Shown: positions 1 to 64,000 of the stretch, piece by piece
Position numbering within the stretch: position 1 is the first letter of the stretch
Layout of the letters: every line of letters begins with the position of its first letter
Assembly: GCF_900114315.1 (NCBI RefSeq)
Contig: NZ_FOSQ01000006.1
Coordinates: 1 to 64,000 of the forward strand
Reading direction: 5' to 3'
Origin: Falsiroseomonas stagni DSM 19981
Lineage (GTDB): Bacteria; Pseudomonadota; Alphaproteobacteria; Acetobacterales; Acetobacteraceae
Length of the DNA stretch: 64,000 bases
Notes under the pieces: generated by a model
The model's database searches: none
What the model was told of the DNA's origin: nothing
Seen by the model: only the letters and a program-made list of their open reading frames with translations
Program-made: the position numbers and the translations under genes

Positions 1-1
1 C

Positions 2-331
2 ATGTCGCTACACCTCGAAGAAATCAGCCGTCATGTCGCTCCAGGCGCCCATGCCGTCATCACTCTCGATGGCGCGGGCTGGCACCAGACCGGCGGCAAG
101 CTCCAGGTCCCGGAGAACATCAGCCTGCTACCATTGCCGCCCTACTCGCCCGAGTTGAACCCGGTCGAGAACGTCTGGCAGTTCCTGCGCCAGAACCAGC
201 TCAGCAACCGGGTCTACGAAACCTACGACGCTATCGTCGATGCGTGCTGCGATGCCTGGAACGCCCTCATCAACGATCCAAGCCGCATCACCTCCATCGC
301 CACCCGCGACTACGCACAGGTCAACCGTTGA
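2..331 (+). CDS. IS630-family transposase, C-terminal part (cut by window edge)
   Basis: This is the C-terminal part of a DDE transposase of the IS630/Tc1-mariner type. The second catalytic Asp lies in LDGAGWH (about residue 23 of the visible part) and the catalytic Glu in NPVENVW (about residue 56), preceded by the PPYSPELNP stretch typical of IS630. The first Asp and the helix-turn-helix domain must lie left of the window, so the ATG at position 2 is probably internal. The right end of the element should lie in the AT-richer stretch just after the stop. No other part of the element is visible. Confidence 0.85.
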   Translation: MSLHLEEISRHVAPGAHAVITLDGAGWHQTGGKLQVPENISLLPLPPYSPELNPVENVWQFLRQNQLSNRVYETYDAIVDACCDAWNALINDPSRITSIATRDYAQVNR

Positions 332-387
332 GGGCGTTGGTATTATGCCGATTTAGGACGTTTAGCACCGTTTTCGCGCCCCCCCCG
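332..387. other. Probable right end of the IS630 element
   Basis: Short stretch between the transposase stop and the DUF1289 stop. Its first half is clearly AT-richer than the surroundings (around 340-375), as expected for an insertion-sequence terminus. IS630 elements insert at TA and end in short inverted repeats. The left end is outside the window, so the terminal repeat cannot be verified and the exact boundary is unknown. Confidence 0.35.
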
Positions 388-618
388 TCAGGCCGGCGGC
401 AGGCGGGGCGTGAGGTCGGCGCGGAGGCCGCGGGCCTCCAGCGCCGCCAGGCGGGCGGGCAGTGCGGCCAGCAGGCGGCGTTGCGCGACCTCCGGCAGCA
501 GGGACCAGGCGCCGATCTCCTCCCCCGTCCGGCCGCAGCCGATGCAATGGCCGGTCAGCCGGTCCAGCACGCAGACCTGGATGCAGGGACTTTGAAGGCG
601 GGGGCTCGGCGCCGTCAC
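388..618 (-). CDS. DUF1289 family small cysteine protein
   Basis: A 76-residue protein of the DUF1289 family (small Fe-S-type proteins of unknown function). The core SPCIQVC...LTGHCIGCGRT has the family's four cysteines, followed by the conserved EIGAW segment. Translation most likely starts at GTG 618, which overlaps the TGA stop of the upstream flavoprotein gene (GTGA), so the two are translationally coupled. DUF1289 genes often accompany dehydrogenases. A role as small redox or assembly partner of the neighbouring flavoenzyme is inference. Confidence 0.8.
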   Translation of the reverse strand: MTAPSPRLQSPCIQVCVLDRLTGHCIGCGRTGEEIGAWSLLPEVAQRRLLAALPARLAALEARGLRADLTPRLPPA

Positions 619-1961
619 GCGCCCGCCGCCGCGCGGCCGGCGAGGAAGCCGAGCACGAAGCTCTGCGCCAGGCCGTTGCCCGGGATGTAGCCCGCGGTGC
701 CGGTGCCGCTGATTCCGCAGGCGACGCCGCCCGCGGCGAAGAGGCGCGGGATGGCGGTGCCATCGGGGCGCAGCACGCGGGCGGCCTGGTCCACCCGGGC
801 GCCGCCCTGGGTATGGGCCAGGGCGCCGGTGATCTCCGCCGCATGGAAGGGCGCGGCGATCGGGGCCTTCCAGTTGCGGCGGCCGAAGGGGTCGGTCGCC
901 TCCCCCTTCGCGCAGGCCACCGCGTGGGCGAGGGTTTCGGCCAGCACGGCCTCCGGCAGGCTGAAATGGGCGGCGATCGCGGCCACCGTCTCGAACCGAC
1001 GCATCGCGCCGAGTTCGACGGCGCGACGGAAGGGGCCGCCGGCCTGCGCGGCCTGTTGCGCGTGTTCGTCCCAGATCTCCATGGCGCGGCCCCCGGGCTG
1101 GGAGAGCAGGACGCCGGTCATCTCCGACGGGCCCATATCCTCCGCGCAAAAGCGGCGACCTTCGCGGTTCACCATGACGGAGCCGAGCGCCGGGAGGGAG
1201 GCGCCGTAGCGGGGGCGGACCGTGCCGATCAGGTGGGGCGAGACGTGGGGCTGGCCCTGATAGGCGTCCATGCATTGCATCTCCGCGCCGAGCTCCGCCG
1301 CGACGCGCACGCCGAAGCCGGTGGAGCCGGCGCCGCCGGCATGGACGGCGTGGCGGGCGGGGGGAGCGAAGCGCGCCAGCAGGTCCGGCGCGCCGCCATA
1401 GCCGCCGGTGGCGAGGATGGTGGCGCCGGCCTCCGCATGGTGGGTGGCGCCGTCGCGCGTGAAGGTGGCGCCGGTGATGCCGGGGAGCAGGGCGGTGACT
1501 TCCGCGCCGTCCTCGAAGGTGATGGTGCTGAAGCGGGCGAGGGCGTCGCGGAGCAGGGTGTTGAATTCGGCGCCGCTCTCCCCGGCGGTGGCGTGCAGGC
1601 GCTTCACGGCGTGGCCGGGCCAGTTGGTGGTGGTGTGGAGGTGCAGCTTCACGCCGGCGGGGCCGTCGATGAACTCGGCCGTGGCGGCCGCGCCTTCGGC
1701 GACGGTGCGCAGCAGAAGGTCGGGGACGGTATCGCCGTTCTTGGCGCGGACGTCCTGGATGAAGAGGTCCGGCGAATCCTCGATGCCGGCTTCGCGTTGC
1801 CAGCGCGTGCCGGGGGCGGAGAAGAGGCCGCCGGAGGTGGCGAAGGTGGAGGGCTGGCCGGAATCGAGCAGGAGCACGCGGGCGCCGCGTTCGGCCGCGG
1901 CGAGGGCGGCGACGAGGCCGGCGGCGCCGGCGCCGGCGACGAGAACGTCGTGGGTTTTCAT
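615..1961 (-). CDS. FAD-dependent fumarate-reductase/tricarballylate-dehydrogenase-like flavoprotein
   Basis: A 448-residue flavoprotein of the succinate dehydrogenase/fumarate reductase FAD-binding family. The N-terminal Rossmann motif GAGAAGLVAALAAAERG (residues about 9-25) binds FAD. The C-terminal region has the family's GGVACGISGTGTAGYIPG segment and a closing GN-type FAD loop. The ATG at 1961 gives the expected N-terminus directly ahead of the FAD motif; an ATG at 1973 is an alternative. It probably oxidises or reduces a dicarboxylic or related acid. The divergent Bug receptor at 2237 suggests uptake of that same acid. Substrate unknown. Confidence 0.82.
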   Translation of the reverse strand: MKTHDVLVAGAGAAGLVAALAAAERGARVLLLDSGQPSTFATSGGLFSAPGTRWQREAGIEDSPDLFIQDVRAKNGDTVPDLLLRTVAEGAAATAEFIDGPAGVKLHLHTTTNWPGHAVKRLHATAGESGAEFNTLLRDALARFSTITFEDGAEVTALLPGITGATFTRDGATHHAEAGATILATGGYGGAPDLLARFAPPARHAVHAGGAGSTGFGVRVAAELGAEMQCMDAYQGQPHVSPHLIGTVRPRYGASLPALGSVMVNREGRRFCAEDMGPSEMTGVLLSQPGGRAMEIWDEHAQQAAQAGGPFRRAVELGAMRRFETVAAIAAHFSLPEAVLAETLAHAVACAKGEATDPFGRRNWKAPIAAPFHAAEITGALAHTQGGARVDQAARVLRPDGTAIPRLFAAGGVACGISGTGTAGYIPGNGLAQSFVLGFLAGRAAAGA

Positions 1962-2142
1962 GGGTCGGACCATCGCGCGGGTTGCGGGTGCTGTGAAGGC
2001 GGGGTGGCTTGATTCGAGACGGTCCAGGGCCGGTTCGGCCCTGGCGGATGGGGTGTGGGGAAGGCAGCGCCTTCCCCACCGATCTGCTGGCGTTAAGTGA
2101 CTGATCTTCTTTCTATTACCCCTGACGCCCCCCCTCACCCAA

Positions 2143-2169
2143 CCCTCTCCCCCCGTTGGGGGGAGAGGG
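2143..2169. repeat. GC-rich hairpin repeat, copy 1 (12-bp stem)
   Basis: Perfect 12-bp inverted repeat (CCCTCTCCCCCC / GGGGGGAGAGGG) with a GTT loop, preceded by CTCACCCAA. The same element, with the same preceding bases and a 10-bp stem, occurs at 21819-21841. It lies between the divergent flavoprotein and Bug genes, so here it is not simply a terminator. It resembles the dispersed intergenic hairpins (REP-like) seen in many GC-rich proteobacteria. Confidence 0.8.
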
Positions 2170-2236
2170 CTTGAGATGCTTGACAGCGGCGCCCGCAGAC
2201 CGCGGAGTTGGCGCGCCAACCGGGGGTGCCTTGACC

Positions 2237-3202
2237 ATGTTCCGACGCAGCCTGCTTGCCGCGACTCTTGCCCTGCCCGCGCTGAAGGGCGCCAGGGCGC
2301 AGGCGCCCTGGCCGGACCGCCCGGTGCGGCTGGTGAACCCCTTCACGGCGGGGTCGGCGACCGATGTGGTGGCCCGGCTGGTGACGACGGATCTGTCCGA
2401 ACGGCTAGGCCAGCAATTCCTGGTCGACAACCGCACCGGCGCCTCCGGCAATATCGGCACGGAGTTCGTGGCCAGGTCGCGGCCGGATGGGCAGACGCTG
2501 CTGGTGGGCTCCCCCGGCACCATGGGCATCAATCCCTTCCTGTTCCGCACGTTGCCCTATGACGCCACGCGGGATTTCGTGGCGGTGTCGCATACCGTGT
2601 CCTTCCCGCAGGTGGTGGTGGTGAACCCGAACGGGCCTATCCGCAGCATCGCCGATCTGGTGGCGGCGGCGCGGGCCAGGCCGGGGGCGCTGAACTACGG
2701 GTCCTCCGGCGCCGGATCGACGGCGCATCTGGCGGTGGAGCTGCTGCGCGCGGCGACGGGCATCGACATGGTGCATGTCCCCTTCCGCGGCGGCACCCAG
2801 GCGGTGCAGGCGGTGATGCAGGATGAGGTGCAGGTGGCGGTGGAGGGCTTGCCCTCCCTCCCCGGCTTCCTCTCCGGCGGGCAGTTGCGGGCGATCGGCG
2901 TGACCTCCGCCCAGCGGTCGCCGAAGCTTCCGGACGTGCAGGCGGTGGCGGAGACGGTGCCGGGCTTCGATGCGGCGGCCTGGGTGATCTTCTTCGCGCC
3001 CACGGGCACGCCCACGCCCTTCATCGAGCGGCTGTCGGCGGAAATCCGGACGTCCCTCAATCGCCCGCAGGTGCGGGACCGGTTGCTGGACCTTGGCGCG
3101 ACGGTGGTGGCGAGCGACCCGGCGACGACGACGGCCTTCCACCGGCGGGAGTTGGAGAAGTGGCGGCGCGCGGTGGAGCTTTCGGGCGCGCGGGTGGATT
3201 AG
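2237..3202 (+). CDS. Tripartite tricarboxylate transporter receptor (Bug/TctC family)
   Basis: A 321-residue periplasmic solute receptor of the Bug/TctC family. It has a Sec-type signal peptide (RRSLLAATLALPALKGARA, residues 2-21), followed by the family's WPDRPVRLVNPF start of the mature protein, the NRTGASGNIGTEFV loop and the DLVAAARARPGALNYGSSGAGS ligand-binding segment. The ATG at 2237 places the signal peptide at the N-terminus. No TctA or TctB membrane gene is nearby, so it is an orphan receptor. It is divergent from the flavoprotein gene, and both may serve one carboxylate substrate. Confidence 0.9.
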   Translation: MFRRSLLAATLALPALKGARAQAPWPDRPVRLVNPFTAGSATDVVARLVTTDLSERLGQQFLVDNRTGASGNIGTEFVARSRPDGQTLLVGSPGTMGINPFLFRTLPYDATRDFVAVSHTVSFPQVVVVNPNGPIRSIADLVAAARARPGALNYGSSGAGSTAHLAVELLRAATGIDMVHVPFRGGTQAVQAVMQDEVQVAVEGLPSLPGFLSGGQLRAIGVTSAQRSPKLPDVQAVAETVPGFDAAAWVIFFAPTGTPTPFIERLSAEIRTSLNRPQVRDRLLDLGATVVASDPATTTAFHRRELEKWRRAVELSGARVD

Positions 3203-3247
3203 CTGAGCGCGCGGTCAGGATATCCTGGCCGGGGGGCATTGAATTCG

Positions 3248-3263
3248 CTGAACGGACGTTCAG
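3248..3263. promoter_or_regulatory. 16-bp palindrome, TetR-type operator candidate
   Basis: Perfect inverted repeat CTGAACG-GA-CGTTCAG in the gap after the Bug receptor. AACG..CGTT half sites of this kind are common operators of TetR/AcrR-family repressors. No TetR gene is seen in the window, so the cognate regulator is unknown. The rest of 3203-3425 shows nothing else recognisable. Confidence 0.5.
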
Positions 3264-3425
3264 TGTTTATCCCGGCAGGCGCGGCTGTGGCGCCTAGCCA
3301 ATGGATAATGCCCCGGGCGGCTCGCGCGATCAAGGAAATAATGCCTACGCCCCCCCGATCCCTGACTGGTGGCGGAGGGTTCGGGACGGACGAGGAGCAG
3401 GCGCCCGCGGTGCTGGCACGCGGCG

Positions 3426-3758
3426 TTACCGGTGCCCGCTCCCGTAGCCACGGAGTTGCGCATAGAGCGCGCGCTGCTCCGGCCGGAGAGCATCCCGCAT
3501 GGCGATGTGCGTGGTGAGGTGAACCTCACGGAGCCTCCCGCTGGGGGAGCCGAGCGAGGCGGTCAGGGCGGCCAGGCTTCCCGTATCCGCCGTCCCGCCC
3601 GCGAATAGCCGGTCCAGTTCCTGCTCCAGCGCGACGATGCGGGCACCAAGGGCTCGCGCCTCGTCCAGCATGCGGCTGCGCAGCCCCTCGGCCGCCGCCC
3701 GCTGGGCGCTGGGCGCTGGAGAGGCGGAGGGCGTCCGCGTGCGCCTGTCAGCGGCCAA
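3426..3758 (-). pseudogene. Frameshifted Spy/CpxP (LTXXQ)-like periplasmic protein remnant
   Basis: The open frame from TTG 3758 encodes 110 residues. Its C-terminal 85 resemble heavy-metal-resistance/Spy-CpxP proteins (helical, AAAEGLRSRMLDEARALG and a closing LRPEQRALYAQLRGYG LTXXQ-type motif). No signal peptide or membrane segment precedes it. At about 3707-3721 the coding strand carries two tandem copies of the 7-mer CAGCGCC. Removing one copy joins the frame to upstream codons reading ALRLSSAQRAAAE, the missing first LTXXQ-type motif. Upstream of that the second frame has a TGA. I read this as a decayed gene damaged by a 7-bp duplication. Confidence 0.55.
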
Positions 3759-3869
3759 GGAGGCGTGACGCGCCGCTGCGGATCGCGAGCAGCCGTTCCA
3801 TCTCCATCGGGTGGCAGGCCCCGATCTGATTGACGATGGTCCGGCAGCACCCGCCCCGAGGCGCTGCCT

Positions 3870-5819
3870 TCAGGCGGCCTCCCCGGCGGCCTGGCCCTCC
3901 CGCACCGCGGACATCATCAGGCGGGGCGCGAGGGCATCGCCCACCACCCTGACCTTCACGCCCGCCGCCAGCAGGGGCGCCATCAGCGCGTCGCGGGGCG
4001 CACGCGGCGTGGCATGGGCGAAGAGGGCGACGCCGGGGATCTCCGTCTCCGCCCCCGTCAGCAGGTGGCGGAGCGTCAGGGCGCCACGGGCCAGGCGGAT
4101 GGGTTCCTGGCAGGTCATGATCCAGACCTTGGCCGCGGCCAGGCGGCGATGGATGGCCTGCATGGTCAGGACGGGGCTGTCCCGCGCGATGACCTCCCGC
4201 GGCGTGACCAGCATGACGCGGTCGAAGTGCCGCGCGATCAGCAGCGTCGCATCATAGGCGCCGGGGGTCGCATCCATGTCGAAGACCACGGCCAGGCTGC
4301 CGCGACGTGCAGGATCGGCGAGCAGCGCCTGGCTGGCGGCACGGATGTCGAGCGCCGTGCCATCCTGGTCCGTGAAGCCCGGCGGCGGGACCATGGTGGC
4401 GCCGGTGGCCAGCACCACCGCATCGGGTCGCAGCCCCAGCACATCGGCGGCCGAGGCCGGCGCGCCGAGGCGGAATTCCACGCCGGCCAGCCGCGCGCGG
4501 CGCGCGGATTGCGCGATGGCGGATTGGATGTCCCCGCAGCCGGGCAGGCGGGCATGGAGGGAAGCCGCACCGCCCTGCCCCGTGCCGAGCAGCGTCACGG
4601 CGTGGCCGCGCTCCGCCGCCGCGGTCGCGGCCTGGAGGCCGGCCATGCCGGCGCCGACCACCACGATCCGCTTCGCCACGGGCGCACGGGGGACGGCGGG
4701 GGCGGCATCGCGCGGCGTGCCGATATGCGGGTTCACCGAACAGGCGATGGCGGCGCCGCGATGGATCTCCCCCCAGCAGGTGTTGCAGTGGATGCAGGGG
4801 GTGATGGCGTCGGCCTGGCCCGCTTCCGCCTTGGCAGGCCAGAAGGGATCGGCCAGCAGCGGACGGGCCAGCATGATGAGGTCGGCGGTGCCGCTGGCGA
4901 GCAGGTCCTCGGCCAAGGCGGGCGTCGGCACGCGGCCGATGAAGCCGATGGGGACAGGGCCGGCGGCGTCGCGCATCGCGGCGACCAGGTCGCGATAGGG
5001 GGCGACGGGTTCGTGCATGTCCGGCGCGTGGCGGTGCAGCGCCCAGCCATGGGCGTGGCTGCCCTGGCTGAAGGTCAGGGCATCGGGCGGCGCATCGGCG
5101 ACGATGGCGGCGACCAGGCGCGCGGCCTCCGCCTGGTCGATGGAGCCGGGGACGAAATCATGCGCGGGCATCTTGAGGGCCGCGATGAAGCCGGCGCCGC
5201 AGCGGGCGCGGATGGCGCGGATGATCTCCCGCGTGAAGCGGGTGCGGCCCTGGATGTCGCCGCCCCAATCATCCGTGCGGCGGTTGGTGACGGGGGAGAG
5301 GAACTGCAACGGCAGGAAGCCATGGGCGGCGGAGACCTCCACCCCCGCGAAGCCGGCGCGGAGCAGGCGGTGCGCGGTCTCGGCGTAATCCTCGATGAGG
5401 CCTTCGATCTCGGTGGCCGTCAGGGTGCGGGGGACGGTCCAGGACATGCCATCCGCGACGGCGGAGGCGCCGACGGAATCGAGGCCCCGCGCGCCGTGAT
5501 GGGCGCTGCCGCCATGCCAGAGCTGGCCGATCGGCAGCGCGCCGTGACGGGCGATGGCGGCGGCGAGTTTCTCCAGCCCCGGGCGCGTCGCGTCGTCATA
5601 GGCGGCGATGCGGACGGCGGTGGCGGCGGAGGGGGCGGCGCAGAGGGCCTCCGTGATCACCATCGCGGCGCCGCCGGCGGCGCGGGCGGCCAGGTGGTTC
5701 ACCAGCGTGTCGGTGACGCGGCCGCCCGCGGGGAAGCGGGTGGACATGGCAGCGTAGGCGATGCGGTTACGCAGCACGCGACCGGCGAGGGTGATGGGGG
5801 TGAAGAGCGTGCTGGGCAT
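3870..5819 (-). CDS. Old-yellow-enzyme/2,4-dienoyl-CoA-reductase-type FMN/Fe-S/FAD oxidoreductase
   Basis: A 649-residue protein with the three-domain layout of 2,4-dienoyl-CoA reductase (FadH) and trimethylamine dehydrogenase. Residues 1-330 form the FMN-binding TIM barrel (HGFLPLQFLSPVTNRRTDDWGG at 166-187). A [4Fe-4S] cluster site uses Cys342, 345, 348 and 360. A C-terminal NAD(P)H/FAD module begins at VVVGAGMAG (387-395). ATG 5819 starts directly before the conserved LFTPI. It is the last gene of the long ABC/oxidase operon, so it may reduce an unsaturated intermediate or demethylate an amine from the imported compound. Exact substrate unknown. Confidence 0.85.
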   Translation of the reverse strand: MPSTLFTPITLAGRVLRNRIAYAAMSTRFPAGGRVTDTLVNHLAARAAGGAAMVITEALCAAPSAATAVRIAAYDDATRPGLEKLAAAIARHGALPIGQLWHGGSAHHGARGLDSVGASAVADGMSWTVPRTLTATEIEGLIEDYAETAHRLLRAGFAGVEVSAAHGFLPLQFLSPVTNRRTDDWGGDIQGRTRFTREIIRAIRARCGAGFIAALKMPAHDFVPGSIDQAEAARLVAAIVADAPPDALTFSQGSHAHGWALHRHAPDMHEPVAPYRDLVAAMRDAAGPVPIGFIGRVPTPALAEDLLASGTADLIMLARPLLADPFWPAKAEAGQADAITPCIHCNTCWGEIHRGAAIACSVNPHIGTPRDAAPAVPRAPVAKRIVVVGAGMAGLQAATAAAERGHAVTLLGTGQGGAASLHARLPGCGDIQSAIAQSARRARLAGVEFRLGAPASAADVLGLRPDAVVLATGATMVPPPGFTDQDGTALDIRAASQALLADPARRGSLAVVFDMDATPGAYDATLLIARHFDRVMLVTPREVIARDSPVLTMQAIHRRLAAAKVWIMTCQEPIRLARGALTLRHLLTGAETEIPGVALFAHATPRAPRDALMAPLLAAGVKVRVVGDALAPRLMMSAVREGQAAGEAA

Positions 5820-5889
5820 CGTTGTTCTGTCCTGGACAGAGGGGACGATGCCGGGCGCGACGATGGGTGGCAATCCGGCGGCGGTGTGT

Positions 5890-6861
5890 TCAGCCGTGCA
5901 GGTGGCAGGCGACGCCGCCCTGGTTCTGCCCCTCCGCGCTGGTCCAGGCGGGCATGTCGCGGGAGCATTGTGGCATGGCGTGGATGCAGCGGGGGTGGAA
6001 GGGGCAGCCGGGCGGTGGGTTCGCCGCGCTCGGAATCTCCCCGATGATGCGCGGCAGCACGCCGCGGCGGGACGGATCCGGGATGGGGGAGGCGTCGCGC
6101 AGCATCTGGGCGTAGGGGTGCAGCGGGTTGGCCAGGACGCGCGCCGCCGGCCCTTCCTCCACGATGCGGCCCAGATACATCACCGCCACGCGGTCGCAGA
6201 ACCAGCGGATGACGCTGAGGTCGTGGCTGACGAAGAGGAATGACAGGCCCCGGCGCTTGCGGAGTTCCTGCATGAGCAGGAGGACCTGCGCCTGGACGGA
6301 GACATCGAGGGCGGAGACGGGTTCGTCGGCGACGATGAGTTCCGGCTCCACCGTCAGCGCGCGGGCGATGCCGATGCGCTGGCGCTGGCCGCCGCTGAAT
6401 TCATGCGGGAAGCGGTCGAGGGCGGCGGCGGGAAGGCCCACCTCCTCCAGCAGCGCACCGGCGCGGCGGCGCGCTTCCGCACCCTCCGCGATGCCGTGCA
6501 CGGCCATGGGTTCGATCAGCGCGGAGCCGATGGATTGCCGGGGATCGAGCGAGGAATAGGGGTCCTGGAAGACGATCTGCATGCGACGGCGCAGCGCCTT
6601 CAGCGCAGGGCCGCGCGCGGCCAGCACATCCTCCCCCTTCCAGCGCACGCTGCCGCCATCGGGTTCGATCAGGCGCAGCAGCGCGCGGGCGGCGGTGGAT
6701 TTGCCGCAGCCGGATTCGCCGACCAGGCCGAACGCCTCACCCTGGTTGATGGTGAAGGAGATGTCCTCCACCGCGCGGACCGTCACCGTCCTCGGCGTCG
6801 GGAAGCCCTTCTTCGAGACGAAGTGCTTGCGGAGGTTCGTGACCTCGAGGACCGGGCTCAT
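5890..6861 (-). CDS. Oligopeptide-type ABC transporter ATPase (OppF/DppF)
   Basis: A 323-residue ATPase of the OppF/DppF type. Walker A is GESGCGKST, the signature is FSGGQRQRIGIARAL, Walker B ends in ELIVADEPVSALD, and the C-terminal oligopeptide-transporter extension contains CPFHPRCIHAMPQC. The ATG at 6861 overlaps the upstream permease stop (ATGA). Together with permeases 6858-8683, receptor 8835-10397 and the partner ATPase at 13995-14996 it completes a five-part importer. Confidence 0.92.
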   Translation of the reverse strand: MSPVLEVTNLRKHFVSKKGFPTPRTVTVRAVEDISFTINQGEAFGLVGESGCGKSTAARALLRLIEPDGGSVRWKGEDVLAARGPALKALRRRMQIVFQDPYSSLDPRQSIGSALIEPMAVHGIAEGAEARRRAGALLEEVGLPAAALDRFPHEFSGGQRQRIGIARALTVEPELIVADEPVSALDVSVQAQVLLLMQELRKRRGLSFLFVSHDLSVIRWFCDRVAVMYLGRIVEEGPAARVLANPLHPYAQMLRDASPIPDPSRRGVLPRIIGEIPSAANPPPGCPFHPRCIHAMPQCSRDMPAWTSAEGQNQGGVACHLHG

Positions 6862-7745
6862 TCGTTCCTCAGCTTCGGGTCGGTGGCGTCGCGCAGGCCG
6901 TCGCCGACCATGTTGAGGCCGAGGACGAGGAGCAGGATGGCGACGCCGGGAAACACCGCCAGCCAGGGGGCGTCGAGGATGTTCTCGAACCCGTCGCGCG
7001 TCATGCCGCCCCAGGTGGGGGTGGGGGGCTTCACGCCGAGGCCGATGAAGGACAGCGACGCCTCCACCCGGACGGCGGTGGCCAGCCAGAGCGTGCCCAT
7101 CACCATGACCTCCGACAGGATGTTCGGCAGGATGTGGCGGAACAGGATGCGGGTGTGGCTGAAGCCGAGCGCGCGGCCGGCCTCCACGAAGGCGCGTTCC
7201 TTCAGCGCCATGGTGGGGGCGCGGGCGACGCGGGCGAAGGGGGCGATGGCGGTCAGCGCGATGGCGACCACCAGGTTCTCCAGCTCCGGCCCCAGCAGCG
7301 CCACGACGATGAGGCCGAGGATGAGCGAAGGGAAGGAGAGCAGCACATCCATCACCTGCATCACGAACAGGTCGAACTTCCCGCCGATATAGCCGGAGAC
7401 CAGGCCGATGGCGCCGCCGATGACCATGGCGGCGGCGATGGCGCCGAGCGAGACGGTGAGCGAGATGCGCGCGCCCCACATGAGACGGGAGAGGATGTCG
7501 CGGCCGAACTGGTCGGTGCCGAGCCAGTATTCGGCGGAGGGCGGCTGGAGGCGGTTGATGATGTCCTGCTCCGCCGGGTCATAGGGGGCGAGCCAGGGGG
7601 AGAGCACCGCGGCCAGGAGGATCGCCAGGCAGATCAGCGCGCCGGCCAGGGTTGTCGGGTTGCTGCGCGCCTTGCCGAGTGCCCGCTTCCAGGCGGGGAT
7701 GGCGGCGGGGGCGACAAGCTCACCCGTCGTGTCGGACGCGCTCAT
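6858..7745 (-). CDS. Oligopeptide-type ABC permease (OppC/DppC)
   Basis: A 295-residue inner-membrane permease. It has a cytoplasmic N-terminus, a first membrane segment near residues 33-53, the family's YWLGTDQFGRDILSRLMWGA stretch, and the EAA loop EAGRALGFSHTRILFRHILP for ATPase contact. The ATG at 7745 overlaps the stop of the DppB-like gene (ATGA), and the gene's own stop overlaps the start of the ATPase gene. Translational coupling of all three is therefore clear. Confidence 0.93.
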   Translation of the reverse strand: MSASDTTGELVAPAAIPAWKRALGKARSNPTTLAGALICLAILLAAVLSPWLAPYDPAEQDIINRLQPPSAEYWLGTDQFGRDILSRLMWGARISLTVSLGAIAAAMVIGGAIGLVSGYIGGKFDLFVMQVMDVLLSFPSLILGLIVVALLGPELENLVVAIALTAIAPFARVARAPTMALKERAFVEAGRALGFSHTRILFRHILPNILSEVMVMGTLWLATAVRVEASLSFIGLGVKPPTPTWGGMTRDGFENILDAPWLAVFPGVAILLLVLGLNMVGDGLRDATDPKLRNE

Positions 7746-8683
7746 GCCTGCTTCACCCGGGGGTCGAGGATTCCGTAGAGCAGGTCGGTGACGAGGTTCA
7801 CCACCACGATCAGGAAGCAGTAGATGACCATGAGGCCCTGGAGCATCGTGTAGTCCCGCTGGTTCAGCGCGCCGACGATGATCTTGCCGAGGCCGGGGCG
7901 GTTGAAGACGATCTCCGTCAGCACGGAATTGCCGAGCAGGATGCCGACATAGAGCCCGACCACGGTGACGATGGGGATGGAGGCGTTGCGCAGGCCATGC
8001 ACCCAGACGACGCGGCGCCAGGGCACGCCCTTGGCGCGGGCGGTGCGGATGTAGTCTTCCCCCAGCGATTGCAGCATGGCGCTGCGCGTCACGCGGGTGA
8101 TGTAGGCGGCCATGACGAGGCCGAGCGTGATCGCCGGCAGGATCAGCTTGTGCAGGCGGTCCCCGTAATCCTCCAGGTTCGCGCTGCCGATGACGGGGAA
8201 GATCCGCCAGTGCAGGGCGAAGGCCAACAGAAGAAAAATGCCGGAGACGAAGACGGGGAAGGACAGCCCGATCAGGGAGAGGATGCGCGCGCCGACATCG
8301 ATGATGCCGTTGCGGTGCAGCGCGGCCCAGATGCCGACGGGTACGCCGACGATGATGCCGAAGATCATCGCCGCCACCGTCAGGTCGATAGTGTGGGGCA
8401 GCACGGCGGCGACCTCCGCCATGATGGGGCGGTTGGTCACCATGGAGTTGCCGAAATCGCCCATCAGCGCATTGGTGATGAAGCGGAAATACTGTTCCCA
8501 CAGGGAGGCATCGAGGCCGAGGCGGGTGCGGAGCGCCGCGATCGCCTCCGGCGTTGCCTGGTCGCCGAGGATGACGAGGGCGGGATCGCCGGGGACGATG
8601 CGGACGATGACGAAGACCAGCGTCAGCACCGCGATCAGCGTCGGGATCGCGGCGAGAAGGCGGCGGAGGACGAAGCCGATCAT
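7742..8683 (-). CDS. Oligopeptide-type ABC permease (OppB/DppB)
   Basis: A 313-residue inner-membrane permease. It begins with a membrane segment (MIGFVLRRLLAAIPTLIAVL, residues 1-20), then the family's VPGDPALVILGDQATPEAI loop, and has the EAA segment YIRTARAKGVPWRRVVWVHG. ATG 8683 is the only start that places the first membrane helix at the N-terminus, as is standard for DppB. It is the first membrane gene after the receptor, from which it is separated by two strong hairpins. Confidence 0.93.
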   Translation of the reverse strand: MIGFVLRRLLAAIPTLIAVLTLVFVIVRIVPGDPALVILGDQATPEAIAALRTRLGLDASLWEQYFRFITNALMGDFGNSMVTNRPIMAEVAAVLPHTIDLTVAAMIFGIIVGVPVGIWAALHRNGIIDVGARILSLIGLSFPVFVSGIFLLLAFALHWRIFPVIGSANLEDYGDRLHKLILPAITLGLVMAAYITRVTRSAMLQSLGEDYIRTARAKGVPWRRVVWVHGLRNASIPIVTVVGLYVGILLGNSVLTEIVFNRPGLGKIIVGALNQRDYTMLQGLMVIYCFLIVVVNLVTDLLYGILDPRVKQA

Positions 8684-8761
8684 GGGGTATGCGCGATCGG
8701 GTCTTGGTGTGCGCAACCCCCACCAATGTGCCGATGCCCCCCACCCCAACCAGCCTGCGGC

Positions 8762-8798
8762 GTCGCGGCAGTGCCGCGACCCCCCGCAAGCGCGGGGG
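8762..8798 (-). promoter_or_regulatory. Two tandem hairpins between receptor and permease genes
   Basis: Two perfect stem-loops lie back to back: GTCGCGGC-AGT-GCCGCGAC (8762-8780, 8-bp stem) and CCCCCGC-AAGC-GCGGGGG (8781-8798, 7-bp stem). They sit in the 151-bp gap after the receptor gene within the operon. There is no T-run. Such structures usually stabilise the receptor mRNA 3' end or cut read-through, so that receptor is made in excess over permease. That role is inferred. Confidence 0.65.
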
Positions 8799-8834
8799 AG
8801 GGAGCCGTGGCGTGGGCGATGAGGGTGCGGCCGA

Positions 8835-10397
8835 TCACCGGATGCGGGTCGCTTCGGTGATGAGCGGGCCGAGGGACATGCTGCCCTTCAGCTCATAGCC
8901 GTAGTCGACATTGTCGCGGCGGGCGAAGACCAGCAGGGTTTCCAGCAGCGGCACGCCGCAGACATTCTCCAGCAGGATCTTCTGCGCTTCCGCCCAGAGG
9001 CGGTTCTGTTCCTCCGGGTTGGTGGAGACGCGGGCGGCATCGATCTGGCTGTCGGCCTGGTCGCAATGGGAGAAGTTCGTCACCGCCGTCGGCGTCTGCA
9101 CGCGCGAACGGCCGTGGTAGAACTGCGTCAGGTAGATGTCCGCCACCGGGAAGCGCGCCGCGGAGTAGTAGACCAGCGGCGAAAGGTCCTGCCGGATCTG
9201 CTGGTGCCAGGTCGCGTGTTCCACCACCTGCAGATCGAGCGTGATGCCGGACCGGCGCAGCTGCTGCTGCAGCACCTGCATCATCGTCAGCATTTCCGGC
9301 AGCTGCGTGTGGATGACGCGGATGGTCAGGCCGTTGGGGTGGCCGGCCTCCGCCAGCAGGGCGCGGGCGCGGGCGCTGTCGAAGGGCAGCAGCGGCGTGG
9401 CGTTGGAGAAGCCGAGATAGCCGCGCGGCACCAGGCTCTGCCCTTCCCGCGTCACGTCCTGGCCGCGGAAGCGGACCAGTTCCTGGCGGTTCACGGCATG
9501 GGCGAGGGCACGGCGGATGCGGATGTCGTTGAAGGGGGGCTGGCGGGTGTTGAGGTTGAGGATTGCCAGCTCACCGGGTTCGAAGACATCGACCACGGTG
9601 TTGGGCAGCGCGCGCGTGCGGTTCAGCCAGGTCTGGTCCGCGCGGCCGTAATTCACGTCCAGCTCCCGGTTCTGGTAGGCCAGGTCGCGGGAGGCGTCGG
9701 AGGGGATGAAGCGGTAGGAGATGCGGCCGAGCTGGGGCGCGCCACGGAAATACTGCTGGTGCGCGACGAGTTCGGCGGATTGGTTCGGCGTGACGCGATC
9801 CAGCGCGAAGGGGCCGGTGCCGATCGGGTTGCGGGCGAAGGCGTCGCCGCGTTCCTGCACCGCGCGGCGGCTGACGATGTAGCCGCCGGAATAATTGGTC
9901 AGGATGCCGAGCATGCTCGGAACATTCTCCCGCAGCGTGATGCGGACGGTGTGGCTGTCCACCGCCTCCACATTCTGGAAGGCGCGATAATCCGCGGCGA
10001 AGGCGGAGGAGGCGGCCGTGCCGGATTTCCGCAGGCTGAAGACCACGTCTTCCGCCGTCAGTTCCCCGAAGCCGCCATGGAACTGCACGCCACGGCGGAG
10101 GAAGAAGGTCCAGGTCTTGCCATCCGCGCTGCTTTCCCAGCGCTCCGCCAGGTCGGGCTCGATCTCCGCGGGGTTGATGGAGCCGGGCTTGAAGCGGACC
10201 AGGCCGTTGAACATCCAGGCCACGACCACGCGGTCGATGGTGGAGACGGCGAAATGCGGGTCGAGCCGCCCGACATCCTGCGCGGCCATGCCGACGCGGA
10301 GCGTCTGGCCTTGCGCCTGGGCCTCGTTCGGCACCGCGCCGACGGCCGCCGCCAGCGCCATGACGCTGCCGAGCAGCGCCGCCTTGAATCCTCGCAT
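8835..10397 (-). CDS. ABC transporter family-5 substrate-binding protein (opine/peptide-type)
   Basis: A 520-residue periplasmic receptor of the DppA/OppA family (SBP family 5). A signal peptide covers residues 1-29 (hydrophobic LLGSVMALAAAVGAV, cleavage near AQAQG). The family pattern GKTWTFFLRRGVQFHGGFGELTAEDVVFSL follows at about 90-120. ATG 10397 places the signal peptide correctly. It lies between the opine-oxidase-like genes and the permeases, so the imported compound is probably the oxidase substrate. The gap downstream carries two hairpins. Confidence 0.92.
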   Translation of the reverse strand: MRGFKAALLGSVMALAAAVGAVPNEAQAQGQTLRVGMAAQDVGRLDPHFAVSTIDRVVVAWMFNGLVRFKPGSINPAEIEPDLAERWESSADGKTWTFFLRRGVQFHGGFGELTAEDVVFSLRKSGTAASSAFAADYRAFQNVEAVDSHTVRITLRENVPSMLGILTNYSGGYIVSRRAVQERGDAFARNPIGTGPFALDRVTPNQSAELVAHQQYFRGAPQLGRISYRFIPSDASRDLAYQNRELDVNYGRADQTWLNRTRALPNTVVDVFEPGELAILNLNTRQPPFNDIRIRRALAHAVNRQELVRFRGQDVTREGQSLVPRGYLGFSNATPLLPFDSARARALLAEAGHPNGLTIRVIHTQLPEMLTMMQVLQQQLRRSGITLDLQVVEHATWHQQIRQDLSPLVYYSAARFPVADIYLTQFYHGRSRVQTPTAVTNFSHCDQADSQIDAARVSTNPEEQNRLWAEAQKILLENVCGVPLLETLLVFARRDNVDYGYELKGSMSLGPLITEATRIR

Positions 10398-10480
10398 TGC
10401 TTTCGCCTTCCCCGTCCCAGTCGATGGCCCCTTCGGGGCCGGTTCATTCAACCCGAGGCCCGATGACGGGCCGGGCTTTT

Positions 10481-11680
10481 TCAAGCAGCCGCATCCTGGA
10501 CCCTGAAGCGCCCGATGTCGAAGGCGTCCAGCGGCACGTCGGTGCGGCCATCCATCACCAGTTCCGACAGCACGGCGCCGATGCCGGGCCCGGTCTGGAA
10601 ACCTTCGCCGCAAAGGCCGAAGGCATGCAACAGGCCTGGTGTCGTGTGCGACGCGCCGATGACGGGAAATTTGTCGGGCATCTGGCCATCGGTGCCGGTC
10701 CAGGACCGGATGATCATCGCATCGCGCAGGCCGGGCAGCACGGCGATGGCGCGCTGCATGGCGCCGAAGCTCGCCTGCGGCGTGGGGCGGGTGCTGAGTG
10801 CATCCTCGTCGCCCTCCCCATGCCCGCCGCCGAAGATGACGTTGCCGCGTGGAATCTGGCGGAGGTAGAGATCGCCGCCGACGACGCCCAGGCTGTTGCG
10901 CAGGAAATAGGGCAGCGGCTCCGTCACCAGCATGTTGGGGTGCAGCGCCGCGATGGGCACGGCTTCCCCGAAGCTGGCGGCGACCTGGCCGCCCCAGAAG
11001 CCGGCGCAGTTCAGCAGCCAGGGGGCGCGGAAATCCTGGCCATTGGCGGTGACGTGAAACAGCGCGCCGTCATGCGCCATCGCCGTGACCGCGTGGTGTT
11101 CGCGGATGGAGGCACCGGCCGCCTTCGCCGCGCGCGCCAGGGCGGGGGCCAGCAGGCGGGGATTGGCGGTGCCATCCTCCTCCATCAGGCTGCCGGCGAT
11201 GACCGTGTCGCTGAAATAGGGGTGCAGGTCGCGGATGGCGTTGCGGCCGATCATGCGGGGGCGCAGGCCGTATTCCGCGGCGGTGGCGTTCCAGTCCAGC
11301 AGGGACTGCTCCTCGGCCTCCGTCCGCGCCAGCTTCAGGTGGCCGCAGGGGTCGAATTCGGCGTCGGTGTCGGTCAGTTCGGGGAGCCGCGCCCAGATGG
11401 CGCGGGACTTGATGGCCAGCGGGATGCCGGCGGGGTGGCGGCCCTGCTGGCGGACGCCGCCGTAATTCGATCCCGTGGCCTGGCTGCCGACCAGGCCACG
11501 TTCCAGCAGGATGACGGAGACGCCGCGGAGCGCCAGGTGAAGGGCGGCGGAGGTCCCTGCCCCGCCGCCCCCGATGATGATGACCTCTGTTTCGACACAG
11601 CGTATCCGGTCGGCCTCGACCGCCGCGGCAGAGCGCGGCGCCTTCGGCCAAGCGGATACGCTGGGGGCGTCCTGCTGCAT
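10481..11680 (-). CDS. FAD-dependent amine/amino-acid dehydrogenase (HcnC/opine oxidase B-like)
   Basis: A 399-residue flavoenzyme of the glycine oxidase/DadA/HcnC family. The FAD motif IIIGGGGAGTSAALHLALRG begins at about residue 34. The C-terminal part has the DKFPVIG and FGLCGEGFQTGPGIG segments typical of the subunit that oxidises the C-N bond. ATG 11680 was chosen; a start closer to the FAD motif is possible because the first 30 residues are unconserved. It follows the HcnB-like subunit gene by 5 bp. Together with that gene and the small 2Fe-2S subunit it resembles the heterotrimeric opine oxidase or hydrogen cyanide synthase. Confidence 0.85.
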   Translation of the reverse strand: MQQDAPSVSAWPKAPRSAAAVEADRIRCVETEVIIIGGGGAGTSAALHLALRGVSVILLERGLVGSQATGSNYGGVRQQGRHPAGIPLAIKSRAIWARLPELTDTDAEFDPCGHLKLARTEAEEQSLLDWNATAAEYGLRPRMIGRNAIRDLHPYFSDTVIAGSLMEEDGTANPRLLAPALARAAKAAGASIREHHAVTAMAHDGALFHVTANGQDFRAPWLLNCAGFWGGQVAASFGEAVPIAALHPNMLVTEPLPYFLRNSLGVVGGDLYLRQIPRGNVIFGGGHGEGDEDALSTRPTPQASFGAMQRAIAVLPGLRDAMIIRSWTGTDGQMPDKFPVIGASHTTPGLLHAFGLCGEGFQTGPGIGAVLSELVMDGRTDVPLDAFDIGRFRVQDAAA

Positions 11681-11685
11681 CCGAC

Positions 11686-13038
11686 CTACTGAACGGGTAT
11701 GGGTTTGACGGGCGGCTGGCCGCGCAGGCGGCCGACCTGATCGACCTTCACGCCCAGCGCATCGGCCAGGACCTCGGCAGCCGGCGGGCCGCAGAGGCGG
11801 CCCTGGCAGCGGCCCATGCCGACGCGGGAGAAGGCCTTGGCGCGGTTCATCTCCGGCGCATCCGCCGCGGCGGCGGCGCGGAGTTCGCCGGCGCTGATCA
11901 CCTCGCACCGGCAGACCGACACCTCATCCGCCATCTTCGCCGCCAACTTGGCGGGATAGGGGAAGGCGCGGTCCAGCGCGGCGCGGAAGCGGGCTTCGGT
12001 GCGCAGCCGCGTGTCCAGGTGGACCGTCAGCGCGGCGTCGCTGGGCAGGTGGTTGTCGGCCAGCAAAGCGAGGGCCGCGCGGGCGCCGGCGAGTTCAGCG
12101 ACCTCCGCGCCGCCGATCCCGGCGCCGTCACCGGCCAGGAAGAGGCCGGGCACGGCCGTGCGGCCGGCGGAATCGCGGCGGGGCACCCAGTTCTGCTGCT
12201 TCGTGTCGTAGTCGAAGGGCACGCCGGCCAGGTCGGCCAGCTGGCTTTCGGGCTTCAGGCCCCAGCCCAGCGCCACGGCATCGCAGGGGGTGACATGTTC
12301 CTTCCAGCCGGTGTCGCGCCAGCGCACGGCGGTGACGGCGCTGTCGCCCTCGATCGCGATGGGGGTCGCATCCTCGACGTATTGGACGCCGGACAGGCGC
12401 AGGCGGAAATCCATCATCACGCCGCGCAGGAAGGTGGGCGTGTTCCAGAGCAGGCCGGAGGTTTCCCAGAACTTCTGCAGGAAATGGGTGGTGTCCAGCA
12501 CCAGGGCAGGCTTCGCGCCGGCCTTGATGTATTGCAGCGCGGTCAGGATCAGCAGCGGGCCGCTGCCGATGAGGACGGGCGACACGCCGATCCCCACGCC
12601 CTGGGATTTGAGGGCCACCTGCGCGCCGCCCAGCGTGGTGACGCCGGGCATGGTCCAGCCGGGAAAGGGCACCACGCGGTCCACCGCGCCGGTGCAGAGG
12701 ATGAGGGCGTCGTAGCTGACCTCCCCCTGTTCGCTGCCGCCGGTCAGGGTCTGGAGGGTGCGGGTTTCCGGGCGGATGTTCCAGACCAGCGTGTCCGGGC
12801 GCCAATCCGTGCGCGGCTTCATCGCATCGAGCGTCGCGTGGAGGCGCTTCGCGCGGCCCGCATCCGCCCCGTAGAGGGCGGCGGCATCCCGCGTGAAGCC
12901 GGCGGGGGGCCGCTGGGTGACGCGGCCGCCGCCATCCGGCGCCTCGTCGATCCAGATCGGGCGGAGGCCCGACCGGACAAGCTGTTCAACCGCACGGATG
13001 CCAGCGGGGCCGGCACCAACCACCACCACAGTCTTCAT
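11686..13038 (-). CDS. FAD/NAD-type oxidoreductase subunit with BFD-like 2Fe-2S domain (HcnB/opine oxidase A-like)
   Basis: A 450-residue subunit. An N-terminal nucleotide-binding motif VVVGAGPAG (residues 4-12) begins a pyridine-nucleotide-disulfide-oxidoreductase fold, with a second FLAGDGAGIGGAEVAELAG motif near residue 300. The C-terminus holds a BFD-like cluster site (VCRCE and GRCQGRLCG). This architecture is that of opine oxidase subunit A and HcnB. The ATG at 13038 overlaps the stop of the small ferredoxin-like gene (ATGA). In the family the electrons leave to the respiratory chain rather than oxygen. Confidence 0.87.
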   Translation of the reverse strand: MKTVVVVGAGPAGIRAVEQLVRSGLRPIWIDEAPDGGGRVTQRPPAGFTRDAAALYGADAGRAKRLHATLDAMKPRTDWRPDTLVWNIRPETRTLQTLTGGSEQGEVSYDALILCTGAVDRVVPFPGWTMPGVTTLGGAQVALKSQGVGIGVSPVLIGSGPLLILTALQYIKAGAKPALVLDTTHFLQKFWETSGLLWNTPTFLRGVMMDFRLRLSGVQYVEDATPIAIEGDSAVTAVRWRDTGWKEHVTPCDAVALGWGLKPESQLADLAGVPFDYDTKQQNWVPRRDSAGRTAVPGLFLAGDGAGIGGAEVAELAGARAALALLADNHLPSDAALTVHLDTRLRTEARFRAALDRAFPYPAKLAAKMADEVSVCRCEVISAGELRAAAAADAPEMNRAKAFSRVGMGRCQGRLCGPPAAEVLADALGVKVDQVGRLRGQPPVKPIPVQ

Positions 13039-13310
13039 CGACGGATCACCTTCATTCCAGGTTTCGCCAATGTGGTGCAGGCGCGGCGGATTCCAGAGCC
13101 CTCCACCAGAACCCAGCAATCCTGGCAGGCGCCCATCCAGCAGAAGCCGGCCCGGCCGCCATCCCCGAATTCGCTGGTCCGGACATAAGTGAGCCCGCCG
13201 GCGAGCATCGCTGTCAGCAGGGTATCCCCCTGTTTTCCAACGATTTCGAGCCCATCCACGGTGAAGGAAAGCGCGGGCCGGTCCTGGTCCACCAGGCGGG
13301 TGACGGTCAT
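13035..13310 (-). CDS. Small 2Fe-2S subunit (HcnA/opine oxidase C-like)
   Basis: A 91-residue plant-type [2Fe-2S] protein. The visible cluster ligands are in GFCWMGACQDCWVLVEG and the later RACTT. HcnA and the small opine-oxidase subunit have this size and pattern. Its stop overlaps the start of the HcnB-like gene. The ATG at 13310 also overlaps the last codons of the SDR gene, so this part of the operon is translationally coupled throughout. Confidence 0.85.
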   Translation of the reverse strand: MTVTRLVDQDRPALSFTVDGLEIVGKQGDTLLTAMLAGGLTYVRTSEFGDGGRAGFCWMGACQDCWVLVEGSGIRRACTTLAKPGMKVIRR

Positions 13311-13994
13311 GCCAGCGCCTCGAAACGGCAATTAACCTTAATCTCCCCGACAGTTGCGGAGTTCGGCAGGCGCAGCACCGTCTCCACCAGCACGGCCACA
13401 TCCTCCGGCCGGCTCATCGCTTCGCGGGGCCATTTGGCGCGGGCGGTCATGTCGGTGGCGACGAAGCCCGGGCAGATTGCGGTGGCGCGGATGCCGTGTT
13501 CCCAGCCGAGGCGCCGGACCTCCTGCGTCAGCGCCACCACGGCGAATTTGCTCATGGCGTAGCCGAGGTTCTCGTTGGCCACGCGCTTGCCGGAGAGGGA
13601 GGCGAGGTTGACCACCCTGCCCTGCCCGCCGGCCACCAGATGCGGCCAGGCGGCGCGGATCAGGCGCATGGGGCCCTTCACATTCACGCGCCATTGCTGG
13701 TCGATGGGGGTCTCATCCTCATCCAGCAGGCGGCCCATGGGGTTGATGCCGGCGGCGTTCACCACGGCGTCGATCCGGCCGAAGCGGGCCATGGTGGCGG
13801 CCACCCAGGCCTCCGAGGCGCCATCCTTCTCCGCATCCCAGGGGTGGAGCATCAGGTCGGGGCCGGCGGCGAGCTTCGAGGCGCTGCCGCGGATGCCGGC
13901 GGAGACGAGCCAGCCGGAGCCGTGCAGGCGGCGCAGGATCTCCCGCCCGATGCCGCGGGTGGCACCGGTGATCAGGACCACCCTCCCGACAGGA

Positions 13995-14002
<8 letters not shown>
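13307..14002 (-). CDS. Short-chain dehydrogenase/reductase
   Basis: A 231-residue classical SDR. The cofactor motif TGATRGIG is at residues 12-19, NAAG near 82-85, the catalytic Ser in NLASLSGK, and YAMSK (148-152) provides the catalytic Tyr and Lys. The chosen GTG at 14002 overlaps the upstream ATPase stop by 8 bases; no ATG lies close to the cofactor motif. It is embedded between the transporter ATPase and the dehydrogenase subunits, so it probably acts on a keto or hydroxy product of the same pathway. Confidence 0.85.
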
Positions 14003-14996
<994 letters not shown>

Positions 14997-15039
14997 CACG
15001 GCCACGTTGCGCCAGCGACGGGCCGGCTTCAAGCGGGGG

Positions 15040-16047
15040 CTACAGCGTGACGAAGCTTCCGTCCTTCGCACTGCGGAGAATGGCCTCGATCGTCCGCTGA
15101 GCGAAAAGGCCGGAGGCACCGCTGTTGCTGGGTGGACGTTTTTCCGCGATCGCCGCCAGGACCTCCGCGATCATGGAACGGTGGGGGCCGTGGTCGAAGG
15201 CCATGGGGTCCGCCCCGCCGCCGCCGGCCATGCCCCGGTCCAGGGTTTCGACGGGCTGGCCCTTGAGGTGGAGTTCCAGGCGCTCGGCGACCAGCACGGC
15301 GCTGCCGCTGGTGCCCGCGATCTCGATCCGTTCGGGGAAGCCGGGCTCCGCCACCGTCGTCGCGTCCAGCACGCCGATGGCGCCATTGGCGAAGTGGAGG
15401 GTGGCCGCCGCGATGTCCTCCGTATCGATGGACCGCAGCGGGCTGGTGACGGCGAGGGCCGCCAGGCGGTCCACGGGGCCGGCGAGGTGCAGCAGCAGAT
15501 CGAGCGTGTGGATGGACTGCGTGAGCAGCACGCCGCCGCCATCGCGCGCCTTCATTCCCCTTCCGGGTTGGGCGAAATAGGCGGCGTCCCGCCACCAGCG
15601 GATGGAGGCGGAGCAGGAGAGAAGCTTCCCCAATGCGCCGGAATCGATCACCTGCTTCAGGCGCAGCGAGGCCGGGCGGAAGCGGTGCTGGAACACCACC
15701 GCGAGCGTGATGCCGCCGGCGGCATCCAGCATCCGCTGGGCGCGTTCCGCGGTGATCTCCAGCGGCTTTTCAACCAGCACATGCCGCCCCGCGGCCGCGG
15801 CGGCCTGGATCAGCGGCAGGTGGGTGCCGGGGGGTGTCAGCACCAGCAGCAGGTCGCTGGCGGCGATGACGCCATCCAGCGTGTCGAAGACCGGCACCGA
15901 CCAGCGGGCGGCGAAGGCCGCGCGGCGATCGGCACTCGGGGAGAAGCCGCCGGCGATGCGGGCCTGGCCCGCCGCCTCCAGGTCCTTGAGCGCCAGCATG
16001 TGGGGCTGGGAGGCCATGCCGAGGCCGATGATGCCGATGCCGATCAT
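15040..16047 (-). CDS. Gfo/Idh/MocA-family oxidoreductase
   Basis: A 335-residue NAD(P)-dependent dehydrogenase. The N-terminal Rossmann motif [14 protein letters not shown] covers residues 3-16, and the family's EKPLE motif, with the catalytic Lys, sits near residue 95. The C-terminal alpha/beta domain contains [20 protein letters not shown]. Usual substrates are sugars, inositols or related polyols. The stop of the upstream enoyl-CoA hydratase gene overlaps its start (ATGA). Substrate unknown. Confidence 0.87.
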
Positions 16048-16772
16048 GGGGCGGTCCCTTCACGCAATGCCGCGAGGCAGAGGACGTTGAGTTCGTTCTC
16101 ATAGGCGAGGCCGGCGGTGAGCGGGGCCTCGAAGGATTGGCGCACCGCGGCCTTCACGGCCTGGGTGGCGACGGGGGGGAAGGACGCGATCCTTTCGCAC
16201 AGCGCGCGGGCCGCGGCCGGCAGCGCATCCTCCGCGACGATCTGTTCGACCAGGCGCAGGCGCTGGGCTTCCTCCGCATCGATGGTGTCGCCGGTCAGCA
16301 GCAGGCGCAGGGCCTGGCCCTGGCCGATGAGGCGGGGGAGGAGCTGGCTCGCGCCGCCGCCGCCGACCCAGCCGCGCGTCACCTCCGGGAAGCCGATGCG
16401 GGTGGAGGGGGCGGCCAGGCGGATATCGGCGGCAAGTGCGAGTTCGAAGCCGCCGCCCAGCGCCCAGCCCTTCAGCGCGGCGATGACGGGCTTGCGGATG
16501 GAGCGCACGGCGCCGGGATAGTCCGGGCGGTGGCGGAAATCCCAGGCGGTCGGAAACGCCTCGATCGCCTTGAGGTCCATGCCGGCGCAGAAGGCGCGGG
16601 GGCCGGCACCTTCCAGCAGCACGGCGCGAATCGTGTCATCGGCGTTGATCGTGTGGGCATGGGCGGCCAACTGGTCGGCCATCGCGTTGGTGATGGCGTT
16701 GTGCTTGGCGGGGCGGTCGAGCGTCAGCAGCGCGACGGCGCCATCCCTGGCCAGCGTGACCTGCCCGTCCAT
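16044..16772 (-). CDS. Enoyl-CoA hydratase/isomerase family protein
   Basis: A 242-residue crotonase-fold protein. Oxyanion-hole segments are RAFCAGMDLK and GWALGGGFELALAAD. The glutamate-containing region FPEVTRGWVGGGG follows. It starts at ATG 16772, and 64 bases separate it from the divergent CoA-transferase gene, so both probably share a control region. It appears to be the first gene of the long minus-strand operon. It could also cooperate with the CoA-transferase and MaoC hydratase on the other strand. Confidence 0.87.
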   Translation of the reverse strand: MDGQVTLARDGAVALLTLDRPAKHNAITNAMADQLAAHAHTINADDTIRAVLLEGAGPRAFCAGMDLKAIEAFPTAWDFRHRPDYPGAVRSIRKPVIAALKGWALGGGFELALAADIRLAAPSTRIGFPEVTRGWVGGGGASQLLPRLIGQGQALRLLLTGDTIDAEEAQRLRLVEQIVAEDALPAAARALCERIASFPPVATQAVKAAVRQSFEAPLTAGLAYENELNVLCLAALREGTAP

Positions 16773-16836
16773 GCGTTTCCATCCCCGTTGGTTGGGGGAT
16801 AGGGTAGCCGCAAATGAACCGGAGGGAATGGGCGGG

Positions 16837-18375
16837 ATGCGCAGGGTCTCGGCCGCGCAGGCGGCTTCGCTGGTGCGGGATGGCGACACGCTGCTGATCG
16901 GCGGGTCGGGCGGCGGCCATGCGGTGCCGGATGCGCTGCTGGCGGCACTCGGGCAGCGCTTCCGGGATGAGGCATCGCCGCGCGGGATCACGGCGCTGCA
17001 TCCCGTGGGGGTGGGCGATGGCGGCCATCGGGGCATGGGGCATCTGGCGCAGAAGGGGCTGCTGCGGCGCAACATCGCGGGCAGCTTCGTCAACAGCCCG
17101 CCCGTGGGGCGCATGGCCCTGGACAACGAGATCGAGGCCTGGTCCCTGCCGCAGGGCGCACTCTCCCAGTTGATGCGGGAGATGGCGGCGGGGCGGATGG
17201 GGCTGTTCACGAAGACCGGGCTGCACACCTTCGTCGATCCGCGCCTGCAGGGCGGACGGCAGAGCGCCTGCGCCCGGGAAGACCTGGTGACGCTGGAGAT
17301 CGTGCGGGGCGAGGAGATGCTGTTCTTCAAGCCCTATCACATCGACATCGCCTTCCTGCGCGGCACCACGGCGGATGAGGATGGCAACGTCTCCATGGAG
17401 CAGGAGGCGGTGACGCTGGAGATGCTGAGCGAGGCGCAGGCGACGAAGCGCTGCGGCGGTATCGTGGTGGTGCAGGTGAAGCGGATGGCGGCGCGGGGCA
17501 CGCTGCACCCGAAGATGGTGAAGATCCCCGGCATCCTGGTGGATCTGGTGGTGGTGGAGCCCGCGCAGGAACAGACCTTCCTGGTGCCCTATTCCACCGC
17601 CTATTCGGGCGAACTCCGCATCCCGCTCGACGACATTCCCGTGCTGAAGCAGGACGCCCGGAAAGTGGTGGCCCGGCGCGGGGCGCTGGAATTGTTCCCC
17701 CGCGCCATCTGCAACCTCGGCTCCGGCATCTTCACCGGCATCGCCAATGTGGCGGCGGAGGAAGGGTGCCTGGACGCCATCTGCCTGACCAACGAGCAGG
17801 GCAATGTCGGCGGCGCGCCGGCGAGCGGGGGGGATGCCGGGGCGGCGATGAACCCGGATGCGCAGCTCGACCAGCCCTACCAGTTCGACTTCTACGATGG
17901 CGGGGGGCTCGATCTGGCCTTCCTGTCCTTCGCGGAATTCGACGCGGCGGGGAATGTCAACGTCTCCCGCTTCGGGGACAAGCTGATCGGGCCGGGCGGC
18001 TTCATCAACATCAGCCAGAACGCCAAGCGCGTGGTGTTCGGTGGCACGCTGACGGCCGGGGGGAAACCCAAGGCGGTGGCGCAGGTGGAACAGATCACCT
18101 TCTCCGGCGCCTATGCCCGCAGCCGGGGGCAGCCGGTGCTCTATGTGACGGAGGCGGCGGTGTTCCGGCTGGGCGATTCGGGGCCGGAACTGGTGGAGAT
18201 CGCGCCGGGGCTGACCGTGGAGGCGGTGGCCGGGCGGATGGGCTTCCGGCCCGCGGTGGCGGCCGATCTGCGGGCGATGGATGCGCGGCTGTTCGACCCG
18301 GCGCGGATGGGGCTGGCGGCAGAGATCGCGGGCAAGGCCGGCAAGCCCGCCAATCCCCGGCTGGCGGCGCTGTGA
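16837..18375 (+). CDS. Family I acyl-CoA transferase (YdiF/propionate CoA-transferase-like)
   Basis: A 512-residue CoA-transferase with fused alpha and beta halves. The N-terminal half contains DTLLIGGSGGGHAVPDALL and FFKPYHIDIAFLRGTTAD. The C-terminal half contains AICNLGSGIFTGIANVAAEEG and the catalytic-Glu-like LTNEQGNVGG. ATG 16837 was chosen because GGAGGG at 16821-16826 is well spaced from it; ATG 16828 is in frame but too close to that site. It activates short-chain acids by moving CoA from a donor. It is coupled to the MaoC gene by GTGA. Confidence 0.88.
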   Translation: MRRVSAAQAASLVRDGDTLLIGGSGGGHAVPDALLAALGQRFRDEASPRGITALHPVGVGDGGHRGMGHLAQKGLLRRNIAGSFVNSPPVGRMALDNEIEAWSLPQGALSQLMREMAAGRMGLFTKTGLHTFVDPRLQGGRQSACAREDLVTLEIVRGEEMLFFKPYHIDIAFLRGTTADEDGNVSMEQEAVTLEMLSEAQATKRCGGIVVVQVKRMAARGTLHPKMVKIPGILVDLVVVEPAQEQTFLVPYSTAYSGELRIPLDDIPVLKQDARKVVARRGALELFPRAICNLGSGIFTGIANVAAEEGCLDAICLTNEQGNVGGAPASGGDAGAAMNPDAQLDQPYQFDFYDGGGLDLAFLSFAEFDAAGNVNVSRFGDKLIGPGGFINISQNAKRVVFGGTLTAGGKPKAVAQVEQITFSGAYARSRGQPVLYVTEAAVFRLGDSGPELVEIAPGLTVEAVAGRMGFRPAVAADLRAMDARLFDPARMGLAAEIAGKAGKPANPRLAAL

Positions 18376-18809
18376 AGCTCGGCATCGAGCCGGGGGCGGA
18401 GGAGCGTTTCAGCAAGACGGTGACGGAGCGCGACCTGCTGCTGACGGCGGAGATCACCGGGGACCATGACCCGCTGCATGTGGACGAGGCCTATGCCGCC
18501 CGCACCGCCTATGGACAGCGGATCGCCCATGGGGCGCTGGTGCTGGGGCTGCTGTCCTCCACCGCGTCCCGCATCGCGCAGCGCGCCATCGCGGCGGGGG
18601 CGGAGGGGGTGCCGGTCTCGATCGGCTATGACCGCGTGCGATTCCTGGCGCCGGTCTTCGTGGGCGATACGCTGACCGCGCATTACATCGTGGAGAGCAC
18701 GGACAGCACCAGGGGGCGGAGCGAAGCGGCCTGCGAGGTCGTGAAGGCCGATGGAACACGCTGCCTGGTGGCGCGGCACATCCTCAAATGGGTGGCGGAA
18801 TCCCGGTAA
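18372..18809 (+). CDS. MaoC-like (R)-specific enoyl-CoA hydratase
   Basis: A 145-residue hot-dog-fold hydratase. The catalytic Asp/His motif is in ITGDHDPLHVDEAYA, followed by IAHGALVLGLLSS and a VRFLAPVFVGDTL segment. The GTG start overlaps the CoA-transferase stop (GTGA). It hydrates or dehydrates acyl-CoA made by the transferase. A second MaoC-like gene lies at 56509. Confidence 0.87.
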   Translation: MKLGIEPGAEERFSKTVTERDLLLTAEITGDHDPLHVDEAYAARTAYGQRIAHGALVLGLLSSTASRIAQRAIAAGAEGVPVSIGYDRVRFLAPVFVGDTLTAHYIVESTDSTRGRSEAACEVVKADGTRCLVARHILKWVAESR

Positions 18810-18898
18810 CTAGGCGGTTCCCAAGCGGGGCGGGACCGCGCTAGCCTCTCCGCCGGAGCCGGGCGCATGACCCGGCCGCACCAATGGGGAGAAAGTTC

Positions 18899-19897
18899 AT
18901 GGAACGTCGCGCCTTGCTCGGCGGCATCGCCGCTGCCTCCGGCCTGCTGGCCGCGCCCAACGTCGTCATCGCCCAGGCCCCGGTCACGCTGAACGGCGCC
19001 AGCCAGTTCAATGACGACCACGTCTTCAACCGCTGCATGACGCGGTTCGAGGAGCTGGTGAAGCAGTATTACGGGCGGCCGATCAACTTCGTCATGCACA
19101 AGAACAGCTCCCTGGGGCTGGAGAAGCAGTTCTTCGAATACATGTCGGCCGGCCGCGCGGTGGACTACGCCATCGTCAGCCCCGCGCACATGTCGACCTT
19201 CAGCCGCGCGGCGCCCTTCATCGACGCGCCCTTCCTGTTCCGCGACCTCGCGCATTGGAACACGGTGCTGGACCAGGATCTGTTCAAGCCGGTGGCGGAT
19301 GAGGTGGCGCGGCGCGCGCGGGTGGAGCTGATCGGCTATGCCGGCGGCGGCATCCGCAACATCTTCTCCTCCCGCCCCGCGCGCAACATGGCGGAGCTGC
19401 GCGGGCTTCGCGTGCGCGTCCAGGGCGCGCCGATCTGGAGCCGCACCTTCCAGGCGATCGGCATGGCGCCTCAGGTCATCGCCTATAACGAGGTCTACAA
19501 CGCCATCCAGAACAACGTCATCGAGGCCGGCGAGAACGAGGCCGCGGGTGTCGAGCAGATGCGGTTCTTCGAGGTGGGGCCGAACCTGCTGATGACGCAG
19601 CACGCCATCACCATCCGCCCGCTCTGCTTCTCCTCCCAGACGCTCGCGCGGCTGCCGCGGGAGTTGCAGGAGGCGATCCGGCGCGCGGGTCGCGAAGCCG
19701 GCGTCTTCGGCCGCCAGACCGAGAGCAGCGAGGATGAGCAGAAGGTGGCGGCGCTGGAAGCCGCCGGCCGGCTGCGGCGCATCCCCTTCACCGAGCGCGC
19801 GCAGATGAACGCGGCCGTGCTGCCGGTGATGGCCGCCTATGCGCGGGAAATCGATGCCGAGGGCATCCAGTCCCGTATCAACGCCATCACCTCGTGA
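18899..19897 (+). CDS. dctP: TRAP transporter solute receptor (DctP type)
   Basis: A 332-residue periplasmic receptor. The signal peptide (ERRALLGGIAAASGLLAAPNVVIA) has a Tat-like RR. Receptor signatures include HKNSSLGLEKQFFEYMSAGRAVDY and AELRGLRVRVQGAPIW with the carboxylate-binding Arg. ATG 18899 was preferred over 18884 because GGGGAG at 18887-18892 is correctly placed for it. It forms a complete TRAP system with the two membrane genes downstream. The preceding CoA-transferase and MaoC gene suggest a carboxylic-acid substrate. Confidence 0.9.
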   Translation: MERRALLGGIAAASGLLAAPNVVIAQAPVTLNGASQFNDDHVFNRCMTRFEELVKQYYGRPINFVMHKNSSLGLEKQFFEYMSAGRAVDYAIVSPAHMSTFSRAAPFIDAPFLFRDLAHWNTVLDQDLFKPVADEVARRARVELIGYAGGGIRNIFSSRPARNMAELRGLRVRVQGAPIWSRTFQAIGMAPQVIAYNEVYNAIQNNVIEAGENEAAGVEQMRFFEVGPNLLMTQHAITIRPLCFSSQTLARLPRELQEAIRRAGREAGVFGRQTESSEDEQKVAALEAAGRLRRIPFTERAQMNAAVLPVMAAYAREIDAEGIQSRINAITS

Positions 19898-19967
19898 GTT
19901 GAGGGGCGGGGTGGCGCGCGCCACCCCGCCCCCCGCCCTGCCCCGCCCGATTGCAAGGAATCATCGC

Positions 19968-20486
19968 ATGGCGCCGCAATCCGGCGTTCGTGGCGCACTT
20001 CGCCGCTTCAACGAACTCTATGCCCGTTTCCTGGAATGGCTGCTGGTCTTCTCGGTCGCCAGCATCATCCCGCCTGTCACGCTGCAGATCTTCGCGCGCT
20101 TCACCGAACTGCTGCCGCGCTACATCTGGACGGAGGAAGCAAGCCGCTTCCTGCTGGTCTGGACCGTGATGATCGGCGCCATGGTCGCGATCCGGGAGGG
20201 CACGCATTTCAACGTGGACCTCTTCCCGAACCTGAAGGGCCGCGGCAAGGCGGCGGCGGATCTGGTGGCGGGCTTCTTCATCGTGGTCTTCGCCCTGGTC
20301 TTCGTCTGGTGGGGCTGGGAATTCGTGGACAGCGCCTGGTTCCGCATCAGCGAGTTGGCGGAACTCCCGCTCTGGACCATCTACATCGCCTGGCCCGTCG
20401 CGGGCCTCAGCTTCCTGATCTTCATGGCCGAGCGCATCTGGGATGACCTGGCGGTGCTGACCGGTGCCGAGGAACCGCGCGCATGA
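19968..20486 (+). CDS. dctQ: TRAP transporter small permease (DctQ)
   Basis: A 172-residue membrane protein with four predicted helices (about 24-45, 63-81, 103-123 and 142-160). The family pattern RYIWTEEASRFLLVWTVMIGA is present. ATG 19968 has AAGGAA just upstream. Its stop overlaps the start of the large permease gene (ATGATGG), so the two are co-translated. Confidence 0.9.
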   Translation: MAPQSGVRGALRRFNELYARFLEWLLVFSVASIIPPVTLQIFARFTELLPRYIWTEEASRFLLVWTVMIGAMVAIREGTHFNVDLFPNLKGRGKAAADLVAGFFIVVFALVFVWWGWEFVDSAWFRISELAELPLWTIYIAWPVAGLSFLIFMAERIWDDLAVLTGAEEPRA

Positions 20487-21802
20487 TGGCCTCCACCCTC
20501 ACGGCCGGGCAGGCCGCGGCGTTCCTGTTCGGCGGGTTCTTCGGACTGCTGTTCCTGCGCGTGCCCGTCGCCGTCGCACTCGGTCTTTCGTGCCTGCCGC
20601 TGCTGCTGCTGGAAGACCGCCTCTGGCCCATGATCCTAGTGCAGGAGACCTTCAACGGCTTCAACAGCTTCATCCTGATCGCGGTACCCTTCTTCCTGCT
20701 GGCCGCCAACCTGATGAACATCGGCGGGATCACGGACCGCCTGGTGCGATTCTCCCGCGCCATCGTCGGCCACATGCCGGGCAGCCTGGCGCAGATCAAT
20801 GTCGTGCTCTCGATCTTCTTCGCGGGCATCTCCGGCAGTTCCACCGCCGACGCGGCCAGCCAGTCCAAGATCTTCATCGATGCGCAGCGGCGGGAGGGCT
20901 ACGATGACAGCTTCTCCGTCGCCATCACCGCCGTCTCCGCAGTGCTCGCCGTCATCATCCCGCCGTCGATCCTGATGATCGTCTGGGGCGGGGTGCTGAC
21001 GGTGTCGATCGGCGGGCTGTTCCTGGCGGGCGTGCTGCCGGGGCTGCTGATCGGCGTGGCGCAGATGGCAACCGTGCATGTCTACGCCAAGATCCGGAAC
21101 TACCCGACCTATACGCGGGCGACGCTGCGCGAATTCTTCGCCGCCTTCATCGTGGCGGTGCCGGCACTGATGACGCCCTTCATCATCATCGGCGGCAAGA
21201 TCTTCGGCTGGTTCACGGCGACGGAAGCCGCCTGCATCGCGGTGCTCTATGCCGGCGCGCTGTCCATCTTCGTCTACCGGGAGATGGACATGAAGGGCCT
21301 GCGGACGGCCTTCATGGATACGGGCAAGCTGTCGGGCATCACGCTGTTCTGCGTGGGCACCGCCTCCGCCTTCGGCTGGCTGCTGGCCTACTACAAGATT
21401 CCGGAAGCCATGCTGTCCGGCGTCATCGCCTGGGACATGGGGCCTGTGGCGACGGGCTTCTTCATCGCGGGCGTGTTCCTGATCGTGGGGTGCTTCCTGG
21501 ATGCGATCCCGGCGATCATCATCGTCGGCACCATCCTGCAGCCCATGGCGGAACATGCGGGGCTGCACCCCATCCACTTCGCGATGATCTCCATCGTGTC
21601 GCTGGCCTTCGGGCTGGTGACACCGCCCTATGGGCTGTGCCTGATGATCGCCTGTTCGGTGGCGGGCATCCGGATCACGGATGCGCTGAAGGACACGATG
21701 ATCATGCTGGTGCCGATGCTGGCGGTGCTGGCGACGCTGATCATGTGGCCGGACATGGCGCTGCTGCTGCCGCGGCTGATCGAGCCTGACTTCCTGAAGT
21801 AG
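20483..21802 (+). CDS. dctM: TRAP transporter large permease (DctM)
   Basis: A 439-residue membrane protein of normal length for DctM, with about 12 hydrophobic segments. Family signatures are FFLLAANLMNIGGITDRLV, FFAGISGSSTADAASQSKI and IIPPSILMIVWG. It moves the substrate with sodium or protons. The starting ATG overlaps the DctQ stop. A strong hairpin with a short T-run follows the stop, consistent with the end of the transport operon. Confidence 0.93.
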   Translation: MMASTLTAGQAAAFLFGGFFGLLFLRVPVAVALGLSCLPLLLLEDRLWPMILVQETFNGFNSFILIAVPFFLLAANLMNIGGITDRLVRFSRAIVGHMPGSLAQINVVLSIFFAGISGSSTADAASQSKIFIDAQRREGYDDSFSVAITAVSAVLAVIIPPSILMIVWGGVLTVSIGGLFLAGVLPGLLIGVAQMATVHVYAKIRNYPTYTRATLREFFAAFIVAVPALMTPFIIIGGKIFGWFTATEAACIAVLYAGALSIFVYREMDMKGLRTAFMDTGKLSGITLFCVGTASAFGWLLAYYKIPEAMLSGVIAWDMGPVATGFFIAGVFLIVGCFLDAIPAIIIVGTILQPMAEHAGLHPIHFAMISIVSLAFGLVTPPYGLCLMIACSVAGIRITDALKDTMIMLVPMLAVLATLIMWPDMALLLPRLIEPDFLK

Positions 21803-21818
21803 ATCTCCCCTCACCCAA

Positions 21819-21841
21819 CCCTCTCCCCGCTGGGGAGAGGG
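21819..21841 (+). terminator. Hairpin terminator / dispersed repeat, copy 2
   Basis: Perfect 10-bp stem CCCTCTCCCC / GGGGAGAGGG with a GCT loop, followed by CTTTT. It lies 17 bases after the dctM stop and can end the TRAP transcript. It shares CTCACCCAA plus the stem sequence with the element at 2143-2169, so it is also a dispersed repeat. Confidence 0.75.
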
Positions 21842-21877
21842 CTTTTCGAGTGAAGGGGGAGGCGCCACCTTGGGGGG

Positions 21878-23635
21878 GTGAACCCGAATCCCACCCGCGC
21901 GCCGATCGCCTCGCTGCGCCTGCTGCTGCCGCAGCTTCGCCCGTACCTGCCGCGCGCCATCGGCGCCGGCGTCGCGCTGCTGCTGGCCGCGGCCATGACT
22001 CTGGCCATCGGCCAGGGGCTGAAGGGGCTGATCGACAACGGCTTCAGCGGGGGCGCTGAGGGGCTGAACGGCGCCGCGCTGGCCATGGGGGGCATCGTCG
22101 CCGTGCTCGCGGTGGCGACATCGGCCCGGTACTACCTGGTGTCATGGCTGGGGGAGCGGGTGGCGGCGGATCTGCGGCGCAGGGTCTTCGACCATGTGCT
22201 GTCCCTGTCCCCCGCCTTCTTCGAGACGGCGCGCACCGGCGACATCCTGTCCCGCATGACGGCGGATGTGGGGCTGCTGCAATCGCTGATCGGCTCCGCC
22301 ATCTCCATGGGGTTGCGCAACGCGCTGACGGGGCTGGGGGCGCTGGCGATGCTGGTGGCGACCAGCGCGAAGCTCGCCGGCATCATGCTGGTGGTGCTGC
22401 CGCTGGTGGTGGCGCCGCTGGTGCTGTTCGGGCGGCGGGAACGCAGGCTGTCCAGGACCGCGCAGGAACGGGTGGCCGACCTGGCGGCGACGGCGGAGGA
22501 AGCGCTGAACGGGCTGCGGATCGTGCAGGCCTTCACGCATGAACCGCAGGACCGCAAGCGCTTCGGGGAGGAGGTGGAACGGTCCGTGGGCGCGGCGCTG
22601 CGCCGCATCGCGTCCCGCACCGCGCTGATCCTGGCGGTCATCCTGTTCGGCTTCGGCGCCATCACCTTCAGCCTCTGGGTCGGCGGGCAGGATGTGGTGG
22701 CGGGGCGGATGACCGGGGGCGAATTATCCGCCTTCGTCTTCTACGCGGTCCTGCTGGCCAGTTCGGGCGCGACGATGAGCGAGCTGTGGGGGGAGATCCA
22801 ACGCGCGGCGGCGGCCGCGGACCGGCTGCTGGAAATCCTGGCGGCGAAGCCCGCCATCGCCGCGCCCGCCCATCCGGTGGCGCTGCCCGTGCCGGCGGCC
22901 GGGCGGCTGGCCTTCGAGGAGGTGGGCTTCCGCTACCCGACGCGGCCGGACACGGCGGCGCTGGACGGATTCTCGCTGATTGTGGAGCCGGGGGAGACGG
23001 TGGCGCTGGTGGGGCCATCGGGCGCCGGCAAGACGACGGTCTTTCAGTTGCTGCTGCGCTTCTATGACCCGCAGGCCGGGCGCGTGATGGTCGATGGCGT
23101 CGATGTCGCACAGGCCGATCCGGCGGCGCTGCGGGCGCGGATCGGAATCGTGCCGCAGGATCCGGCGATCTTCTCGGCCTCCGTCGCGGAGAATATCCGC
23201 TACGGGCGGCCCGACGCGACCGATGCCGAGGTGCGCGCGGCGGCGGAGGCGGCGGCGGCGGACGGGTTCATCGCAAGGCTGCCTCAGGGCTACGACACGC
23301 ATCTCGGCGCGCGGGGCGTCACGCTGTCCGGCGGGCAGCGCCAGCGGATCGCGATCGCGCGCGCCATCCTGCGCGATGCGCCGATCCTGCTGCTGGATGA
23401 GGCGACGAGCGCGCTGGATGCGGAAAGCGAGCAGGCGGTGCAGCAGGCGCTGGAGGCGCTTTCCCGCGGCCGCACCACGCTGGTGGTGGCGCATCGCCTG
23501 GCCACCGTGCGCAACGCCGACCGCATCGTGGTGATGGAAGCCGGGCGCATCGTGGCGATGGGCACGCATGAGGCGCTGGTGCGGGAGGGCGGCCTCTATG
23601 CCCGGCTAGCCGCCTTGCAGTTCGGCGAGGGGTGA
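21878..23635 (+). CDS. ABC transporter, fused membrane and ATPase domains (MsbA-like exporter)
   Basis: A 585-residue half-transporter. Residues 1-320 form a six-helix exporter domain (first helix near 28-45, RTGDILSRMTADVGLLQSLIG in an intracellular loop). The ATPase domain contains Walker A GPSGAGKTT, signature LSGGQRQRIAIARAI and Walker B PILLLDEATSALD. The GTG at 21878 lies in a G-run that may serve as ribosome site. Homodimeric exporters of this type move lipids, polysaccharide precursors or drugs. The neighbourhood gives no substrate clue. Confidence 0.9.
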   Translation: MNPNPTRAPIASLRLLLPQLRPYLPRAIGAGVALLLAAAMTLAIGQGLKGLIDNGFSGGAEGLNGAALAMGGIVAVLAVATSARYYLVSWLGERVAADLRRRVFDHVLSLSPAFFETARTGDILSRMTADVGLLQSLIGSAISMGLRNALTGLGALAMLVATSAKLAGIMLVVLPLVVAPLVLFGRRERRLSRTAQERVADLAATAEEALNGLRIVQAFTHEPQDRKRFGEEVERSVGAALRRIASRTALILAVILFGFGAITFSLWVGGQDVVAGRMTGGELSAFVFYAVLLASSGATMSELWGEIQRAAAAADRLLEILAAKPAIAAPAHPVALPVPAAGRLAFEEVGFRYPTRPDTAALDGFSLIVEPGETVALVGPSGAGKTTVFQLLLRFYDPQAGRVMVDGVDVAQADPAALRARIGIVPQDPAIFSASVAENIRYGRPDATDAEVRAAAEAAAADGFIARLPQGYDTHLGARGVTLSGGQRQRIAIARAILRDAPILLLDEATSALDAESEQAVQQALEALSRGRTTLVVAHRLATVRNADRIVVMEAGRIVAMGTHEALVREGGLYARLAALQFGEG

Positions 23636-23641
23636 GCGCCC

Positions 23642-24640
23642 TCAGATTCCCTCGAACAGCCTGGTGCTGAGGTAGCGTTCCGCAAAGCTCGCGGCGACGC
23701 CGACGACCAGGCGCCCCTTCATCGCGGGGTTGCGCGCCACCTCCAGCGCCGCGTGCAGCACGGCGCCGGAGGAGATGCCGATGGGCAGCCCCTCCTCTCG
23801 CGCGCAGGCGCGGGCGGCGGCCAGGGCCTCGCGCTCCGACACGCGCATGACCGCGTCGAGCTTTTCCAGTTCGAGGACGGAGGGGCGGAAGCCGGCGCCG
23901 ATGCCCTGGATGTCGTGCGGGCCCGGTTCCTCACCGGACAGGACCGCCGATTCGGCGGGTTCCACGCCGATGATGCGGAGTGTGGCGCGGCGCGGCTTCA
24001 GGGCGCGGGCGATGCCGGTCAGCGTGCCGCCGGTGCCGACGCCGGCGATGATGGCATCGACCTCTCCGCCGGTGTCGGCCCAGATCTCCTCGGCCGTCGT
24101 CGCCTCATGCACCGCGGGGTTGGCGGGGTTGTCAAACTGCTTCGGCATCCAGGCGCCGGGGGTGGCGGCGATGATCTGCTCCGCCCGCTGGATGGCGCCG
24201 GCCATGCCGCGGCGGGCCGGGGTGAGTTCCAGCTCCGCCCCCATCAGCTTCATCATCTTGCGGCGTTCGATGCTGGCGCCGTCGGGCATGACGACGATCA
24301 GGCGGTAGCCCTTGGCGGCGGCGACGAAGGCCAGCGCGATGCCGGTATTGCCGGAGGTCGGCTCCACCAGGGTGGAACGGCCGGGGGCGATCAGGCCCTC
24401 GCGCTCCGCCGCCTCCACCATCGCCAGGCCGATGCGGTCCTTGACCGAGCCAAGCGGGTTGAAGAATTCAAGCTTGAGGGCGAGCTGCGCGGCCAGCCCC
24501 TCCTTCGCCTCCAGCCGCGGCAGGCGGACGAGCGGGGTGTTGCCCACGATCTCCAGCACGCTGCCATAGACCCGGCCATGGCCGGGCGAAGCGACGGAAC
24601 GGGGCGCGGGGGGGGATTTCCGGCTGGAACGGTCGGGCAT
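23642..24640 (-). CDS. cysK: Cysteine synthase (O-acetylserine sulfhydrylase family)
   Basis: A 332-residue PLP enzyme. The PLP lysine is in NPLGSVKDRIG, the substrate loop is EPTSGNTGIALAF, and the phosphate-binding loop is GVGTGGTLTG. These match CysK/CysM. ATG 24640 begins a basic leader before the conserved SVLEIVGNTPLVRL; an in-frame start at 24709 would overlap the control region. It is divergent from an Rrf2-type regulator, the arrangement of cysteine-responsive CymR-like control. It makes cysteine from the sulfide supplied by the sulfite reductase at 29675. Confidence 0.9.
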   Translation of the reverse strand: MPDRSSRKSPPAPRSVASPGHGRVYGSVLEIVGNTPLVRLPRLEAKEGLAAQLALKLEFFNPLGSVKDRIGLAMVEAAEREGLIAPGRSTLVEPTSGNTGIALAFVAAAKGYRLIVVMPDGASIERRKMMKLMGAELELTPARRGMAGAIQRAEQIIAATPGAWMPKQFDNPANPAVHEATTAEEIWADTGGEVDAIIAGVGTGGTLTGIARALKPRRATLRIIGVEPAESAVLSGEEPGPHDIQGIGAGFRPSVLELEKLDAVMRVSEREALAAARACAREEGLPIGISSGAVLHAALEVARNPAMKGRLVVGVAASFAERYLSTRLFEGI

Positions 24641-24778
24641 GCGGGGAAGCCTTCGGCTGCGCGCGGCGTTGACGCGGCTGTTCTGGCCCGGCCCGCGGGT
24701 GCTGTCCATGCCGGGGCTGGTAAATCACGCGGCAAAGCCGTAGATAGCATCCTCTCCACCCCGCGGGATTCGAGAAAA

Positions 24779-25231
24779 ATGCTGCTCCGCCAGGACCGTG
24801 TCATGACCGCCATCGCCGTAATGCTGGATGTGGGATTCCACGCCGGGCGCGGGGGAGAGGTAACGGGCGGCGCCGAGGTGGCGGAGCGCATGGGCGCGGC
24901 GCGCCGGGGCATCGAGCCCGTCTTCCAGGCGCTGTCGCGGACCGGGCTGCTGGACAGCGTGCGCGGGCCGCGCGGCGGCTACCGGCTGGGGCGGCGGCCG
25001 CGCGACATCAAGCTGATCGAGATCATCAGCGCAGTGACGGAGGAGCCGGAAGCGATGCCGGGCGACCTGACCGGCAAGCTGCAGGTGGCGGTGGTGGCCC
25101 CGTTGTGGCGGGAGATGGAGGACGGGCTGCGGGAACGCTTCGCCGGGCTGACGCTCGACGACCTGCTGAAGCGCGCCCAGGCCGCCGGGCTGAAGCGGCC
25201 GGCGACGGAGCCGCTGAACTTCGCGATCTGA
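24779..25231 (+). CDS. Rrf2-family transcriptional regulator
   Basis: A 150-residue winged-helix regulator of the Rrf2 family. The MTAIAVMLDVGFHAG start helix, the EPVFQALSRTGLLDSVRGPRGGYRLGRRP recognition and wing region, and the IKLIEIISAVTEEP dimer helix are present. It has no cysteine, so it cannot bind an Fe-S cluster as IscR does and is closer to CymR-like sensors that respond through partner proteins or metabolites. A start at ATG 24803 is possible. Divergent from cysK, which it probably controls. Confidence 0.85.
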   Translation: MLLRQDRVMTAIAVMLDVGFHAGRGGEVTGGAEVAERMGAARRGIEPVFQALSRTGLLDSVRGPRGGYRLGRRPRDIKLIEIISAVTEEPEAMPGDLTGKLQVAVVAPLWREMEDGLRERFAGLTLDDLLKRAQAAGLKRPATEPLNFAI

Positions 25232-25330
25232 GCGTCTCCGCTGCCGGCGCCCTGGGTCGACGCGCCCGCGCTTAAGCCGATGCTAGGGAAGTCACGGCAT
25301 CTTCCGGCTGCTCAACCGGAGGAGACTCTC

Positions 25331-26311
25331 ATGCGCTTGTCCCGTCGTGCCGCGTTCGGCGCCGCCACCATGCTCTTCGCTGTGCCCCGCGTGGCCCGGG
25401 CGCAGAGCCGGCGCTTCCGGCTTGGGCACAACAACTCCACCGATTCGGTGCTGCACGCCGCGGCCATGGGCTTCGATGCCGCGCTGAAGGCCGCGAGCGA
25501 CGGGCGCTACGGGCTGGAGATCGTGCCCAATTCGGCGCTGGGCAGCGAGGCGGAGATGCTGAAGGCGGTGACGGAGGGGACGCTCGACATGACGATCGCG
25601 CCGGTCGGCACCACGGCGGCGCTGGTCAGGGAAGTCGGGCTGCTGGAGACACCCTACCTGTTCCGGGATGCGGCGCAGGCGCGCACCGCGCTGGATGGGG
25701 CGCTCGGCCAGCACTGTTCCGCGCTGCTGCGGGACAAGGGACTGGTCGTGGGCGCCTGGGGCGAGGTCGGCTTCCGCCACATCACCGCCAACCGACCGAT
25801 CCGCGACCCGTCGGCCTTGCGGGGCCTGCGGATCCGCGTGCCGCTGTCGGAGGCGATCATGGAAAGCTTCCGCGCCATGGGGGCGGCGGCGGAGGCCCTG
25901 CCCTTCCCGCAATTGCCCGAGGCGCTGCGCACCGGGCGGTTCGAGGCGCAGGAGAATCCCGTCAACATCATCGTCGCGGCGCAGTTGCAGCGCTTCCAGT
26001 CGCACCTGTCGCTCACCGGCCATGTCTACACGCCTGCCGCCATGGCGGTGTCGAACGAGGTGCTGGAGGAGGTGCCCGCGGCAGACCGGGCGCTGATCCT
26101 GGCGGCGATGCCGGCCGGCGCGGTTGCGTCCCGCCAGCTGGCCGACCGGATGGAAAGCGCGGGGCTGGACCAGTTGCGGGCATCGGGCATGACGGTGGTG
26201 ACGGATGTCGACGGCGCCGCGATGCGCGCGGCCACCGCCCCGGCGCGGGAGCGGCTGTCCGCCGTCTTCGGGGCCGATTCGGTGCGGCGGATGACCGGCC
26301 TGGTCTCCTGA
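25331..26311 (+). CDS. TRAP transporter solute receptor (DctP type), orphan
   Basis: A 326-residue periplasmic receptor. The signal peptide starts [18 protein letters not shown] and is cleaved near ARAQ. DctP features are [20 protein letters not shown] and [20 protein letters not shown] with the ligand Arg. GGAGGAG just upstream supports ATG 25331. No DctQ or DctM gene adjoins it. The next gene is a chemoreceptor, so this receptor may present its ligand either to a distant TRAP permease or to chemotaxis. Confidence 0.88.
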
Positions 26312-26327
26312 GCGGCACGACGGGACC

Positions 26328-28304
26328 ATGGCAATGCGCCTCGATCCCCGGTCCATCCGGTTCAAGCTGCTGGGCGGCTTCCTGGCCGTCGTCGCGGCTT
26401 TCGGCCTGGCGACGAGCCTCGCACTGGTGAAGGCGGAACGGCTGCGGGTGGCAAACGAAGGGCGCGACGCCGCCTTTGCCACGCTGGGCAGCACGGCGTC
26501 GGCGGCCCGGGCGGTGGCGGATGCGCGCCAGCGGCTGGCCGCCTACCAGGCCAGCGACGCGGCCGCCGAACGCGATGCGATGCTGGCGCAACTCGACGCC
26601 CTGGCGGGACATCTGGCGGCGATCCCGGGGACAGGCAGCCTCGGTTCGGTGCCGCAGGCGGGCCGCGCGTTGGCGGACGCGCAGGCGGAGCGTGCCGCCG
26701 CCGCGGGCGCCCTGGCCGGGGCGAGCGGCGCGCTCGGCAGCCCGGTCGCGACCCTGGCGGACATCGCGGGACGCAGCGGCGACGCCGGCATGGTCGGCCA
26801 GGCCATGCGGCTGCAGGCGAGCTACGCCGTCATCCTGGGGGCGACGGGCCGCTACGCCGGCGGCGAGGAACGGCGGGACGCGGCCCTTGCCTCGGAGGAG
26901 GCCGGGCGGCTGCGGGCCATCGCGCAGGAAATCGCCGGCAACAGCCTGCTGACGGCCCGCGCGCTGCGGATGACGCAATCCGTCATCACCGCGGGCGACG
27001 CCATCCTGCAGGCGCAGGCACGGCTGGAAGCCGCGATCACAGCGCGGCAGGCCCGCGCCGGGGCGCTGGAGGCTCTGCTGGGCCAGGCATCCGCCATGGT
27101 GAACGAAGCGGGCGGGACGGCGGAGCGCCGCTTCGCCGCCATGGCCGCCGATGCGGCGGCGGCGGCGCAGGCGCAGCGCGTGACGCTGTTGGTCGGCACG
27201 GCGGTGGCGACAGCGCTGGGGCTCGCGCTTGCCGTGCTGATCGGGCGGGCGACGACGCAGCCGATCCTGGCGCTTGGCCAGCGCATGGACGGCATGGCGG
27301 CTGGTGCGCTGGATGCCCCCGTGCCGGGCGGCGAACGGCACGACGAGATCGGCGCCATGGCACGCTCCGCCGAGACATTCCGCGCCGGCCTGCTGCGCGC
27401 CCGCGCGCTGGAGGCGGAGGCGGAGGAGGCGCGGCAGGCGGCCGAAGCCGTGCGGCTGGCGTCGCAGCGGGAGTTGGCGGAGCGCGTGGAGGCGCAGCTC
27501 GGCGCGGTGGTGAAGGGCCTCGGCCAGTCCGCGGGGGTGCTGGATGGGTCCATCGCCAGCCTGTCCGGCAACGCGGATGAGACGGCCAGCCGCGCGAACG
27601 CCGTTGCCCGTGGGGCGGAGGAGGCGACGGTCAATGTGCAGACCGTGGCGGCGGCGACCGAGGAACTGGCGGGCTCCGTGCAGGAGATCAGTCGGCAGGT
27701 GGCGCGCGCCGCGGAGGTCAGCCGCCAGGCCGTGATGGAAGCGGGCGCGGCGAATGGCCGGATGACGGGGCTGGCGGAGGCCGCCGGGCGGATCGGCGAT
27801 GTGCTGAAGCTGATCGGCGACATCGCAGGCCAGACGAACCTGCTGGCGCTGAACGCGACCATCGAAGCCGCGCGCGCCGGCGATGCGGGCAAGGGCTTCG
27901 CCGTGGTGGCGTCCGAGGTGAAGGCCCTGGCCGGGCAGACCGCGCGGGCGACCGAGGAGATCGGCCAGCAGATCGCCGACATCCAGGGCGCGACGCGAGA
28001 GGCGGTGGAGGCTATTCGCGGCATCGCCGGCGTGATCGAGCAGGTAGACCAGATCGCCGCCACGATCGCCGCCGCCGTTGAACAGCAGGGCGCGGCAACG
28101 CGGGAGATCGCGCGCAACGTGGCGGAGACGGCGGTCGGGACGCAGGAGGTATCGTCCAACATCGCCCATGTCAGCGCCGGCGTGGATGCCAACAGCCAGG
28201 CGCTGCGCACGCTGCGCGACGCCACCGGCCAGGTGACGCGCCAGGGCGATGCGCTCCGCGAATCGCTGGACGGGCTGCTGAGAGGGCTGCGCGCGGCGGC
28301 CTGA
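26328..28304 (+). CDS. Methyl-accepting chemotaxis protein
   Basis: A 658-residue chemoreceptor. A first membrane helix spans about 13-34, and a helical periplasmic sensor of about 250 residues follows. A second helix ([22 protein letters not shown], near 285-306) leads to a HAMP domain and a cytoplasmic signalling domain with the conserved hairpin tip [20 protein letters not shown]. It has no C-terminal CheR-binding pentapeptide. It starts 16 bp after the orphan TRAP receptor and may sense that receptor's ligand. ATG 26334 is an alternative start. Confidence 0.92.
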
Positions 28305-28313
28305 CGCGGCCGT

Positions 28314-28325
28314 GCGCTATAGCGC
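28314..28325. terminator. Palindrome between convergent genes
   Basis: Perfect 12-base palindrome GCGCTATAGCGC in the 12-bp gap between the convergent chemoreceptor and cobA stops, overlapping the cobA stop. It could form part of a two-way terminator but has no T-run. Weak call. Confidence 0.3.
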
Positions 28326-29123
28326 GACCCGGCGCGGCACCGCGGCCGCCCGGGGCGCGCCCAGGGCGAGGGAGGCAACCTCCCCGATCACGACCAGGGC
28401 CGGCGTCGGCAGGTTGGCCCGGCGGGCATCGAGGGTGCAGGTGCCGAGCGTGGTGTGCAGCACCTGCTGGTCCGGCGTCGTCGCCTGGGCGATGACGGCG
28501 ACCGGCGTCGCGGGAGAGCGGCCACCGGCGAGCAGTTGCAGCGCGATCTCATCCAGCCGCGACAGCGCCATGAAGGCGGCGATGGTGCCGCCGAGCCGGG
28601 CGAGCACCTGCCAATCCACCGCGCCGGGCAGGTTGCCACCCTCATCATGGCCGGTGACGAAGGTGACGGCGCTGGCGACGCCGCGATGCGTGAGTGGGAT
28701 GCCGGCGGCGGCGGGGGCGGCGGTGCCCGCGGTAACGCCGGGCACCACCTTCCAGGGAATGCCGGCCTCGTCCAGCGCCTGCGCCTCCTCCCCACCCCGC
28801 CCGAAGACGAAGGGATCGCCGCCCTTGAGGCGGATGACGCGGAGGCCCGCGCGCGCGCCGGCGACAAGGCGGGCATTGATCCGGGCCTGGCTGACGGGGG
28901 CCGCGCCCTTGCGCTTGCCGACCGCCACGATCTCCGCCCCCGGGCGGATGAGGCGGAGAACGGCGCGGCCCGGCAGGGCATCGTGCAACACCAGGTCGGC
29001 GCGCTTCAGCGCTTCCGCAGCACGGAGCGTGAGGAGCCCGGGATCGCCCGGACCAGCGCCGATCAGCCAGACCTCGCCCGGCAGGGGACCATGCGCAGGG
29101 CCGAGGGCTGAATGCTTATTCAC
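28317..29123 (-). CDS. cobA: Uroporphyrinogen-III C-methyltransferase
   Basis: A 268-residue SAM-dependent methyltransferase (SUMT). The SAM-binding start is VWLIGAGPGDPGLLTLRAAE, with LKGGDPFVFGRGGEEA and a PLTHRGVASAVTFVTGH segment, all diagnostic for SUMT. It converts uroporphyrinogen III to precorrin-2, the precursor of siroheme. It is divergent from the sulfite-reductase operon, whose enzyme needs siroheme. GTG 29123 is my start choice; GTG 29162 would add 13 residues and the choice is uncertain. There is no CysG-type oxidase/ferrochelatase domain. Confidence 0.9.
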   Translation of the reverse strand: MNKHSALGPAHGPLPGEVWLIGAGPGDPGLLTLRAAEALKRADLVLHDALPGRAVLRLIRPGAEIVAVGKRKGAAPVSQARINARLVAGARAGLRVIRLKGGDPFVFGRGGEEAQALDEAGIPWKVVPGVTAGTAAPAAAGIPLTHRGVASAVTFVTGHDEGGNLPGAVDWQVLARLGGTIAAFMALSRLDEIALQLLAGGRSPATPVAVIAQATTPDQQVLHTTLGTCTLDARRANLPTPALVVIGEVASLALGAPRAAAVPRRVAL

Positions 29124-29162
29124 GAAATACCATCGTGTGTTTTGCCGATCAGAGAAAACCAC

Positions 29163-29351
29163 ACTCCAGCACGATCAACAATAGGGTCTTTGGGGTAACG
29201 GTGCCGTCTATCACGCGACACGGAGAGCTTTTTTTTGCTTTTCCGCGATTTCTTACGGGTGAGTCGCATTGAACGCGCGGCGTCTGTGCGTTAATTGGGA
29301 AGTCCCAGGTCATCGCGGCGTGCGATCCACGCCGCCGGGAAGGAAGCAGCC
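29163..29351. promoter_or_regulatory. Divergent control region of cobA and the sulfite-reductase operon
   Basis: About 190 bp of unusually AT-rich DNA for this window, with a run of eight T near 29229-29236. For the plus-strand operon a possible promoter is TTGAAC at 29269-29274 with GTTAAT at 29290-29295, a short 15-base spacer. The assignment is weak. Joint regulation by sulfur status is inferred from the two divergent units. Confidence 0.45.
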
Positions 29352-29669
29352 ATGTCCGCACCGGCGAAGATCCGCCCTGCCACCGCCCCGGTGGTGGTCA
29401 CAGCCAACGATCTCCGCTCCGGACGCGTGGTTTGGCTGGCCGATGCGGGCTGGACCGGCGACGTCGCCGGCGCGCGCGTCTTCCCGGCCGCGGATGCCGC
29501 CGCGGCGCTCGCGCTCGGCCAGGCGGCGGAGAAGGCGCGGATCGTCGTCGCCGCCTACACCGTGGAGGTCACGGCGGGGCCGGTGCCGCTCAAATTCCGG
29601 GAAAGGCTGCGCGCGGCCGGACCCTCCATTGACGCCGAGCCGCGCGCGGCGCTGCGACAGGCTTCCTGA
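29352..29669 (+). CDS. DUF2849 protein of the sulfite-reductase operon
   Basis: A 105-residue protein of the DUF2849 family, regularly found just before the sulfite reductase gene in alphaproteobacteria. The visible core is VVVTANDLRSGRVVWL and VFPAADAAAALALGQAAE, ending VAAYTVEVTAGPVPLKFRE. GGAAGGA precedes ATG 29352. There is no membrane segment or cofactor motif. A helper role in sulfite reduction is inferred from position only. Confidence 0.82.
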   Translation: MSAPAKIRPATAPVVVTANDLRSGRVVWLADAGWTGDVAGARVFPAADAAAALALGQAAEKARIVVAAYTVEVTAGPVPLKFRERLRAAGPSIDAEPRAALRQAS

Positions 29670-29674
29670 CCGCC

Positions 29675-31366
29675 ATGGACCAGATCACCCACGCCATCCC
29701 GCCCCATGCCCGCACCTATCGCTATGACGAGGTGGACCGGGACTTCCTGGCCGCGCGGATCGCTGAATTCCGCGACCAGGTGGCGCGGCGCCTGTCCGGG
29801 GAACTGACCGAGGACGAGTTCAAGCCGCTGCGGCTGATGAACGGCCTCTACCTGCAACTGCACGCCTACATGCTGCGCGTCGCCATCCCCTATGGCGTGA
29901 TCGATGCCCGGCAGATGCGGCAGCTGGGCCAGATCGCGCGGCGCTGGGACCGCGGCTTCGGGCACTTCACCACGCGGCAGAACATCCAGTTCAACTGGAC
30001 GAAGCTGGAGGAGGTGATCGACATCCTCCAGGCGCTGGCCGATGTGGACATGCACGCGATCCAGACCAGCGGGAACTGCGTGCGCAACGTCACCACCGAC
30101 GAATTCGCGGGCGCCGCGAAGGATGAGCTGGTGGACCCGCGCGTCTATGCCGAGATCCTGCGGCAATGGTCCACGCTGCACCCCGAATTCACCTACCTGC
30201 CCCGCAAGTTCAAGATCGCCATCACCGGCGCGCCGCATGACCGCGCGGCGATCAAGGTGCATGACATCGGCGTGACGGCGAAGCGCGGCGCGGCCGGCGC
30301 GATCGGCTTCGAGATCTGGGTGGGTGGCGGGCTGGGGCGCACGCCGATCATCGGCACGAAGCTGTTCGACTTCGTGCCGGAAGCCGACTTCCTGAAGACG
30401 ATGGAAGCGGTGCTGCGCGTCTACAACGCGCTCGGCCAGCGCGACAACATCTACAAGGCCCGCATCAAGATCCTGGTGCGCGACCTCGGCGACGAATTCC
30501 GGCGCCTGGTGGAGGAGGAGCTGGCGGCGATGCCCGCCGGCCACTACCGGCTGGACCCCGCGATCGTCGCCGCGATCCGCGCGCATTTCGCGCCGCCGCC
30601 CTTCGCGGACCTGCAGGACGATCCGCCGCGCTACCGCCGCGCGCTGGAAGCCGACGCGGCCTTCGCGACCTGGGCGCGCAATTCCACGCACCCGCATCGC
30701 GCGCCGGGCTACGCCTCCGTCGTCGTCTCCCTCAAGCCGATCGGCGGCATCCCGGGCGATGCCTCCGCCGACCAGATGGAGGCGATCGCGGAGCTGGCGG
30801 AGGCCTTCTCCTTCGGTGAGATCCGCGTCAGCCATGTGCAGAACCTGGTACTGCCCCATGTACGGCAGGAGGATCTGCACGCGCTGTGGCAGGGGCTGAA
30901 GCAGCACGGGCTCGCCACGCCGAATGTCGGGCTGATCAGCGACATCATCGCCTGCCCGGGCATGGATTACTGCGCGCTGGCCACAGCGCGCAGCATCCCC
31001 GTGGCGCAGCGCATCAGCGAACGCTTCGCGAGCCTCGACCGGCAACTGGACATCGGGACGCTGCACGTCAACATCTCCGGCTGCATCAACGCCTGCGGGC
31101 ATCACCATGTCGGCCATATCGGGCTGCTCGGCGTGGATAAGCGGGGGGAGGAGGTGTACCAGATCACCCTCGGCGGATCGGCGACCAATGATGCGACGAT
31201 CGGCGAGCTGATCGGCCCGGCCTTCAGCTACGACAGCGTGGTGGATGCGGTGGAAACCCTGATCCGCACCTATGTCGCGCATCGCAGCCCCGGCGAGCTG
31301 TTCAAGGACACCTACCGCCGCATCGGCCCGGCGCCCTTCAAGGAAGCCCTCTATGCCCCTGCTTGA
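29675..31366 (+). CDS. cysI: Sulfite reductase hemoprotein (nitrite/sulfite reductase family)
   Basis: A 563-residue siroheme/[4Fe-4S] enzyme that reduces sulfite to sulfide by six electrons. Cluster ligands are Cys427 and Cys433 (CPGMDYC) and Cys470 and Cys474 (CINAC), the last also bridging siroheme. The ferredoxin-like half domains contain TRQNIQFNW and KIAITGAPHDRAA. It starts 5 bp after the DUF2849 gene and overlaps the DUF934 gene by 14 bp. No separate flavoprotein (CysJ) is seen, so electrons probably come from ferredoxin. An assimilatory role fits the nearby cysK and cobA. Confidence 0.9.
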   Translation: MDQITHAIPPHARTYRYDEVDRDFLAARIAEFRDQVARRLSGELTEDEFKPLRLMNGLYLQLHAYMLRVAIPYGVIDARQMRQLGQIARRWDRGFGHFTTRQNIQFNWTKLEEVIDILQALADVDMHAIQTSGNCVRNVTTDEFAGAAKDELVDPRVYAEILRQWSTLHPEFTYLPRKFKIAITGAPHDRAAIKVHDIGVTAKRGAAGAIGFEIWVGGGLGRTPIIGTKLFDFVPEADFLKTMEAVLRVYNALGQRDNIYKARIKILVRDLGDEFRRLVEEELAAMPAGHYRLDPAIVAAIRAHFAPPPFADLQDDPPRYRRALEADAAFATWARNSTHPHRAPGYASVVVSLKPIGGIPGDASADQMEAIAELAEAFSFGEIRVSHVQNLVLPHVRQEDLHALWQGLKQHGLATPNVGLISDIIACPGMDYCALATARSIPVAQRISERFASLDRQLDIGTLHVNISGCINACGHHHVGHIGLLGVDKRGEEVYQITLGGSATNDATIGELIGPAFSYDSVVDAVETLIRTYVAHRSPGELFKDTYRRIGPAPFKEALYAPA

Positions 31367-31889
31367 TGGCGACCGGCTGGTCGAGGACATCTTCGCCCGC
31401 GTGGCGGATGACGAGCCGCTGCCGGAAGGCGCGGCGCTGGTGTCGATCGACCGGCTGCAGCGCGAAGGCGATACGCTGGCCGGGCGCAACGCGCCCCTCG
31501 GCGTGGCCCTGCCGCCAGGCACCAACCCCGCCACGTTGAAGCCCTGGCTGCCCCGCCTGGCGCTGGTCGCGCTGACCCTGCCCAAGCACCGCGACGGCCG
31601 CGCCTTCACCCAGGCCCGGGCGCTGCGCGAATACCACGGCTACACCGGGGAGATCCGCGCCACCGGCCATGTGATCTCCGACCAGTACGCGGCCCTGCTG
31701 CGCTGCGGCGTCACCACCGTGGCTGTGCCGGAGGGCACCGACGCCACCACCTGGACCCGGATGCGGGACACCATCCCCCTCGCCTACCAACCCGCCATGA
31801 CCGGCGACGGCGACACGAACCTGCTGCGCCGGCGCGTGAGCCTGGCGCGGCACGATGCGGGCGCCAACGGGGCGCCGGGCGGGGTGTAG
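31353..31889 (+). CDS. DUF934 protein, sulfite-reductase associated
   Basis: A 178-residue DUF934 protein, almost always encoded next to cysI in alpha- and betaproteobacteria. The core ALVALTLPKHRDGRAFTQAR and LREYHGYTGEIRATGHVISDQ is well conserved. ATG 31353 overlaps the cysI end by 14 bp. The last codons (APGGV and stop) lie inside a large inverted repeat, whose other arm gives the GntR gene on the opposite strand the same last residues, so the C-terminus here was probably altered by that element. Confidence 0.85.
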   Translation: MPLLDGDRLVEDIFARVADDEPLPEGAALVSIDRLQREGDTLAGRNAPLGVALPPGTNPATLKPWLPRLALVALTLPKHRDGRAFTQARALREYHGYTGEIRATGHVISDQYAALLRCGVTTVAVPEGTDATTWTRMRDTIPLAYQPAMTGDGDTNLLRRRVSLARHDAGANGAPGGV

Positions 31890-32170
31890 CGGGGCGGGGT
31901 GACGCCGGTTGATCTGCAGTGGGACGCCGTCCCCCTGCACCCCCTGCGAAGGGGCAGCGGCCCCTTCGATCCCCCGTCAATCGATGGGTGATGGGAGGGG
32001 CGCGGAGCGCGTTCCTGTTCGACGCGCGCTCCATGCCCCTCCCATCACCCATCGATGAACAGCCTGGGGTCCAGGGGCCCGCTGGCCCCTGGCAAAGGGG
32101 GTGCGGGGGAAACGGCGTTTCCCCCGCGGACCACCAGCAAACCCCGCTCCGCTACACCCCGCCCGGCGCC
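31871..32170. repeat. ~300-bp imperfect palindrome spanning the ends of two convergent genes
   Basis: The outer arms 31871-31900 and 32141-32170 are inverted copies with 29 of 30 bases identical. The inner arms 31980-32011 and 32025-32056 match over 32 bases with two mismatches around a 13-base loop. The DNA between them is also recognisably inverted (cccctgcaccccct-type blocks). The outer arms contain the last codons and stop of both the DUF934 gene and the GntR gene, so both proteins end in APGGV. No open frame is inside. It may be a non-autonomous mobile element or a very large two-way terminator. Confidence 0.85.
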
Positions 32171-32844
32171 GCGTAGGGCACGCCCACCGTGCGCACCAGC
32201 CAGGCCAGGCGGTGGCGTTGCGCGGCCTGGGCGTGGGCGCGGGCGGCGGCCTCGGCGGCTTCCCCGTTCCGGGCTTGCAGGGCGGCGAGGATGGCCTGGT
32301 GTTCGGCGTGGGCCTGGGCGGCGCGGCCGCCCACCGTCAGCAGGGTGGGCAGCAGGGCCATGGTGGCGCCGAGCTGTTCGAGGCTGCGCAGCAGGTAGCG
32401 GTTGTGGGCGGCCAGGTAGAGCAGGCCGTGCAGGCGCTGGTTGGTCTCCGCCAGGGCGCGGGCATCGTTGAAACAGGCGGGTTCGGAGGCGACGAGTTCC
32501 GCCATGGCGCCGATTTCCGTCGCGCTGGCGTGCTGCGCGGCCAGGCGTGCGGCCGCACCTTCGAGCACTTCGCGCATGACGTAGAGTTCGACCACCTGGG
32601 CGTGGTCCGGCCGCGTGACGGTCAGGCCGCGGCGGGCCTCGTGGGTGAGAAGCCCCTCCGACTCCAGCCGCGCGATGGCCTGGCGGACGGGGGTGCGGGA
32701 GACGCCGAAGCGCGCGGCGAGGTCCGTTTCCGTCAGTCTCAACCCGGGAGCGAGGGTGCCGTCCCGGATGGCGGCGCGAATGCGCGCATAGGCTTCCTGG
32801 CCCCGATCTCGGCTGGGTTCCCGGGTTGGCAGGTGCATGTCCAT
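32152..32844 (-). CDS. GntR-family regulator (FCD/FadR subfamily)
   Basis: A 230-residue regulator. The N-terminal winged helix has the GntR pattern LRLTETDLAARFGVSRTPVRQAIARLESEGLL (about residues 35-66). The C-terminal helical FCD domain binds a carboxylate through a metal. It is divergent from tcuAB and probably represses it, replacing the LysR-type TcuR known in Salmonella. The C-terminal residues lie in the large inverted repeat. Start at ATG 32844 or 32838. Confidence 0.88.
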   Translation of the reverse strand: MDMHLPTREPSRDRGQEAYARIRAAIRDGTLAPGLRLTETDLAARFGVSRTPVRQAIARLESEGLLTHEARRGLTVTRPDHAQVVELYVMREVLEGAAARLAAQHASATEIGAMAELVASEPACFNDARALAETNQRLHGLLYLAAHNRYLLRSLEQLGATMALLPTLLTVGGRAAQAHAEHQAILAALQARNGEAAEAAARAHAQAAQRHRLAWLVRTVGVPYAAPGGV

Positions 32845-32888
32845 GGCCCCCGTCTAGCGCAGGGCGGGGCGGGATTGGAACGGCTATC

Positions 32889-32918
32889 TGGACATCGGTG
32901 GATACCGTTGGATACAAG
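32889..32918 (+). promoter_or_regulatory. Three 10-bp TGGA direct repeats upstream of tcuA (operator candidate)
   Basis: Three consecutive units TGGACATCGG, TGGATACCGT and TGGATACAAG repeat once per helical turn in the 103-bp gap between the GntR gene and tcuA. The last two share TGGATAC exactly. The position suggests the binding site of the divergent GntR regulator. The first 14 bases match a site upstream of bphP (39954-39967) at 13 of 14. Confidence 0.6.
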
Positions 32919-32947
32919 GGCGCCCAGAAGCTGTCCGAGGGGCCGCC

Positions 32948-34345
32948 ATGCCCGATTTCTCCCGAGTCTATGACGTGCTGGTCGTGGGCGGCGGCAATGC
33001 CGCGCTCTGCGCCGCCATCACCGCCGCGCGGGCGGGGGCGAGCGTGATCCTGTGCGAGGCGTCCCCTCCCCCGCTGCGCGGCGGCAATTCGCGGCACACG
33101 CGCAACCTGCGCACCATGCATCCCGGCCCGACCCAGGTGATGACGGACAGCTACCTGGAGGAGGAATACTGGGACGACCTCAAGCGCGTGACCGCGGGCA
33201 AGACGGATGAGCACCTGGCGCGGATGTGCATCCGGGCGAGCCAGCACGCGCCGGATTTCCTGGCGAGTTGCGGCGTGGTGTTCCAGCCGAGCTTGTCAGG
33301 CACGCTGTCGCTGTCACGGACCAACGCGTTCTTCCTCGGCGGCGGCAAGGCATTGGTGAATGCGCTGTACCGGGAATGCGCGCGGCTTGGCATCGTCACG
33401 CTGTTCGACACGGAAGTGCAGCACATCAAGGTGGAGGAAGGCTGGGCGACGGAGGCGGTGGTCAGCCATGCCGGCTTCCCCGAACGCATCCGCTTCAAGG
33501 CGCTGGTGGCGTCCAGCGGCGGCTTCCAGGCCAATCGCAACTGGCTGCGGGAATACTGGGGCGATGCGGCGGACAATTTCCAGATCCGCGGCACGCCCTA
33601 TGCCCAGGGCGTCGTGCTGAAGGATCTGCTGGCGCAGGGCGTGCAGGAAGTGGGCGATCCCACGCAGTTCCACGCCGTGGCGAATGACGCGCGCGCACCC
33701 ATGGAGGATGGCGGGCTCGCCATGCGGCTGGATTGCGTGCCCTTCGCCGTGGTGGTGAACCGCGATGTCGAGCGTTTCTACGATGAGGGCGAGGATGTCT
33801 GGCCGAAGCGCTATGCCATCTGGGGGCGCCTGATCGCGCAGCAGCCGGGCCAGGTGGCGCTGGCCGTCACGGACAGCAAGGCGGTGATGAATTTCCTGCC
33901 GTCCGTCTATCCGCCCTACAAGGCCGACAGCATCGCGGGCATCGCCGCACAGGCGGGGATGGACGCGGCGAAGCTGGAGAAGGTGATCGCCGACTACAAC
34001 GCCGCCGTCGTGCCCGGCACCTTCACGCCGATGGTGCCCGATGATTGCCGCACGGAGGGGCTGATCCCACCGAAGAGCCATTGGGCGCGGCGCATCGACA
34101 AGCCGCCCTACTACGCCTATCCCCTGCGCCCCGGCATCACCTTCACCTTCCTCAGCGTGAAGGTGGACGACAAGGCCCGCGTGCTGATGGCGGATGGCAA
34201 GCCTTCCGGGAACATGTTCGCCAGCGGCGAGATCATGTCCGGCAACATCCTGGGCCAGGGCTACCTGGCGGGTTTCGGCATGACGCTGGGCACGGTGTTC
34301 GGCCGCCTGGCCGGAGAGGGAGCGGCGAAGCATGTCCGCAACTGA
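32948..34345 (+). CDS. tcuA: FAD-dependent tricarballylate dehydrogenase
   Basis: A 465-residue flavoprotein. The FAD motif VLVVGGGNAALCAAITAARAGA is at about 10-31, and the TcuA-type GGNSRHTRN segment follows near 45-53. The C-terminus has FASGEIMSGNILGQGYLAGFG. In Salmonella TcuA oxidises tricarballylate to cis-aconitate. ATG 32948 has GAGGGG upstream. It overlaps the TcuB gene by 14 bp. No TcuC permease is next to it; one of the Bug or TRAP systems could import the acid. Confidence 0.87.
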   Translation: MPDFSRVYDVLVVGGGNAALCAAITAARAGASVILCEASPPPLRGGNSRHTRNLRTMHPGPTQVMTDSYLEEEYWDDLKRVTAGKTDEHLARMCIRASQHAPDFLASCGVVFQPSLSGTLSLSRTNAFFLGGGKALVNALYRECARLGIVTLFDTEVQHIKVEEGWATEAVVSHAGFPERIRFKALVASSGGFQANRNWLREYWGDAADNFQIRGTPYAQGVVLKDLLAQGVQEVGDPTQFHAVANDARAPMEDGGLAMRLDCVPFAVVVNRDVERFYDEGEDVWPKRYAIWGRLIAQQPGQVALAVTDSKAVMNFLPSVYPPYKADSIAGIAAQAGMDAAKLEKVIADYNAAVVPGTFTPMVPDDCRTEGLIPPKSHWARRIDKPPYYAYPLRPGITFTFLSVKVDDKARVLMADGKPSGNMFASGEIMSGNILGQGYLAGFGMTLGTVFGRLAGEGAAKHVRN

Positions 34346-35480
34346 GATGAGCAAGCTGGACGCGCTGCTGCGCGAGGCGGAAGTGACGGAGAGCGGTGCC
34401 TACCAGGATGCGCGGCGCCAGATGGCGGTGTGCAATGCCTGCCGGTATTGCGAAGGCTATTGCGCCGTCTTCCCGGCGATGGCGGCGCGGCGGGAATTCG
34501 CGACGGCGGACCTCACGCACCTCGCCAATCTCTGCCATGGGTGCAAGGGCTGCTACCACGCCTGCCAGTACGCGCCGCCGCACGCCTTCGCCATCAACAT
34601 CCCCGCCACCTTCGCGACCATCCGGCAGGAAAGCTACGCGCAATACGCCTGGCCGCCGGCGATGGGGCGCGCCTTCGAGAAGAACGGCACCGTCGTCGTC
34701 GCCGTCGCCACACTGTTCGTGACGCTGGCGCTGCTGCTGGCGGTGGCGCTGGTCGATCCGTCCCGGCTGTGGACCGCGCAGACGGGCACGGGGGCCTTCT
34801 TCCGCATCATCCCGCTCTGGCTGATCAACACGCTGGCGGGTGCAAGCTTCGGCTTCGCGATCCTGGCCATGGCGATGGGCGCGCTGCGCTACCTGAAGGG
34901 CACCGGGGGGCTGGGCGGGCCGATCGCGCCGGCGCCCGTGGCGGATGCCGCGGTGGATGTGCTGACGCTGCGGAACCTGGGCGGTGGCGGGCATGGCTGC
35001 AACGATGTGGATGACAGCTTCGCCCAGCAGCGGCGCTGGCTGCACCAGGCGATGTTCTACGGCTTCATGCTGTGCTTCGCGGCGACAACGACGGGCGCCA
35101 TCTACCACCATGTCTTCGGCTGGAAGTCGCCCCACGCCTTCCTGAGCCTGCCCGTGCAGCTCGGCACCTGGGGCGGCGTGCTGCTGTGCATCGGCACGGC
35201 GGGGCTGATGCGCGTGAAGGTGATCACCGATCCCGTGCCGGTGGCGCGCAAGCTGCTGGGCGGCGAATTCGCGATGCTCGGCCTGCTGTTCCTGATCGGG
35301 TCGACGGGCCTGCTGCTGCTGGCGGTCCGGCATACCGGCGCCATGGGCTGCATGCTGGCCCTGCATTTCGGCCTGGTTCTCGCGCTGTTCGTCGTGCTGC
35401 CCTACAGCAAGATGGTGCATGGCGTGTATCGCGGCATCGCGCTGCTGCGGAATGCGCGGGAGCGGCGGGCGCGCGGCTAG
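34332..35480 (+). CDS. tcuB: Tricarballylate utilisation protein B (Fe-S membrane electron carrier)
   Basis: A 382-residue membrane protein that reoxidises TcuA. Two CxxCxxCxxxC ferredoxin-type sites use Cys34, 37, 40, 44 and Cys68, 71, 74, 78. About six membrane helices follow from residue 117, with several His that could hold heme. Electrons probably pass to quinone. The overlap with tcuA supports coupled synthesis. Its stop codon shares bases with the stop of the convergent bilin reductase gene (35477-35480), the edge of the light/gas-vesicle island. Confidence 0.88.
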   Translation: MSATEMSKLDALLREAEVTESGAYQDARRQMAVCNACRYCEGYCAVFPAMAARREFATADLTHLANLCHGCKGCYHACQYAPPHAFAINIPATFATIRQESYAQYAWPPAMGRAFEKNGTVVVAVATLFVTLALLLAVALVDPSRLWTAQTGTGAFFRIIPLWLINTLAGASFGFAILAMAMGALRYLKGTGGLGGPIAPAPVADAAVDVLTLRNLGGGGHGCNDVDDSFAQQRRWLHQAMFYGFMLCFAATTTGAIYHHVFGWKSPHAFLSLPVQLGTWGGVLLCIGTAGLMRVKVITDPVPVARKLLGGEFAMLGLLFLIGSTGLLLLAVRHTGAMGCMLALHFGLVLALFVVLPYSKMVHGVYRGIALLRNARERRARG

Positions 35481-36190
35481 GCGGTTTCCACCGCCGGCAC
35501 GGGCGGGAAGAGGCATTCCGCGATGAAGGCATCGGCGAGGTCCACGCCGATGCAGCCGGCCAGCATGCGGCGCGTGCGGTCGTTGCGGCGCTGGCCCTCG
35601 ATGTAGCGGGCCTGCGCCGCGGCCATGGTGGCGGCGTCGCATCGCGCAATGGGCGTGGCGGCGACAAGCTGCGCGAGGGTTTCGGCGCCGAGGGCAAGGC
35701 CGGCCTCGAAGGCCGCGGCATCGCCGGGCCGCACGGCGACAACGCGCGGGGAGAAGATGGCCGTCCATTCCGGCAGGATGCGGGAGGCGCCAAGCGCGCC
35801 GCGCCGCGGTTCCATCCCATCGGCCCAGGCCGCGATCAGCGGATCGGCCTCCTGCACCGTCGGCGACAGGTCGAGGAAGCAGCCGGTGGCGCGATCCTGG
35901 CCGGCGATGACATCGAAGCCGTAGATCGGCAGCGCCTGGTCGAGATGCGGGAAGGCGCAGGCATGCAGCACCGCGATCTCACCGGGGATGGCGAAGTATT
36001 CGACATGGAGGCGGCGCAGCGTGGCCGTGCGGACCACCGTGTTGCGCCAGGCGATGGGGCGGCGCAGCGTGCCTTCCGATACGGCGCGGGCCAGCCAATC
36101 CTCCATCGGCAGGCTGCGCGCGCCGGGCAGCGCGGCGGCGGTGGCGGCCAGCGCATCGGCCGCCGCTTCCAGGCGCTGCAGAAGGGACAT
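35477..36190 (-). CDS. pcyA: PcyA-type ferredoxin-dependent bilin reductase
   Basis: A 237-residue protein of the ferredoxin-dependent bilin reductase family, which reduces biliverdin to a phytobilin. Glu64 (HVEYFAI), His76 (AVLHACAFP) and Asp93 (YGFDVIAG) lie at spacings of 12 and 17, exactly those of catalytic Glu76, His88 and Asp105 of cyanobacterial PcyA. The C-terminal QRRNDRTRRMLAGCIG helix is also conserved. Keeping both Glu and His points to phycocyanobilin rather than phycoerythrobilin. It lies 3 bp after the heme oxygenase gene. Such enzymes are rare outside oxygenic phototrophs. Confidence 0.85.
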   Translation of the reverse strand: MSLLQRLEAAADALAATAAALPGARSLPMEDWLARAVSEGTLRRPIAWRNTVVRTATLRRLHVEYFAIPGEIAVLHACAFPHLDQALPIYGFDVIAGQDRATGCFLDLSPTVQEADPLIAAWADGMEPRRGALGASRILPEWTAIFSPRVVAVRPGDAAAFEAGLALGAETLAQLVAATPIARCDAATMAAAQARYIEGQRRNDRTRRMLAGCIGVDLADAFIAECLFPPVPAVETA

Positions 36191-36193
36191 GGA

Positions 36194-36829
36194 TCAGGCG
36201 CCCGCAACCCAGCGATCCAGCCTGTCGAAGGCGTGCCGGGCCGCGGCGATGACGGCGTCCGGATCGAATTGCGCGGCTTCCGCCCCCTCATCCAGCGCCA
36301 GGCGGAAATCGCGCCAGAGCGTGCCGGTCTCCGCCCCATGCGGCACGACATGGGCGGCGCCGGCGGCGGGACCGATGCCGAGCGTGGCTTGCAGATGACG
36401 TGCGATGAGCTGGCCGCCCAGCGTCGAGCCTTCGAGCACGTAGAGCGCGCCAAGCGCCTGTTCCACGCTGCGGATGACGAACGCCTCGCAGCGCGGCAGG
36501 GCGGCGATGTCGTCTGGCGCGAAGCCGAGCGCGCTGAGATCCGCGGCAAGCGCCGCGCGGCGGTTCAGGCGGCGGTGCAGCGCCAGGCAGGCCGGCAGCC
36601 GATGCGCCATGCCCTCCAGCGCGGCTTCGAGAGGCGCGTAATGGCCATGCAGGCGCGCCACCAGTCGGCGGTATTCCGCCAGGGTCAGGTCGGGCGCCAT
36701 GAGGCGCGCGAAGCGGGCATTCGCCTCGATCCTGTCGTGCAGGTCGCGGGTTTCCTGCCTCAGGCGGAGCGTCAGCGGCGGGGCCAGGGCCGGAAAGACC
36801 GGGGCTTCCGCCAGTGCCATGGACATCAT
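36194..36829 (-). CDS. bphO: Heme oxygenase (biliverdin-forming)
   Basis: A 211-residue heme oxygenase. The proximal heme ligand is His31 (TRDLHDRIE), and the distal helix carries YVLEGSTLGGQLIARHL (130-146). It opens heme to biliverdin with electrons from ferredoxin. The product feeds the PcyA-type reductase immediately downstream and the phytochrome encoded 1.2 kb upstream. The ATG at 36829 overlaps the stop of the signalling-protein gene (ATGA). Confidence 0.9.
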   Translation of the reverse strand: MMSMALAEAPVFPALAPPLTLRLRQETRDLHDRIEANARFARLMAPDLTLAEYRRLVARLHGHYAPLEAALEGMAHRLPACLALHRRLNRRAALAADLSALGFAPDDIAALPRCEAFVIRSVEQALGALYVLEGSTLGGQLIARHLQATLGIGPAAGAAHVVPHGAETGTLWRDFRLALDEGAEAAQFDPDAVIAAARHAFDRLDRWVAGA

Positions 36830-37743
36830 GTCAGCGCCTTCTGCGTTTCGATCGTGGCGGTCAGCAGGCCCTCGCGGTTGCGCACCACGCCTTCGGCGGA
36901 GACGGTGAGCGTGTCGAGCGACCGGGTGAGCTGGACATAGGCCTCCCCCGTCTCGCTGATCGCGAGTTGCATGCGCGTGATCACATCGTTCACGCCGGCC
37001 ATCATGGTCGCGGCCTCGACGGTCTGCTTGCAGCCATCGCCGATGCGGTCCGCGAGGGATTTCTGGCGGTTGAGGAGGTCCGTCAGCGTGGCGGTGGCGC
37101 CATGCACCGCACCGACGATGGCGCCGAAATCCGCCTGGACACCGCGAGTGGCGGCGACGAGGTCGCGCAACCGGGATTCGATGTTGGCACTGAGCGTCCC
37201 GGCCTCCCCCGCCAGCACCTTCACCTCCTGCGCGATGACGGCGAAGCCGGCGCCGTGCTGGCCGGCGCGCGTCGCCTCGATCCTCGCGTTCAGGGACAGC
37301 AGGTTGGTCTGGGCGGAGATCTTGTTGATGCCGCGGAGGAACTCCCCGATCGTGCCGAAGGTGGAAACCAGCGCGTCGATCGAGGTCGCACCGGCGGCGG
37401 CGCGGGTCTCCGCATCCTCCGCCTGGGCGCGGGCCGTATCGGTCAGGCTCGTCATATCCCGCGTCGACGCCAGCAGGGCCTCTCCCGCTGCCTGGGAGCG
37501 CTGCAGGAAGTCCGACGTCTCCGCCGCGCTGACGGAAAGCGAGCAGGCCTCCATCATCGTGCCTTCGAGCGTGTTGGAGAGCTTGGCCCCCGCATCCCGG
37601 ATGACCGCGCATTCCGCCAGCACGCGGGAGGACAGGAAGTCGAGCCGGGAGAAATCCTTCTCCCCTTCGGGCCGGGGCTTGCCGCGGCGGTCATTCACCA
37701 CCGCGGAACCCTCGGCACCGGCAACCATCGACATGCCGTCCAT
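36826..37743 (-). CDS. Soluble chemoreceptor-like signalling protein
   Basis: A 305-residue protein without membrane helix, HAMP or known sensor domain. It has the MCP signalling hairpin: the tip INKISAQTNLLSLNARIEAT (140-159) and the following AGQHGAGFAVIAQEVKVLAGE match the CheA/CheW-contacting region. The N-terminal 100 residues are helical and unassigned. The arms are short compared with full chemoreceptors. It sits between the STAS gene and heme oxygenase, so it may pass a light signal from the phytochrome or STAS protein to a CheA-type or other partner. That role is inferred. Confidence 0.82.
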   Translation of the reverse strand: MDGMSMVAGAEGSAVVNDRRGKPRPEGEKDFSRLDFLSSRVLAECAVIRDAGAKLSNTLEGTMMEACSLSVSAAETSDFLQRSQAAGEALLASTRDMTSLTDTARAQAEDAETRAAAGATSIDALVSTFGTIGEFLRGINKISAQTNLLSLNARIEATRAGQHGAGFAVIAQEVKVLAGEAGTLSANIESRLRDLVAATRGVQADFGAIVGAVHGATATLTDLLNRQKSLADRIGDGCKQTVEAATMMAGVNDVITRMQLAISETGEAYVQLTRSLDTLTVSAEGVVRNREGLLTATIETQKALT

Positions 37744-37761
37744 GATGGCCTCCGGCCGTTG

Positions 37762-38073
37762 CTACTGGATCTGCAGCACCTTGCCGAGATTGGCCTTGTG
37801 CATCAGGGACAGCACCGCCGGGTTGGCATTGACGATGCCGACGGACTTGTTCTTCGACTTCGCCGTGTGGCTGAGCATCATCAGCATGCCGGCGCTCGCG
37901 GCCTCCATGCTCTGGACACCCGCGAAGTCGAGGCGGATCTGCGTGACCGCGCCGTTGGCGAGCACGGGTTCGAGCTGCTGCTTCAGCGTCGCCTGGCTCA
38001 TGCTGTCGAGCACGCCGCGAAGCGTGACGGAGGCCTGCGAACCGCTGGCCTGGACGGAGACATTGATGGACAT
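37762..38073 (-). CDS. STAS-domain protein (anti-sigma-factor-antagonist fold)
   Basis: A 103-residue single STAS domain. The strand-turn-helix VTQIRLDFAGVQSMEAASAGML holds Ser60 at the site phosphorylated in SpoIIAA-like proteins (ASAG here, SSAG in many homologues). It starts at ATG 38073, 11 bp after the phytochrome stop. STAS domains work as phosphorylation-dependent binding switches. The kinase and partner are not encoded in the window. A role as output relay of the kinase-less phytochrome is suggested by the gene order only. Confidence 0.82.
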   Translation of the reverse strand: MSINVSVQASGSQASVTLRGVLDSMSQATLKQQLEPVLANGAVTQIRLDFAGVQSMEAASAGMLMMLSHTAKSKNKSVGIVNANPAVLSLMHKANLGKVLQIQ

Positions 38074-38084
38074 GGCGGGTCTCC

Positions 38085-39923
38085 TCAGGCCAGGGAATGC
38101 CAGCGGCTGCCGGGGGCGGCAGGCAGCGTGGCCGGCAGGGTGCCCGCGCCGCGCGGGGCGAAGAGATCGGCTTCCGAACGGACATCGACCACAACGGGAT
38201 CGCCGGGCTGGTCGGAGGCGGGGGCGGAGACGCCCCGCGCCTGGCGCGACCAGATGTCGCCGATCGCGCTGGCGAATTGCGCGGCGAGGAGAATCTCCTG
38301 GTCCAGCCACGGACGCGACGCGCCGGCCAGCGGCGCGCGATGCGCGGCGAAATCGTCGCGGGGCCTGAACATCTTCTCGCTGTTCAACTCCGCCGCGCTC
38401 GGCGGGCGGCCGGCCCAGACGGCATCGACGATGCGTTCGCGACGGAACCACATGATCATGTCGCCGCGGTGGCCGATGGGGGCGGCGAGCAGGCCGCTGG
38501 CCACCGCGCGCAGTTCCGGGCCTGCCGGGGTGTAGTCGCCCAGCGCATCAGTGGCGAAGACGCGCCATTCAGAACTGTCGAAGCTGGGCAGGCGGGATCC
38601 GAAGAGGGAGGCGATGCCGCGCACCGTCAGCGCATCCGGCGTCGCGCCGACCAGATGGACATGCCCGGCAGGACCGGCGCGCAGCACGGCCGCGCCATCC
38701 GCATCCGCAAGGCGCAGCAGGTCGGAGGAGAAGCGGTCCTCCGCCCGCCCCGCCGCCGCGACCTCCACCCCGCTGATCGAGACATAGGTGGGCGCGAGCG
38801 CCGCGACATGGCGGGACACCGCATGCATCGCATGCAGTCTTGCGCTGGTCAGGTGGTCGCCGCGCATCGCCGCCGCGGCGGCGAGCATGGCCTGGCTGCC
38901 ATCGACGGTCGCGATCATCTCGGCGCTCAGCCGCTGGCGATCCGCAATGCGGGCTTCCTGCGCCTCCAGCTCCACGAGGCGGGAGGCGAACATCATGGTG
39001 AGCTGTTCGATGACCGCGCGGCTGTCGTAGTTCAGGAACTTCTCGTCCTTGTTGTGGACGACGAAGAGGCCCCAGACATTGTTGTCGATGTTGACGGGGA
39101 AGATGATGTTGCTGCCGACGCCAAGGTTGCGGTTGTAGCCGTTGTCGCAGGGATGGATGCCGCGCAGCCAGCAATCCGTCATGTCGACGGCATCGCCGCT
39201 CGGCACCGGTTCGCCACCGCTTCCCATGGTCAGCAGGGGCACGGATCCGCGTTGCGTCGGCTTCTGGCGGGTCTTGCCGGTACGCAGGATCTCCTTCGCA
39301 TTCTCCGGCACATCGGAGGCGGAGAAGTGATAGCCGAGGAAGGAATGCGGCAGCTTGCTGTCCGGCGCATGGAACTCCGCGGCGACAACGCCGTGCCCAT
39401 GGGCGAGGAAGCGGTAGAGCTTCACGCGGTCATACCGCGTGACGAAGTGCATCATCTTCGCCGCGGCCTCGAACAGCCCCTGCACGGTGGTCTGGCGGGC
39501 GACGGCATCAAGGGCCGTCGCGACCATCGTCTGGTAGTCGTGCTCGGCCTCCACATAGGGCTCGATCTCGATGAAGAGGCGGCCTTCGCGGATGTGGCAG
39601 ATGGCCTCGAACCGCCTGCCCTGCGCGACGAGTTGCGTCGGGTTGTCGAAGTAGCGGCGCCCAGGGCGCAGGATCTCCCCGATCCTGGCGAGGCTTTCGC
39701 CATCGCGGAAGGCGACGGCGGGCGAGTGGCCGAGCACCGCCTGCGGCGGGATGCCGAGGATGTCCTGCACATTGGCGCTGACATGCTCGACGATGCCGGT
39801 CTCCGGCACCACCACCATCATCACGCCATGCGGCTGGACGGAGCCGATGCGCGCGAGCGGCAGTGCATCATGCTCGCAGGGCGTGGGGCGCCCGTTCCAG
39901 ATATGTGCTCGGATGCTCGCCAT
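38085..39923 (-). CDS. bphP: Phytochrome photoreceptor without kinase domain (BrBphP3-like)
   Basis: A 612-residue PAS-GAF-PHY photosensor. The PAS domain starts with Cys16 and GSVQPHGVMMVV. The GAF domain has FSASDVP (200-206) and IHPCDNGYNRNLGVG, where Cys259 occupies the phytobilin-attachment position of Cph1 and Asp260 replaces the usual His. The PHY tongue has VWAGRPPS and PRDDF. After PHY only about 60 residues remain, with no histidine kinase. ATG 39923 gives the normal N-terminus. PCB synthesis genes follow, so a phycocyanobilin chromophore on Cys259 is expected, as in Bradyrhizobium BrBphP3. Confidence 0.9.
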   Translation of the reverse strand: MASIRAHIWNGRPTPCEHDALPLARIGSVQPHGVMMVVVPETGIVEHVSANVQDILGIPPQAVLGHSPAVAFRDGESLARIGEILRPGRRYFDNPTQLVAQGRRFEAICHIREGRLFIEIEPYVEAEHDYQTMVATALDAVARQTTVQGLFEAAAKMMHFVTRYDRVKLYRFLAHGHGVVAAEFHAPDSKLPHSFLGYHFSASDVPENAKEILRTGKTRQKPTQRGSVPLLTMGSGGEPVPSGDAVDMTDCWLRGIHPCDNGYNRNLGVGSNIIFPVNIDNNVWGLFVVHNKDEKFLNYDSRAVIEQLTMMFASRLVELEAQEARIADRQRLSAEMIATVDGSQAMLAAAAAMRGDHLTSARLHAMHAVSRHVAALAPTYVSISGVEVAAAGRAEDRFSSDLLRLADADGAAVLRAGPAGHVHLVGATPDALTVRGIASLFGSRLPSFDSSEWRVFATDALGDYTPAGPELRAVASGLLAAPIGHRGDMIMWFRRERIVDAVWAGRPPSAAELNSEKMFRPRDDFAAHRAPLAGASRPWLDQEILLAAQFASAIGDIWSRQARGVSAPASDQPGDPVVVDVRSEADLFAPRGAGTLPATLPAAPGSRWHSLA

Positions 39924-40183
39924 GCGTCGGCTTCCCTTCTCGGCCCTGCCACGTGGACATCCGTGGACGTCACACCAACGCCCGGCGGCATCGCCCGGCA
40001 TCCCGTCAGCGACGGTGGCCGCCGCCATCATGGCGAGAGGAGACTTAAGGATCGGTTCCCAGTGGGGTACCGCGACGTCGCATCGCATGAATTCGCGGCA
40101 AAGTGCCTGCAAGACTGCCAGGATGGGAAGCGAACTGCCCTGTCCCGCATCTTCACGAAGGCGAAACCACTGCCCTGCTAGCC
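39924..40183. promoter_or_regulatory. Divergent control region of bphP operon and gas-vesicle operon
   Basis: A 260-bp region between the two divergent units. Near the bphP end it has the 10-bp direct repeat GTGGACATCC / GTGGACGTCA (39953-39972) and an overlapping CCACGTGG palindrome. Farther right a purine-rich GAGAGGAGACTTAAGGA patch (about 40040) precedes the first gas-vesicle-cluster gene. No convincing -35/-10 pair was found. Shared control of light sensing and flotation genes is inferred. Confidence 0.5.
39954..39967 (+). promoter_or_regulatory. Operator-like 14-mer shared with the tcuA upstream region
   Basis: TGGACATCCGTGGA differs at one base from TGGACATCGGTGGA at 32889-32902. Both lie in short divergent intergenic regions and both belong to 10-bp TGGA direct repeats. 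This suggests a common regulator, possibly the GntR protein encoded at 32152. Confidence 0.45.
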
Positions 40184-40954
40184 ATGCTGCTAGGCCCGGC
40201 GATCAAGGCGGGCCGCAAGTGGCAGGAGGCCACGGCGCGCATGGAATTCGGCACGCGGAGCATCCGGTCCTCCGGGCAGGGCAGCGGCAGCGTGGAGGTC
40301 ACGCTGCCCCCGGCGTTCCGCGGCCTGGCGGGCCTGGCCTGCCGCGTGGCGCTGCGTGACGGGTTGCGCCCCGAACTGGTGCTGCAGCCGGACCTGGCGG
40401 CGGCGCGCGCGGCGTTCGGGCGCCTCTGGACATTGCTCGCCGAAGCCATGGATTTCGAGGGTGGCGCCGTGCCGCTGGCGGAATGCGCGATCACCCTGTG
40501 GCCGACGGCGGAAGCGCCGGGCGCCATGCCCCGGCTGGCCTGGGCCGATGGGCTGGCGCTGGCGGGGCCGGCGCCGCACGCGGCTTCGGCCCTGGCGCGC
40601 AGCGTGGCGGCGCTGGCGCAGCTGGCGGCGCGTCGGCGCGGGATCGCACCGGGGCTGGCCACGGATTTCGGCGCGGCCAGCGGCCATGCGCTGGGCGGGA
40701 TCGTCGTGCATCCCGCGCTGCAGTCGGCCTGCGACATCGGTACCGCCCTGCTGGCGGCCGGCGGCTTCGCGCCCGACGCGGCACTGTCGCTGGCGGCGGA
40801 GGATGCGGTGAGTGGTGGCTTCCGCGATGCAGCGCTGCCGCGCCTGGCATTGCTGGCGGAACAGCATCTGGACTGGACCGACGATCCCGCGCGCCACGCC
40901 GCCGTGGTGATGGCCTGGCGGCGCGGCGTCGCGCTTGAACTCAGCGGAGCATGA
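40184..40954 (+). CDS. Unrecognised first gene of the gas-vesicle operon
   Basis: A 256-residue soluble protein that I do not recognise. It is rich in Ala, Leu and Arg, mostly helical, with a beta-rich patch SGSVEVTLPPAFRGLAGLACRVALRDG near residues 35-60 and an aromatic C-terminal WRRGVALELSGA. No signal peptide, membrane helix or cofactor motif. ATG 40184 was chosen; the frame is open to 40103 upstream. Its stop overlaps the gvpN start (ATGA), so it belongs to the gas-vesicle operon. An accessory role in vesicle formation is inferred. Confidence 0.65.
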   Translation: MLLGPAIKAGRKWQEATARMEFGTRSIRSSGQGSGSVEVTLPPAFRGLAGLACRVALRDGLRPELVLQPDLAAARAAFGRLWTLLAEAMDFEGGAVPLAECAITLWPTAEAPGAMPRLAWADGLALAGPAPHAASALARSVAALAQLAARRRGIAPGLATDFGAASGHALGGIVVHPALQSACDIGTALLAAGGFAPDAALSLAAEDAVSGGFRDAALPRLALLAEQHLDWTDDPARHAAVVMAWRRGVALELSGA

Positions 40955-41919
40955 AGAGCATGGCGCGTCCCCAACCCGCAGCGGCGGCGGAATCGGAGGG
41001 GCTGCTGCAGTTGCAGCCGGGCCCCGACCATGTGCGCACGCCGGCGACGGAAAGGCTGGCGGCGCGCGCGCTCGCCTATCTGGATGCCGGGTTTCCCGTG
41101 CATTTCCGGGGACCGGCGGGCAGCGGCAAGACCAAGACGGCGCTCGACCTGGCGGACCGGCTCGGGCGCCCGGTGCTGCTGCTGGTGGGCGATGCCAGCT
41201 TCGACACGGCGGCGCTGGTCGGCCGTGAATCCGGCAGCCGCACGCGGCGCGTGGTCGACCGCTACATCACAAGCGTGATGAAGGTGGAGACGGAGACGGT
41301 GCCGGTCTGGCTGGATCGCGCGCTGACGGTCGCCTGCACCGAAGGCTGCACGCTGGTCTATGACGAATTCAACCGCGCGCCGCCGGCCGCCAACAATGTG
41401 CTGCTGACGGTGCTGGAGGAACGCGTGCTGGCGCTGCCCAAGGCGCGCGGCAGCGACACCGCGATCCGCGTGCATCCGAATTTCCGCGCCATCTTCACCT
41501 CCAACCCCGAGGACCATGCAGGGACGGAGGAGGCGCAGGATGCGCTGCTGGACCGGATGGTGACCATCGACCTCGATGGCTTCGACCGGGACACGGAAGT
41601 GGCGATCGCGGTGGCGCGGTCGGGGCTCGATCCCGACCAGGCCGGGCGGATCGTGGACCTGGTGCGCGATTTCCGCATCTCCCGCGAATGGACGCGCCGG
41701 CCGACCTTGCGCGCCTCCGTGATGATCGCGCGGCTGACGAAGGCGCAGGGGATCGACGCCTCGGCCGAGGAGGAGCGCTTCGTGGAGATCGTGCTGGATG
41801 TGCTGGGCAGCCGGGTGAAGCCATCGGTGGCCGGCGTGCCGGACCCCAAGCACCGGCAGATGCTGGTGCGGCTGGTGGAGCATTTCTGCGGGCCGCGTGT
41901 GGCCGGGCCGGTGGTGTGA
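40951..41919 (+). CDS. gvpN: Gas vesicle AAA ATPase GvpN
   Basis: A 322-residue MoxR-type AAA ATPase. Walker A is GPAGSGKT (54-61), Walker B is LVYDEFNRAPPAANN, the sensor-1 region is FTSNPEDHAG, and the arginine-finger region follows in QDALLDRMVTIDLDGFD. These are GvpN signatures. GvpN widens young vesicles during growth and is needed for full-size gas vesicles. The ATG at 40951 overlaps the preceding stop; ATG 40960 is an alternative. Confidence 0.93.
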   Translation: MKSMARPQPAAAAESEGLLQLQPGPDHVRTPATERLAARALAYLDAGFPVHFRGPAGSGKTKTALDLADRLGRPVLLLVGDASFDTAALVGRESGSRTRRVVDRYITSVMKVETETVPVWLDRALTVACTEGCTLVYDEFNRAPPAANNVLLTVLEERVLALPKARGSDTAIRVHPNFRAIFTSNPEDHAGTEEAQDALLDRMVTIDLDGFDRDTEVAIAVARSGLDPDQAGRIVDLVRDFRISREWTRRPTLRASVMIARLTKAQGIDASAEEERFVEIVLDVLGSRVKPSVAGVPDPKHRQMLVRLVEHFCGPRVAGPVV

Positions 41920-42251
41920 TGGCCCGCCCGCGCAGCAGCCTGGCCACCACGCGGCCGCGCCCGCGGCGGCAGGGCGTGGAGACGGCGCTGGAAGGCGCCG
42001 CCACGGAATTCGCGCTGCTGGCGCAGCGGCGGTCGCGCCTGTCTCGGCAGATGGAATTGCTGCGCCGGCAGCATGAGGCCGCGGCCCTGACGATGGGGCA
42101 GGTGATGGCGCGCATGGCCGCGCTGTCCACCCGCATCGGCGCGCTGGTGCCGGAGGAGGCAGCACCGCCCTCGCTGCCGGAGACCCCGACAATCCAGGCG
42201 GAAAAGCCGCCGCCCGTGGTGCGCCGCCGCGGCGTGCCGATGACCTATTGA
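41919..42251 (+). CDS. Small coiled-coil protein of the gas-vesicle operon
   Basis: A 110-residue basic protein with a helical, coiled-coil-prone middle (about 22-75, including LLAQRRSRLSRQMELLRRQHE), a Pro-rich tail and a closing RRRGVPMTY. It is not recognised as a standard Gvp family. Its ATG overlaps the gvpN stop by one base (TGATG), and gvpO follows after 12 bp, so it is co-translated with vesicle genes. A partner or adaptor of GvpN is possible but not shown. Confidence 0.7.
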   Translation: MARPRSSLATTRPRPRRQGVETALEGAATEFALLAQRRSRLSRQMELLRRQHEAAALTMGQVMARMAALSTRIGALVPEEAAPPSLPETPTIQAEKPPPVVRRRGVPMTY

Positions 42252-42263
42252 GGAACGAGCCCC

Positions 42264-42521
42264 ATGGAACTCACCGAGATCGTGGAGACGGCGAAGCGGC
42301 AGATGACGGTGATCACCGGCCTGCCGGCGGACACCGTCGCGCGGCTGGACCCGGCGGAGGATGGCTGGGCGGTGGCGATCGACATGCTGGAACATCGCGC
42401 CATCCCACGCACGCATGACCTGATCGCGGCCTTCGAGGTCACGCTGGACAATGGCGGGCGCATCCTGCGCTGGAAGCGCACGGGCCGCTTCCAGCGCGGC
42501 CAGGCGCGCGAGGAAGCCTGA
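42264..42521 (+). CDS. gvpO: Gas vesicle protein GvpO
   Basis: An 85-residue protein with the GvpO pattern: an N-terminal helix, then GLPADTVARLDPAEDGWAV, the conserved MLEHRAIPRTHDLIAAFEVTLD and a C-terminal RWKRTGRFQRG. GvpO is an accessory protein that is essential in haloarchaeal and actinobacterial clusters. The spacing to both neighbours is short. Length is normal for the bacterial family. Confidence 0.87.
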   Translation: MELTEIVETAKRQMTVITGLPADTVARLDPAEDGWAVAIDMLEHRAIPRTHDLIAAFEVTLDNGGRILRWKRTGRFQRGQAREEA

Positions 42522-42525
42522 TCCC

Positions 42526-42816
42526 ATGCAGCACGCGGTTGGCGGCTCCTCCCTCGCCGATATCCTGGAGCGGATCCTCGACAAGGGAATCGTGGTGGCG
42601 GGCGACATCTCCGTCAGCCTTGTCGGCGTGGAACTGCTGACCATCCGGGTGCGGCTGGTCGTCGCCTCCGTCGATCGCGCGCTGGAAATGGGCATCCGCT
42701 GGTGGGAAGCGGATGCGGCGCTGACCGGCCAGACCCAGAAGCTGACGCAGGAGAATGCGATGCTGGCGGAACGCGTGGCGCTGCTGGAGAAGCGGCTGGC
42801 GGGGGTCGGCGCATGA
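42526..42816 (+). CDS. gvpJ: GvpA/GvpJ-family gas vesicle protein (GvpJ-like)
   Basis: A 96-residue protein. Residues 9-55 form the GvpA fold (LADILERILDKGIVVAGDISVSLVGVELLTIRVRLVVASVD). A C-terminal helix with heptads (QKLTQENAMLAERVALLEKRL) replaces the short tail of true GvpA. This length and tail match GvpJ, a minor shell or nucleation protein. Its stop overlaps the GvpH start. It is one of three GvpA-fold genes here (others at 48130 and 53112). Confidence 0.85.
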   Translation: MQHAVGGSSLADILERILDKGIVVAGDISVSLVGVELLTIRVRLVVASVDRALEMGIRWWEADAALTGQTQKLTQENAMLAERVALLEKRLAGVGA

Positions 42817-43343
42817 GCGGCGCGCGCGGGCCGCGGCGGCCGCTCTCCGTCGCGCGGGCGATGTCGGAACAGGCACGGGCAGACCGGCCGGCCATCGATC
42901 CCGTTGCCTCCATAGCGGGCATGATGGAGGGGCTGAAGGGGCTGGCGGAAGGGCTCGGGAAACTCGCGGACCAGGCCAAGACCGGCGACGGGGAGCGGAA
43001 GATCGCCTTCGGCTATTCGGTGCGGACGATGGAGGGCGCGGCGCAGGGCGGCTTCTCGCCGTCCGTCCAGCCGAGGAGGGAGGAGCCGGCGGCGCGGGAG
43101 CCGCTGGTGGATGTCTTCGAGGAAGCGGAGGCGATCCTCGTCGTCGCGGAACTGCCGGGGGTGGAGCCGGAAGGGCTCTCCCTGGCGGTGCGGGCGGGCG
43201 CGCTGGAGATCACCGGCCAGGGGCGCGCGCGCTACCACCGCCTGGTGACGCTGCCCTGCGCGGTGACGGCGACGGGGATGAGCCACGCGCTGCGCAACGG
43301 AATCCTGGAAGTACGGCTGATGCGGGCGGAGCCGGGCGCATGA
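42813..43343 (+). CDS. gvpH: Gas vesicle protein GvpH (Hsp20-like)
   Basis: A 176-residue protein. Residues about 90-172 form a small-heat-shock (alpha-crystallin/Hsp20) domain: LVDVFEEAEAILVVAELPGV, LEITGQGRARYHR and a closing GILEVRLMRAE. The N-terminal half has a GvpH-type helical stretch (SIAGMMEGLKGLAEGLGKLAD). GvpH-like proteins act as chaperones or regulators of shell assembly. Overlaps on both sides (ATGA) show tight coupling. Confidence 0.82.
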   Translation: MSGARGPRRPLSVARAMSEQARADRPAIDPVASIAGMMEGLKGLAEGLGKLADQAKTGDGERKIAFGYSVRTMEGAAQGGFSPSVQPRREEPAAREPLVDVFEEAEAILVVAELPGVEPEGLSLAVRAGALEITGQGRARYHRLVTLPCAVTATGMSHALRNGILEVRLMRAEPGA

Positions 43344-44104
43344 GCGGCGGGTTGTGGCTCTATGGCATCGGGATGCAGGCGCCGGGCGGCGCGCCGCTGG
43401 GCGAGGGTGTCGCCGGCGCGGCGGTGGAGGCGATGGATGCGGCGGGCTTCGTGGCCCTGGTGTCGCAGGCGCCGGCGGAACGGCCGGCGCCGACGCGGCG
43501 CCACATGCTGACGCATACCGCCGTGCTGGAACGCGCGACGGCGGCGGCGGATGTGCTGCCGGTGCGCTTCGGCACGGTGGCGCCCTGCGCGGTGACGCTG
43601 GCCCGGTGCCTCGCGGTGAATGCGATCAGGCTGCGCGACGCCATGGCGGGGATCAGCGACTGCGTGGAACTCGGGCTGCGCGTCTCGTGGCGGGAGGGCG
43701 TGATCTTCGAGGAGATCCTGGCCGCGGAGCCTTCGCTGCGCGCCATGCGCGACCGGCTGGCGACGCGGCCGATGCAGGAAACCTACCAGGACCGGATCGC
43801 GCTCGGCCGGCGCGTGGAAGCCGCGCTGGCGTCACGGCGGGCGGCGGAGGCCGCGGCGCTGGATGCGGCGCTCGCGCCCCTGGCCGCGCAGGTGGTGACG
43901 CTGCGGGAGGTGGATGAGGCGATGTTCGCCAACCGCGCCTTCCTGGTGCGGCGGCAGGACGAACAGCGCTTCGACGCCGCGGTGGCGGCGCTGGAGGCGC
44001 AGCAGGGTGCCAGGCTGCTGTTCCGCTATGTCGGCCCGGTGCCGCCCTTCAACTTCGTCTCGCTGCGCGCCGAATGGTTCGGCGCGCCGGCACAGGCGGC
44101 GTGA
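43340..44104 (+). CDS. gvpF: Gas vesicle protein GvpF/GvpL family
   Basis: A 254-residue protein with the two-domain GvpF/L layout: a beta-rich N-domain starting LWLYGIG, the VLPVRFGTVAPCAVTLARCLA linker region, helices, and the C-terminal signature RYVGPVPPFNFVSLRAEW. GvpF binds GvpA and is thought to bring it to the growing shell. It is the first of three GvpF/L-type genes in this operon; the letter F is assigned by position and is not certain. Confidence 0.88.
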   Translation: MSGGLWLYGIGMQAPGGAPLGEGVAGAAVEAMDAAGFVALVSQAPAERPAPTRRHMLTHTAVLERATAAADVLPVRFGTVAPCAVTLARCLAVNAIRLRDAMAGISDCVELGLRVSWREGVIFEEILAAEPSLRAMRDRLATRPMQETYQDRIALGRRVEAALASRRAAEAAALDAALAPLAAQVVTLREVDEAMFANRAFLVRRQDEQRFDAAVAALEAQQGARLLFRYVGPVPPFNFVSLRAEWFGAPAQAA

Positions 44105-44111
44105 GGCACCC

Positions 44112-44354
44112 ATGGGCATCCTGCGCACGCTGCTGACCCTGCCGATCGCCGCCCCCATCGGCGGCATCGGCTGGGTGGCGAACCAGGTGGCGCAGGCGGT
44201 GGACCAGCAATGGCACGATCCGCGCCGGGTGGAGGCCGCGCTGCTGGCGCTGGAACGCAGGCTGGAAGCGGGCGAGATCACGGAGGAGCAGTTCGAGGCC
44301 GCGGAGGCCGAGCAGCTGGCGGAACTCGCCGCGATCCGGGCTGCGCGGGGATGA
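44112..44354 (+). CDS. gvpG: Gas vesicle protein GvpG
   Basis: An 80-residue GvpG protein. The N-terminus has a hydrophobic LRTLLTLPIAAPIGGIGWVANQV segment, followed by the family helix with LALERRLEAGEITEEQFEAAEAEQL. GvpG is a small accessory protein essential in several clusters, usually beside gvpF as here. Its stop overlaps the start of the AAA ATPase gene. Confidence 0.9.
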   Translation: MGILRTLLTLPIAAPIGGIGWVANQVAQAVDQQWHDPRRVEAALLALERRLEAGEITEEQFEAAEAEQLAELAAIRAARG

Positions 44355-46417
44355 GCACGCTGTCGCTCGGCGTCATCGGCGCCACGATCGACGACGCCAA
44401 TCGCGGCATCGCGCGGCTGGATCCGGCGGCGATGGCGGCGCTGGGCTGCCGGATCGGCGATGTACTGGCGATCGAGGGACGCCGCACCGCCCATGCGCGG
44501 GCGCTGCCGCTGCCGGTGGTGCAGCGCGGTGGCGGGCGCATCGCGCTGGATGGCGTGACGCGCGGCAATGCGGGTGCGGCGCTGGGGGAAACCGTGACGG
44601 TGCGCGCGGCGGGGGCCGTGCCGCGCGCGGGCCGCGTCACGCTGGCAGGCCCCGCGATCAAGCCGGGACTGATCGCCCTGGGACGCGCGCTGGAAGGCAT
44701 GCCGCTGGCGGCGGGGGATACGATCCGCATCGCCCTGCCCGGCGGGCGGGAGGCGGAGCTGCGCGTGCAATCCGTGCAGCCCGGCGGCCCCGCGATGGTG
44801 GATGGCGCGACGGCGGTGGTGCTGGAAGGCGCGGCGGCACCTGAAGCCGCGGGCGCCGTCCGGTATGAGGACCTCGGCGGGCTGTCGCGGGTGGTGGAGC
44901 GGATCCGGGAGGTGGTGGAGCTGCCGCTGAGGCATCGCGATGCCTTCGCGCGGCTCGGCATCTCGCCCCCGCGCGGGGTGCTGCTGGTAGGGCCGCCGGG
45001 CACGGGCAAGACGCTGATCGCGCGCGCCGTCGCGACGGAAAGCCGCGCCGCTTTCATCGCCGTGAACGGGCCGGAGATCATGGACCGCTACTACGGCGCC
45101 AGCGAGGGCGCGCTGCGGGCGGTGTTCGAGCGTGCGCGCAAGGAAGCGCCCGCCATCATCTTCATCGATGAGCTGGATGCGATCGCGCCGCGCCGCGATG
45201 GGCTGTCCGGCGAGAAGCAGGTGGAAAAGCGCATTGTCGCGCAGCTGCTGACGCTGATGGATGGGTTGGGCGCGCGGGGCGATGTGGTGGTGCTGGCGGC
45301 GACCAACATGGCCGACAGCCTCGACCCCGCCTTGCGCCGGCCGGGGCGCTTCGACCGGGAGATCCGGGTCGATCCGCCGGATGAGGAAGGGCGGCGGGAG
45401 ATCCTCGGCGTGCATACGCGGGCGATGCCGCTGGCCGGGGATGTCGACCTCGGCGTGCTGGCGGGGCTGACGGCGGGGTATGTGGGCGCGGACCTGGCGG
45501 CGCTGTGCCGGGAAGCGGCGATCGCGGCGCTGCGGCGGGCGGGGGCGCTGGAGGCGGCGGAAATCGCGCCCGGGCTGGCCGTGACGCAGGCGGATTTCGC
45601 GGAGGCGCTGGCCGGGATCGTGCCGAGCGCGCTGCGGGAATCGCATCTGGAGATGCCGCGCGGCGGCTGGGGCGACGTGGCGGGGATGGAGGCGCTGCGC
45701 GGCACGCTGGAACGGGCGGTGCTGTGGCCGCTGCGCCATCCCGGCGCCTTCGCGCGCATGGGACTGCGGCCGCCGCGGGGCGTGCTGCTGCATGGCGCGC
45801 CGGGCACGGGCAAGACGCTGCTGGCCCGCGCCTTGGCGGCGGAGGCCGGGATCGCCTTCATCGCGGTTCGGGGGGCGGAGCTGCTCTCCCCCTGGCAGGG
45901 CACGTCGGAGGCGGCGTTGAGACGGGTCTTCGACCGCGCGCGGCAGTCCCGGCCCTGCCTCGTGTTCTTCGACGAGATCGACTGCATCGCGGGCAGGCGC
46001 GGCGGCGGCGATGGCGCGACGGTGGAACGCATGGTCGCGACGCTGCTGGCGGAACTCGACGGGATATCGGACCCGCCCGGGATCGTGGTGCTGGGCGCGA
46101 CCAACCGGGCGGAGGCGATGGACCCCGCGCTGCTGCGGCCCGGGCGCTTCGACCTGGTGGTGCGGATGGAAGCGCCGGGCACGGCGGCGCGTCGCGCCAT
46201 CCTCGGCCTACACGCCGGGCGGATGCCGCTGGCGGCGGATGTGGATCTGGATGCGCTGGCGCAGGCCAGCGACGGGATGGTGGGCGCGGATCTGGCGGGG
46301 CTGTGCCGGCGCGCGGCACTGGCGGCGATGGAAGAGGCCGCGGACCCGATGGGCGCGGTGGTCTCCGCCGCGCATTTCGAGGCAGCACTGGCAACGACAC
46401 GGGGGGATGCGCCATGA
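44351..46417 (+). CDS. Cdc48/VAT-like tandem AAA ATPase in the gas-vesicle operon
   Basis: A 688-residue double-ring AAA ATPase. Residues 1-165 resemble the Cdc48 N-domain. D1 carries Walker A GPPGTGKT (214-221), Walker B FIDE (271-274) and the AATNMADSLDPALRRPGRFD sensor/finger region. D2 carries GAPGTGKT (482-489) and FFDE (539-542). Both domains keep all catalytic motifs. Such unfoldases remodel protein complexes. Overlaps with gvpG and the J-domain gene (ATGA both) place it firmly in the vesicle operon. It is separate from GvpN, which has a single AAA domain. Confidence 0.88.
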   Translation: MSTLSLGVIGATIDDANRGIARLDPAAMAALGCRIGDVLAIEGRRTAHARALPLPVVQRGGGRIALDGVTRGNAGAALGETVTVRAAGAVPRAGRVTLAGPAIKPGLIALGRALEGMPLAAGDTIRIALPGGREAELRVQSVQPGGPAMVDGATAVVLEGAAAPEAAGAVRYEDLGGLSRVVERIREVVELPLRHRDAFARLGISPPRGVLLVGPPGTGKTLIARAVATESRAAFIAVNGPEIMDRYYGASEGALRAVFERARKEAPAIIFIDELDAIAPRRDGLSGEKQVEKRIVAQLLTLMDGLGARGDVVVLAATNMADSLDPALRRPGRFDREIRVDPPDEEGRREILGVHTRAMPLAGDVDLGVLAGLTAGYVGADLAALCREAAIAALRRAGALEAAEIAPGLAVTQADFAEALAGIVPSALRESHLEMPRGGWGDVAGMEALRGTLERAVLWPLRHPGAFARMGLRPPRGVLLHGAPGTGKTLLARALAAEAGIAFIAVRGAELLSPWQGTSEAALRRVFDRARQSRPCLVFFDEIDCIAGRRGGGDGATVERMVATLLAELDGISDPPGIVVLGATNRAEAMDPALLRPGRFDLVVRMEAPGTAARRAILGLHAGRMPLAADVDLDALAQASDGMVGADLAGLCRRAALAAMEEAADPMGAVVSAAHFEAALATTRGDAP

Positions 46418-47394
46418 CGGCGGAGTTGCGGATGCTCGGCATCGCGCCGGGCGGGGATGCGGGCGCGCTGCTGGCGCGGATGGAAGCACTGCCGGGGCCG
46501 CCCATGACACTGCTGCGCGCGGGCAGCATCGCCGCGCTGATGCAGCAGGCGGAGGCACCGGCGCAGGCGCTGCTGCTGGCGAAGGATCGCGCGGGGCTGC
46601 TGAAGAAGCTCGCCGCGCTGCAGCGGCGGCTGGAAGCGGGATGCATGGCGGGGCCCTTCCTGCCCGCCGATCCCGGCGCGGCGACCCTGCCCGCGGAGAC
46701 CTGGCCCGCTTTGCTGGCGGCACAGGCGGAAGCCGCCGCGCGGGCGCTGGCGGATCACGGCGGCACGCATCAATGGGACGTGATCCTGCGCTGGTCGCCG
46801 GACAGCGTGCTGGGGCCGGCGCGGGACAGCCTCCGGGGCCTCGGCCGCGCGGCGATGGCGGCCACGGTGTCCGGCCTGCTGGCGGAAGTGCGCATGGCGC
46901 GGCTGGCGGCGCTGCGGGCGGCACTGACGGGGCGCGTGCTGGCGGTGGCGGAGGCCTCACCGGTCGCGGAGGATACGGGCGTGGGCCTGACGGTGCGCGT
47001 GCCGGCGGGGGGGGAGGCGGCGATCGAGGCGGCTCTCTTCGCCATGCCGGGCGAGCTGACGAAGGATGTGGCGGCGGATCTGCGGGGGCCGCTGCCGCCC
47101 CTGTCCTTCGCCGCGGCCCGCGTGGCGGCGGTGCCGGCGGATGCGATCGACCGGGCGTGGAGCCTGCTGGAATTGCCGGATGCGGTGGCGCCGGCCGAAT
47201 TGCAGCGGCGCTGGCGCGGCATCGCCGGGCGGCTGCACCCCGACCACACCGGGCCGGAAGCCGATCCCGGCCGCTTCGCGGAAGCCGCCGAGGCCTATCG
47301 GCTGCTGCACAGCCTGGCGGGCGCGGGCGAGGTGCGGCGCGCCGCGCTGGTGGGGCGCGATGCCTGCCGGCTGCTGTTGCCGGAGGCCCGGTGA
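46414..47394 (+). CDS. GvpF/L-like protein fused to a C-terminal J domain
   Basis: A 326-residue fusion. Residues 1-240 follow the GvpF/L plan, including QWDVILRWSPDSVL and the C-terminal signature LRGPLPPLSFAAARVA (224-239). Residues 245-302 form a short J-domain-like module with the HPD tripeptide at 275-277 (RWRGIAGRLHPDH) and AAEAYRLLHSL in the following helix. HPD activates Hsp70 ATPases, so this protein could bring DnaK to the vesicle shell. It lies between the Cdc48-like gene and the next GvpF/L gene, overlapping both. Confidence 0.8.
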   Translation: MTAELRMLGIAPGGDAGALLARMEALPGPPMTLLRAGSIAALMQQAEAPAQALLLAKDRAGLLKKLAALQRRLEAGCMAGPFLPADPGAATLPAETWPALLAAQAEAAARALADHGGTHQWDVILRWSPDSVLGPARDSLRGLGRAAMAATVSGLLAEVRMARLAALRAALTGRVLAVAEASPVAEDTGVGLTVRVPAGGEAAIEAALFAMPGELTKDVAADLRGPLPPLSFAAARVAAVPADAIDRAWSLLELPDAVAPAELQRRWRGIAGRLHPDHTGPEADPGRFAEAAEAYRLLHSLAGAGEVRRAALVGRDACRLLLPEAR

Positions 47395-48137
47395 TGGAGG
47401 CGCTCTACGCCTATGCGGTCGTGCCGCCGGAGACGGCGCTGCCGAGCGATGTCGAGGCGATCCTGCCGGGCGCGGGCTTCTTCCTGGTGCGGGCGGGCGG
47501 CTGTGCCGCGCTGGCGAGCCGGGTGGCGCGGGCACCCTTCGAGCCCGGGCCGGGCTGCCGCGGGAATGATCCCGCCTGGGTCGCCGAACGCGCGGCGGCG
47601 CATCACGCCGTCGTCGCCTCGCTGCCGGGGGCGGTGCTGCCGCTGGCCTTCGGGGCGCTGTTCTCCGGCGAGGAACCGCTGGCCGCCTGGCTGGCGGCGC
47701 GGGAGGAGGCGCTGCTGGCGGCACTGGCGCAGGTGGAGGGCTGCGCGGAATGTACCGCGAAGCTGGAGGAAGACCCGGCGCGCCACGCCGCCTGGCTGGA
47801 CGCGCATGACGAGAACCTGCGCGACCTGGCGCGGCGCGCGCGGGACGCGGCGGCGGGCACGGCCTTCCTGCTGGCCCGGTCGCGCGACAAGCGGCTGGCG
47901 GAAGCGCGCGCGGCACGCGCGGCGATGATGGCGCGGGATGTCGCGGCCAGGCTCGGCCGGCATGCGCATCTGATGCCGGAGCCGATGACGGCGCTGGTGC
48001 GGCGCGCCGACATGCCCGCGCTGATGGAGGACCTGGCCGAGGCAGCGCGGGAGCTGGACGGTTCGGGGATTGCGCTGCGGCTGGTGGGGCCCTGGCCGCC
48101 CTACGCCTATGCGCGGGCGGCGCTGTCGCATGCGTGA
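47394..48137 (+). CDS. gvpL: Gas vesicle protein GvpL/GvpF family
   Basis: A 247-residue GvpF/L protein. It starts LYAYAVVP, has the GAVLPLAFGALFSGEEPLAAWL linker, a helical GCAECTAKLEED region and the C-terminal signature LVGPWPPYAYARAAL. The ATG overlaps the preceding stop by one base and the stop overlaps the next start. The letter L is by position. It probably binds shell proteins during assembly. Confidence 0.88.
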   Translation: MEALYAYAVVPPETALPSDVEAILPGAGFFLVRAGGCAALASRVARAPFEPGPGCRGNDPAWVAERAAAHHAVVASLPGAVLPLAFGALFSGEEPLAAWLAAREEALLAALAQVEGCAECTAKLEEDPARHAAWLDAHDENLRDLARRARDAAAGTAFLLARSRDKRLAEARAARAAMMARDVAARLGRHAHLMPEPMTALVRRADMPALMEDLAEAARELDGSGIALRLVGPWPPYAYARAALSHA

Positions 48138-48351
48138 CGGGCTGAAGGCGCCGCTGCCGCCGCTGGGGGCGGAACCCCAGGCGCTGGTCGATGTGCTGGA
48201 CCGGCTGCTGGACACCGGCGTGGTGGTGGACGGGCAGATCGTGCTGTCGCTGGCGGGCGTGGACCTCGTGCATGTCGGGCTGCGGGCGCTGCTCGCTTCC
48301 GTCGACCGCGCGGCCTGCCTGACCACGGCGCGGCCGGAGGGGATGCGATGA
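48130..48351 (+). CDS. Small GvpA-fold protein (GvpM/GvpS-like)
   Basis: A 73-residue protein with the GvpA fold: ALVDVLDRLLDTGVVVDGQIVLSLAGVDLVHVGLRALLASVD (about 18-59). It has a Pro-rich N-terminus and a short tail. The position directly before gvpK fits GvpM or GvpS, minor nucleation proteins. It has VDLVHVGLRAL where GvpA has hydrophobic-charged shell residues, so it is not the main shell protein. It overlaps both neighbours. Confidence 0.82.
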   Translation: MRDGLKAPLPPLGAEPQALVDVLDRLLDTGVVVDGQIVLSLAGVDLVHVGLRALLASVDRAACLTTARPEGMR

Positions 48352-48674
48352 TCGGATGGCAGGAACCGCCGCTGCGGGAGGCACCACCCCTGGTGCAGCC
48401 GCTGGAGCCCCTGGCGCGCATCGCGCTCGATCCCGCCACCATCGAACAGGACCTCGCCCGCCTGGTGCTGACGCTTGTCGAACTGGTGCGCCGGCTGATG
48501 GAAGGCCAGGCGCTGCGGCGGCTGGAGGCCGGCACGGTGACGGCGGAGGAGGCGGAGCGGCTCGGCCTTGGCCTGATGCAACTGCGCGGCGCGGTGGAGA
48601 CGCTGTGCGACCGGCTGGGCATCCGGCCGGAGGAACTGAACCTTGATCTCGGCCCGCTGGGCCGTCTGCTCTGA
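48348..48674 (+). CDS. gvpK: Gas vesicle protein GvpK
   Basis: A 108-residue GvpK protein. The core IALDPATIEQDLARLVLTLVELVRRLMEGQALRRLEAG and the following ERLGLGLMQLRGAVETLCDRLGI are strongly conserved in the family, as is the closing NLDLGPLG. GvpK is an essential accessory protein. The next gene, for the large coiled-coil protein, starts 12 bp after its stop. Confidence 0.93.
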   Translation: MIGWQEPPLREAPPLVQPLEPLARIALDPATIEQDLARLVLTLVELVRRLMEGQALRRLEAGTVTAEEAERLGLGLMQLRGAVETLCDRLGIRPEELNLDLGPLGRLL

Positions 48675-48686
48675 GGGGCGATACCG

Positions 48687-51275
48687 ATGCGGGTTCCCGG
48701 CGGGACGGATTTGGGGCGCTGGCTGGCGGGCGGGACGGCGCTGGCCAGCGCGGCGCTGCTGGGCTGGGCGGTGCTGCGGCCGCAGCCGGTGATGCCGGCG
48801 GGCGGGACCATGGCGGCGGCCGATCCGGCCGCGCTGGTGGCGGCGCTGACGGCGGGGGACCGCGGCGCGCTGGTGGATGACCTGCGCGGCGTGGCGGCGC
48901 TGCTGCAGGGCGCGGACCTGCCGCTGCCGGCGCGCGTCGCGCGCGCCAGGCTGGAAGCGGTGGCGGCGGCGGAGGACCGGCGGGCGCAGGAAGCGCCGCC
49001 CGCCCTGGTGCTGACATCGCTGGTGCAGCGGCTGGACGGCACCGTGGCGGCGCTGCGCGAACAGGGGCGATCCGGCCCCGTGGACCTGCGGCTGCTGCTG
49101 GCGGCGGGGCTGGCGCTGGCGGCGGCGCTGGCCGCGCTGGCCGGCGGCGCGGCGCGCGATGCGGCGCGAGGCCATGCGGCGGGCGACCAGGCGGCGATCG
49201 GCAACGCCCTGGCCAGCGCGCAGGATTCCGCACGGCAGATGGAGGCCCTGGCGCGGGGGACCGAAGCGCGGCTCGGCACCTCCGCCGCGCGCATCGACCG
49301 CGCGGGCGAGGGTCTGGAAGCGCTGCTCGCCCGGCTTCAGGCGGCAGGGGATGCCGCGCCGCCGGCGGAGGCGATGCGGGCGGCGGTCGCGGCCGTGGCC
49401 GCGACGCTGGCGGAGGAAGCCGCGCAGGCCCGCGCCGTGATGACGCGGATCGCCGAGGAGACGGAGGCCCGGGCGGAGGCGGCGGCGGCCCGGCTGGAAG
49501 CGCGCGTGGCCGCGGCGACGGAGACGGTGGCGGCGGAAGTGCTGCGCCAGGGGGAGGAAGCGGCCGCGCGGGTGGAAGACACCATCACGCCCCTCGCGGT
49601 GCGGCTGGAAGCGGTGCTGGCCAGCAGCCGCGTGGAGGGCGCCGGGCGCGCCGCCTGGCTGGAGGAAGCGCTGGCGGCGCTTCCCGCGCAGACCGGCGCG
49701 CAGGTCGCCGCGATGCTGGCACCGCGGCTGGAGGAAGGCCGCGTGACCCTGGCCGTGGCGGCGGAGCGCCTGGAAGGCGGCATGGTGGCCCTGCCCGGGT
49801 TGGTGGGGGAGCGTGTGGAGACGGCGCTGCTGGCCACCCTGCCCGCCCCGCTGGGCGACAAGGTCGCCGACATGCTGGCCCCCCGGCTGGAGGAAGGGCG
49901 CCTGGCCCTGGCCGTGGCGGCGGAACGCCTGGAAGCGGGCATGGTCGCGCTGCCAGGACAGGTGGGCGACCGGGTGGAGGCGGCGCTGCTGGGCGCTTCC
50001 GCCGCGCAGGGCGCGGAGGTCTCGGCCGCGGTGGCCGAAAGGCTGGCGGAGCGGGTCGGCGCCGGGCTCGCCGCGCTGCCGGGCGCGATCGCGGACCGGG
50101 TGAAGGCCGGCCTGGCAACGGCGACGGCGGCGCAGGGCGTCGCGGTGGCCGACGCTGTCTCGATCGTGGTGACGGAGCGGCTGGAGGCGGCCACGGCCAC
50201 GCAGGCGGAGGCCGTGACGGCCGCCCTGACGGGTGTTGTCGAGGGCGCCCTGGCGGAGGCGCTGGCGGGCCTTCCCGGGGCCGTGGCGGCACGGATGGAG
50301 CCGGCCCTGGCGGCGGCTGGCGTGGCGCAGGCCGGGGCCGTTTCCGCGGCCCTGGCGGACCGGCTGGCGGCACTGCCGGCGGCCGTCGCCGAACGTCTGG
50401 AGGCAGGCGGCGCGGCGACTGGGGACCGGCTGGAGGCCGGGCTCTCCGCGCTGGAAGGGCTACCGGGGCGTATCGGGGACGCGCTGGACCAGCGGCTGGA
50501 GGACAGCCTCTCGGCCCAGGCATCGGCGCTGTCGGCCGCCGTGGCGGAACAGTTGGAGACGGGCCTGGGCGCGCTGCCGGCCCTGATGGCGGACGAGGTC
50601 GCGGGCCAGGTGGCGGCGGCGCTCGCGGCGCCGGCCGCGCGGCTGGAAGGGCTGGCGGAGGCGACGGCGGCGGCGGGCGCGACCGTCACGGCGGCGGCGA
50701 CCGACCTCGCCGGGCGCCTGGCGCGGGAGGCGGAGGCGGAAGCCGCGTCCCGCACCCGGGCGACCGGGGAACTGGTGGCGCTGGCCACGCAGTTGACGCA
50801 GGCCGCCGGCACGGCGCGGGAGCGGATGGAGGAGAGCGCCGGCGCGGTGGAGGCCGCGGCAAGGCTGATGCAGGACGCCACCCGGCCGGGGCAGGAGGTG
50901 GTGGCGGAACTGGCTCGCCAGGTGGTGACGCTGCGCGACCTGGCGACTCCCCCGCCCCCGGCGGAGGGTGCGGCAGGGCGGCTGATGGCGGCCATGGCAG
51001 GCCAGGACGCGCCGCCGGCACTGCATCACGCGCTGGACCACCTGGGCGCGGTGGGGCGTTCGGCATCCGCCCTGCTGGCGGCGGCGGAGAGCCTGGCGGA
51101 GGCCAGCGCAGGGCCCGTGCCCCCTGCCCTGCCCGCGGCCTTCGGCGCGGAGACGCCGGCCCTGCTGGACAGCCTCGGCACCGTCATCGGGCAGCTTGAA
51201 GCGGTGGCGACGGCGCTGGCGCTGGCGAGCGATGCGGCCGGCGCCGCGCCGGCCGCGCCAGCCCGCGCGGCATGA
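48687..51275 (+). CDS. Large membrane-anchored coiled-coil protein of unknown function
   Basis: An 862-residue protein that I do not recognise. Two hydrophobic segments (about 12-30 and 134-153) bracket a region of about 100 residues, probably periplasmic. About 700 Ala/Glu/Arg/Leu-rich residues follow, predicted as long coiled coil in the cytoplasm. This is the topology of a chemoreceptor, but the signalling tip is absent. Within the coil a 53-residue unit starting MLAPRLEEGR occurs at 343 and 396, with weaker copies (EAGL-ALPG-RV pattern) beyond. It follows gvpK by 12 bp. A membrane anchor or scaffold for vesicles is speculation. Confidence 0.7.
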   Translation: MRVPGGTDLGRWLAGGTALASAALLGWAVLRPQPVMPAGGTMAAADPAALVAALTAGDRGALVDDLRGVAALLQGADLPLPARVARARLEAVAAAEDRRAQEAPPALVLTSLVQRLDGTVAALREQGRSGPVDLRLLLAAGLALAAALAALAGGAARDAARGHAAGDQAAIGNALASAQDSARQMEALARGTEARLGTSAARIDRAGEGLEALLARLQAAGDAAPPAEAMRAAVAAVAATLAEEAAQARAVMTRIAEETEARAEAAAARLEARVAAATETVAAEVLRQGEEAAARVEDTITPLAVRLEAVLASSRVEGAGRAAWLEEALAALPAQTGAQVAAMLAPRLEEGRVTLAVAAERLEGGMVALPGLVGERVETALLATLPAPLGDKVADMLAPRLEEGRLALAVAAERLEAGMVALPGQVGDRVEAALLGASAAQGAEVSAAVAERLAERVGAGLAALPGAIADRVKAGLATATAAQGVAVADAVSIVVTERLEAATATQAEAVTAALTGVVEGALAEALAGLPGAVAARMEPALAAAGVAQAGAVSAALADRLAALPAAVAERLEAGGAATGDRLEAGLSALEGLPGRIGDALDQRLEDSLSAQASALSAAVAEQLETGLGALPALMADEVAGQVAAALAAPAARLEGLAEATAAAGATVTAAATDLAGRLAREAEAEAASRTRATGELVALATQLTQAAGTARERMEESAGAVEAAARLMQDATRPGQEVVAELARQVVTLRDLATPPPPAEGAAGRLMAAMAGQDAPPALHHALDHLGAVGRSASALLAAAESLAEASAGPVPPALPAAFGAETPALLDSLGTVIGQLEAVATALALASDAAGAAPAAPARAA
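49713..50030 (+). repeat. Two 159-bp tandem coding repeats in the coiled-coil gene
   Basis: The units 49713-49871 and 49872-50030 encode 53-residue repeats that begin MLAPRLEEGR and continue AVAAERLE.GMVALPG.VG.RVE.ALL. They are also similar at DNA level, suggesting recent tandem duplication. Weaker, older copies continue downstream to about 50600. Confidence 0.75.
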
Positions 51276-51383
51276 CCTTAACCGCCGCTTCACGGCGGCC
51301 GGTGTAGGCCCTGCGGATACTGCGACGCGTGCCGACAGGGTCGCGCCAGGCCCCGACAAGGGCGGGGCAACAGGAGGTTGGCA

Positions 51384-51878
51384 ATGGTGTCAGTGGCGAT
51401 CCTGGACCAGGCCGGCACCGCAGGGCCGCCCGCCCCGCGGGAAGCCGATACGGCCATACGGCCGGTGACGCTGCGGGTCAGCGGCGCGAAGCCGGTGCGG
51501 CTGCGCGGCAGGCTGCTGACCGGGGGCCATTCCCGCGCGACGGGCTGCATCGCCTGGCATGAGGTCGAGGTCTGGCAGATCGCGGGATCGCGGGAGGTCG
51601 CGGTGGCGCTGCGCACCCACCGTCCGGACGGGGACGCGGCCGATGTGCACCGCGCGGAGCTGTTCCCGGACCTGGCGGAGGCGCTGGACTGGCTGGAGGC
51701 CTTCGACCCGCTCGCTGACCTCAGCGTGGATTTCGATGCCTCCGACCGGCGGCTGTCCGGCGTGGAGGTGGCGCTGCGCGCGGCGGCGCTGCGCGGGCGG
51801 GCGGAGGTGGTGACGCGCGAATGGCGCGCGCTGCTGGGCGAGGTGCTGTTCGTGCTGGACGCGGATACCCCGGCATGA
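51384..51878 (+). CDS. Gas-vesicle-cluster paralogue 1 of an unrecognised family
   Basis: A 164-residue soluble protein. It shares with the next two genes a pattern of RLRGRLL near residue 37, a WHEVEVWQ strand, a variable loop, then EALDWLEAFDPLADLSVD and a C-terminal helix (AALRGRAEVVTREWRALLGEVLF). The core looks beta-rich, about 70 residues, followed by helices. AGGAGG at 51372-51377 precedes ATG 51384 with ideal spacing, so it may head a sub-operon. No known domain recognised. Confidence 0.7.
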   Translation: MVSVAILDQAGTAGPPAPREADTAIRPVTLRVSGAKPVRLRGRLLTGGHSRATGCIAWHEVEVWQIAGSREVAVALRTHRPDGDAADVHRAELFPDLAEALDWLEAFDPLADLSVDFDASDRRLSGVEVALRAAALRGRAEVVTREWRALLGEVLFVLDADTPA

Positions 51879-52384
51879 CGGCGCCGGAGGCCGGGATGGC
51901 GGAGGAAGCCGCCGGCTTCGACTTCATCCTGCTGCCGCGCCACGGGCGCCGGCCACTCGGCTTCCAGGGACGGTTGCTGGCGCGGATGGAGGCGGCACCG
52001 CCGGACCTGCCGGTGGCGTCCTGCGTCACGCTGCATGAGGCAGCTTCCGGCGGCTTCGTCTGCGCCATCCGCCACCGGCTGCGGGATGCGGCGGGGGCGG
52101 AGGAGCGCTGCTACGCGCTGGCGGCGGGCGATGCGCCGACGCTGCTGCGCTTCCTGCACGGCCACGACCCGCTGCGGGACCTGCCGCCGGCGGCGCTGGT
52201 GCCGCAGGCCGCAGCGCCAGGCCCTTCCCGCGCCGCGCTGGCAGAAGCGGCAAGCGTGGCGCCCCGGCTGCGCGCCGTGTGGCGGGACCTGCTGGCGGCG
52301 AGCTTCGGCCCGCTGGCGGCACCGGCGGATCCCATGCCGGAGAACGACCCAGGCCGGACGGCATCCCGCCATCCCGCCCCCTGA
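51875..52384 (+). CDS. Gas-vesicle-cluster paralogue 2 of an unrecognised family
   Basis: A 169-residue soluble protein, the most divergent of the three paralogues. RRPLGFQGRLLARM aligns with the first strand, LHEAASGGFVCAIRHRL with the WHE strand and hairpin, and LLRFLHGHDPLRDLP with the helix-turn after the core. The WHE tryptophan is replaced by Leu here. It has a Pro-rich tail absent from the others. ATG 51875 overlaps the stop of paralogue 1. Confidence 0.68.
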   Translation: MTAPEAGMAEEAAGFDFILLPRHGRRPLGFQGRLLARMEAAPPDLPVASCVTLHEAASGGFVCAIRHRLRDAAGAEERCYALAAGDAPTLLRFLHGHDPLRDLPPAALVPQAAAPGPSRAALAEAASVAPRLRAVWRDLLAASFGPLAAPADPMPENDPGRTASRHPAP

Positions 52385-52395
52385 GGAGAACCACG

Positions 52396-52938
52396 ATGAA
52401 CGTCATCAATGTGCATGAGCCCATCGGCGTCTACGAGGCGTATGGGGTCGATGAGAAGGTGAGCCTGCGGGACCCGGCGCCAGCCTTCGCGCGCGCCGGC
52501 CTGGCGCGCGCCGACCGGCCGGCGGCGGCAGGCAGCTTCACGCTGCGCCGCAGCGGCGCGCGGCCATTGAGCTTCACGGGCCGCCTGGTCAGCCACCACA
52601 GCGGTGAACGCGCGGGCGCGAACCAGTGGCATGAGCTGCGGCTGTACGAGACGGATGAAGGCGGCTTCGTCGCCGATATCCGCGTGCTGGGGGAGACGCA
52701 TGGCAATGCCGGGCAGTTCCATGTCGCCACCTTCAACGAGCTGGAGGAGGCGCTGCGCTTCTTCGAGACGCATGACGCGCGGCGCGACGTGGTGAGCGAC
52801 ATCCCGATCGAGGATGCGGGGCTGTCCCCGGCGGAGCTGATGGTGCATGCGGCGACGCTGAAGGTGCGCTTGGCGGAAGCGGTGTCGGGCTACCGCGCCG
52901 TGCTGTCCGCCTTCCTGACGGCGATGCATCGGTCCTGA
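52396..52938 (+). CDS. Gas-vesicle-cluster paralogue 3 of an unrecognised family
   Basis: A 180-residue soluble protein, third member of the tandem family. The core is RPLSFTGRLVSHH, QWHELRLYETDEGGFVADIRVLGE and LEEALRFFETHDARRDV (about 57-135), followed by a helical AATLKVRLAEAVSGYRAVLSAFL tail. It has an extra N-terminal segment (NVINVHEPIGVYEAYGVDEKV). GAGGAG precedes ATG 52396. It is the last gene before the gvpA promoter region. Function unknown; by position a gas-vesicle accessory or regulator. Confidence 0.7.
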   Translation: MNVINVHEPIGVYEAYGVDEKVSLRDPAPAFARAGLARADRPAAAGSFTLRRSGARPLSFTGRLVSHHSGERAGANQWHELRLYETDEGGFVADIRVLGETHGNAGQFHVATFNELEEALRFFETHDARRDVVSDIPIEDAGLSPAELMVHAATLKVRLAEAVSGYRAVLSAFLTAMHRS

Positions 52939-53111
52939 CAGGACGGTGCCGGCCCATTCATGATGATCGCGTCTTTTTCGCTTGACGGCCTCCGCGTGAA
53001 CCGTTCCGCAATGTGGCGCGATGACAATGCCGGGCGTCGCCACCGCGGAGCGGGCGGCGCGGCGCCATCCCGGATGTCGGGGCGGTGCGAAACCCAACAC
53101 GGAGTCGCCCG
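52939..53111 (+). promoter_or_regulatory. Upstream region of gvpA
   Basis: A 173-bp gap, the largest inside the gas-vesicle cluster, with an AT-richer patch (GCGTCTTTTTCGCTTGAC, 52970-52986). TTGACG at 52982-52987 may be a -35 box, but a matching -10 box is unclear. A separate promoter for the abundant shell protein is expected. No strong operator-like repeat seen. Confidence 0.4.
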
Positions 53112-53330
53112 ATGACCATCAACAAGAGCCTCGCATCCTCCTCCCTGGCCGAGGTGATCGACCGCATCCTCGACAAGGGTGTCGTCGTCGACGCCTTCAT
53201 CCGCGTGGCGCTGGTGGGCATCGAGCTCATCGCCATCGAGATCCGCGCGGTGGTGGCCTCCGTCGAGACCTACCTGAAGTATGCTGAGGCAGTGGGCCTG
53301 ACGACCGACCCCGCCGCGGCCGCGGCCTGA
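53112..53330 (+). CDS. gvpA: Major gas vesicle shell protein GvpA
   Basis: A 72-residue protein of near-canonical GvpA sequence: [56 protein letters not shown]. It forms the ribbed gas-permeable wall. It has the two amphipathic beta strands and the helix with DRILDKG. It is far from gvpN (12 kb) and has its own upstream gap, fitting high, separate expression. ATG 53112 is preceded by GGAG at 53101-53104. Confidence 0.95.
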
Positions 53331-53347
53331 CGCGCGCCGCGCGCGCC

Positions 53348-54220
53348 GTGACGGTGGAACGGGAACAGGCGGCGCGCGGCCTGGGTGGCCGCGCGGCGCT
53401 GGAAGCCTACCGGGCCGCGCGCGTGGCCCAGCGCGGCGATCTGCGCGCCGCGCTGCGGGCGAACCGGGAGGCGCTGCGCGCCGCCCGGGTGCTGCCCGCC
53501 GGCGCGAAGACGCCCGACAGCGCCACGGATACCGTGGCCGACGCGCCCGCGCCGCCGGTCCTGGCGGCGCCGGCGGCACCGCGATCCGTCTTCGCCAGCC
53601 TGGTGGAGGCGGAGCGCGCCCTGGCGCCACCGGAACCGCTTCCACCGACGGTGGCGGAGGTCCCGCTGCCCGTCGAGGACCATGCGGCGCCGGCGGCGGA
53701 GCCGATGGTGACGGACATTCCAGCGGCCGAGGCGGCTGCGGCGGAGAGCCCCATCGCCGATGGTCCGCCGGACGGCGCGCTCATCGTCGCCAAGCCCGGC
53801 GTCATCGAGCCGAAAGTCGATGAGCCGGCTATCGATGAGCCGGTTGCCGATGAGCCCGTCATCGCGCAGCCCATCGCCGCTGAAGCCATCGGCGAGGATG
53901 CACCCACTGGCGACGACCCCATCGGCGTAGCGGCGATCGACGTATCGGCGGATGCACCGGCCGCGATCGACCTCGTTGCCGCGGCGGAGGTGCCACCGGA
54001 CGCACCGCCTGAAGAGCCGATGGCGCGCGCGACCACTGACCTCTCGGCGATCCGCGAACTCGGCCCCGGCATGCGCCACCGGCTGGCGCAGATCGGCTAT
54101 CACAATTGCGAAGACCTGGCGGCGGCGGACCCCGCGCGGCTGGCCCAGCAACTCGGCGAAGTCAGCCGGCTGCTGCGGCCGGAAAGCTGGATCGCCGCAG
54201 CGCGCGCCGCCATCGGCTGA
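53348..54220 (+). CDS. Helix-hairpin-helix protein with Pro/Ala/Glu-rich linker, next to gvpA
   Basis: A 290-residue protein starting at GTG 53348, 17 bp after gvpA. An N-terminal basic helical region (about 1-50) and a C-terminal helix-hairpin-helix module (IRELGPGMRHRLAQIGYHNCEDLAAADPARLAQQL, about 235-270) flank a long disordered linker rich in Ala, Pro, Glu, Asp and Ile with short imperfect repeats such as DEPAIDEPVADEPV. It occupies the place where gvpC follows gvpA in cyanobacteria, but lacks the 33-residue GvpC repeats. No ribosome site is obvious. Function unknown. Confidence 0.68.
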   Translation: MTVEREQAARGLGGRAALEAYRAARVAQRGDLRAALRANREALRAARVLPAGAKTPDSATDTVADAPAPPVLAAPAAPRSVFASLVEAERALAPPEPLPPTVAEVPLPVEDHAAPAAEPMVTDIPAAEAAAAESPIADGPPDGALIVAKPGVIEPKVDEPAIDEPVADEPVIAQPIAAEAIGEDAPTGDDPIGVAAIDVSADAPAAIDLVAAAEVPPDAPPEEPMARATTDLSAIRELGPGMRHRLAQIGYHNCEDLAAADPARLAQQLGEVSRLLRPESWIAAARAAIG

Positions 54221-54236
54221 CCGCGCGCGACTTGCG

Positions 54237-54280
54237 CCTGCCAGCGGCATGGTGGCAGGGTCCCGCGACACGGTCGCGGG
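54237..54280 (+). terminator. Two tandem hairpins at the end of the gas-vesicle cluster
   Basis: CCTGCCA / TGGCAGG (54237-54243 and 54253-54259, 9-base loop) is followed by CCCGCGAC-ACG-GTCGCGGG (54262-54280, perfect 8-bp stem). No T-run follows. They lie after the helix-hairpin-helix gene and only 6 bases before the glutathione-transferase ATG, so they may end the vesicle transcript and also hide the ribosome site of the next gene. Confidence 0.5.
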
Positions 54281-54286
54281 GCCAGC

Positions 54287-54895
54287 ATGCTGCAGTTCTA
54301 CGGATGGGCGACGCCGAATTCGCAGCGCGTCTCCATCATGCTGGAGGAATGCGGCCTCTCCTACGCCGTCACGGGCGTGAACATCCGTGCGCGTCAACAA
54401 TTCGCGCCCGAGATCCTGGCGCTGAATCCCTATGGCAAGATCCCGATCCTGGTGGAGGACGGGCGCGCCATCATCGAAAGCGGCGCCATCCTGCTGCACC
54501 TGGCGGAACGCCACGGCGTGCTGTGGGGGGAGGACCGGGCGACGACGCTGTCCTGGCTGATGGTGGCGCTGACCTCGCTCGGCCCCTTCACCGGGCAGGC
54601 GCATCACTGGACCGAACTGGCGCCGGAGAAGCCGGAAGCCGCGCGGGCGCATACGACCGCGCTGGTGGATCGCGTCTACCGGCTGCTGGAGGGCCGGCTG
54701 GCCGCGGTGCGGTATCTTGCGGGCGTGGAATGCAGCATCGCGGATGTCGCGGCCTATCCCTGGGTGGCGAAGCATCACTGGGCGGAACGCGATCTGGCCG
54801 CGACACCGTATCTTGCCGCCTGGTTCGAACGAATGGGCCAAAGGCCCGCGGTGCAGCGCGGCATGCGCGTGCCGGAAGGCGCGCGGCTGGAATGA
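54287..54895 (+). CDS. Glutathione S-transferase family protein
   Basis: A 202-residue GST. The N-terminal thioredoxin fold has FYGWATPNSQRVSIMLEECGL with Ser12 as likely catalytic residue, the cis-Pro segment GKIPILVEDG and ESGAILLHLAER for glutathione binding. The helical C-domain has CSIADVAAYPWVAKH. It resembles the bacterial Ure2p-like/beta classes. Role not defined; it lies outside the gas-vesicle unit and 19 bp before an ABC receptor gene. Confidence 0.87.
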   Translation: MLQFYGWATPNSQRVSIMLEECGLSYAVTGVNIRARQQFAPEILALNPYGKIPILVEDGRAIIESGAILLHLAERHGVLWGEDRATTLSWLMVALTSLGPFTGQAHHWTELAPEKPEAARAHTTALVDRVYRLLEGRLAAVRYLAGVECSIADVAAYPWVAKHHWAERDLAATPYLAAWFERMGQRPAVQRGMRVPEGARLE

Positions 54896-54914
54896 CGATC
54901 GGGAGAGAGCACGC

Positions 54915-56501
54915 ATGAAGAAGACCTGGCTGGCGGTCGCGCTGGCGCTGATGACGGCGGGGGCGGAGGCGCAGACGGTACCGCCGGACCGCGTGCTGCG
55001 GATGGTGCCGAATGCGGACCTCCAGACGCTCGATCCCATCAACACCACCGCCGGCGTCGTCTCCTCCCACGCCCAGATGATCTACGATCAGTTGTTCGGT
55101 CGGGATGCCGAGCAGCGGCCGCAGCCGCAGATGGTCGGCGCCTGGAGCGTCTCGGCCGACGCGCTGACCTGGCGCTTCACGCTGCGCGAGGGCCTGGCCT
55201 TCCATGACGGCGCGCCGGTGACGGCGGAGGATGTGGTGGTGTCCCTGCGGCGCTGGGGCGCGCGGGATCCGCATGGGCGGCAGATCATCGCCATCACCAC
55301 GAGCCTGGCCGCCGATGCGGATGGCCGGACCATCGTGTGGCAGTTGCGCCGGCCCTATGCGCTGATGCTGGATGCGCTGTCGAAGCCTGCGGGCAACATG
55401 CCGGCCATCATGCCGGCGCGCATCGCGGCGGCCGACCCCTTCACCGCGATCCGTGACACCATCGGCAGCGGGCCCTTCATCTTCGTGCGTGAGGAATGGG
55501 TGCCGGGCAGCACCGTCGTCTACCGGCGCAACCCGGCCTATGTGCCGCGGCGGGAACCTGCTTCCGGCACGGCGGGCGGCAAGGTCGCGCATGTCGATCG
55601 CGTGGAATGGCTGAACATCGCCAATGCGCAGACCTCCGCGCTGGCGCTGATCCAGGGGGAACTCGACTACATCGAGAGCCCCGGCGTGGACTTTCTTCCG
55701 TTGCTGCAGCGGCGCGGGATGCGGATCATCCGGACCAACACGCTCGGCGCGCCGGGCATGATCCGCATGAACCACATCCACCCGCCCTTCAACGACCCGC
55801 GCGCCCGGCAGGCGCTGATGCAGCTGGTGAACCAGGAGGAATTCCTCCAGGCCATGTTCCCGGAGCCGTCGCTGTACCAGGTGTGCCACGCCTTCTTCGT
55901 CTGCGGGTCGCCGCAGGAGACGAATGCGGGCGTGCCGGCGGGGCTGGGTTCGCCGGCGGCGCGGGAGCGGGCGCGGCAATTGCTGCGGGAGAGCGGGTAT
56001 GATGGCGCGCCGATCGTCATCATGGACCCCACCGACAACCCCTTCATGCATGCGGCGACGCTGGTGCTGGCGCAGCAGATGCAGTCGGTGGGGTTCCGGA
56101 CGGATGTGCAGGCGACGGATTTCGCCTCCATGGCCGGACGGCGGGCGAATAGGCGGCCGCCGGCGGAGGGTGGCTGGCATATCGGCCTGACCTTCTGGAA
56201 CGGCCTCGGCGCCAGTGATCCCGTGGGCAATGTGCCGATGGCGGCGAGTTGCGATGCGGCCTGGCCGGGCTGGCCCTGCGACGCGGCGCACCAGGCGCTG
56301 ATCGACAGCTTCCCCTATGCCGCGACGGCGGAGGAGCGGAAGCGCATCCTGGATGAGTTGCATGCCAGCGCGTACCGGCTGGTGCCCTATGTGCCCTTCG
56401 GCCAGTGGTACCTGCCATCCGCCGTCACGCCACGGATCAGCGACGTGCTGGCGATGCCGGGCATCATCATCGCGTGGAACATCCGCAAGGCGGCGCGGTA
56501 G
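54915..56501 (+). CDS. ABC transporter family-5 substrate-binding protein
   Basis: A 528-residue periplasmic receptor of the DppA/OppA family. The signal peptide is KKTWLAVALALMTAGAEA (2-19). The family pattern TWRFTLREGLAFHDGAPVTAEDVVVSL is at about 85-112. GGGAGAG precedes ATG 54915. No permease or ATPase gene adjoins it, so it is an orphan receptor or uses a distant transporter. Many such orphans exist in this kind of genome. Confidence 0.88.
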   Translation: MKKTWLAVALALMTAGAEAQTVPPDRVLRMVPNADLQTLDPINTTAGVVSSHAQMIYDQLFGRDAEQRPQPQMVGAWSVSADALTWRFTLREGLAFHDGAPVTAEDVVVSLRRWGARDPHGRQIIAITTSLAADADGRTIVWQLRRPYALMLDALSKPAGNMPAIMPARIAAADPFTAIRDTIGSGPFIFVREEWVPGSTVVYRRNPAYVPRREPASGTAGGKVAHVDRVEWLNIANAQTSALALIQGELDYIESPGVDFLPLLQRRGMRIIRTNTLGAPGMIRMNHIHPPFNDPRARQALMQLVNQEEFLQAMFPEPSLYQVCHAFFVCGSPQETNAGVPAGLGSPAARERARQLLRESGYDGAPIVIMDPTDNPFMHAATLVLAQQMQSVGFRTDVQATDFASMAGRRANRRPPAEGGWHIGLTFWNGLGASDPVGNVPMAASCDAAWPGWPCDAAHQALIDSFPYAATAEERKRILDELHASAYRLVPYVPFGQWYLPSAVTPRISDVLAMPGIIIAWNIRKAAR

Positions 56502-56508
56502 CGTCGCC

Positions 56509-56967
56509 TCAGGGCGCAGCGCGGGTGTGGACCATCAGGTCGTTCTCACCCCGCTGCACGACCTCATCCTTCTGGTTCAGCAGGTCGAAGCCCAGCGTGA
56601 TGATGCCGCGGGCCGGGTTCTTCGTGGCGCGTTTCGACAGCACGGTGATGCGGGCGGCGATGCGGTCATTCACCAGGATCGGGCCTGCGAAACTCCATCG
56701 CCAGTTCAGCGACACGATGGCCGCGAATTTCACCGGCGCGCGGTTCTTGAGGCCATCGCACAGCGCGAGGCCGAGCAGGCCATGCGCGACACGGCCGGGG
56801 TAGCCGAGGGCGCGGGCGTAGTCGTCATCCATGTGGATGTCGAAGAAATCCCCGGTGAGGCCGGCGAAGGCGACGATATGCGCCTCCGTCACCACGATGC
56901 CGCCGGTCTCGAATTGCAGGCCGATGGCCGCGTCCTCGAATCGCAGCAGGGAAGCGTCGAGCTTCAC
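56509..56967 (-). CDS. MaoC-like dehydratase
   Basis: A 152-residue hot-dog-fold protein. The motif FAGLTGDFFDIHMDDDYARALGYPGRVAHGLLGLAL carries the expected catalytic Asp and His positions. The GTG at 56967 overlaps the SDR stop (GTGA). It differs from the MaoC protein at 18372 in length and in lacking a PLH triad (FFDIH instead). It is convergent with the ABC receptor gene, with a gap of only 7 bp. Confidence 0.83.
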   Translation of the reverse strand: MKLDASLLRFEDAAIGLQFETGGIVVTEAHIVAFAGLTGDFFDIHMDDDYARALGYPGRVAHGLLGLALCDGLKNRAPVKFAAIVSLNWRWSFAGPILVNDRIAARITVLSKRATKNPARGIITLGFDLLNQKDEVVQRGENDLMVHTRAAP

Positions 56968-57731
56968 AGCTTGTGCATGTGCAGGCCGCCATCGATGTGG
57001 AAGGCGTCGCCGGTGCTGAAGGGGATGGCGCCGCTGACCAGGCCGGCGATGGCGTTGCCGACATCCTCCGGCTGGCCCCAGCGGCGGATGGGGGACAGGC
57101 CATCGGCGATGCGCTGTTCGTATTTCGCCACAACGGGTGCCGTCATGTCGGTGCGGATGACGCCGGGGCGGATGTCGAAGACGGGGATGCCGTCCTCCGC
57201 CAGGCGGAAAGCGTAGCAGCGCGCCACCATGCTGACGGCGGTCTTGCTGGCGGTGTATTCGGTGCGGTCGGGGGACGCCATCAGGGCGTTGGCGGAGGAG
57301 ACGAAGACGACAGCACGGTTGCCACGCTGCGGCGCGCCTTCCGCCACCATCCGCCGCGCCACCGCCTGGGTCACGAAGAAGGGCGCGCGGGCGTTGATGT
57401 CCATGCAGCGGTCCCAGCTTGCGTGCGTGACATCGAGGATGTCGCCCCGCTGCATGGCGCCGACACCGGCATTGTTCACCAGCGCCTCCAGCCCCTGCCC
57501 GGCCTCCCACGCCCAGGCGACCATGGCGGCGACGGCATCGAGATCCGCGACATCGCAAAGCGTCCAGTCGAAGCGCGTGCCGGCGGCTTCGACGGCCGCC
57601 GCGGTCTCGGCGAAGCCATCCTCGGCCAGGTCGCAGCCGAGGATGTCGTAGCCCTTGCGGGCCAGGGCCACGCAGGATGCGCGGCCGATGCCGCGGCGTG
57701 CGCCCGTCACCAGCGCGACAGGGCGGCTCAT
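56964..57731 (-). CDS. Short-chain dehydrogenase/reductase (FabG-like)
   Basis: A 255-residue classical SDR. The cofactor motif is TGARRGIG (9-16), NNAGVG follows near 87, the catalytic Tyr/Lys are in YTASK, and the C-terminus ends GDAFHIDGGLHMHKL. With the MaoC gene it probably handles an acyl or keto intermediate. The adjacent MATE and Bug genes are on the same strand but a 58-bp gap intervenes. Confidence 0.87.
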   Translation of the reverse strand: MSRPVALVTGARRGIGRASCVALARKGYDILGCDLAEDGFAETAAAVEAAGTRFDWTLCDVADLDAVAAMVAWAWEAGQGLEALVNNAGVGAMQRGDILDVTHASWDRCMDINARAPFFVTQAVARRMVAEGAPQRGNRAVVFVSSANALMASPDRTEYTASKTAVSMVARCYAFRLAEDGIPVFDIRPGVIRTDMTAPVVAKYEQRIADGLSPIRRWGQPEDVGNAIAGLVSGAIPFSTGDAFHIDGGLHMHKL

Positions 57732-57789
57732 GCGGCGATTTCCAGGATCATGGCGTTTCCTCCGCGGCGAGGATGCCGGCCGTAGGGGT

Positions 57790-59085
57790 TCAGCGCCAGA
57801 GGGAGGGGCGGATACTGGCGGCGATGACGGCGCCATAGGCGGTGATGCCGAGGGCCACGCCGATGAAGTGGCCGGTCAGGCCGAGGCCCAGCCCGTGGGC
57901 CAGCACGAAGCCACCGCCGACCGCGAGCGCGAAGCGGGACAGCGCGGCGGCGAGCGGCCAGCGCATCCGCCCGGCACCCTGGGAGGCGAAGTACAGCGCC
58001 ATGCCGAGGCCGAAGCCGCCATAGGCCGGCCCGATGATGCCCAGCGCCTGCGTCGCCACCGCCACCACCGCCGGATCGCCGCTGAACAGGCGGGCGAAGA
58101 AGGCCGGGAAGATCGCCACCACCACGCCGATGGAGAAGGCGACGCCGAAGGCCAGCGCGCCGCCGGTCCAGGCGATGCGCCGCGCCTCCGCCCAATCCCC
58201 CGCGCCCACGGCGCGGCCGACCAGTGCCGTCAGCGCCGATCCCACGGCGAAGACCAGCGGGATCATCAGGAATTCCAGCCGGGCGGAGATGCCATAGCCC
58301 GCCACCACGGCGGCGCCCTGCGGGGCAAGCTGCGCCGTCACCAGGATGGTTGTCATGTTGGCGATGGCGGCGATGACGCAGGCGACGAGGCCGACCGAGA
58401 GGATGCGCCAGAACATGGCGCCGGAGGGCCGCACGCGCAGCGTCGGCCGGAAGCCCGCGCCGCCCCGCCAGACCACCACCATCATCGCCAGGGACGCCAG
58501 CAGGAACACGCCGCCGAAGGCCGCGCCGAGGCCCGCGAGGCCCATGCCGAAAGGCTCCGCCAGCAGCCAGCCGATCGGCGGATAGGCCGCCCAGGCGATG
58601 ACCAGCACCCGCGCCGCCAGCGCATGGCGACCGCCGCCGCGCAGGACGGAGGCGAGGGTATTCGCCATCCAGGACGGCACGGCGCCGAGGCCGAAGAGCC
58701 ACATGGAATAGGCGGCCGCCGCCTCCGCCGCTGCCGGGCCGCCGACCAGGCCCAGCACCTCCCTCGGGAAGACCGCCAGCGGGATGGCGAAGGCGAGGCC
58801 CGCCAGCACGGCGATCAGCCCGGCATGCAGCACCAGCCCCGCCGCCTGGTCCGGCCGCCCGCTGCCGAGCGAGCGCGCGATGGCGGAGACGACGCCGCCG
58901 CCCATGGCGCCGCCCGACATCATCTGCATCAGCAGCGCGAAGGGCAGCACGACTGCCCAGCCCGCCAGCGCCGGCGTGCCCTGCCGCGCCGCCAGCCACA
59001 TTTCCACCAGCTGCGCCCCGGCCTGGAGGATGGACCCGAGGGCCGTCGGCGCCGCGAGGCGCAGGATCGCCTGCAGCCGGGTCAC
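57790..59085 (-). CDS. MATE-family efflux transporter
   Basis: A 431-residue membrane protein with about 12 helices in two related halves, typical for MATE antiporters. Visible family segments are GSILQAGAQLVEMWLAARQGTPALAGWAV in the first half and VVAGYGISARLEFLMIPLVFAVGSALTALVGRAVGAG in the second. The GTG at 59085 overlaps the Bug receptor stop (GTGA). It exports drugs or metabolites by sodium or proton exchange. Substrate unknown. Confidence 0.88.
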   Translation of the reverse strand: MTRLQAILRLAAPTALGSILQAGAQLVEMWLAARQGTPALAGWAVVLPFALLMQMMSGGAMGGGVVSAIARSLGSGRPDQAAGLVLHAGLIAVLAGLAFAIPLAVFPREVLGLVGGPAAAEAAAAYSMWLFGLGAVPSWMANTLASVLRGGGRHALAARVLVIAWAAYPPIGWLLAEPFGMGLAGLGAAFGGVFLLASLAMMVVVWRGGAGFRPTLRVRPSGAMFWRILSVGLVACVIAAIANMTTILVTAQLAPQGAAVVAGYGISARLEFLMIPLVFAVGSALTALVGRAVGAGDWAEARRIAWTGGALAFGVAFSIGVVVAIFPAFFARLFSGDPAVVAVATQALGIIGPAYGGFGLGMALYFASQGAGRMRWPLAAALSRFALAVGGGFVLAHGLGLGLTGHFIGVALGITAYGAVIAASIRPSLWR

Positions 59086-60068
59086 TCCGGCTTCACGCCG
59101 GCCCGCTGCGCCACCTCCCGCCACCGCGCCAGCTCCGGGGCGAGGATGGCGCGGAATTCCTCGGGGGTGCTGATGATGGGGCGCATGCCTTGGCTGGCGA
59201 TGCGGGCAGTGAAGGTGGCGTCGTCATAGATGCGGCGGATATCGGCCGCGATCTTCCGGGTGATCTCGGCCGGCGTGCCGGCGGGGACGACGAAGCCGAG
59301 CCAGCCGCTGGCCTCATAGCCCGCGAAGCCGAGTTCGGCGAAGGTCGCGACTTCCGGCAACAGGGGGTCCCGCGTGCGGCCGGTGGTGGCCAGCGCCCGG
59401 GCCTGGCCGTTGCGCACGGCGGCGACGATGGAATTCAGCGTCGTCATCGTCATGTCCACCTGGCCACCCAGCGTATCCGTCAGCGCCTGCGGGCTGCCGC
59501 GATAGGGGACATGGGTGATGTCGATGCCGGCGAGCTGCTTGAAGAACTCCCCCGCCATGTGGCCGGAAGTGCCGGTGCCCGGCGTGGCGTAGGTCAGCAC
59601 GCCAGGCCGCGCGCGCGCCGCGGCGACCACATCGGCCACGGTCTGGAAGGGCGATTGCGCGCGCACCACCAGGGCGTTGTCGTTGGAGCCCACCAGCGCC
59701 ACGGGATCGAAGCCGCCCACCGGGTCATAGGGCAGGGTCGGGTTGATGGCGGGACCGATGGCGAGGACCGAGGAATTGGCCATCAGGATCGTGTAGCCGT
59801 CGCGGGGCGCGCGGAAGGCGGCCTCCGTCCCGATGATGCCGGCGGCGCCGGCGCGGTTCTCCACCACCACCGGCTGGCCCCAGAGCTCCGACAGGCGCTG
59901 CGCATAGGCCCGCGCCAGCGTGTCCGTGCCCGCGCCAGCGGGGAAGGGGACGATGATCCGCACGGCGCGCGTCGGCCAGGGTTGCGCCTGGGCGAGTGCC
60001 AGCGACGGCGCGGCAACCATGGACAGCAGGACCAGGCGCCGGGCCAAGGGGGTGGGCTTGCTCGGCAT
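59082..60068 (-). CDS. Tripartite tricarboxylate transporter receptor (Bug/TctC family)
   Basis: A 328-residue receptor. It has a signal peptide (ARRLVLLSMVAAPSLALAQA), then WPTRAVRIIVPFPAGAGTDTLAR, the NRAGAAGIIGTEAAFRAPRDGYT loop and TYATPGTGTSGHMAGEFFK. It is the first gene of a unit with the MATE transporter. No TctAB genes. One of four Bug receptors in this window. Confidence 0.9.
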   Translation of the reverse strand: MPSKPTPLARRLVLLSMVAAPSLALAQAQPWPTRAVRIIVPFPAGAGTDTLARAYAQRLSELWGQPVVVENRAGAAGIIGTEAAFRAPRDGYTILMANSSVLAIGPAINPTLPYDPVGGFDPVALVGSNDNALVVRAQSPFQTVADVVAAARARPGVLTYATPGTGTSGHMAGEFFKQLAGIDITHVPYRGSPQALTDTLGGQVDMTMTTLNSIVAAVRNGQARALATTGRTRDPLLPEVATFAELGFAGYEASGWLGFVVPAGTPAEITRKIAADIRRIYDDATFTARIASQGMRPIISTPEEFRAILAPELARWREVAQRAGVKPE

Positions 60069-60148
60069 GGGCGGTCACCTCGGCGATGTTTCACGCCCAT
60101 GCTGCCAGGACGGCCGGGCGGCGCGAAGGCCCGGCCGCCCGGTTGCGA

Positions 60149-61129
60149 TCAACTCGGCTGGACGCCGGCGGCGCGGACCACCGGGCCCCAGCGATCGGCT
60201 TCCGCGGCGACGAAGGCCGCGATCTCCGCCGGCGATGGGTTGCCAAGCGAGACGACGCCGATGCTCTCCAGCCTGTCCTTCACGCTGGGGTCGTTGAGGC
60301 CCTGTTGCAGCACCTCATTCACCCTGGCCGCGATGGCCGGGTCCATGCCGGCGGGGGCGGCCATGAGGAACCAGTTGGTCGCGACGGCGTCGGGGAAGCC
60401 GGCCTCCCCCACCGTCGGCACTTCCGGCATCGCGCTGATGCGCTGGGCGGAGGAGACGGCGATGCCGCGCAGCAGCCCGCCGCGGATCGCCCCCGCATTG
60501 GCGCCGGAGGTGTCCCACAGCGAGGTGGTGTTGTTGCCGAGCACGCTCTGCTGCGCCTCCGCCGCACCGCGGAACGGCACGTGCAGCATCCGGACGCCGG
60601 CCTGCATGCCCCACATCACGCCGGTCAGGTGGCCGACGGAGCCGATGCCGGAGGAGCCGAAGGACACTTCCTCCGCCCTCCGCGCCGCCAGGGCGCGGTA
60701 CTGCGCCAGGTCCCGGATCGGGCCATCGCCCTTCACCGCGCAGACGATGGGCGCGCCGCCAAGCATGCCGACCCAGGTGAAGGCACGCTTCGGGTCATAG
60801 GCCAGGTTGGTGAAGAGGAAGGGCGCCACGGCCAGCGGGCCGGTGTTGGAAACGAGCAGCGTGTGACCATCGGGCGCCGCGCGCGCGGCTTCCCCGGTTG
60901 CCAGCGCGCCGCCGGCGCCGGCCCTGTTCTCCACCACGAAGGGCCGGCCGAAGGCGCGTTCCAGCCGTTCCAGCAGCGGCCGGATGATGAGGTCGCTGGT
61001 GCCGCCGGGGGCGTAGGGGTTCAGGATCCGGACGGGCCGGTTGGGCCAGGCGGCCTGGGCATGGCCGAAGCGGGGGGCAGCGAGGGTGGCGGCGGCAGCA
61101 AGCAGCAGGCGGCGGCGGTTCGGGGTCAT
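60149..61129 (-). CDS. Tripartite tricarboxylate transporter receptor (Bug/TctC family)
   Basis: A 326-residue receptor. The signal peptide (RRRLLLAAAATLAAPRFGHA) is followed by WPNRPVRILNPYAPGGTSDL, NRAGAGGALATGEAARAAPDGHT and VSFGSSGIGSVGHLTG. It lies 51 bp downstream of the racemase gene on the same strand, so it may import the racemase-pathway substrate (a ureide or carboxylate). Confidence 0.9.
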   Translation of the reverse strand: MTPNRRRLLLAAAATLAAPRFGHAQAAWPNRPVRILNPYAPGGTSDLIIRPLLERLERAFGRPFVVENRAGAGGALATGEAARAAPDGHTLLVSNTGPLAVAPFLFTNLAYDPKRAFTWVGMLGGAPIVCAVKGDGPIRDLAQYRALAARRAEEVSFGSSGIGSVGHLTGVMWGMQAGVRMLHVPFRGAAEAQQSVLGNNTTSLWDTSGANAGAIRGGLLRGIAVSSAQRISAMPEVPTVGEAGFPDAVATNWFLMAAPAGMDPAIAARVNEVLQQGLNDPSVKDRLESIGVVSLGNPSPAEIAAFVAAEADRWGPVVRAAGVQPS

Positions 61130-61180
61130 GCGGGCCTTCCGGTGTTGAAACGCGCTGGAAGGGGAGCAATCGCCGTGCCG

Positions 61181-61909
61181 TCAGCCCGCGTAGAGGCGGG
61201 CGAGCGGATCGCCGAAGCCGGTCAGCGCGCGCGGCCGGGGCGCGGCGGCGGCGTGCGGCGGCGCCAGGCCGACCAGCGCCTCCGCCAGGCGCACCGCGGC
61301 GACGGTGCCATCCACCAGGGGCACCGGGACCTGGGATGCGATGACCGGCGCGAGGCCGGCGAGCGGACCGCCGGCGAGGATCACGGCCTCCGCCCCATCC
61401 TGTTCCACCGATTGGCGGCAGAGATCGACCAGCAGCGCGGCGCGTTGCTCCGCCACCAGGCCGGGGTCGCCGGCGAAGGCGGGGCCCATGCGGAAGCCGG
61501 CGCAGCGGGACGCCAGGCCGTGATGGGCCAGCACATCCTCGAACATCGGGCGGAGTGCGGCGGTGAAGCTGACGATGCCGAAACGGCGGCCGAGCATGCA
61601 GGCGGCGTGGAAGGCGGCCTCGCTGATGCCGATGACGGGGACGCCGGCCAGTTCCTTGGCGGCATCGAGGCCCGGATCGCCGAAGCAGGCGATGATGGCG
61701 GCGTCATAGCTGCCGCGCCGGTCGGCGAGCGCCGCCAGCGTCGCCGGACCGGCCACCAGCCAATCCGCGCGGCTGACGATCAGCGGCAGGCCGAAGGGGG
61801 CGGAGACGGCCTCCACCACCGTGCCGGGGCGGGCGGCGCCGCGCGCGGCGGCGGCGATGCGGGCCGTGACGCTGTCCGTCGTGTTGCTGTTGATGACCAG
61901 AAGCCGCAC
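61181..61909 (-). CDS. Asp/Glu/hydantoin racemase family protein (allantoin racemase candidate)
   Basis: A 242-residue racemase. It starts RLLVINSNTTDSVTARI, the pattern of hydantoin and allantoin racemases. The two catalytic cysteines are expected at IIACFGDPGLDAAKE (Cys75) and in the second half, where VILAGGPLAGLAP has Gly where Cys would be expected. The missing second Cys should be checked. GTG 61909 is the start. It is followed on the genome by a hydroxyisourate hydrolase gene 19 bp upstream, so an allantoin racemase (HpxA) role fits. Confidence 0.78.
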   Translation of the reverse strand: MRLLVINSNTTDSVTARIAAAARGAARPGTVVEAVSAPFGLPLIVSRADWLVAGPATLAALADRRGSYDAAIIACFGDPGLDAAKELAGVPVIGISEAAFHAACMLGRRFGIVSFTAALRPMFEDVLAHHGLASRCAGFRMGPAFAGDPGLVAEQRAALLVDLCRQSVEQDGAEAVILAGGPLAGLAPVIASQVPVPLVDGTVAAVRLAEALVGLAPPHAAAAPRPRALTGFGDPLARLYAG

Positions 61910-61928
61910 GGCCCGAGCCCTTGCCTGT

Positions 61929-62288
61929 TCAGGCGCCTCTGTAGAGCGAAAAGCCCCAGGGCGTGAACTTGATGGGCAGGTGGTAGTGGAGCGTGGCGTC
62001 GAAGACGCGGAAGCGGAAGGGGACCACTTCCAGGAAGGGCGGCGGCGGGCGTTCGGCGGTCCTGGCGAAGAAGGCGCCGAGGTGGAACAGCACCTCATGC
62101 ACCCCGGCTTCCACGCCCTCCCCCGTCTTCACGGGATGGTCCAGCGCGCCGTCGGCGCCGAGCACACCATCGGCGAGGACGCGGCGTTCGCCATCCGGCA
62201 GCAGGCGGTGGATCTCGACGCGCATGCCCGTGCCGGGGCGGCCATGCGCCACATCGACGGCATGGATGGAGATGCCGCCGGCGGTCAT
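61929..62288 (-). CDS. uraH: 5-hydroxyisourate hydrolase (transthyretin-like)
   Basis: A 119-residue transthyretin-fold enzyme of urate breakdown. The N-terminal ISIHAVDVAHGRPGTGMRVEI contains the catalytic His, the middle has DATLHYHLPIKFTPWG, and the C-terminus ends YRGA, a variant of the usual YRGS. It hydrolyses 5-hydroxyisourate to OHCU. ATG 62288 gives the standard N-terminus. It is the first gene of the minus-strand unit with the racemase. Confidence 0.9.
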   Translation of the reverse strand: MTAGGISIHAVDVAHGRPGTGMRVEIHRLLPDGERRVLADGVLGADGALDHPVKTGEGVEAGVHEVLFHLGAFFARTAERPPPPFLEVVPFRFRVFDATLHYHLPIKFTPWGFSLYRGA

Positions 62289-62418
62289 CGGACGAAAGCC
62301 ACCCGGGCGTGCGGGTGCTTCGGGCCCGGGGGGGCCTGCCGCGCGACGTCGAAGGAGGGGTGGAGGATCATTGAACAAAACCCTAGCACCCGCCGTGGCG
62401 ACTCCGCCAGCAATCACT

Positions 62419-62464
62419 ATCGGAACCTTACACTTTCCGATGTCAGTGAATCATGACAGTTGAT
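62419..62464. promoter_or_regulatory. Operator-like inverted repeats between uraH and the divergent Bug gene
   Basis: ATCGGAA / TTCCGAT (62419-62425 and 62435-62441, 9-base spacing) is followed by ATCA-N7-TGAT (62450-62464), a pattern like LysR-type sites. The surrounding DNA (62380-62470) is AT-rich for this genome and lies in a 229-bp divergent gap, so it is probably the common promoter region. The regulator gene is not in the window. Confidence 0.5.
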
Positions 62465-62517
62465 CATGGCCTCGGCATGAGGTTTGCGGGGTTCCAGCGC
62501 CATCCGGAGTCTTGCCC

Positions 62518-63498
62518 ATGCGCCGTCGCCAATTGCCCTTTATTGCGGCACTTGCTGCCCCGTTGCTGCCCATGCCGACGCGGGCGCAGACCCCCGAATG
62601 GCCCAGCCGACCCATTCGAATCATTGTCACCTTTCCTCCCGGCGGGTCGTCCGACATTGTCGCGCGGGTGCTGGCGGATGTGCTGTCGCAGCGCCTGCCG
62701 CAGCGGGTCCTGGTGGACAACCGGCCGGGCGCGGGGGGCACGCTGGGCGCCGCCTATGTCGCGACGCAGCCGGCGGATGGCTACACGCTGATGCTGTCCA
62801 ACACCGCGCCGATCGTGATGTCGCCGCCGATCTATCCGTCCGTGACCTATGATCCCGTCGGCGGCTTCACCCACATAGCCTATCTCGGCGCGACGCCGCT
62901 GGTGATCGTCGTGAACCCCCGCCTGGTGCCGGCCACCGACCTGGCGGGGCTGGTGGAATGGATCAAGGCGCAGCGCGTGCCGCCGGGCTTCGGGACATCC
63001 GGCGCCGGTTCCGTCGCCCACATCTTCGGGGAACAGTTCATGCAGCGCACCGGCGCGCAGCTGACGCATGTGCCCTATCGCGGCAGCGCGCCGATGCAGG
63101 CGGATCTCCTCGGCGGCGCCATCCCGCTGTCCTTCGACACGCTGCCGCAGAATGTGGAGAACATCCGAGCGGGAAGGCTGCGCGCCATCGCCATCACCGC
63201 CCCTGCCCGGCAGGACATGGCGCCAGAGGTGCCGACCACGGCGGAAGCCGGCTTCCCCGGCCTGCTGGCGGAGAATTGGCTTGGCCTGGCCGGGCCGCGC
63301 GGCCTGCCGCCCGCCATCACCCAGCGGCTTCACACGGAAACCATGGCCGCCCTGGCCAGCCCGCAGGTGCGGGCGCGGATCGACGAACACGGCATCGCCA
63401 TGCGCGCGATGACCCCGCCCGAATTCACCGCCTTCGTGGCGGAGGAGGTCCGAACGGTGGGCGGCGCGGTCAGGGCACTCGGCTTGACGGCGAATTGA
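62518..63498 (+). CDS. Tripartite tricarboxylate transporter receptor (Bug/TctC family)
   Basis: A 326-residue receptor. The signal peptide (RRRQLPFIAALAAPLLPMPTRA) precedes WPSRPIRIIVTFPPGGSSDI, NRPGAGGTLGAAYVATQPADGYT and FGTSGAGSVAHIFGEQF. GGAG at 62506-62509 fits ATG 62518. It is divergent from the urate-pathway genes and 19 bp before a BMP-type receptor gene. Confidence 0.9.
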   Translation: MRRRQLPFIAALAAPLLPMPTRAQTPEWPSRPIRIIVTFPPGGSSDIVARVLADVLSQRLPQRVLVDNRPGAGGTLGAAYVATQPADGYTLMLSNTAPIVMSPPIYPSVTYDPVGGFTHIAYLGATPLVIVVNPRLVPATDLAGLVEWIKAQRVPPGFGTSGAGSVAHIFGEQFMQRTGAQLTHVPYRGSAPMQADLLGGAIPLSFDTLPQNVENIRAGRLRAIAITAPARQDMAPEVPTTAEAGFPGLLAENWLGLAGPRGLPPAITQRLHTETMAALASPQVRARIDEHGIAMRAMTPPEFTAFVAEEVRTVGGAVRALGLTAN

Positions 63499-63517
63499 GG
63501 GCGCGGGACGTGTGGGC

Positions 63518-64000
63518 ATGAGCACCCAGCCCCGCGTCACCGCCATCTTCTTCGGCCAACCCGGCGGCGGCGCGTTCAATGCCGCGGGGGTGGCCGGCCT
63601 TCGCCGCGCGGCGGCGCGCCTGCCCGTGACGGTGGCGGAAGCCTGGCAGCATGAACCCGCGCGGCGCGCGGAGACGGTGGAGGCCGCCGCGCGCAGCAGC
63701 GACTTGGTCATCGCCCATGGCGGGCAAGGCGAGGAGGCGGTGCAGCAGGTGGCGCCAGCCTTCCCCGGCGTGGCCTTCGCCGTGACACAGGGGCGCATAA
63801 GCGGGCCGAACATCGCGTGCTTCGAGGTGCTGCAGGAGCAATCCGCCTTCCTGGCCGGGGCGCTGGCGGGATGGTGGATGCCGAACGGCGTGGCGGCGCA
63901 TCTGTCCGGCGAACCGGTGCCGCCGGGGCGGCGCGGCCGCGCCGGCTTCGCCGCAGGGCTTGCCCATGCACGGCCAGGTGCCCGGCTGCTGACGGGCTTC
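63518..64000 (+). CDS. BMP-family (PnrA/Med-like) receptor, N-terminal part (cut by window end)
   Basis: The frame from ATG 63518 is open to the window end (161 codons). It reads like the basic-membrane-protein/nucleoside-receptor family: FFGQPGGGAFNAAGVAGLRRAA at the start, VIAHGGQGEEAVQQVAPAFPGVAFAV, then SAFLAGALAGWW, the family's conserved helix. No signal peptide is visible at this start. BMP receptors bind nucleosides or purines, which fits the urate genes across the divergent promoter. Confidence 0.75.
   Translation, partial: MSTQPRVTAIFFGQPGGGAFNAAGVAGLRRAAARLPVTVAEAWQHEPARRAETVEAAARSSDLVIAHGGQGEEAVQQVAPAFPGVAFAVTQGRISGPNIACFEVLQEQSAFLAGALAGWWMPNGVAAHLSGEPVPPGRRGRAGFAAGLAHARPGARLLTGF

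Follow-up and report, generated by a model that had tools for sequence, protein, structure and literature searches.

A phytochrome operon with STAS and chemoreceptor genes beside a divergent gas-vesicle cluster, and its recurrence with gas vesicles in Acetobacteraceae

Results

The window analysed here, 64,000 nucleotides of a Falsiroseomonas-like genome, contains two divergent gene sets, a light operon on the minus strand (35477–39923) and a gas-vesicle cluster on the plus strand (40184–54220). Gene calls and Pfam matches confirm the first-pass annotation in placing a phytochrome, a heme oxygenase and a PcyA-type reductase divergent from the vesicle genes, and the window thus holds the BrBphP3-type gene set, in which these three functions accompany gas-vesicle genes. 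The operon comprises five genes, all on the minus strand, for a phytochrome, a STAS protein, a sensor-less chemoreceptor, heme oxygenase and PcyA; alaS is absent from it, and the PcyA gene abuts the convergent gene g33. The five-gene order is kept in 8/8 related genomes found (type A), in several chromosomal settings, and the STAS and chemoreceptor genes, which had been singled out as possible links between light and flotation, are indeed members of the light operon. No matches were obtained when the window was scanned for Rfam families and tRNA genes.

The phytochrome (38085–39923, minus strand; Pfam PHY, E=1.1e-26) has a PAS-GAF-PHY core, a short tail and no kinase. The PHY domain ends at residue 561 of 612 with no Pfam domain downstream, and by its domain content the protein is a phytochrome without an enzymatic output domain. 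It shares with BrBphP3 the kinase-less build and short C-terminal tail; in a 2007 study BrBphP3 reportedly had a short C-terminal region without known domain. Cys259 in the GAF domain aligns with Cys259 of Cph1 and is invariant in 10/10 sequences, and Cys16 aligns with the N-terminal Cys of a BphP1; chromophore attachment is predicted at Cys259. The STAS protein (37762–38073, minus strand; Pfam STAS_2, E=3.7e-18) consists of a single domain. The chemoreceptor (36826–37743, minus strand; Pfam MCPsignal, E=5.2e-20) is a soluble protein of 305 aa made up of the MCP signalling hairpin only: a Pfam search shows no sensor domain, the highest 19-residue hydropathy mean is 1.28, and the hairpin tip is conserved in alignment with the Thermotoga MCP 2ch7. 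Coupling to CheA/CheW is predicted from its family. Heme oxygenase (36194–36829, minus strand; Pfam Heme_oxygenase, E=1.2e-22), which makes biliverdin from heme, is followed by pcyA (35477–36190, minus strand; Pfam Fe_bilin_red, E=9.5e-24), a ferredoxin-dependent bilin reductase of phycocyanobilin synthesis. In alignment with Synechocystis PcyA (2d1e), Glu64, His76 and Asp93 occupy the places of Glu76, His88 and Asp105, whose catalytic roles are described in the accessible part of PMC10151467, and the window enzyme is a probable phycocyanobilin producer. Like the AX clade (alphaproteobacterial PcyA and phage PcyX), it is a ferredoxin-dependent bilin reductase with these catalytic residues.

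The gas-vesicle cluster, entirely on the plus strand, is complete for GvpA, N, O, F/L, G and K by Pfam and NCBIfam. Its first gene, g39 (40184–40954), has no Pfam or NCBIfam match and has homologues in light-operon-free clusters. It is followed by gvpN (40960–41919; NCBIfam equivalog TIGR02640, E=2.7e-93, above cut-off), g41 (41919–42251), a small helical protein defined by gene call and cluster comparison, gvpO (42264–42521; Pfam GvpO, E=6e-21), a first GvpA-family paralogue (42526–42816; Pfam Gas_vesicle, E=8.5e-17), a gvpH/Hsp20-like gene (42921–43343; Pfam GvpH, E=1e-4, 22.9 bits for a cut-off of 22), a first gvpF/L (43340–44104; Pfam, E=2.9e-59) and gvpG (44112–44354; Pfam, E=5.1e-22). 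A Cdc48-type AAA ATPase (44351–46417; Pfam CDC48_N and AAA twice) precedes the second gvpF/L (46414–47394; Pfam GvpL_GvpF, E=9.3e-9). The latter had been taken for a J-domain gene; a weak J-domain-like tail stands, with a DnaJ match of 19.7 bits that falls below the Pfam cut-off of 27.8. Further along lie a third gvpF/L (47394–48137; Pfam, E=2.6e-35), a second GvpA-family paralogue (48130–48351; Pfam, E=7.4e-15), gvpK (48393–48674; Pfam, E=4e-30) and g52 (48687–51275), a long helical protein with a weak Apolipoprotein match below the Pfam cut-off and nothing else. Three paralogues, g53, g54 and g55 (51384–52938), form one family by alignment, an unnamed family of gas-vesicle clusters with no Pfam or NCBIfam match. 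The probable main shell protein is encoded by gvpA at 53112–53330 (Pfam, E=2.2e-15), its product 100% identical in the genome G118, and the cluster ends with g57 (53348–54220), whose helix-hairpin-helix-like tail gives Pfam HHH matches below cut-off and whose C-terminal part is conserved in other gas-vesicle clusters. Besides g53–g55, the cluster genes g39, g41, g52 and g57 are without a firm family. Structure models of g55 and g39 were too poor for use (mean pLDDT 52.8 and 37.4), and a search for related folds, run with the g55 model, had 0.12 as its best E-value and nothing at E<=0.001.

The Cdc48-type gene, the J-like tail and g53–g55 had also been put forward as links to light. Every one of them turns up at least once in a gas-vesicle cluster whose genome showed no light operon (the Cdc48-type gene in L040, L041 and L049/L050), and they were rejected as the window's light link. 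Regions of 8/10 light-operon-free gas-vesicle genomes were read, with G018 and G344 left out, and the type-B loci L047 and L048 (G376; type B is described below) were kept out of this set.

The gap of 260 bp between the called starts had been described as shared control DNA. The gap itself stands, but the control region is probably ~317 bp (39924–40240, aligned in five linked genomes), because a conserved promoter-like element covers the called g39 start (40184), and codon 20, at 40241, matches the start in relatives and is the likely start codon. This element of the gas-vesicle operon (40150–40193, plus strand) comprises a TTCACG box and then two GCTAG boxes at 40177–40193; a promoter/terminator scan of 39700–40300 found nothing. 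The exact tandem GCTAG has 12 copies in 31 sequences (546 kb), every copy in front of g39 and none facing a phytochrome gene. Since the element is also present in two genomes without the light operon, the shared region offers no argument for light control, and a light-specific regulatory motif common to both sides of the region found no support in the alignments or the element survey.

These observations bear on the proposal that light governs transcription of the gas-vesicle operon, with STAS as an anti-anti-sigma partner-switch or with a regulator acting at the divergent region. The divergent arrangement around one shared region recurs in 5/8 type-A genomes and in the type-B genome G1218, and the STAS protein resembles TM1442 and SpoIIAA. 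Precedent exists in YtvA, a LOV-STAS photoreceptor of Bacillus linked with the stressosome, which like the window pairs a photosensor with a STAS domain. In the window, however, STAS is a separate gene, the operon lacks an RsbT-like kinase, and the position of SpoIIAA Ser58 is Ala in 9/9 aligned sequences, so that the phosphorylatable Ser of the SpoIIAA type is missing. Genes for a DNA-binding regulator or anti-sigma kinase are absent from both operon types as read, the promoter-like element is distributed as described above, and the light and vesicle sets were not found adjacent in 3/8 genomes. Transcriptional control by light is, on this balance, unlikely.

Co-occurrence of the two gene sets, a check suggested by the first-pass annotation, was followed across genomes. 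In a draw of 395 genomes of the order, pcyA occurs in 4 and gvpA in 15; the association is not chance, because all 4 lie within the 15. Strong STAS-family matches occur in 9/367 genomes of the family after three of 12 matches (E 1e-4 to 5e-4; G195 with gvpA, G1205 and G258 without) were dropped, and gvpA is present in 9/9 against an order rate of 15/395, although these counts are not independent because the nine genomes are related (5 genera). Within the genus pcyA and gvpA occur together in 6/15 genomes and neither in the other 9. All 8 genomes with the five-gene operon carry gvpA. In three of the 8, the upstream flank of the phytochrome gene, read for 3.4, 4.9 and 10 kb, is free of vesicle genes, and gvpA matches are found on other contigs. 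A draw from the class gave pcyA in 3/385 genomes, namely our own, G685 and G743 (the last below cut-off); the gvpA status of G685, a PcyA-bearing genome outside the family, is left out of the pairing counts. A draw centred on a Hyphomicrobium genome and its order gave pcyA in 0/397. Weaker overlapping matches were removed from the tblastn tables, two of nine loci from the locus search (ordinary phytochromes at 24–28% identity) were excluded as relatives, G1179, G1180 and G1181 were treated as G778, G777 and G776 (equal contig numbers, similar positions and sizes), and G1258 and D1_Bin_25 (G775) were treated as one genome. The results support the conclusion that light genes and gas vesicles recur as a pair. 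Of the 15 gas-vesicle genomes in the order draw, 10 match neither pcyA nor the STAS profile, one of them (G206) in a type-B genus, and therefore vesicles do not need the operon.

A second operon type (type B) was found in two other genera. Its order, Phy-STAS-HO-Phy2-coil-g53-like-PcyA, is seen in L136 and L138, and the operons of L137 and L116 are incomplete at contig ends. Type B lies in or beside gas-vesicle clusters in 2/4, where the contig is long enough. An MCP gene is divergent from the operon in 3/4; on the 29 kb contig of G1218 no chemoreceptor was seen. Profile comparison of the g53-like protein with g53/g55 gave 99.8% probability and E=7.5e-28 (0.1% for the g39 family as control), and by this measure one gene of the type-B light operon is paralogous to g53–g55 of the vesicle cluster. 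In all, a phytochrome with heme oxygenase occurs in 12 genomes of one family, 8 of type A and 4 of type B, with PcyA in 11/12 and only partial in G1256. In a GvpN tree of 17 rows, from which G018, G344, G195, G206 and G1256 are left out (no stretch retrieved, or GvpN missing or incomplete in it), the 8 type-A and the 3 type-B rows each group together with support, and the light label needs 2 changes vs 5.2 when shuffled. Branching within type A in a phytochrome tree (14 rows, no outgroup, with a long-branch warning) is compatible with the GvpN tree.

Both gene sets might have travelled jointly on mobile DNA in the distant past and share no function. Chromosomal settings do differ among related genomes, and PMC3899966, in its accessible text, attributes the ORS278 pair to horizontal acquisition. 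Against such hitch-hiking, the pair persists in G342, G259 and G775 with light operon and vesicle genes on different contigs, two differently built operon types both keep the pairing, and 72,556 plasmid records gave no match for the operon PcyA or STAS. Plasmid phytochrome searches returned 130 and 134 records, ordinary phytochromes at <60% identity; a phage search gave 5 records with distant PcyA-like genes, and 74 pattern stretches in viral contigs included no relatives. We regard hitch-hiking as the least likely of the explanations considered.

The chemoreceptor gene raises the alternative of pure phototaxis, in which the operon acts on flagella alone and the vesicle link is ecological, both being useful to plankton, with no molecular contact. 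The conserved MCP hairpin tip fits such a role, as do the several Che clusters and the flagellin/FlhA-type gene region of this genome and the lack of any vesicle gene in the type-A operon. CheW-domain matches occur in 8/8 type-A genomes, but in G775 and G781 only in one Che cluster, with flagellar genes absent from the stretch read, and the type-B operon includes a vesicle-cluster paralogue; we consider phototaxis by itself improbable. In favour of a route from STAS through the chemoreceptor to CheA, as discussed below, STAS genes precede CheY-CheA in 2/4 Che clusters read in this genome, in one of which STAS is directly 3′ of a 360-aa MCP-signal gene. Against it, the operon STAS and Che-cluster STAS genes show little likeness in an alignment without computed score, and the 360-aa MCP scores lowest of seven receptors compared with the operon chemoreceptor.

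Discussion

PixJ is a cyanobacterial phototaxis receptor with an MCP domain, and PixJ-type receptors and the window alike link a bilin light sensor to an MCP signalling domain; in the window, by contrast, the STAS gene stands between separate genes for sensor and MCP. Closer is BRADO1262 (BrBphP3) of Bradyrhizobium sp. ORS278, which according to the available part of PMC3899966 binds PCB and lies in an island with phycocyanobilin and gas-vesicle genes. The proposed relation to that island is borne out for the kinds of gene present: as far as PMC3899966 and PMC11480375 could be consulted, both loci have phytochrome, heme oxygenase and PcyA alongside gas-vesicle genes, whereas ORS278 has alaS beside hemO-pcyA (PMC11480375), which the window operon lacks. 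The kind is thus already known from the BrBphP3 island, and the Acetobacteraceae operon types are the new part. In the portion of PMC11480375 accessible to us, ORS278 is the only alphaproteobacterium with such an island known to its authors; 12 genomes of one family (8 type A, 4 type B) now add to it as carriers of a phytochrome with heme oxygenase.

The reading we favour, tentatively and at somewhat less than an even chance, is that the light module acts via STAS on the chemoreceptor and CheA and pairs swimming with flotation for depth choice. Heme oxygenase and PcyA would supply phycocyanobilin, and the phytochrome would bind it at Cys259 and switch in light. As the phytochrome has no kinase, its signal would most likely be passed by protein contact, first to STAS and then to the sensor-less chemoreceptor, a chain of contacts that we purely infer. 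The chemoreceptor would in turn address CheA/CheW complexes encoded elsewhere in the genome, and depth in a lit water column would be chosen through swimming, by the Che route, together with flotation. The module may be co-inherited with gas vesicles because both serve depth choice. That the light module has any effect on the vesicles we likewise purely infer. The g53-family paralogue of type B suggests a post-translational touch-point to the vesicle machinery, and a fuller version, in which the phytochrome works through the STAS adaptor and the chemoreceptor and also acts directly and non-transcriptionally on vesicles through g53-family proteins, is conceivable if rather doubtful. Of the light-to-buoyancy system first envisaged, the recurrent pairing of light genes with gas vesicles stands and light-specific transcription is without support.

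A search in which subscription literature was mostly outside the scope found no signal output in print for kinase-less PCB phytochromes of the BrBphP3 kind. The conserved partners are named candidates for it: STAS and the chemoreceptor in type A, STAS and the vesicle paralogue in type B. Falsiroseomonas algicola, F. selenitidurans, Paracraurococcus ruber and Roseomonas ponticola are strains for testing light-controlled buoyancy outside cyanobacteria. If the fuller version with direct action on vesicles is true, one light signal would set swimming and flotation together.

Gene content of the light and gas-vesicle loci

The earlier list of light and vesicle genes was borne out by gene calls, Pfam and NCBIfam. 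In the 6.38 Mb host genome, gene calls and Pfam place a light operon of five tightly packed genes on the minus strand (35477-39923), encoding a phytochrome, a STAS protein, a chemoreceptor signalling domain, a heme oxygenase and PcyA. The gas-vesicle cluster, identified by the same means and NCBIfam, occupies 40184-54220 on the plus strand and comprises gvpN, gvpO, three GvpA-family genes, a GvpH-like gene, three GvpF/L genes, gvpG, gvpK and a Cdc48-type AAA gene, together with seven genes lacking a firm family (g39, g41, g52, g53, g54, g55 and g57). The J-domain proposed in the first-pass annotation is present as a J-like tail on one GvpF/L protein, but its match falls under the Pfam cut-off. 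The proposal that Cdc48, the J-like GvpF/L and the novel paralogues could link light to flotation is not supported: in regions from eight genomes without the light operon, Cdc48, the J-like-tailed GvpF/L, g39, g41, g53-g55 and g57 each occur in at least one vesicle cluster, and these are vesicle genes rather than light additions. A very long alanine-rich helical protein of the cluster (48687-51275), the middle part of which changes fast, is also encoded in clusters L044 and L049, which have no light operon.

A light block associated with gas vesicles

Several counts connect the light operon with gas vesicles. Among 395 genomes drawn from the order, pcyA occurs in 4 and gvpA in 15, and all 4 lie among the 15 (Fisher p=1.4e-6 with genomes uncorrected for kinship; p=0.008 by genus, 2/84 inside 8/84). 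Within the genus, pcyA is present in 6 of 15 genomes, and the same 6 carry gvpA while the other 9 do not, three genome identities in this count being deduced from contig numbers. A STAS profile run against 367 genomes of the family gave 12 matches; gvpA accompanies all 9 strong matches and 1 of the 3 weak ones. In a draw from the class, pcyA was found in 3 of 385 genomes, namely the window's own, G685 and, as a sub-cut-off match, G743. The stretches read around the PcyA-like genes of G685, a distant alphaproteobacterial MAG with two such genes (L114, L115), contain no relatives of window genes.

Scanning genome contigs recovered seven relatives (68-94% identity), giving with the window eight type-A genomes, which have the operon as it stands in the window; the nearest named relatives by phytochrome are Falsiroseomonas, Roseomonas ponticola and Paracraurococcus. 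The five-gene order is identical and gvpA present in all eight. Light and vesicle operons diverge in five, counting F. selenitidurans, where a contig break falls inside g39. The remaining loci (L057, L058 and L059) show no vesicle gene over the 3.4, 4.9 and 10 kb of upstream sequence covered; these genomes have their gvpA matches on other contigs. Flanking genes vary among F. selenitidurans, the H1 MAG and P. ruber. Given the differing flanks, the constant order and the unlinked gvpA cases, the five-gene light block is a unit, and its association with gas vesicles seems to be independent of adjacency.

Elements of this arrangement have precedents. BRADO1262 of Bradyrhizobium ORS278 is described as sharing an island with genes for phycocyanobilin and gas vesicles (PMC3899966), and another paper describes hemO-pcyA-alaS with bphP in ORS278, the only such alphaproteobacterium known to its authors (PMC11480375). 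Alphaproteobacterial PcyA has been treated as a clade that branches early and has stereotyped loci (PMC10151467). A literature search, with subscription papers mostly outside its scope, found nothing joining phytochrome, STAS domain, chemotaxis and gene cluster; one paper matching gas vesicle and Roseomonas deals, in the passages concerned, with Microcystis vesicles (PMC11089705).

A second operon type and its history

Four of the nine strong STAS-match genomes, from genera g52 and g43, carry a different operon (type B) in the order phytochrome 1, STAS, heme oxygenase, phytochrome 2, a small coiled-coil gene, a gene of 170-179 aa and PcyA. Gene calling gives a complete PcyA in locus L136, and tblastn detects PcyA in L138 (E=5e-35); a contig end cuts it in L137, and the L116 contig ends inside the preceding gene, which is probably why G376 scored pcyA-negative in the order draw. 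Each operon (L116, L136, L137, L138) encodes two different kinase-less phytochromes, 605 and 507 aa in L136, which may pair as a heterodimer or serve as a two-colour sensor. Linkage to vesicle genes is visible in G1218 and G1241, the other two contigs being too short. The G1218 operon diverges from g39-gvpN like that of the window, and g53-family genes and gvpA follow it on the same strand; the G1241 operon and the vesicle cluster converge. Three of the four loci, all of one genus, have an MCP gene divergently oriented to phytochrome 1, with a confirmed PilZ tail in L136; none was seen on the operon's contig in G1218.

The 170-179 aa protein matches the g53/g55 profile with 99.8% probability (E=7.5e-28 across 143 columns); the control, the unrelated g39 family, gives 0.1%. 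By profile comparison it is a g53/g55 paralogue, and a vesicle-cluster family is therefore also represented within a sister lineage's light operon.

In a GvpN tree of 17 rows, the eight type-A genomes group together (98/97), as do the three sampled type-B genomes (99/95). The light label requires 2 changes, against 5.2 in shuffles and as few in 1 of 500, a clustering helped by near-copies. The branching order within type A in the phytochrome tree, which is unrooted with long branches, is compatible with the GvpN tree. Light and vesicle genes have therefore probably been inherited jointly for the most part.

Control DNA between the operons

Alignment of the five linked genomes revealed a single strongly conserved block, immediately before g39. 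Alignment and motif search identified within it a tandem GCTAG element (40177-40193 in the window, before g39 on the plus strand), which also favours 40241 as the true start of g39. In 31 sequences totalling 546 kb the element has 12 copies, against 2 expected from single-base shuffles. Every copy precedes g39, including those of two genomes without the light operon, and none of the 12 is oriented towards a phytochrome gene. In these genomes the element stands at the head of the gas-vesicle operon, whether the light operon is present or absent; it resembles an alphaproteobacterial housekeeping promoter. It was found in the window and at L021, L042, L047, L052, L053, L054, L055, L056, L108, L138 and L143, and most loci have a CTTMAC-like box further upstream. 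Neither the control-region alignment nor the GCTAG search gave a sign of a light-specific regulator.

A proposed signalling chain

From its conserved residues, the light operon looks functional. PcyA Glu64, His76 and Asp93 align with Synechocystis Glu76, His88 and Asp105, which are described as critical, with Glu76 specific for PcyA enzymes (PMC10151467). Cys259 of the phytochrome aligns with Cph1 Cys259, and all 10 aligned phytochromes share this residue. A second cysteine, Cys16, falls opposite the N-terminal one of a BphP1, which binds biliverdin. Pfam finds no histidine kinase or other output domain after PHY. Past a variable linker, the tail closes with SRW-x-S-(L/V) in six of eight type-A proteins, the tryptophan being present in all eight; this ending is a possible docking peptide.

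Because it is kinase-less, the phytochrome most likely acts by contact, and its constant neighbours are STAS in both operon types and the sensor-less receptor in type A. The receptor protein is a hairpin with its tip conserved relative to a Thermotoga MCP, without a membrane segment or a sensor domain in Pfam. Classical phospho-switching of STAS is unlikely since alanine occupies the SpoIIAA Ser58 position in all nine aligned proteins. Of the four Che clusters read in the window genome, which has further CheW-domain matches on contig C26, two have STAS genes preceding CheY-CheA, one of these STAS genes directly after a small MCP-signal gene, and a STAS-receptor-CheA chain is therefore plausible. 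CheW-domain matches occur in all eight type-A genomes. In G775 and G781 the sole matches belong to one CheA-CheW-CheY-CheB-CheR cluster with no receptor gene in the stretch, a cluster also present in the window genome; the G781 contig ends in CheA. This cluster is a candidate partner. Among its three loci (L101, L102 and L103, the last with a contig ending in CheA), L101 has a histidine-phosphotransferase gene (Pfam) before CheA and L102 a look-alike gene there.

We favour a chain in which light would act through the phytochrome on STAS, then on the receptor and CheA. Gas vesicles would be the partner function of this chain, and the g53 family may provide a contact point between the light module and the vesicles.
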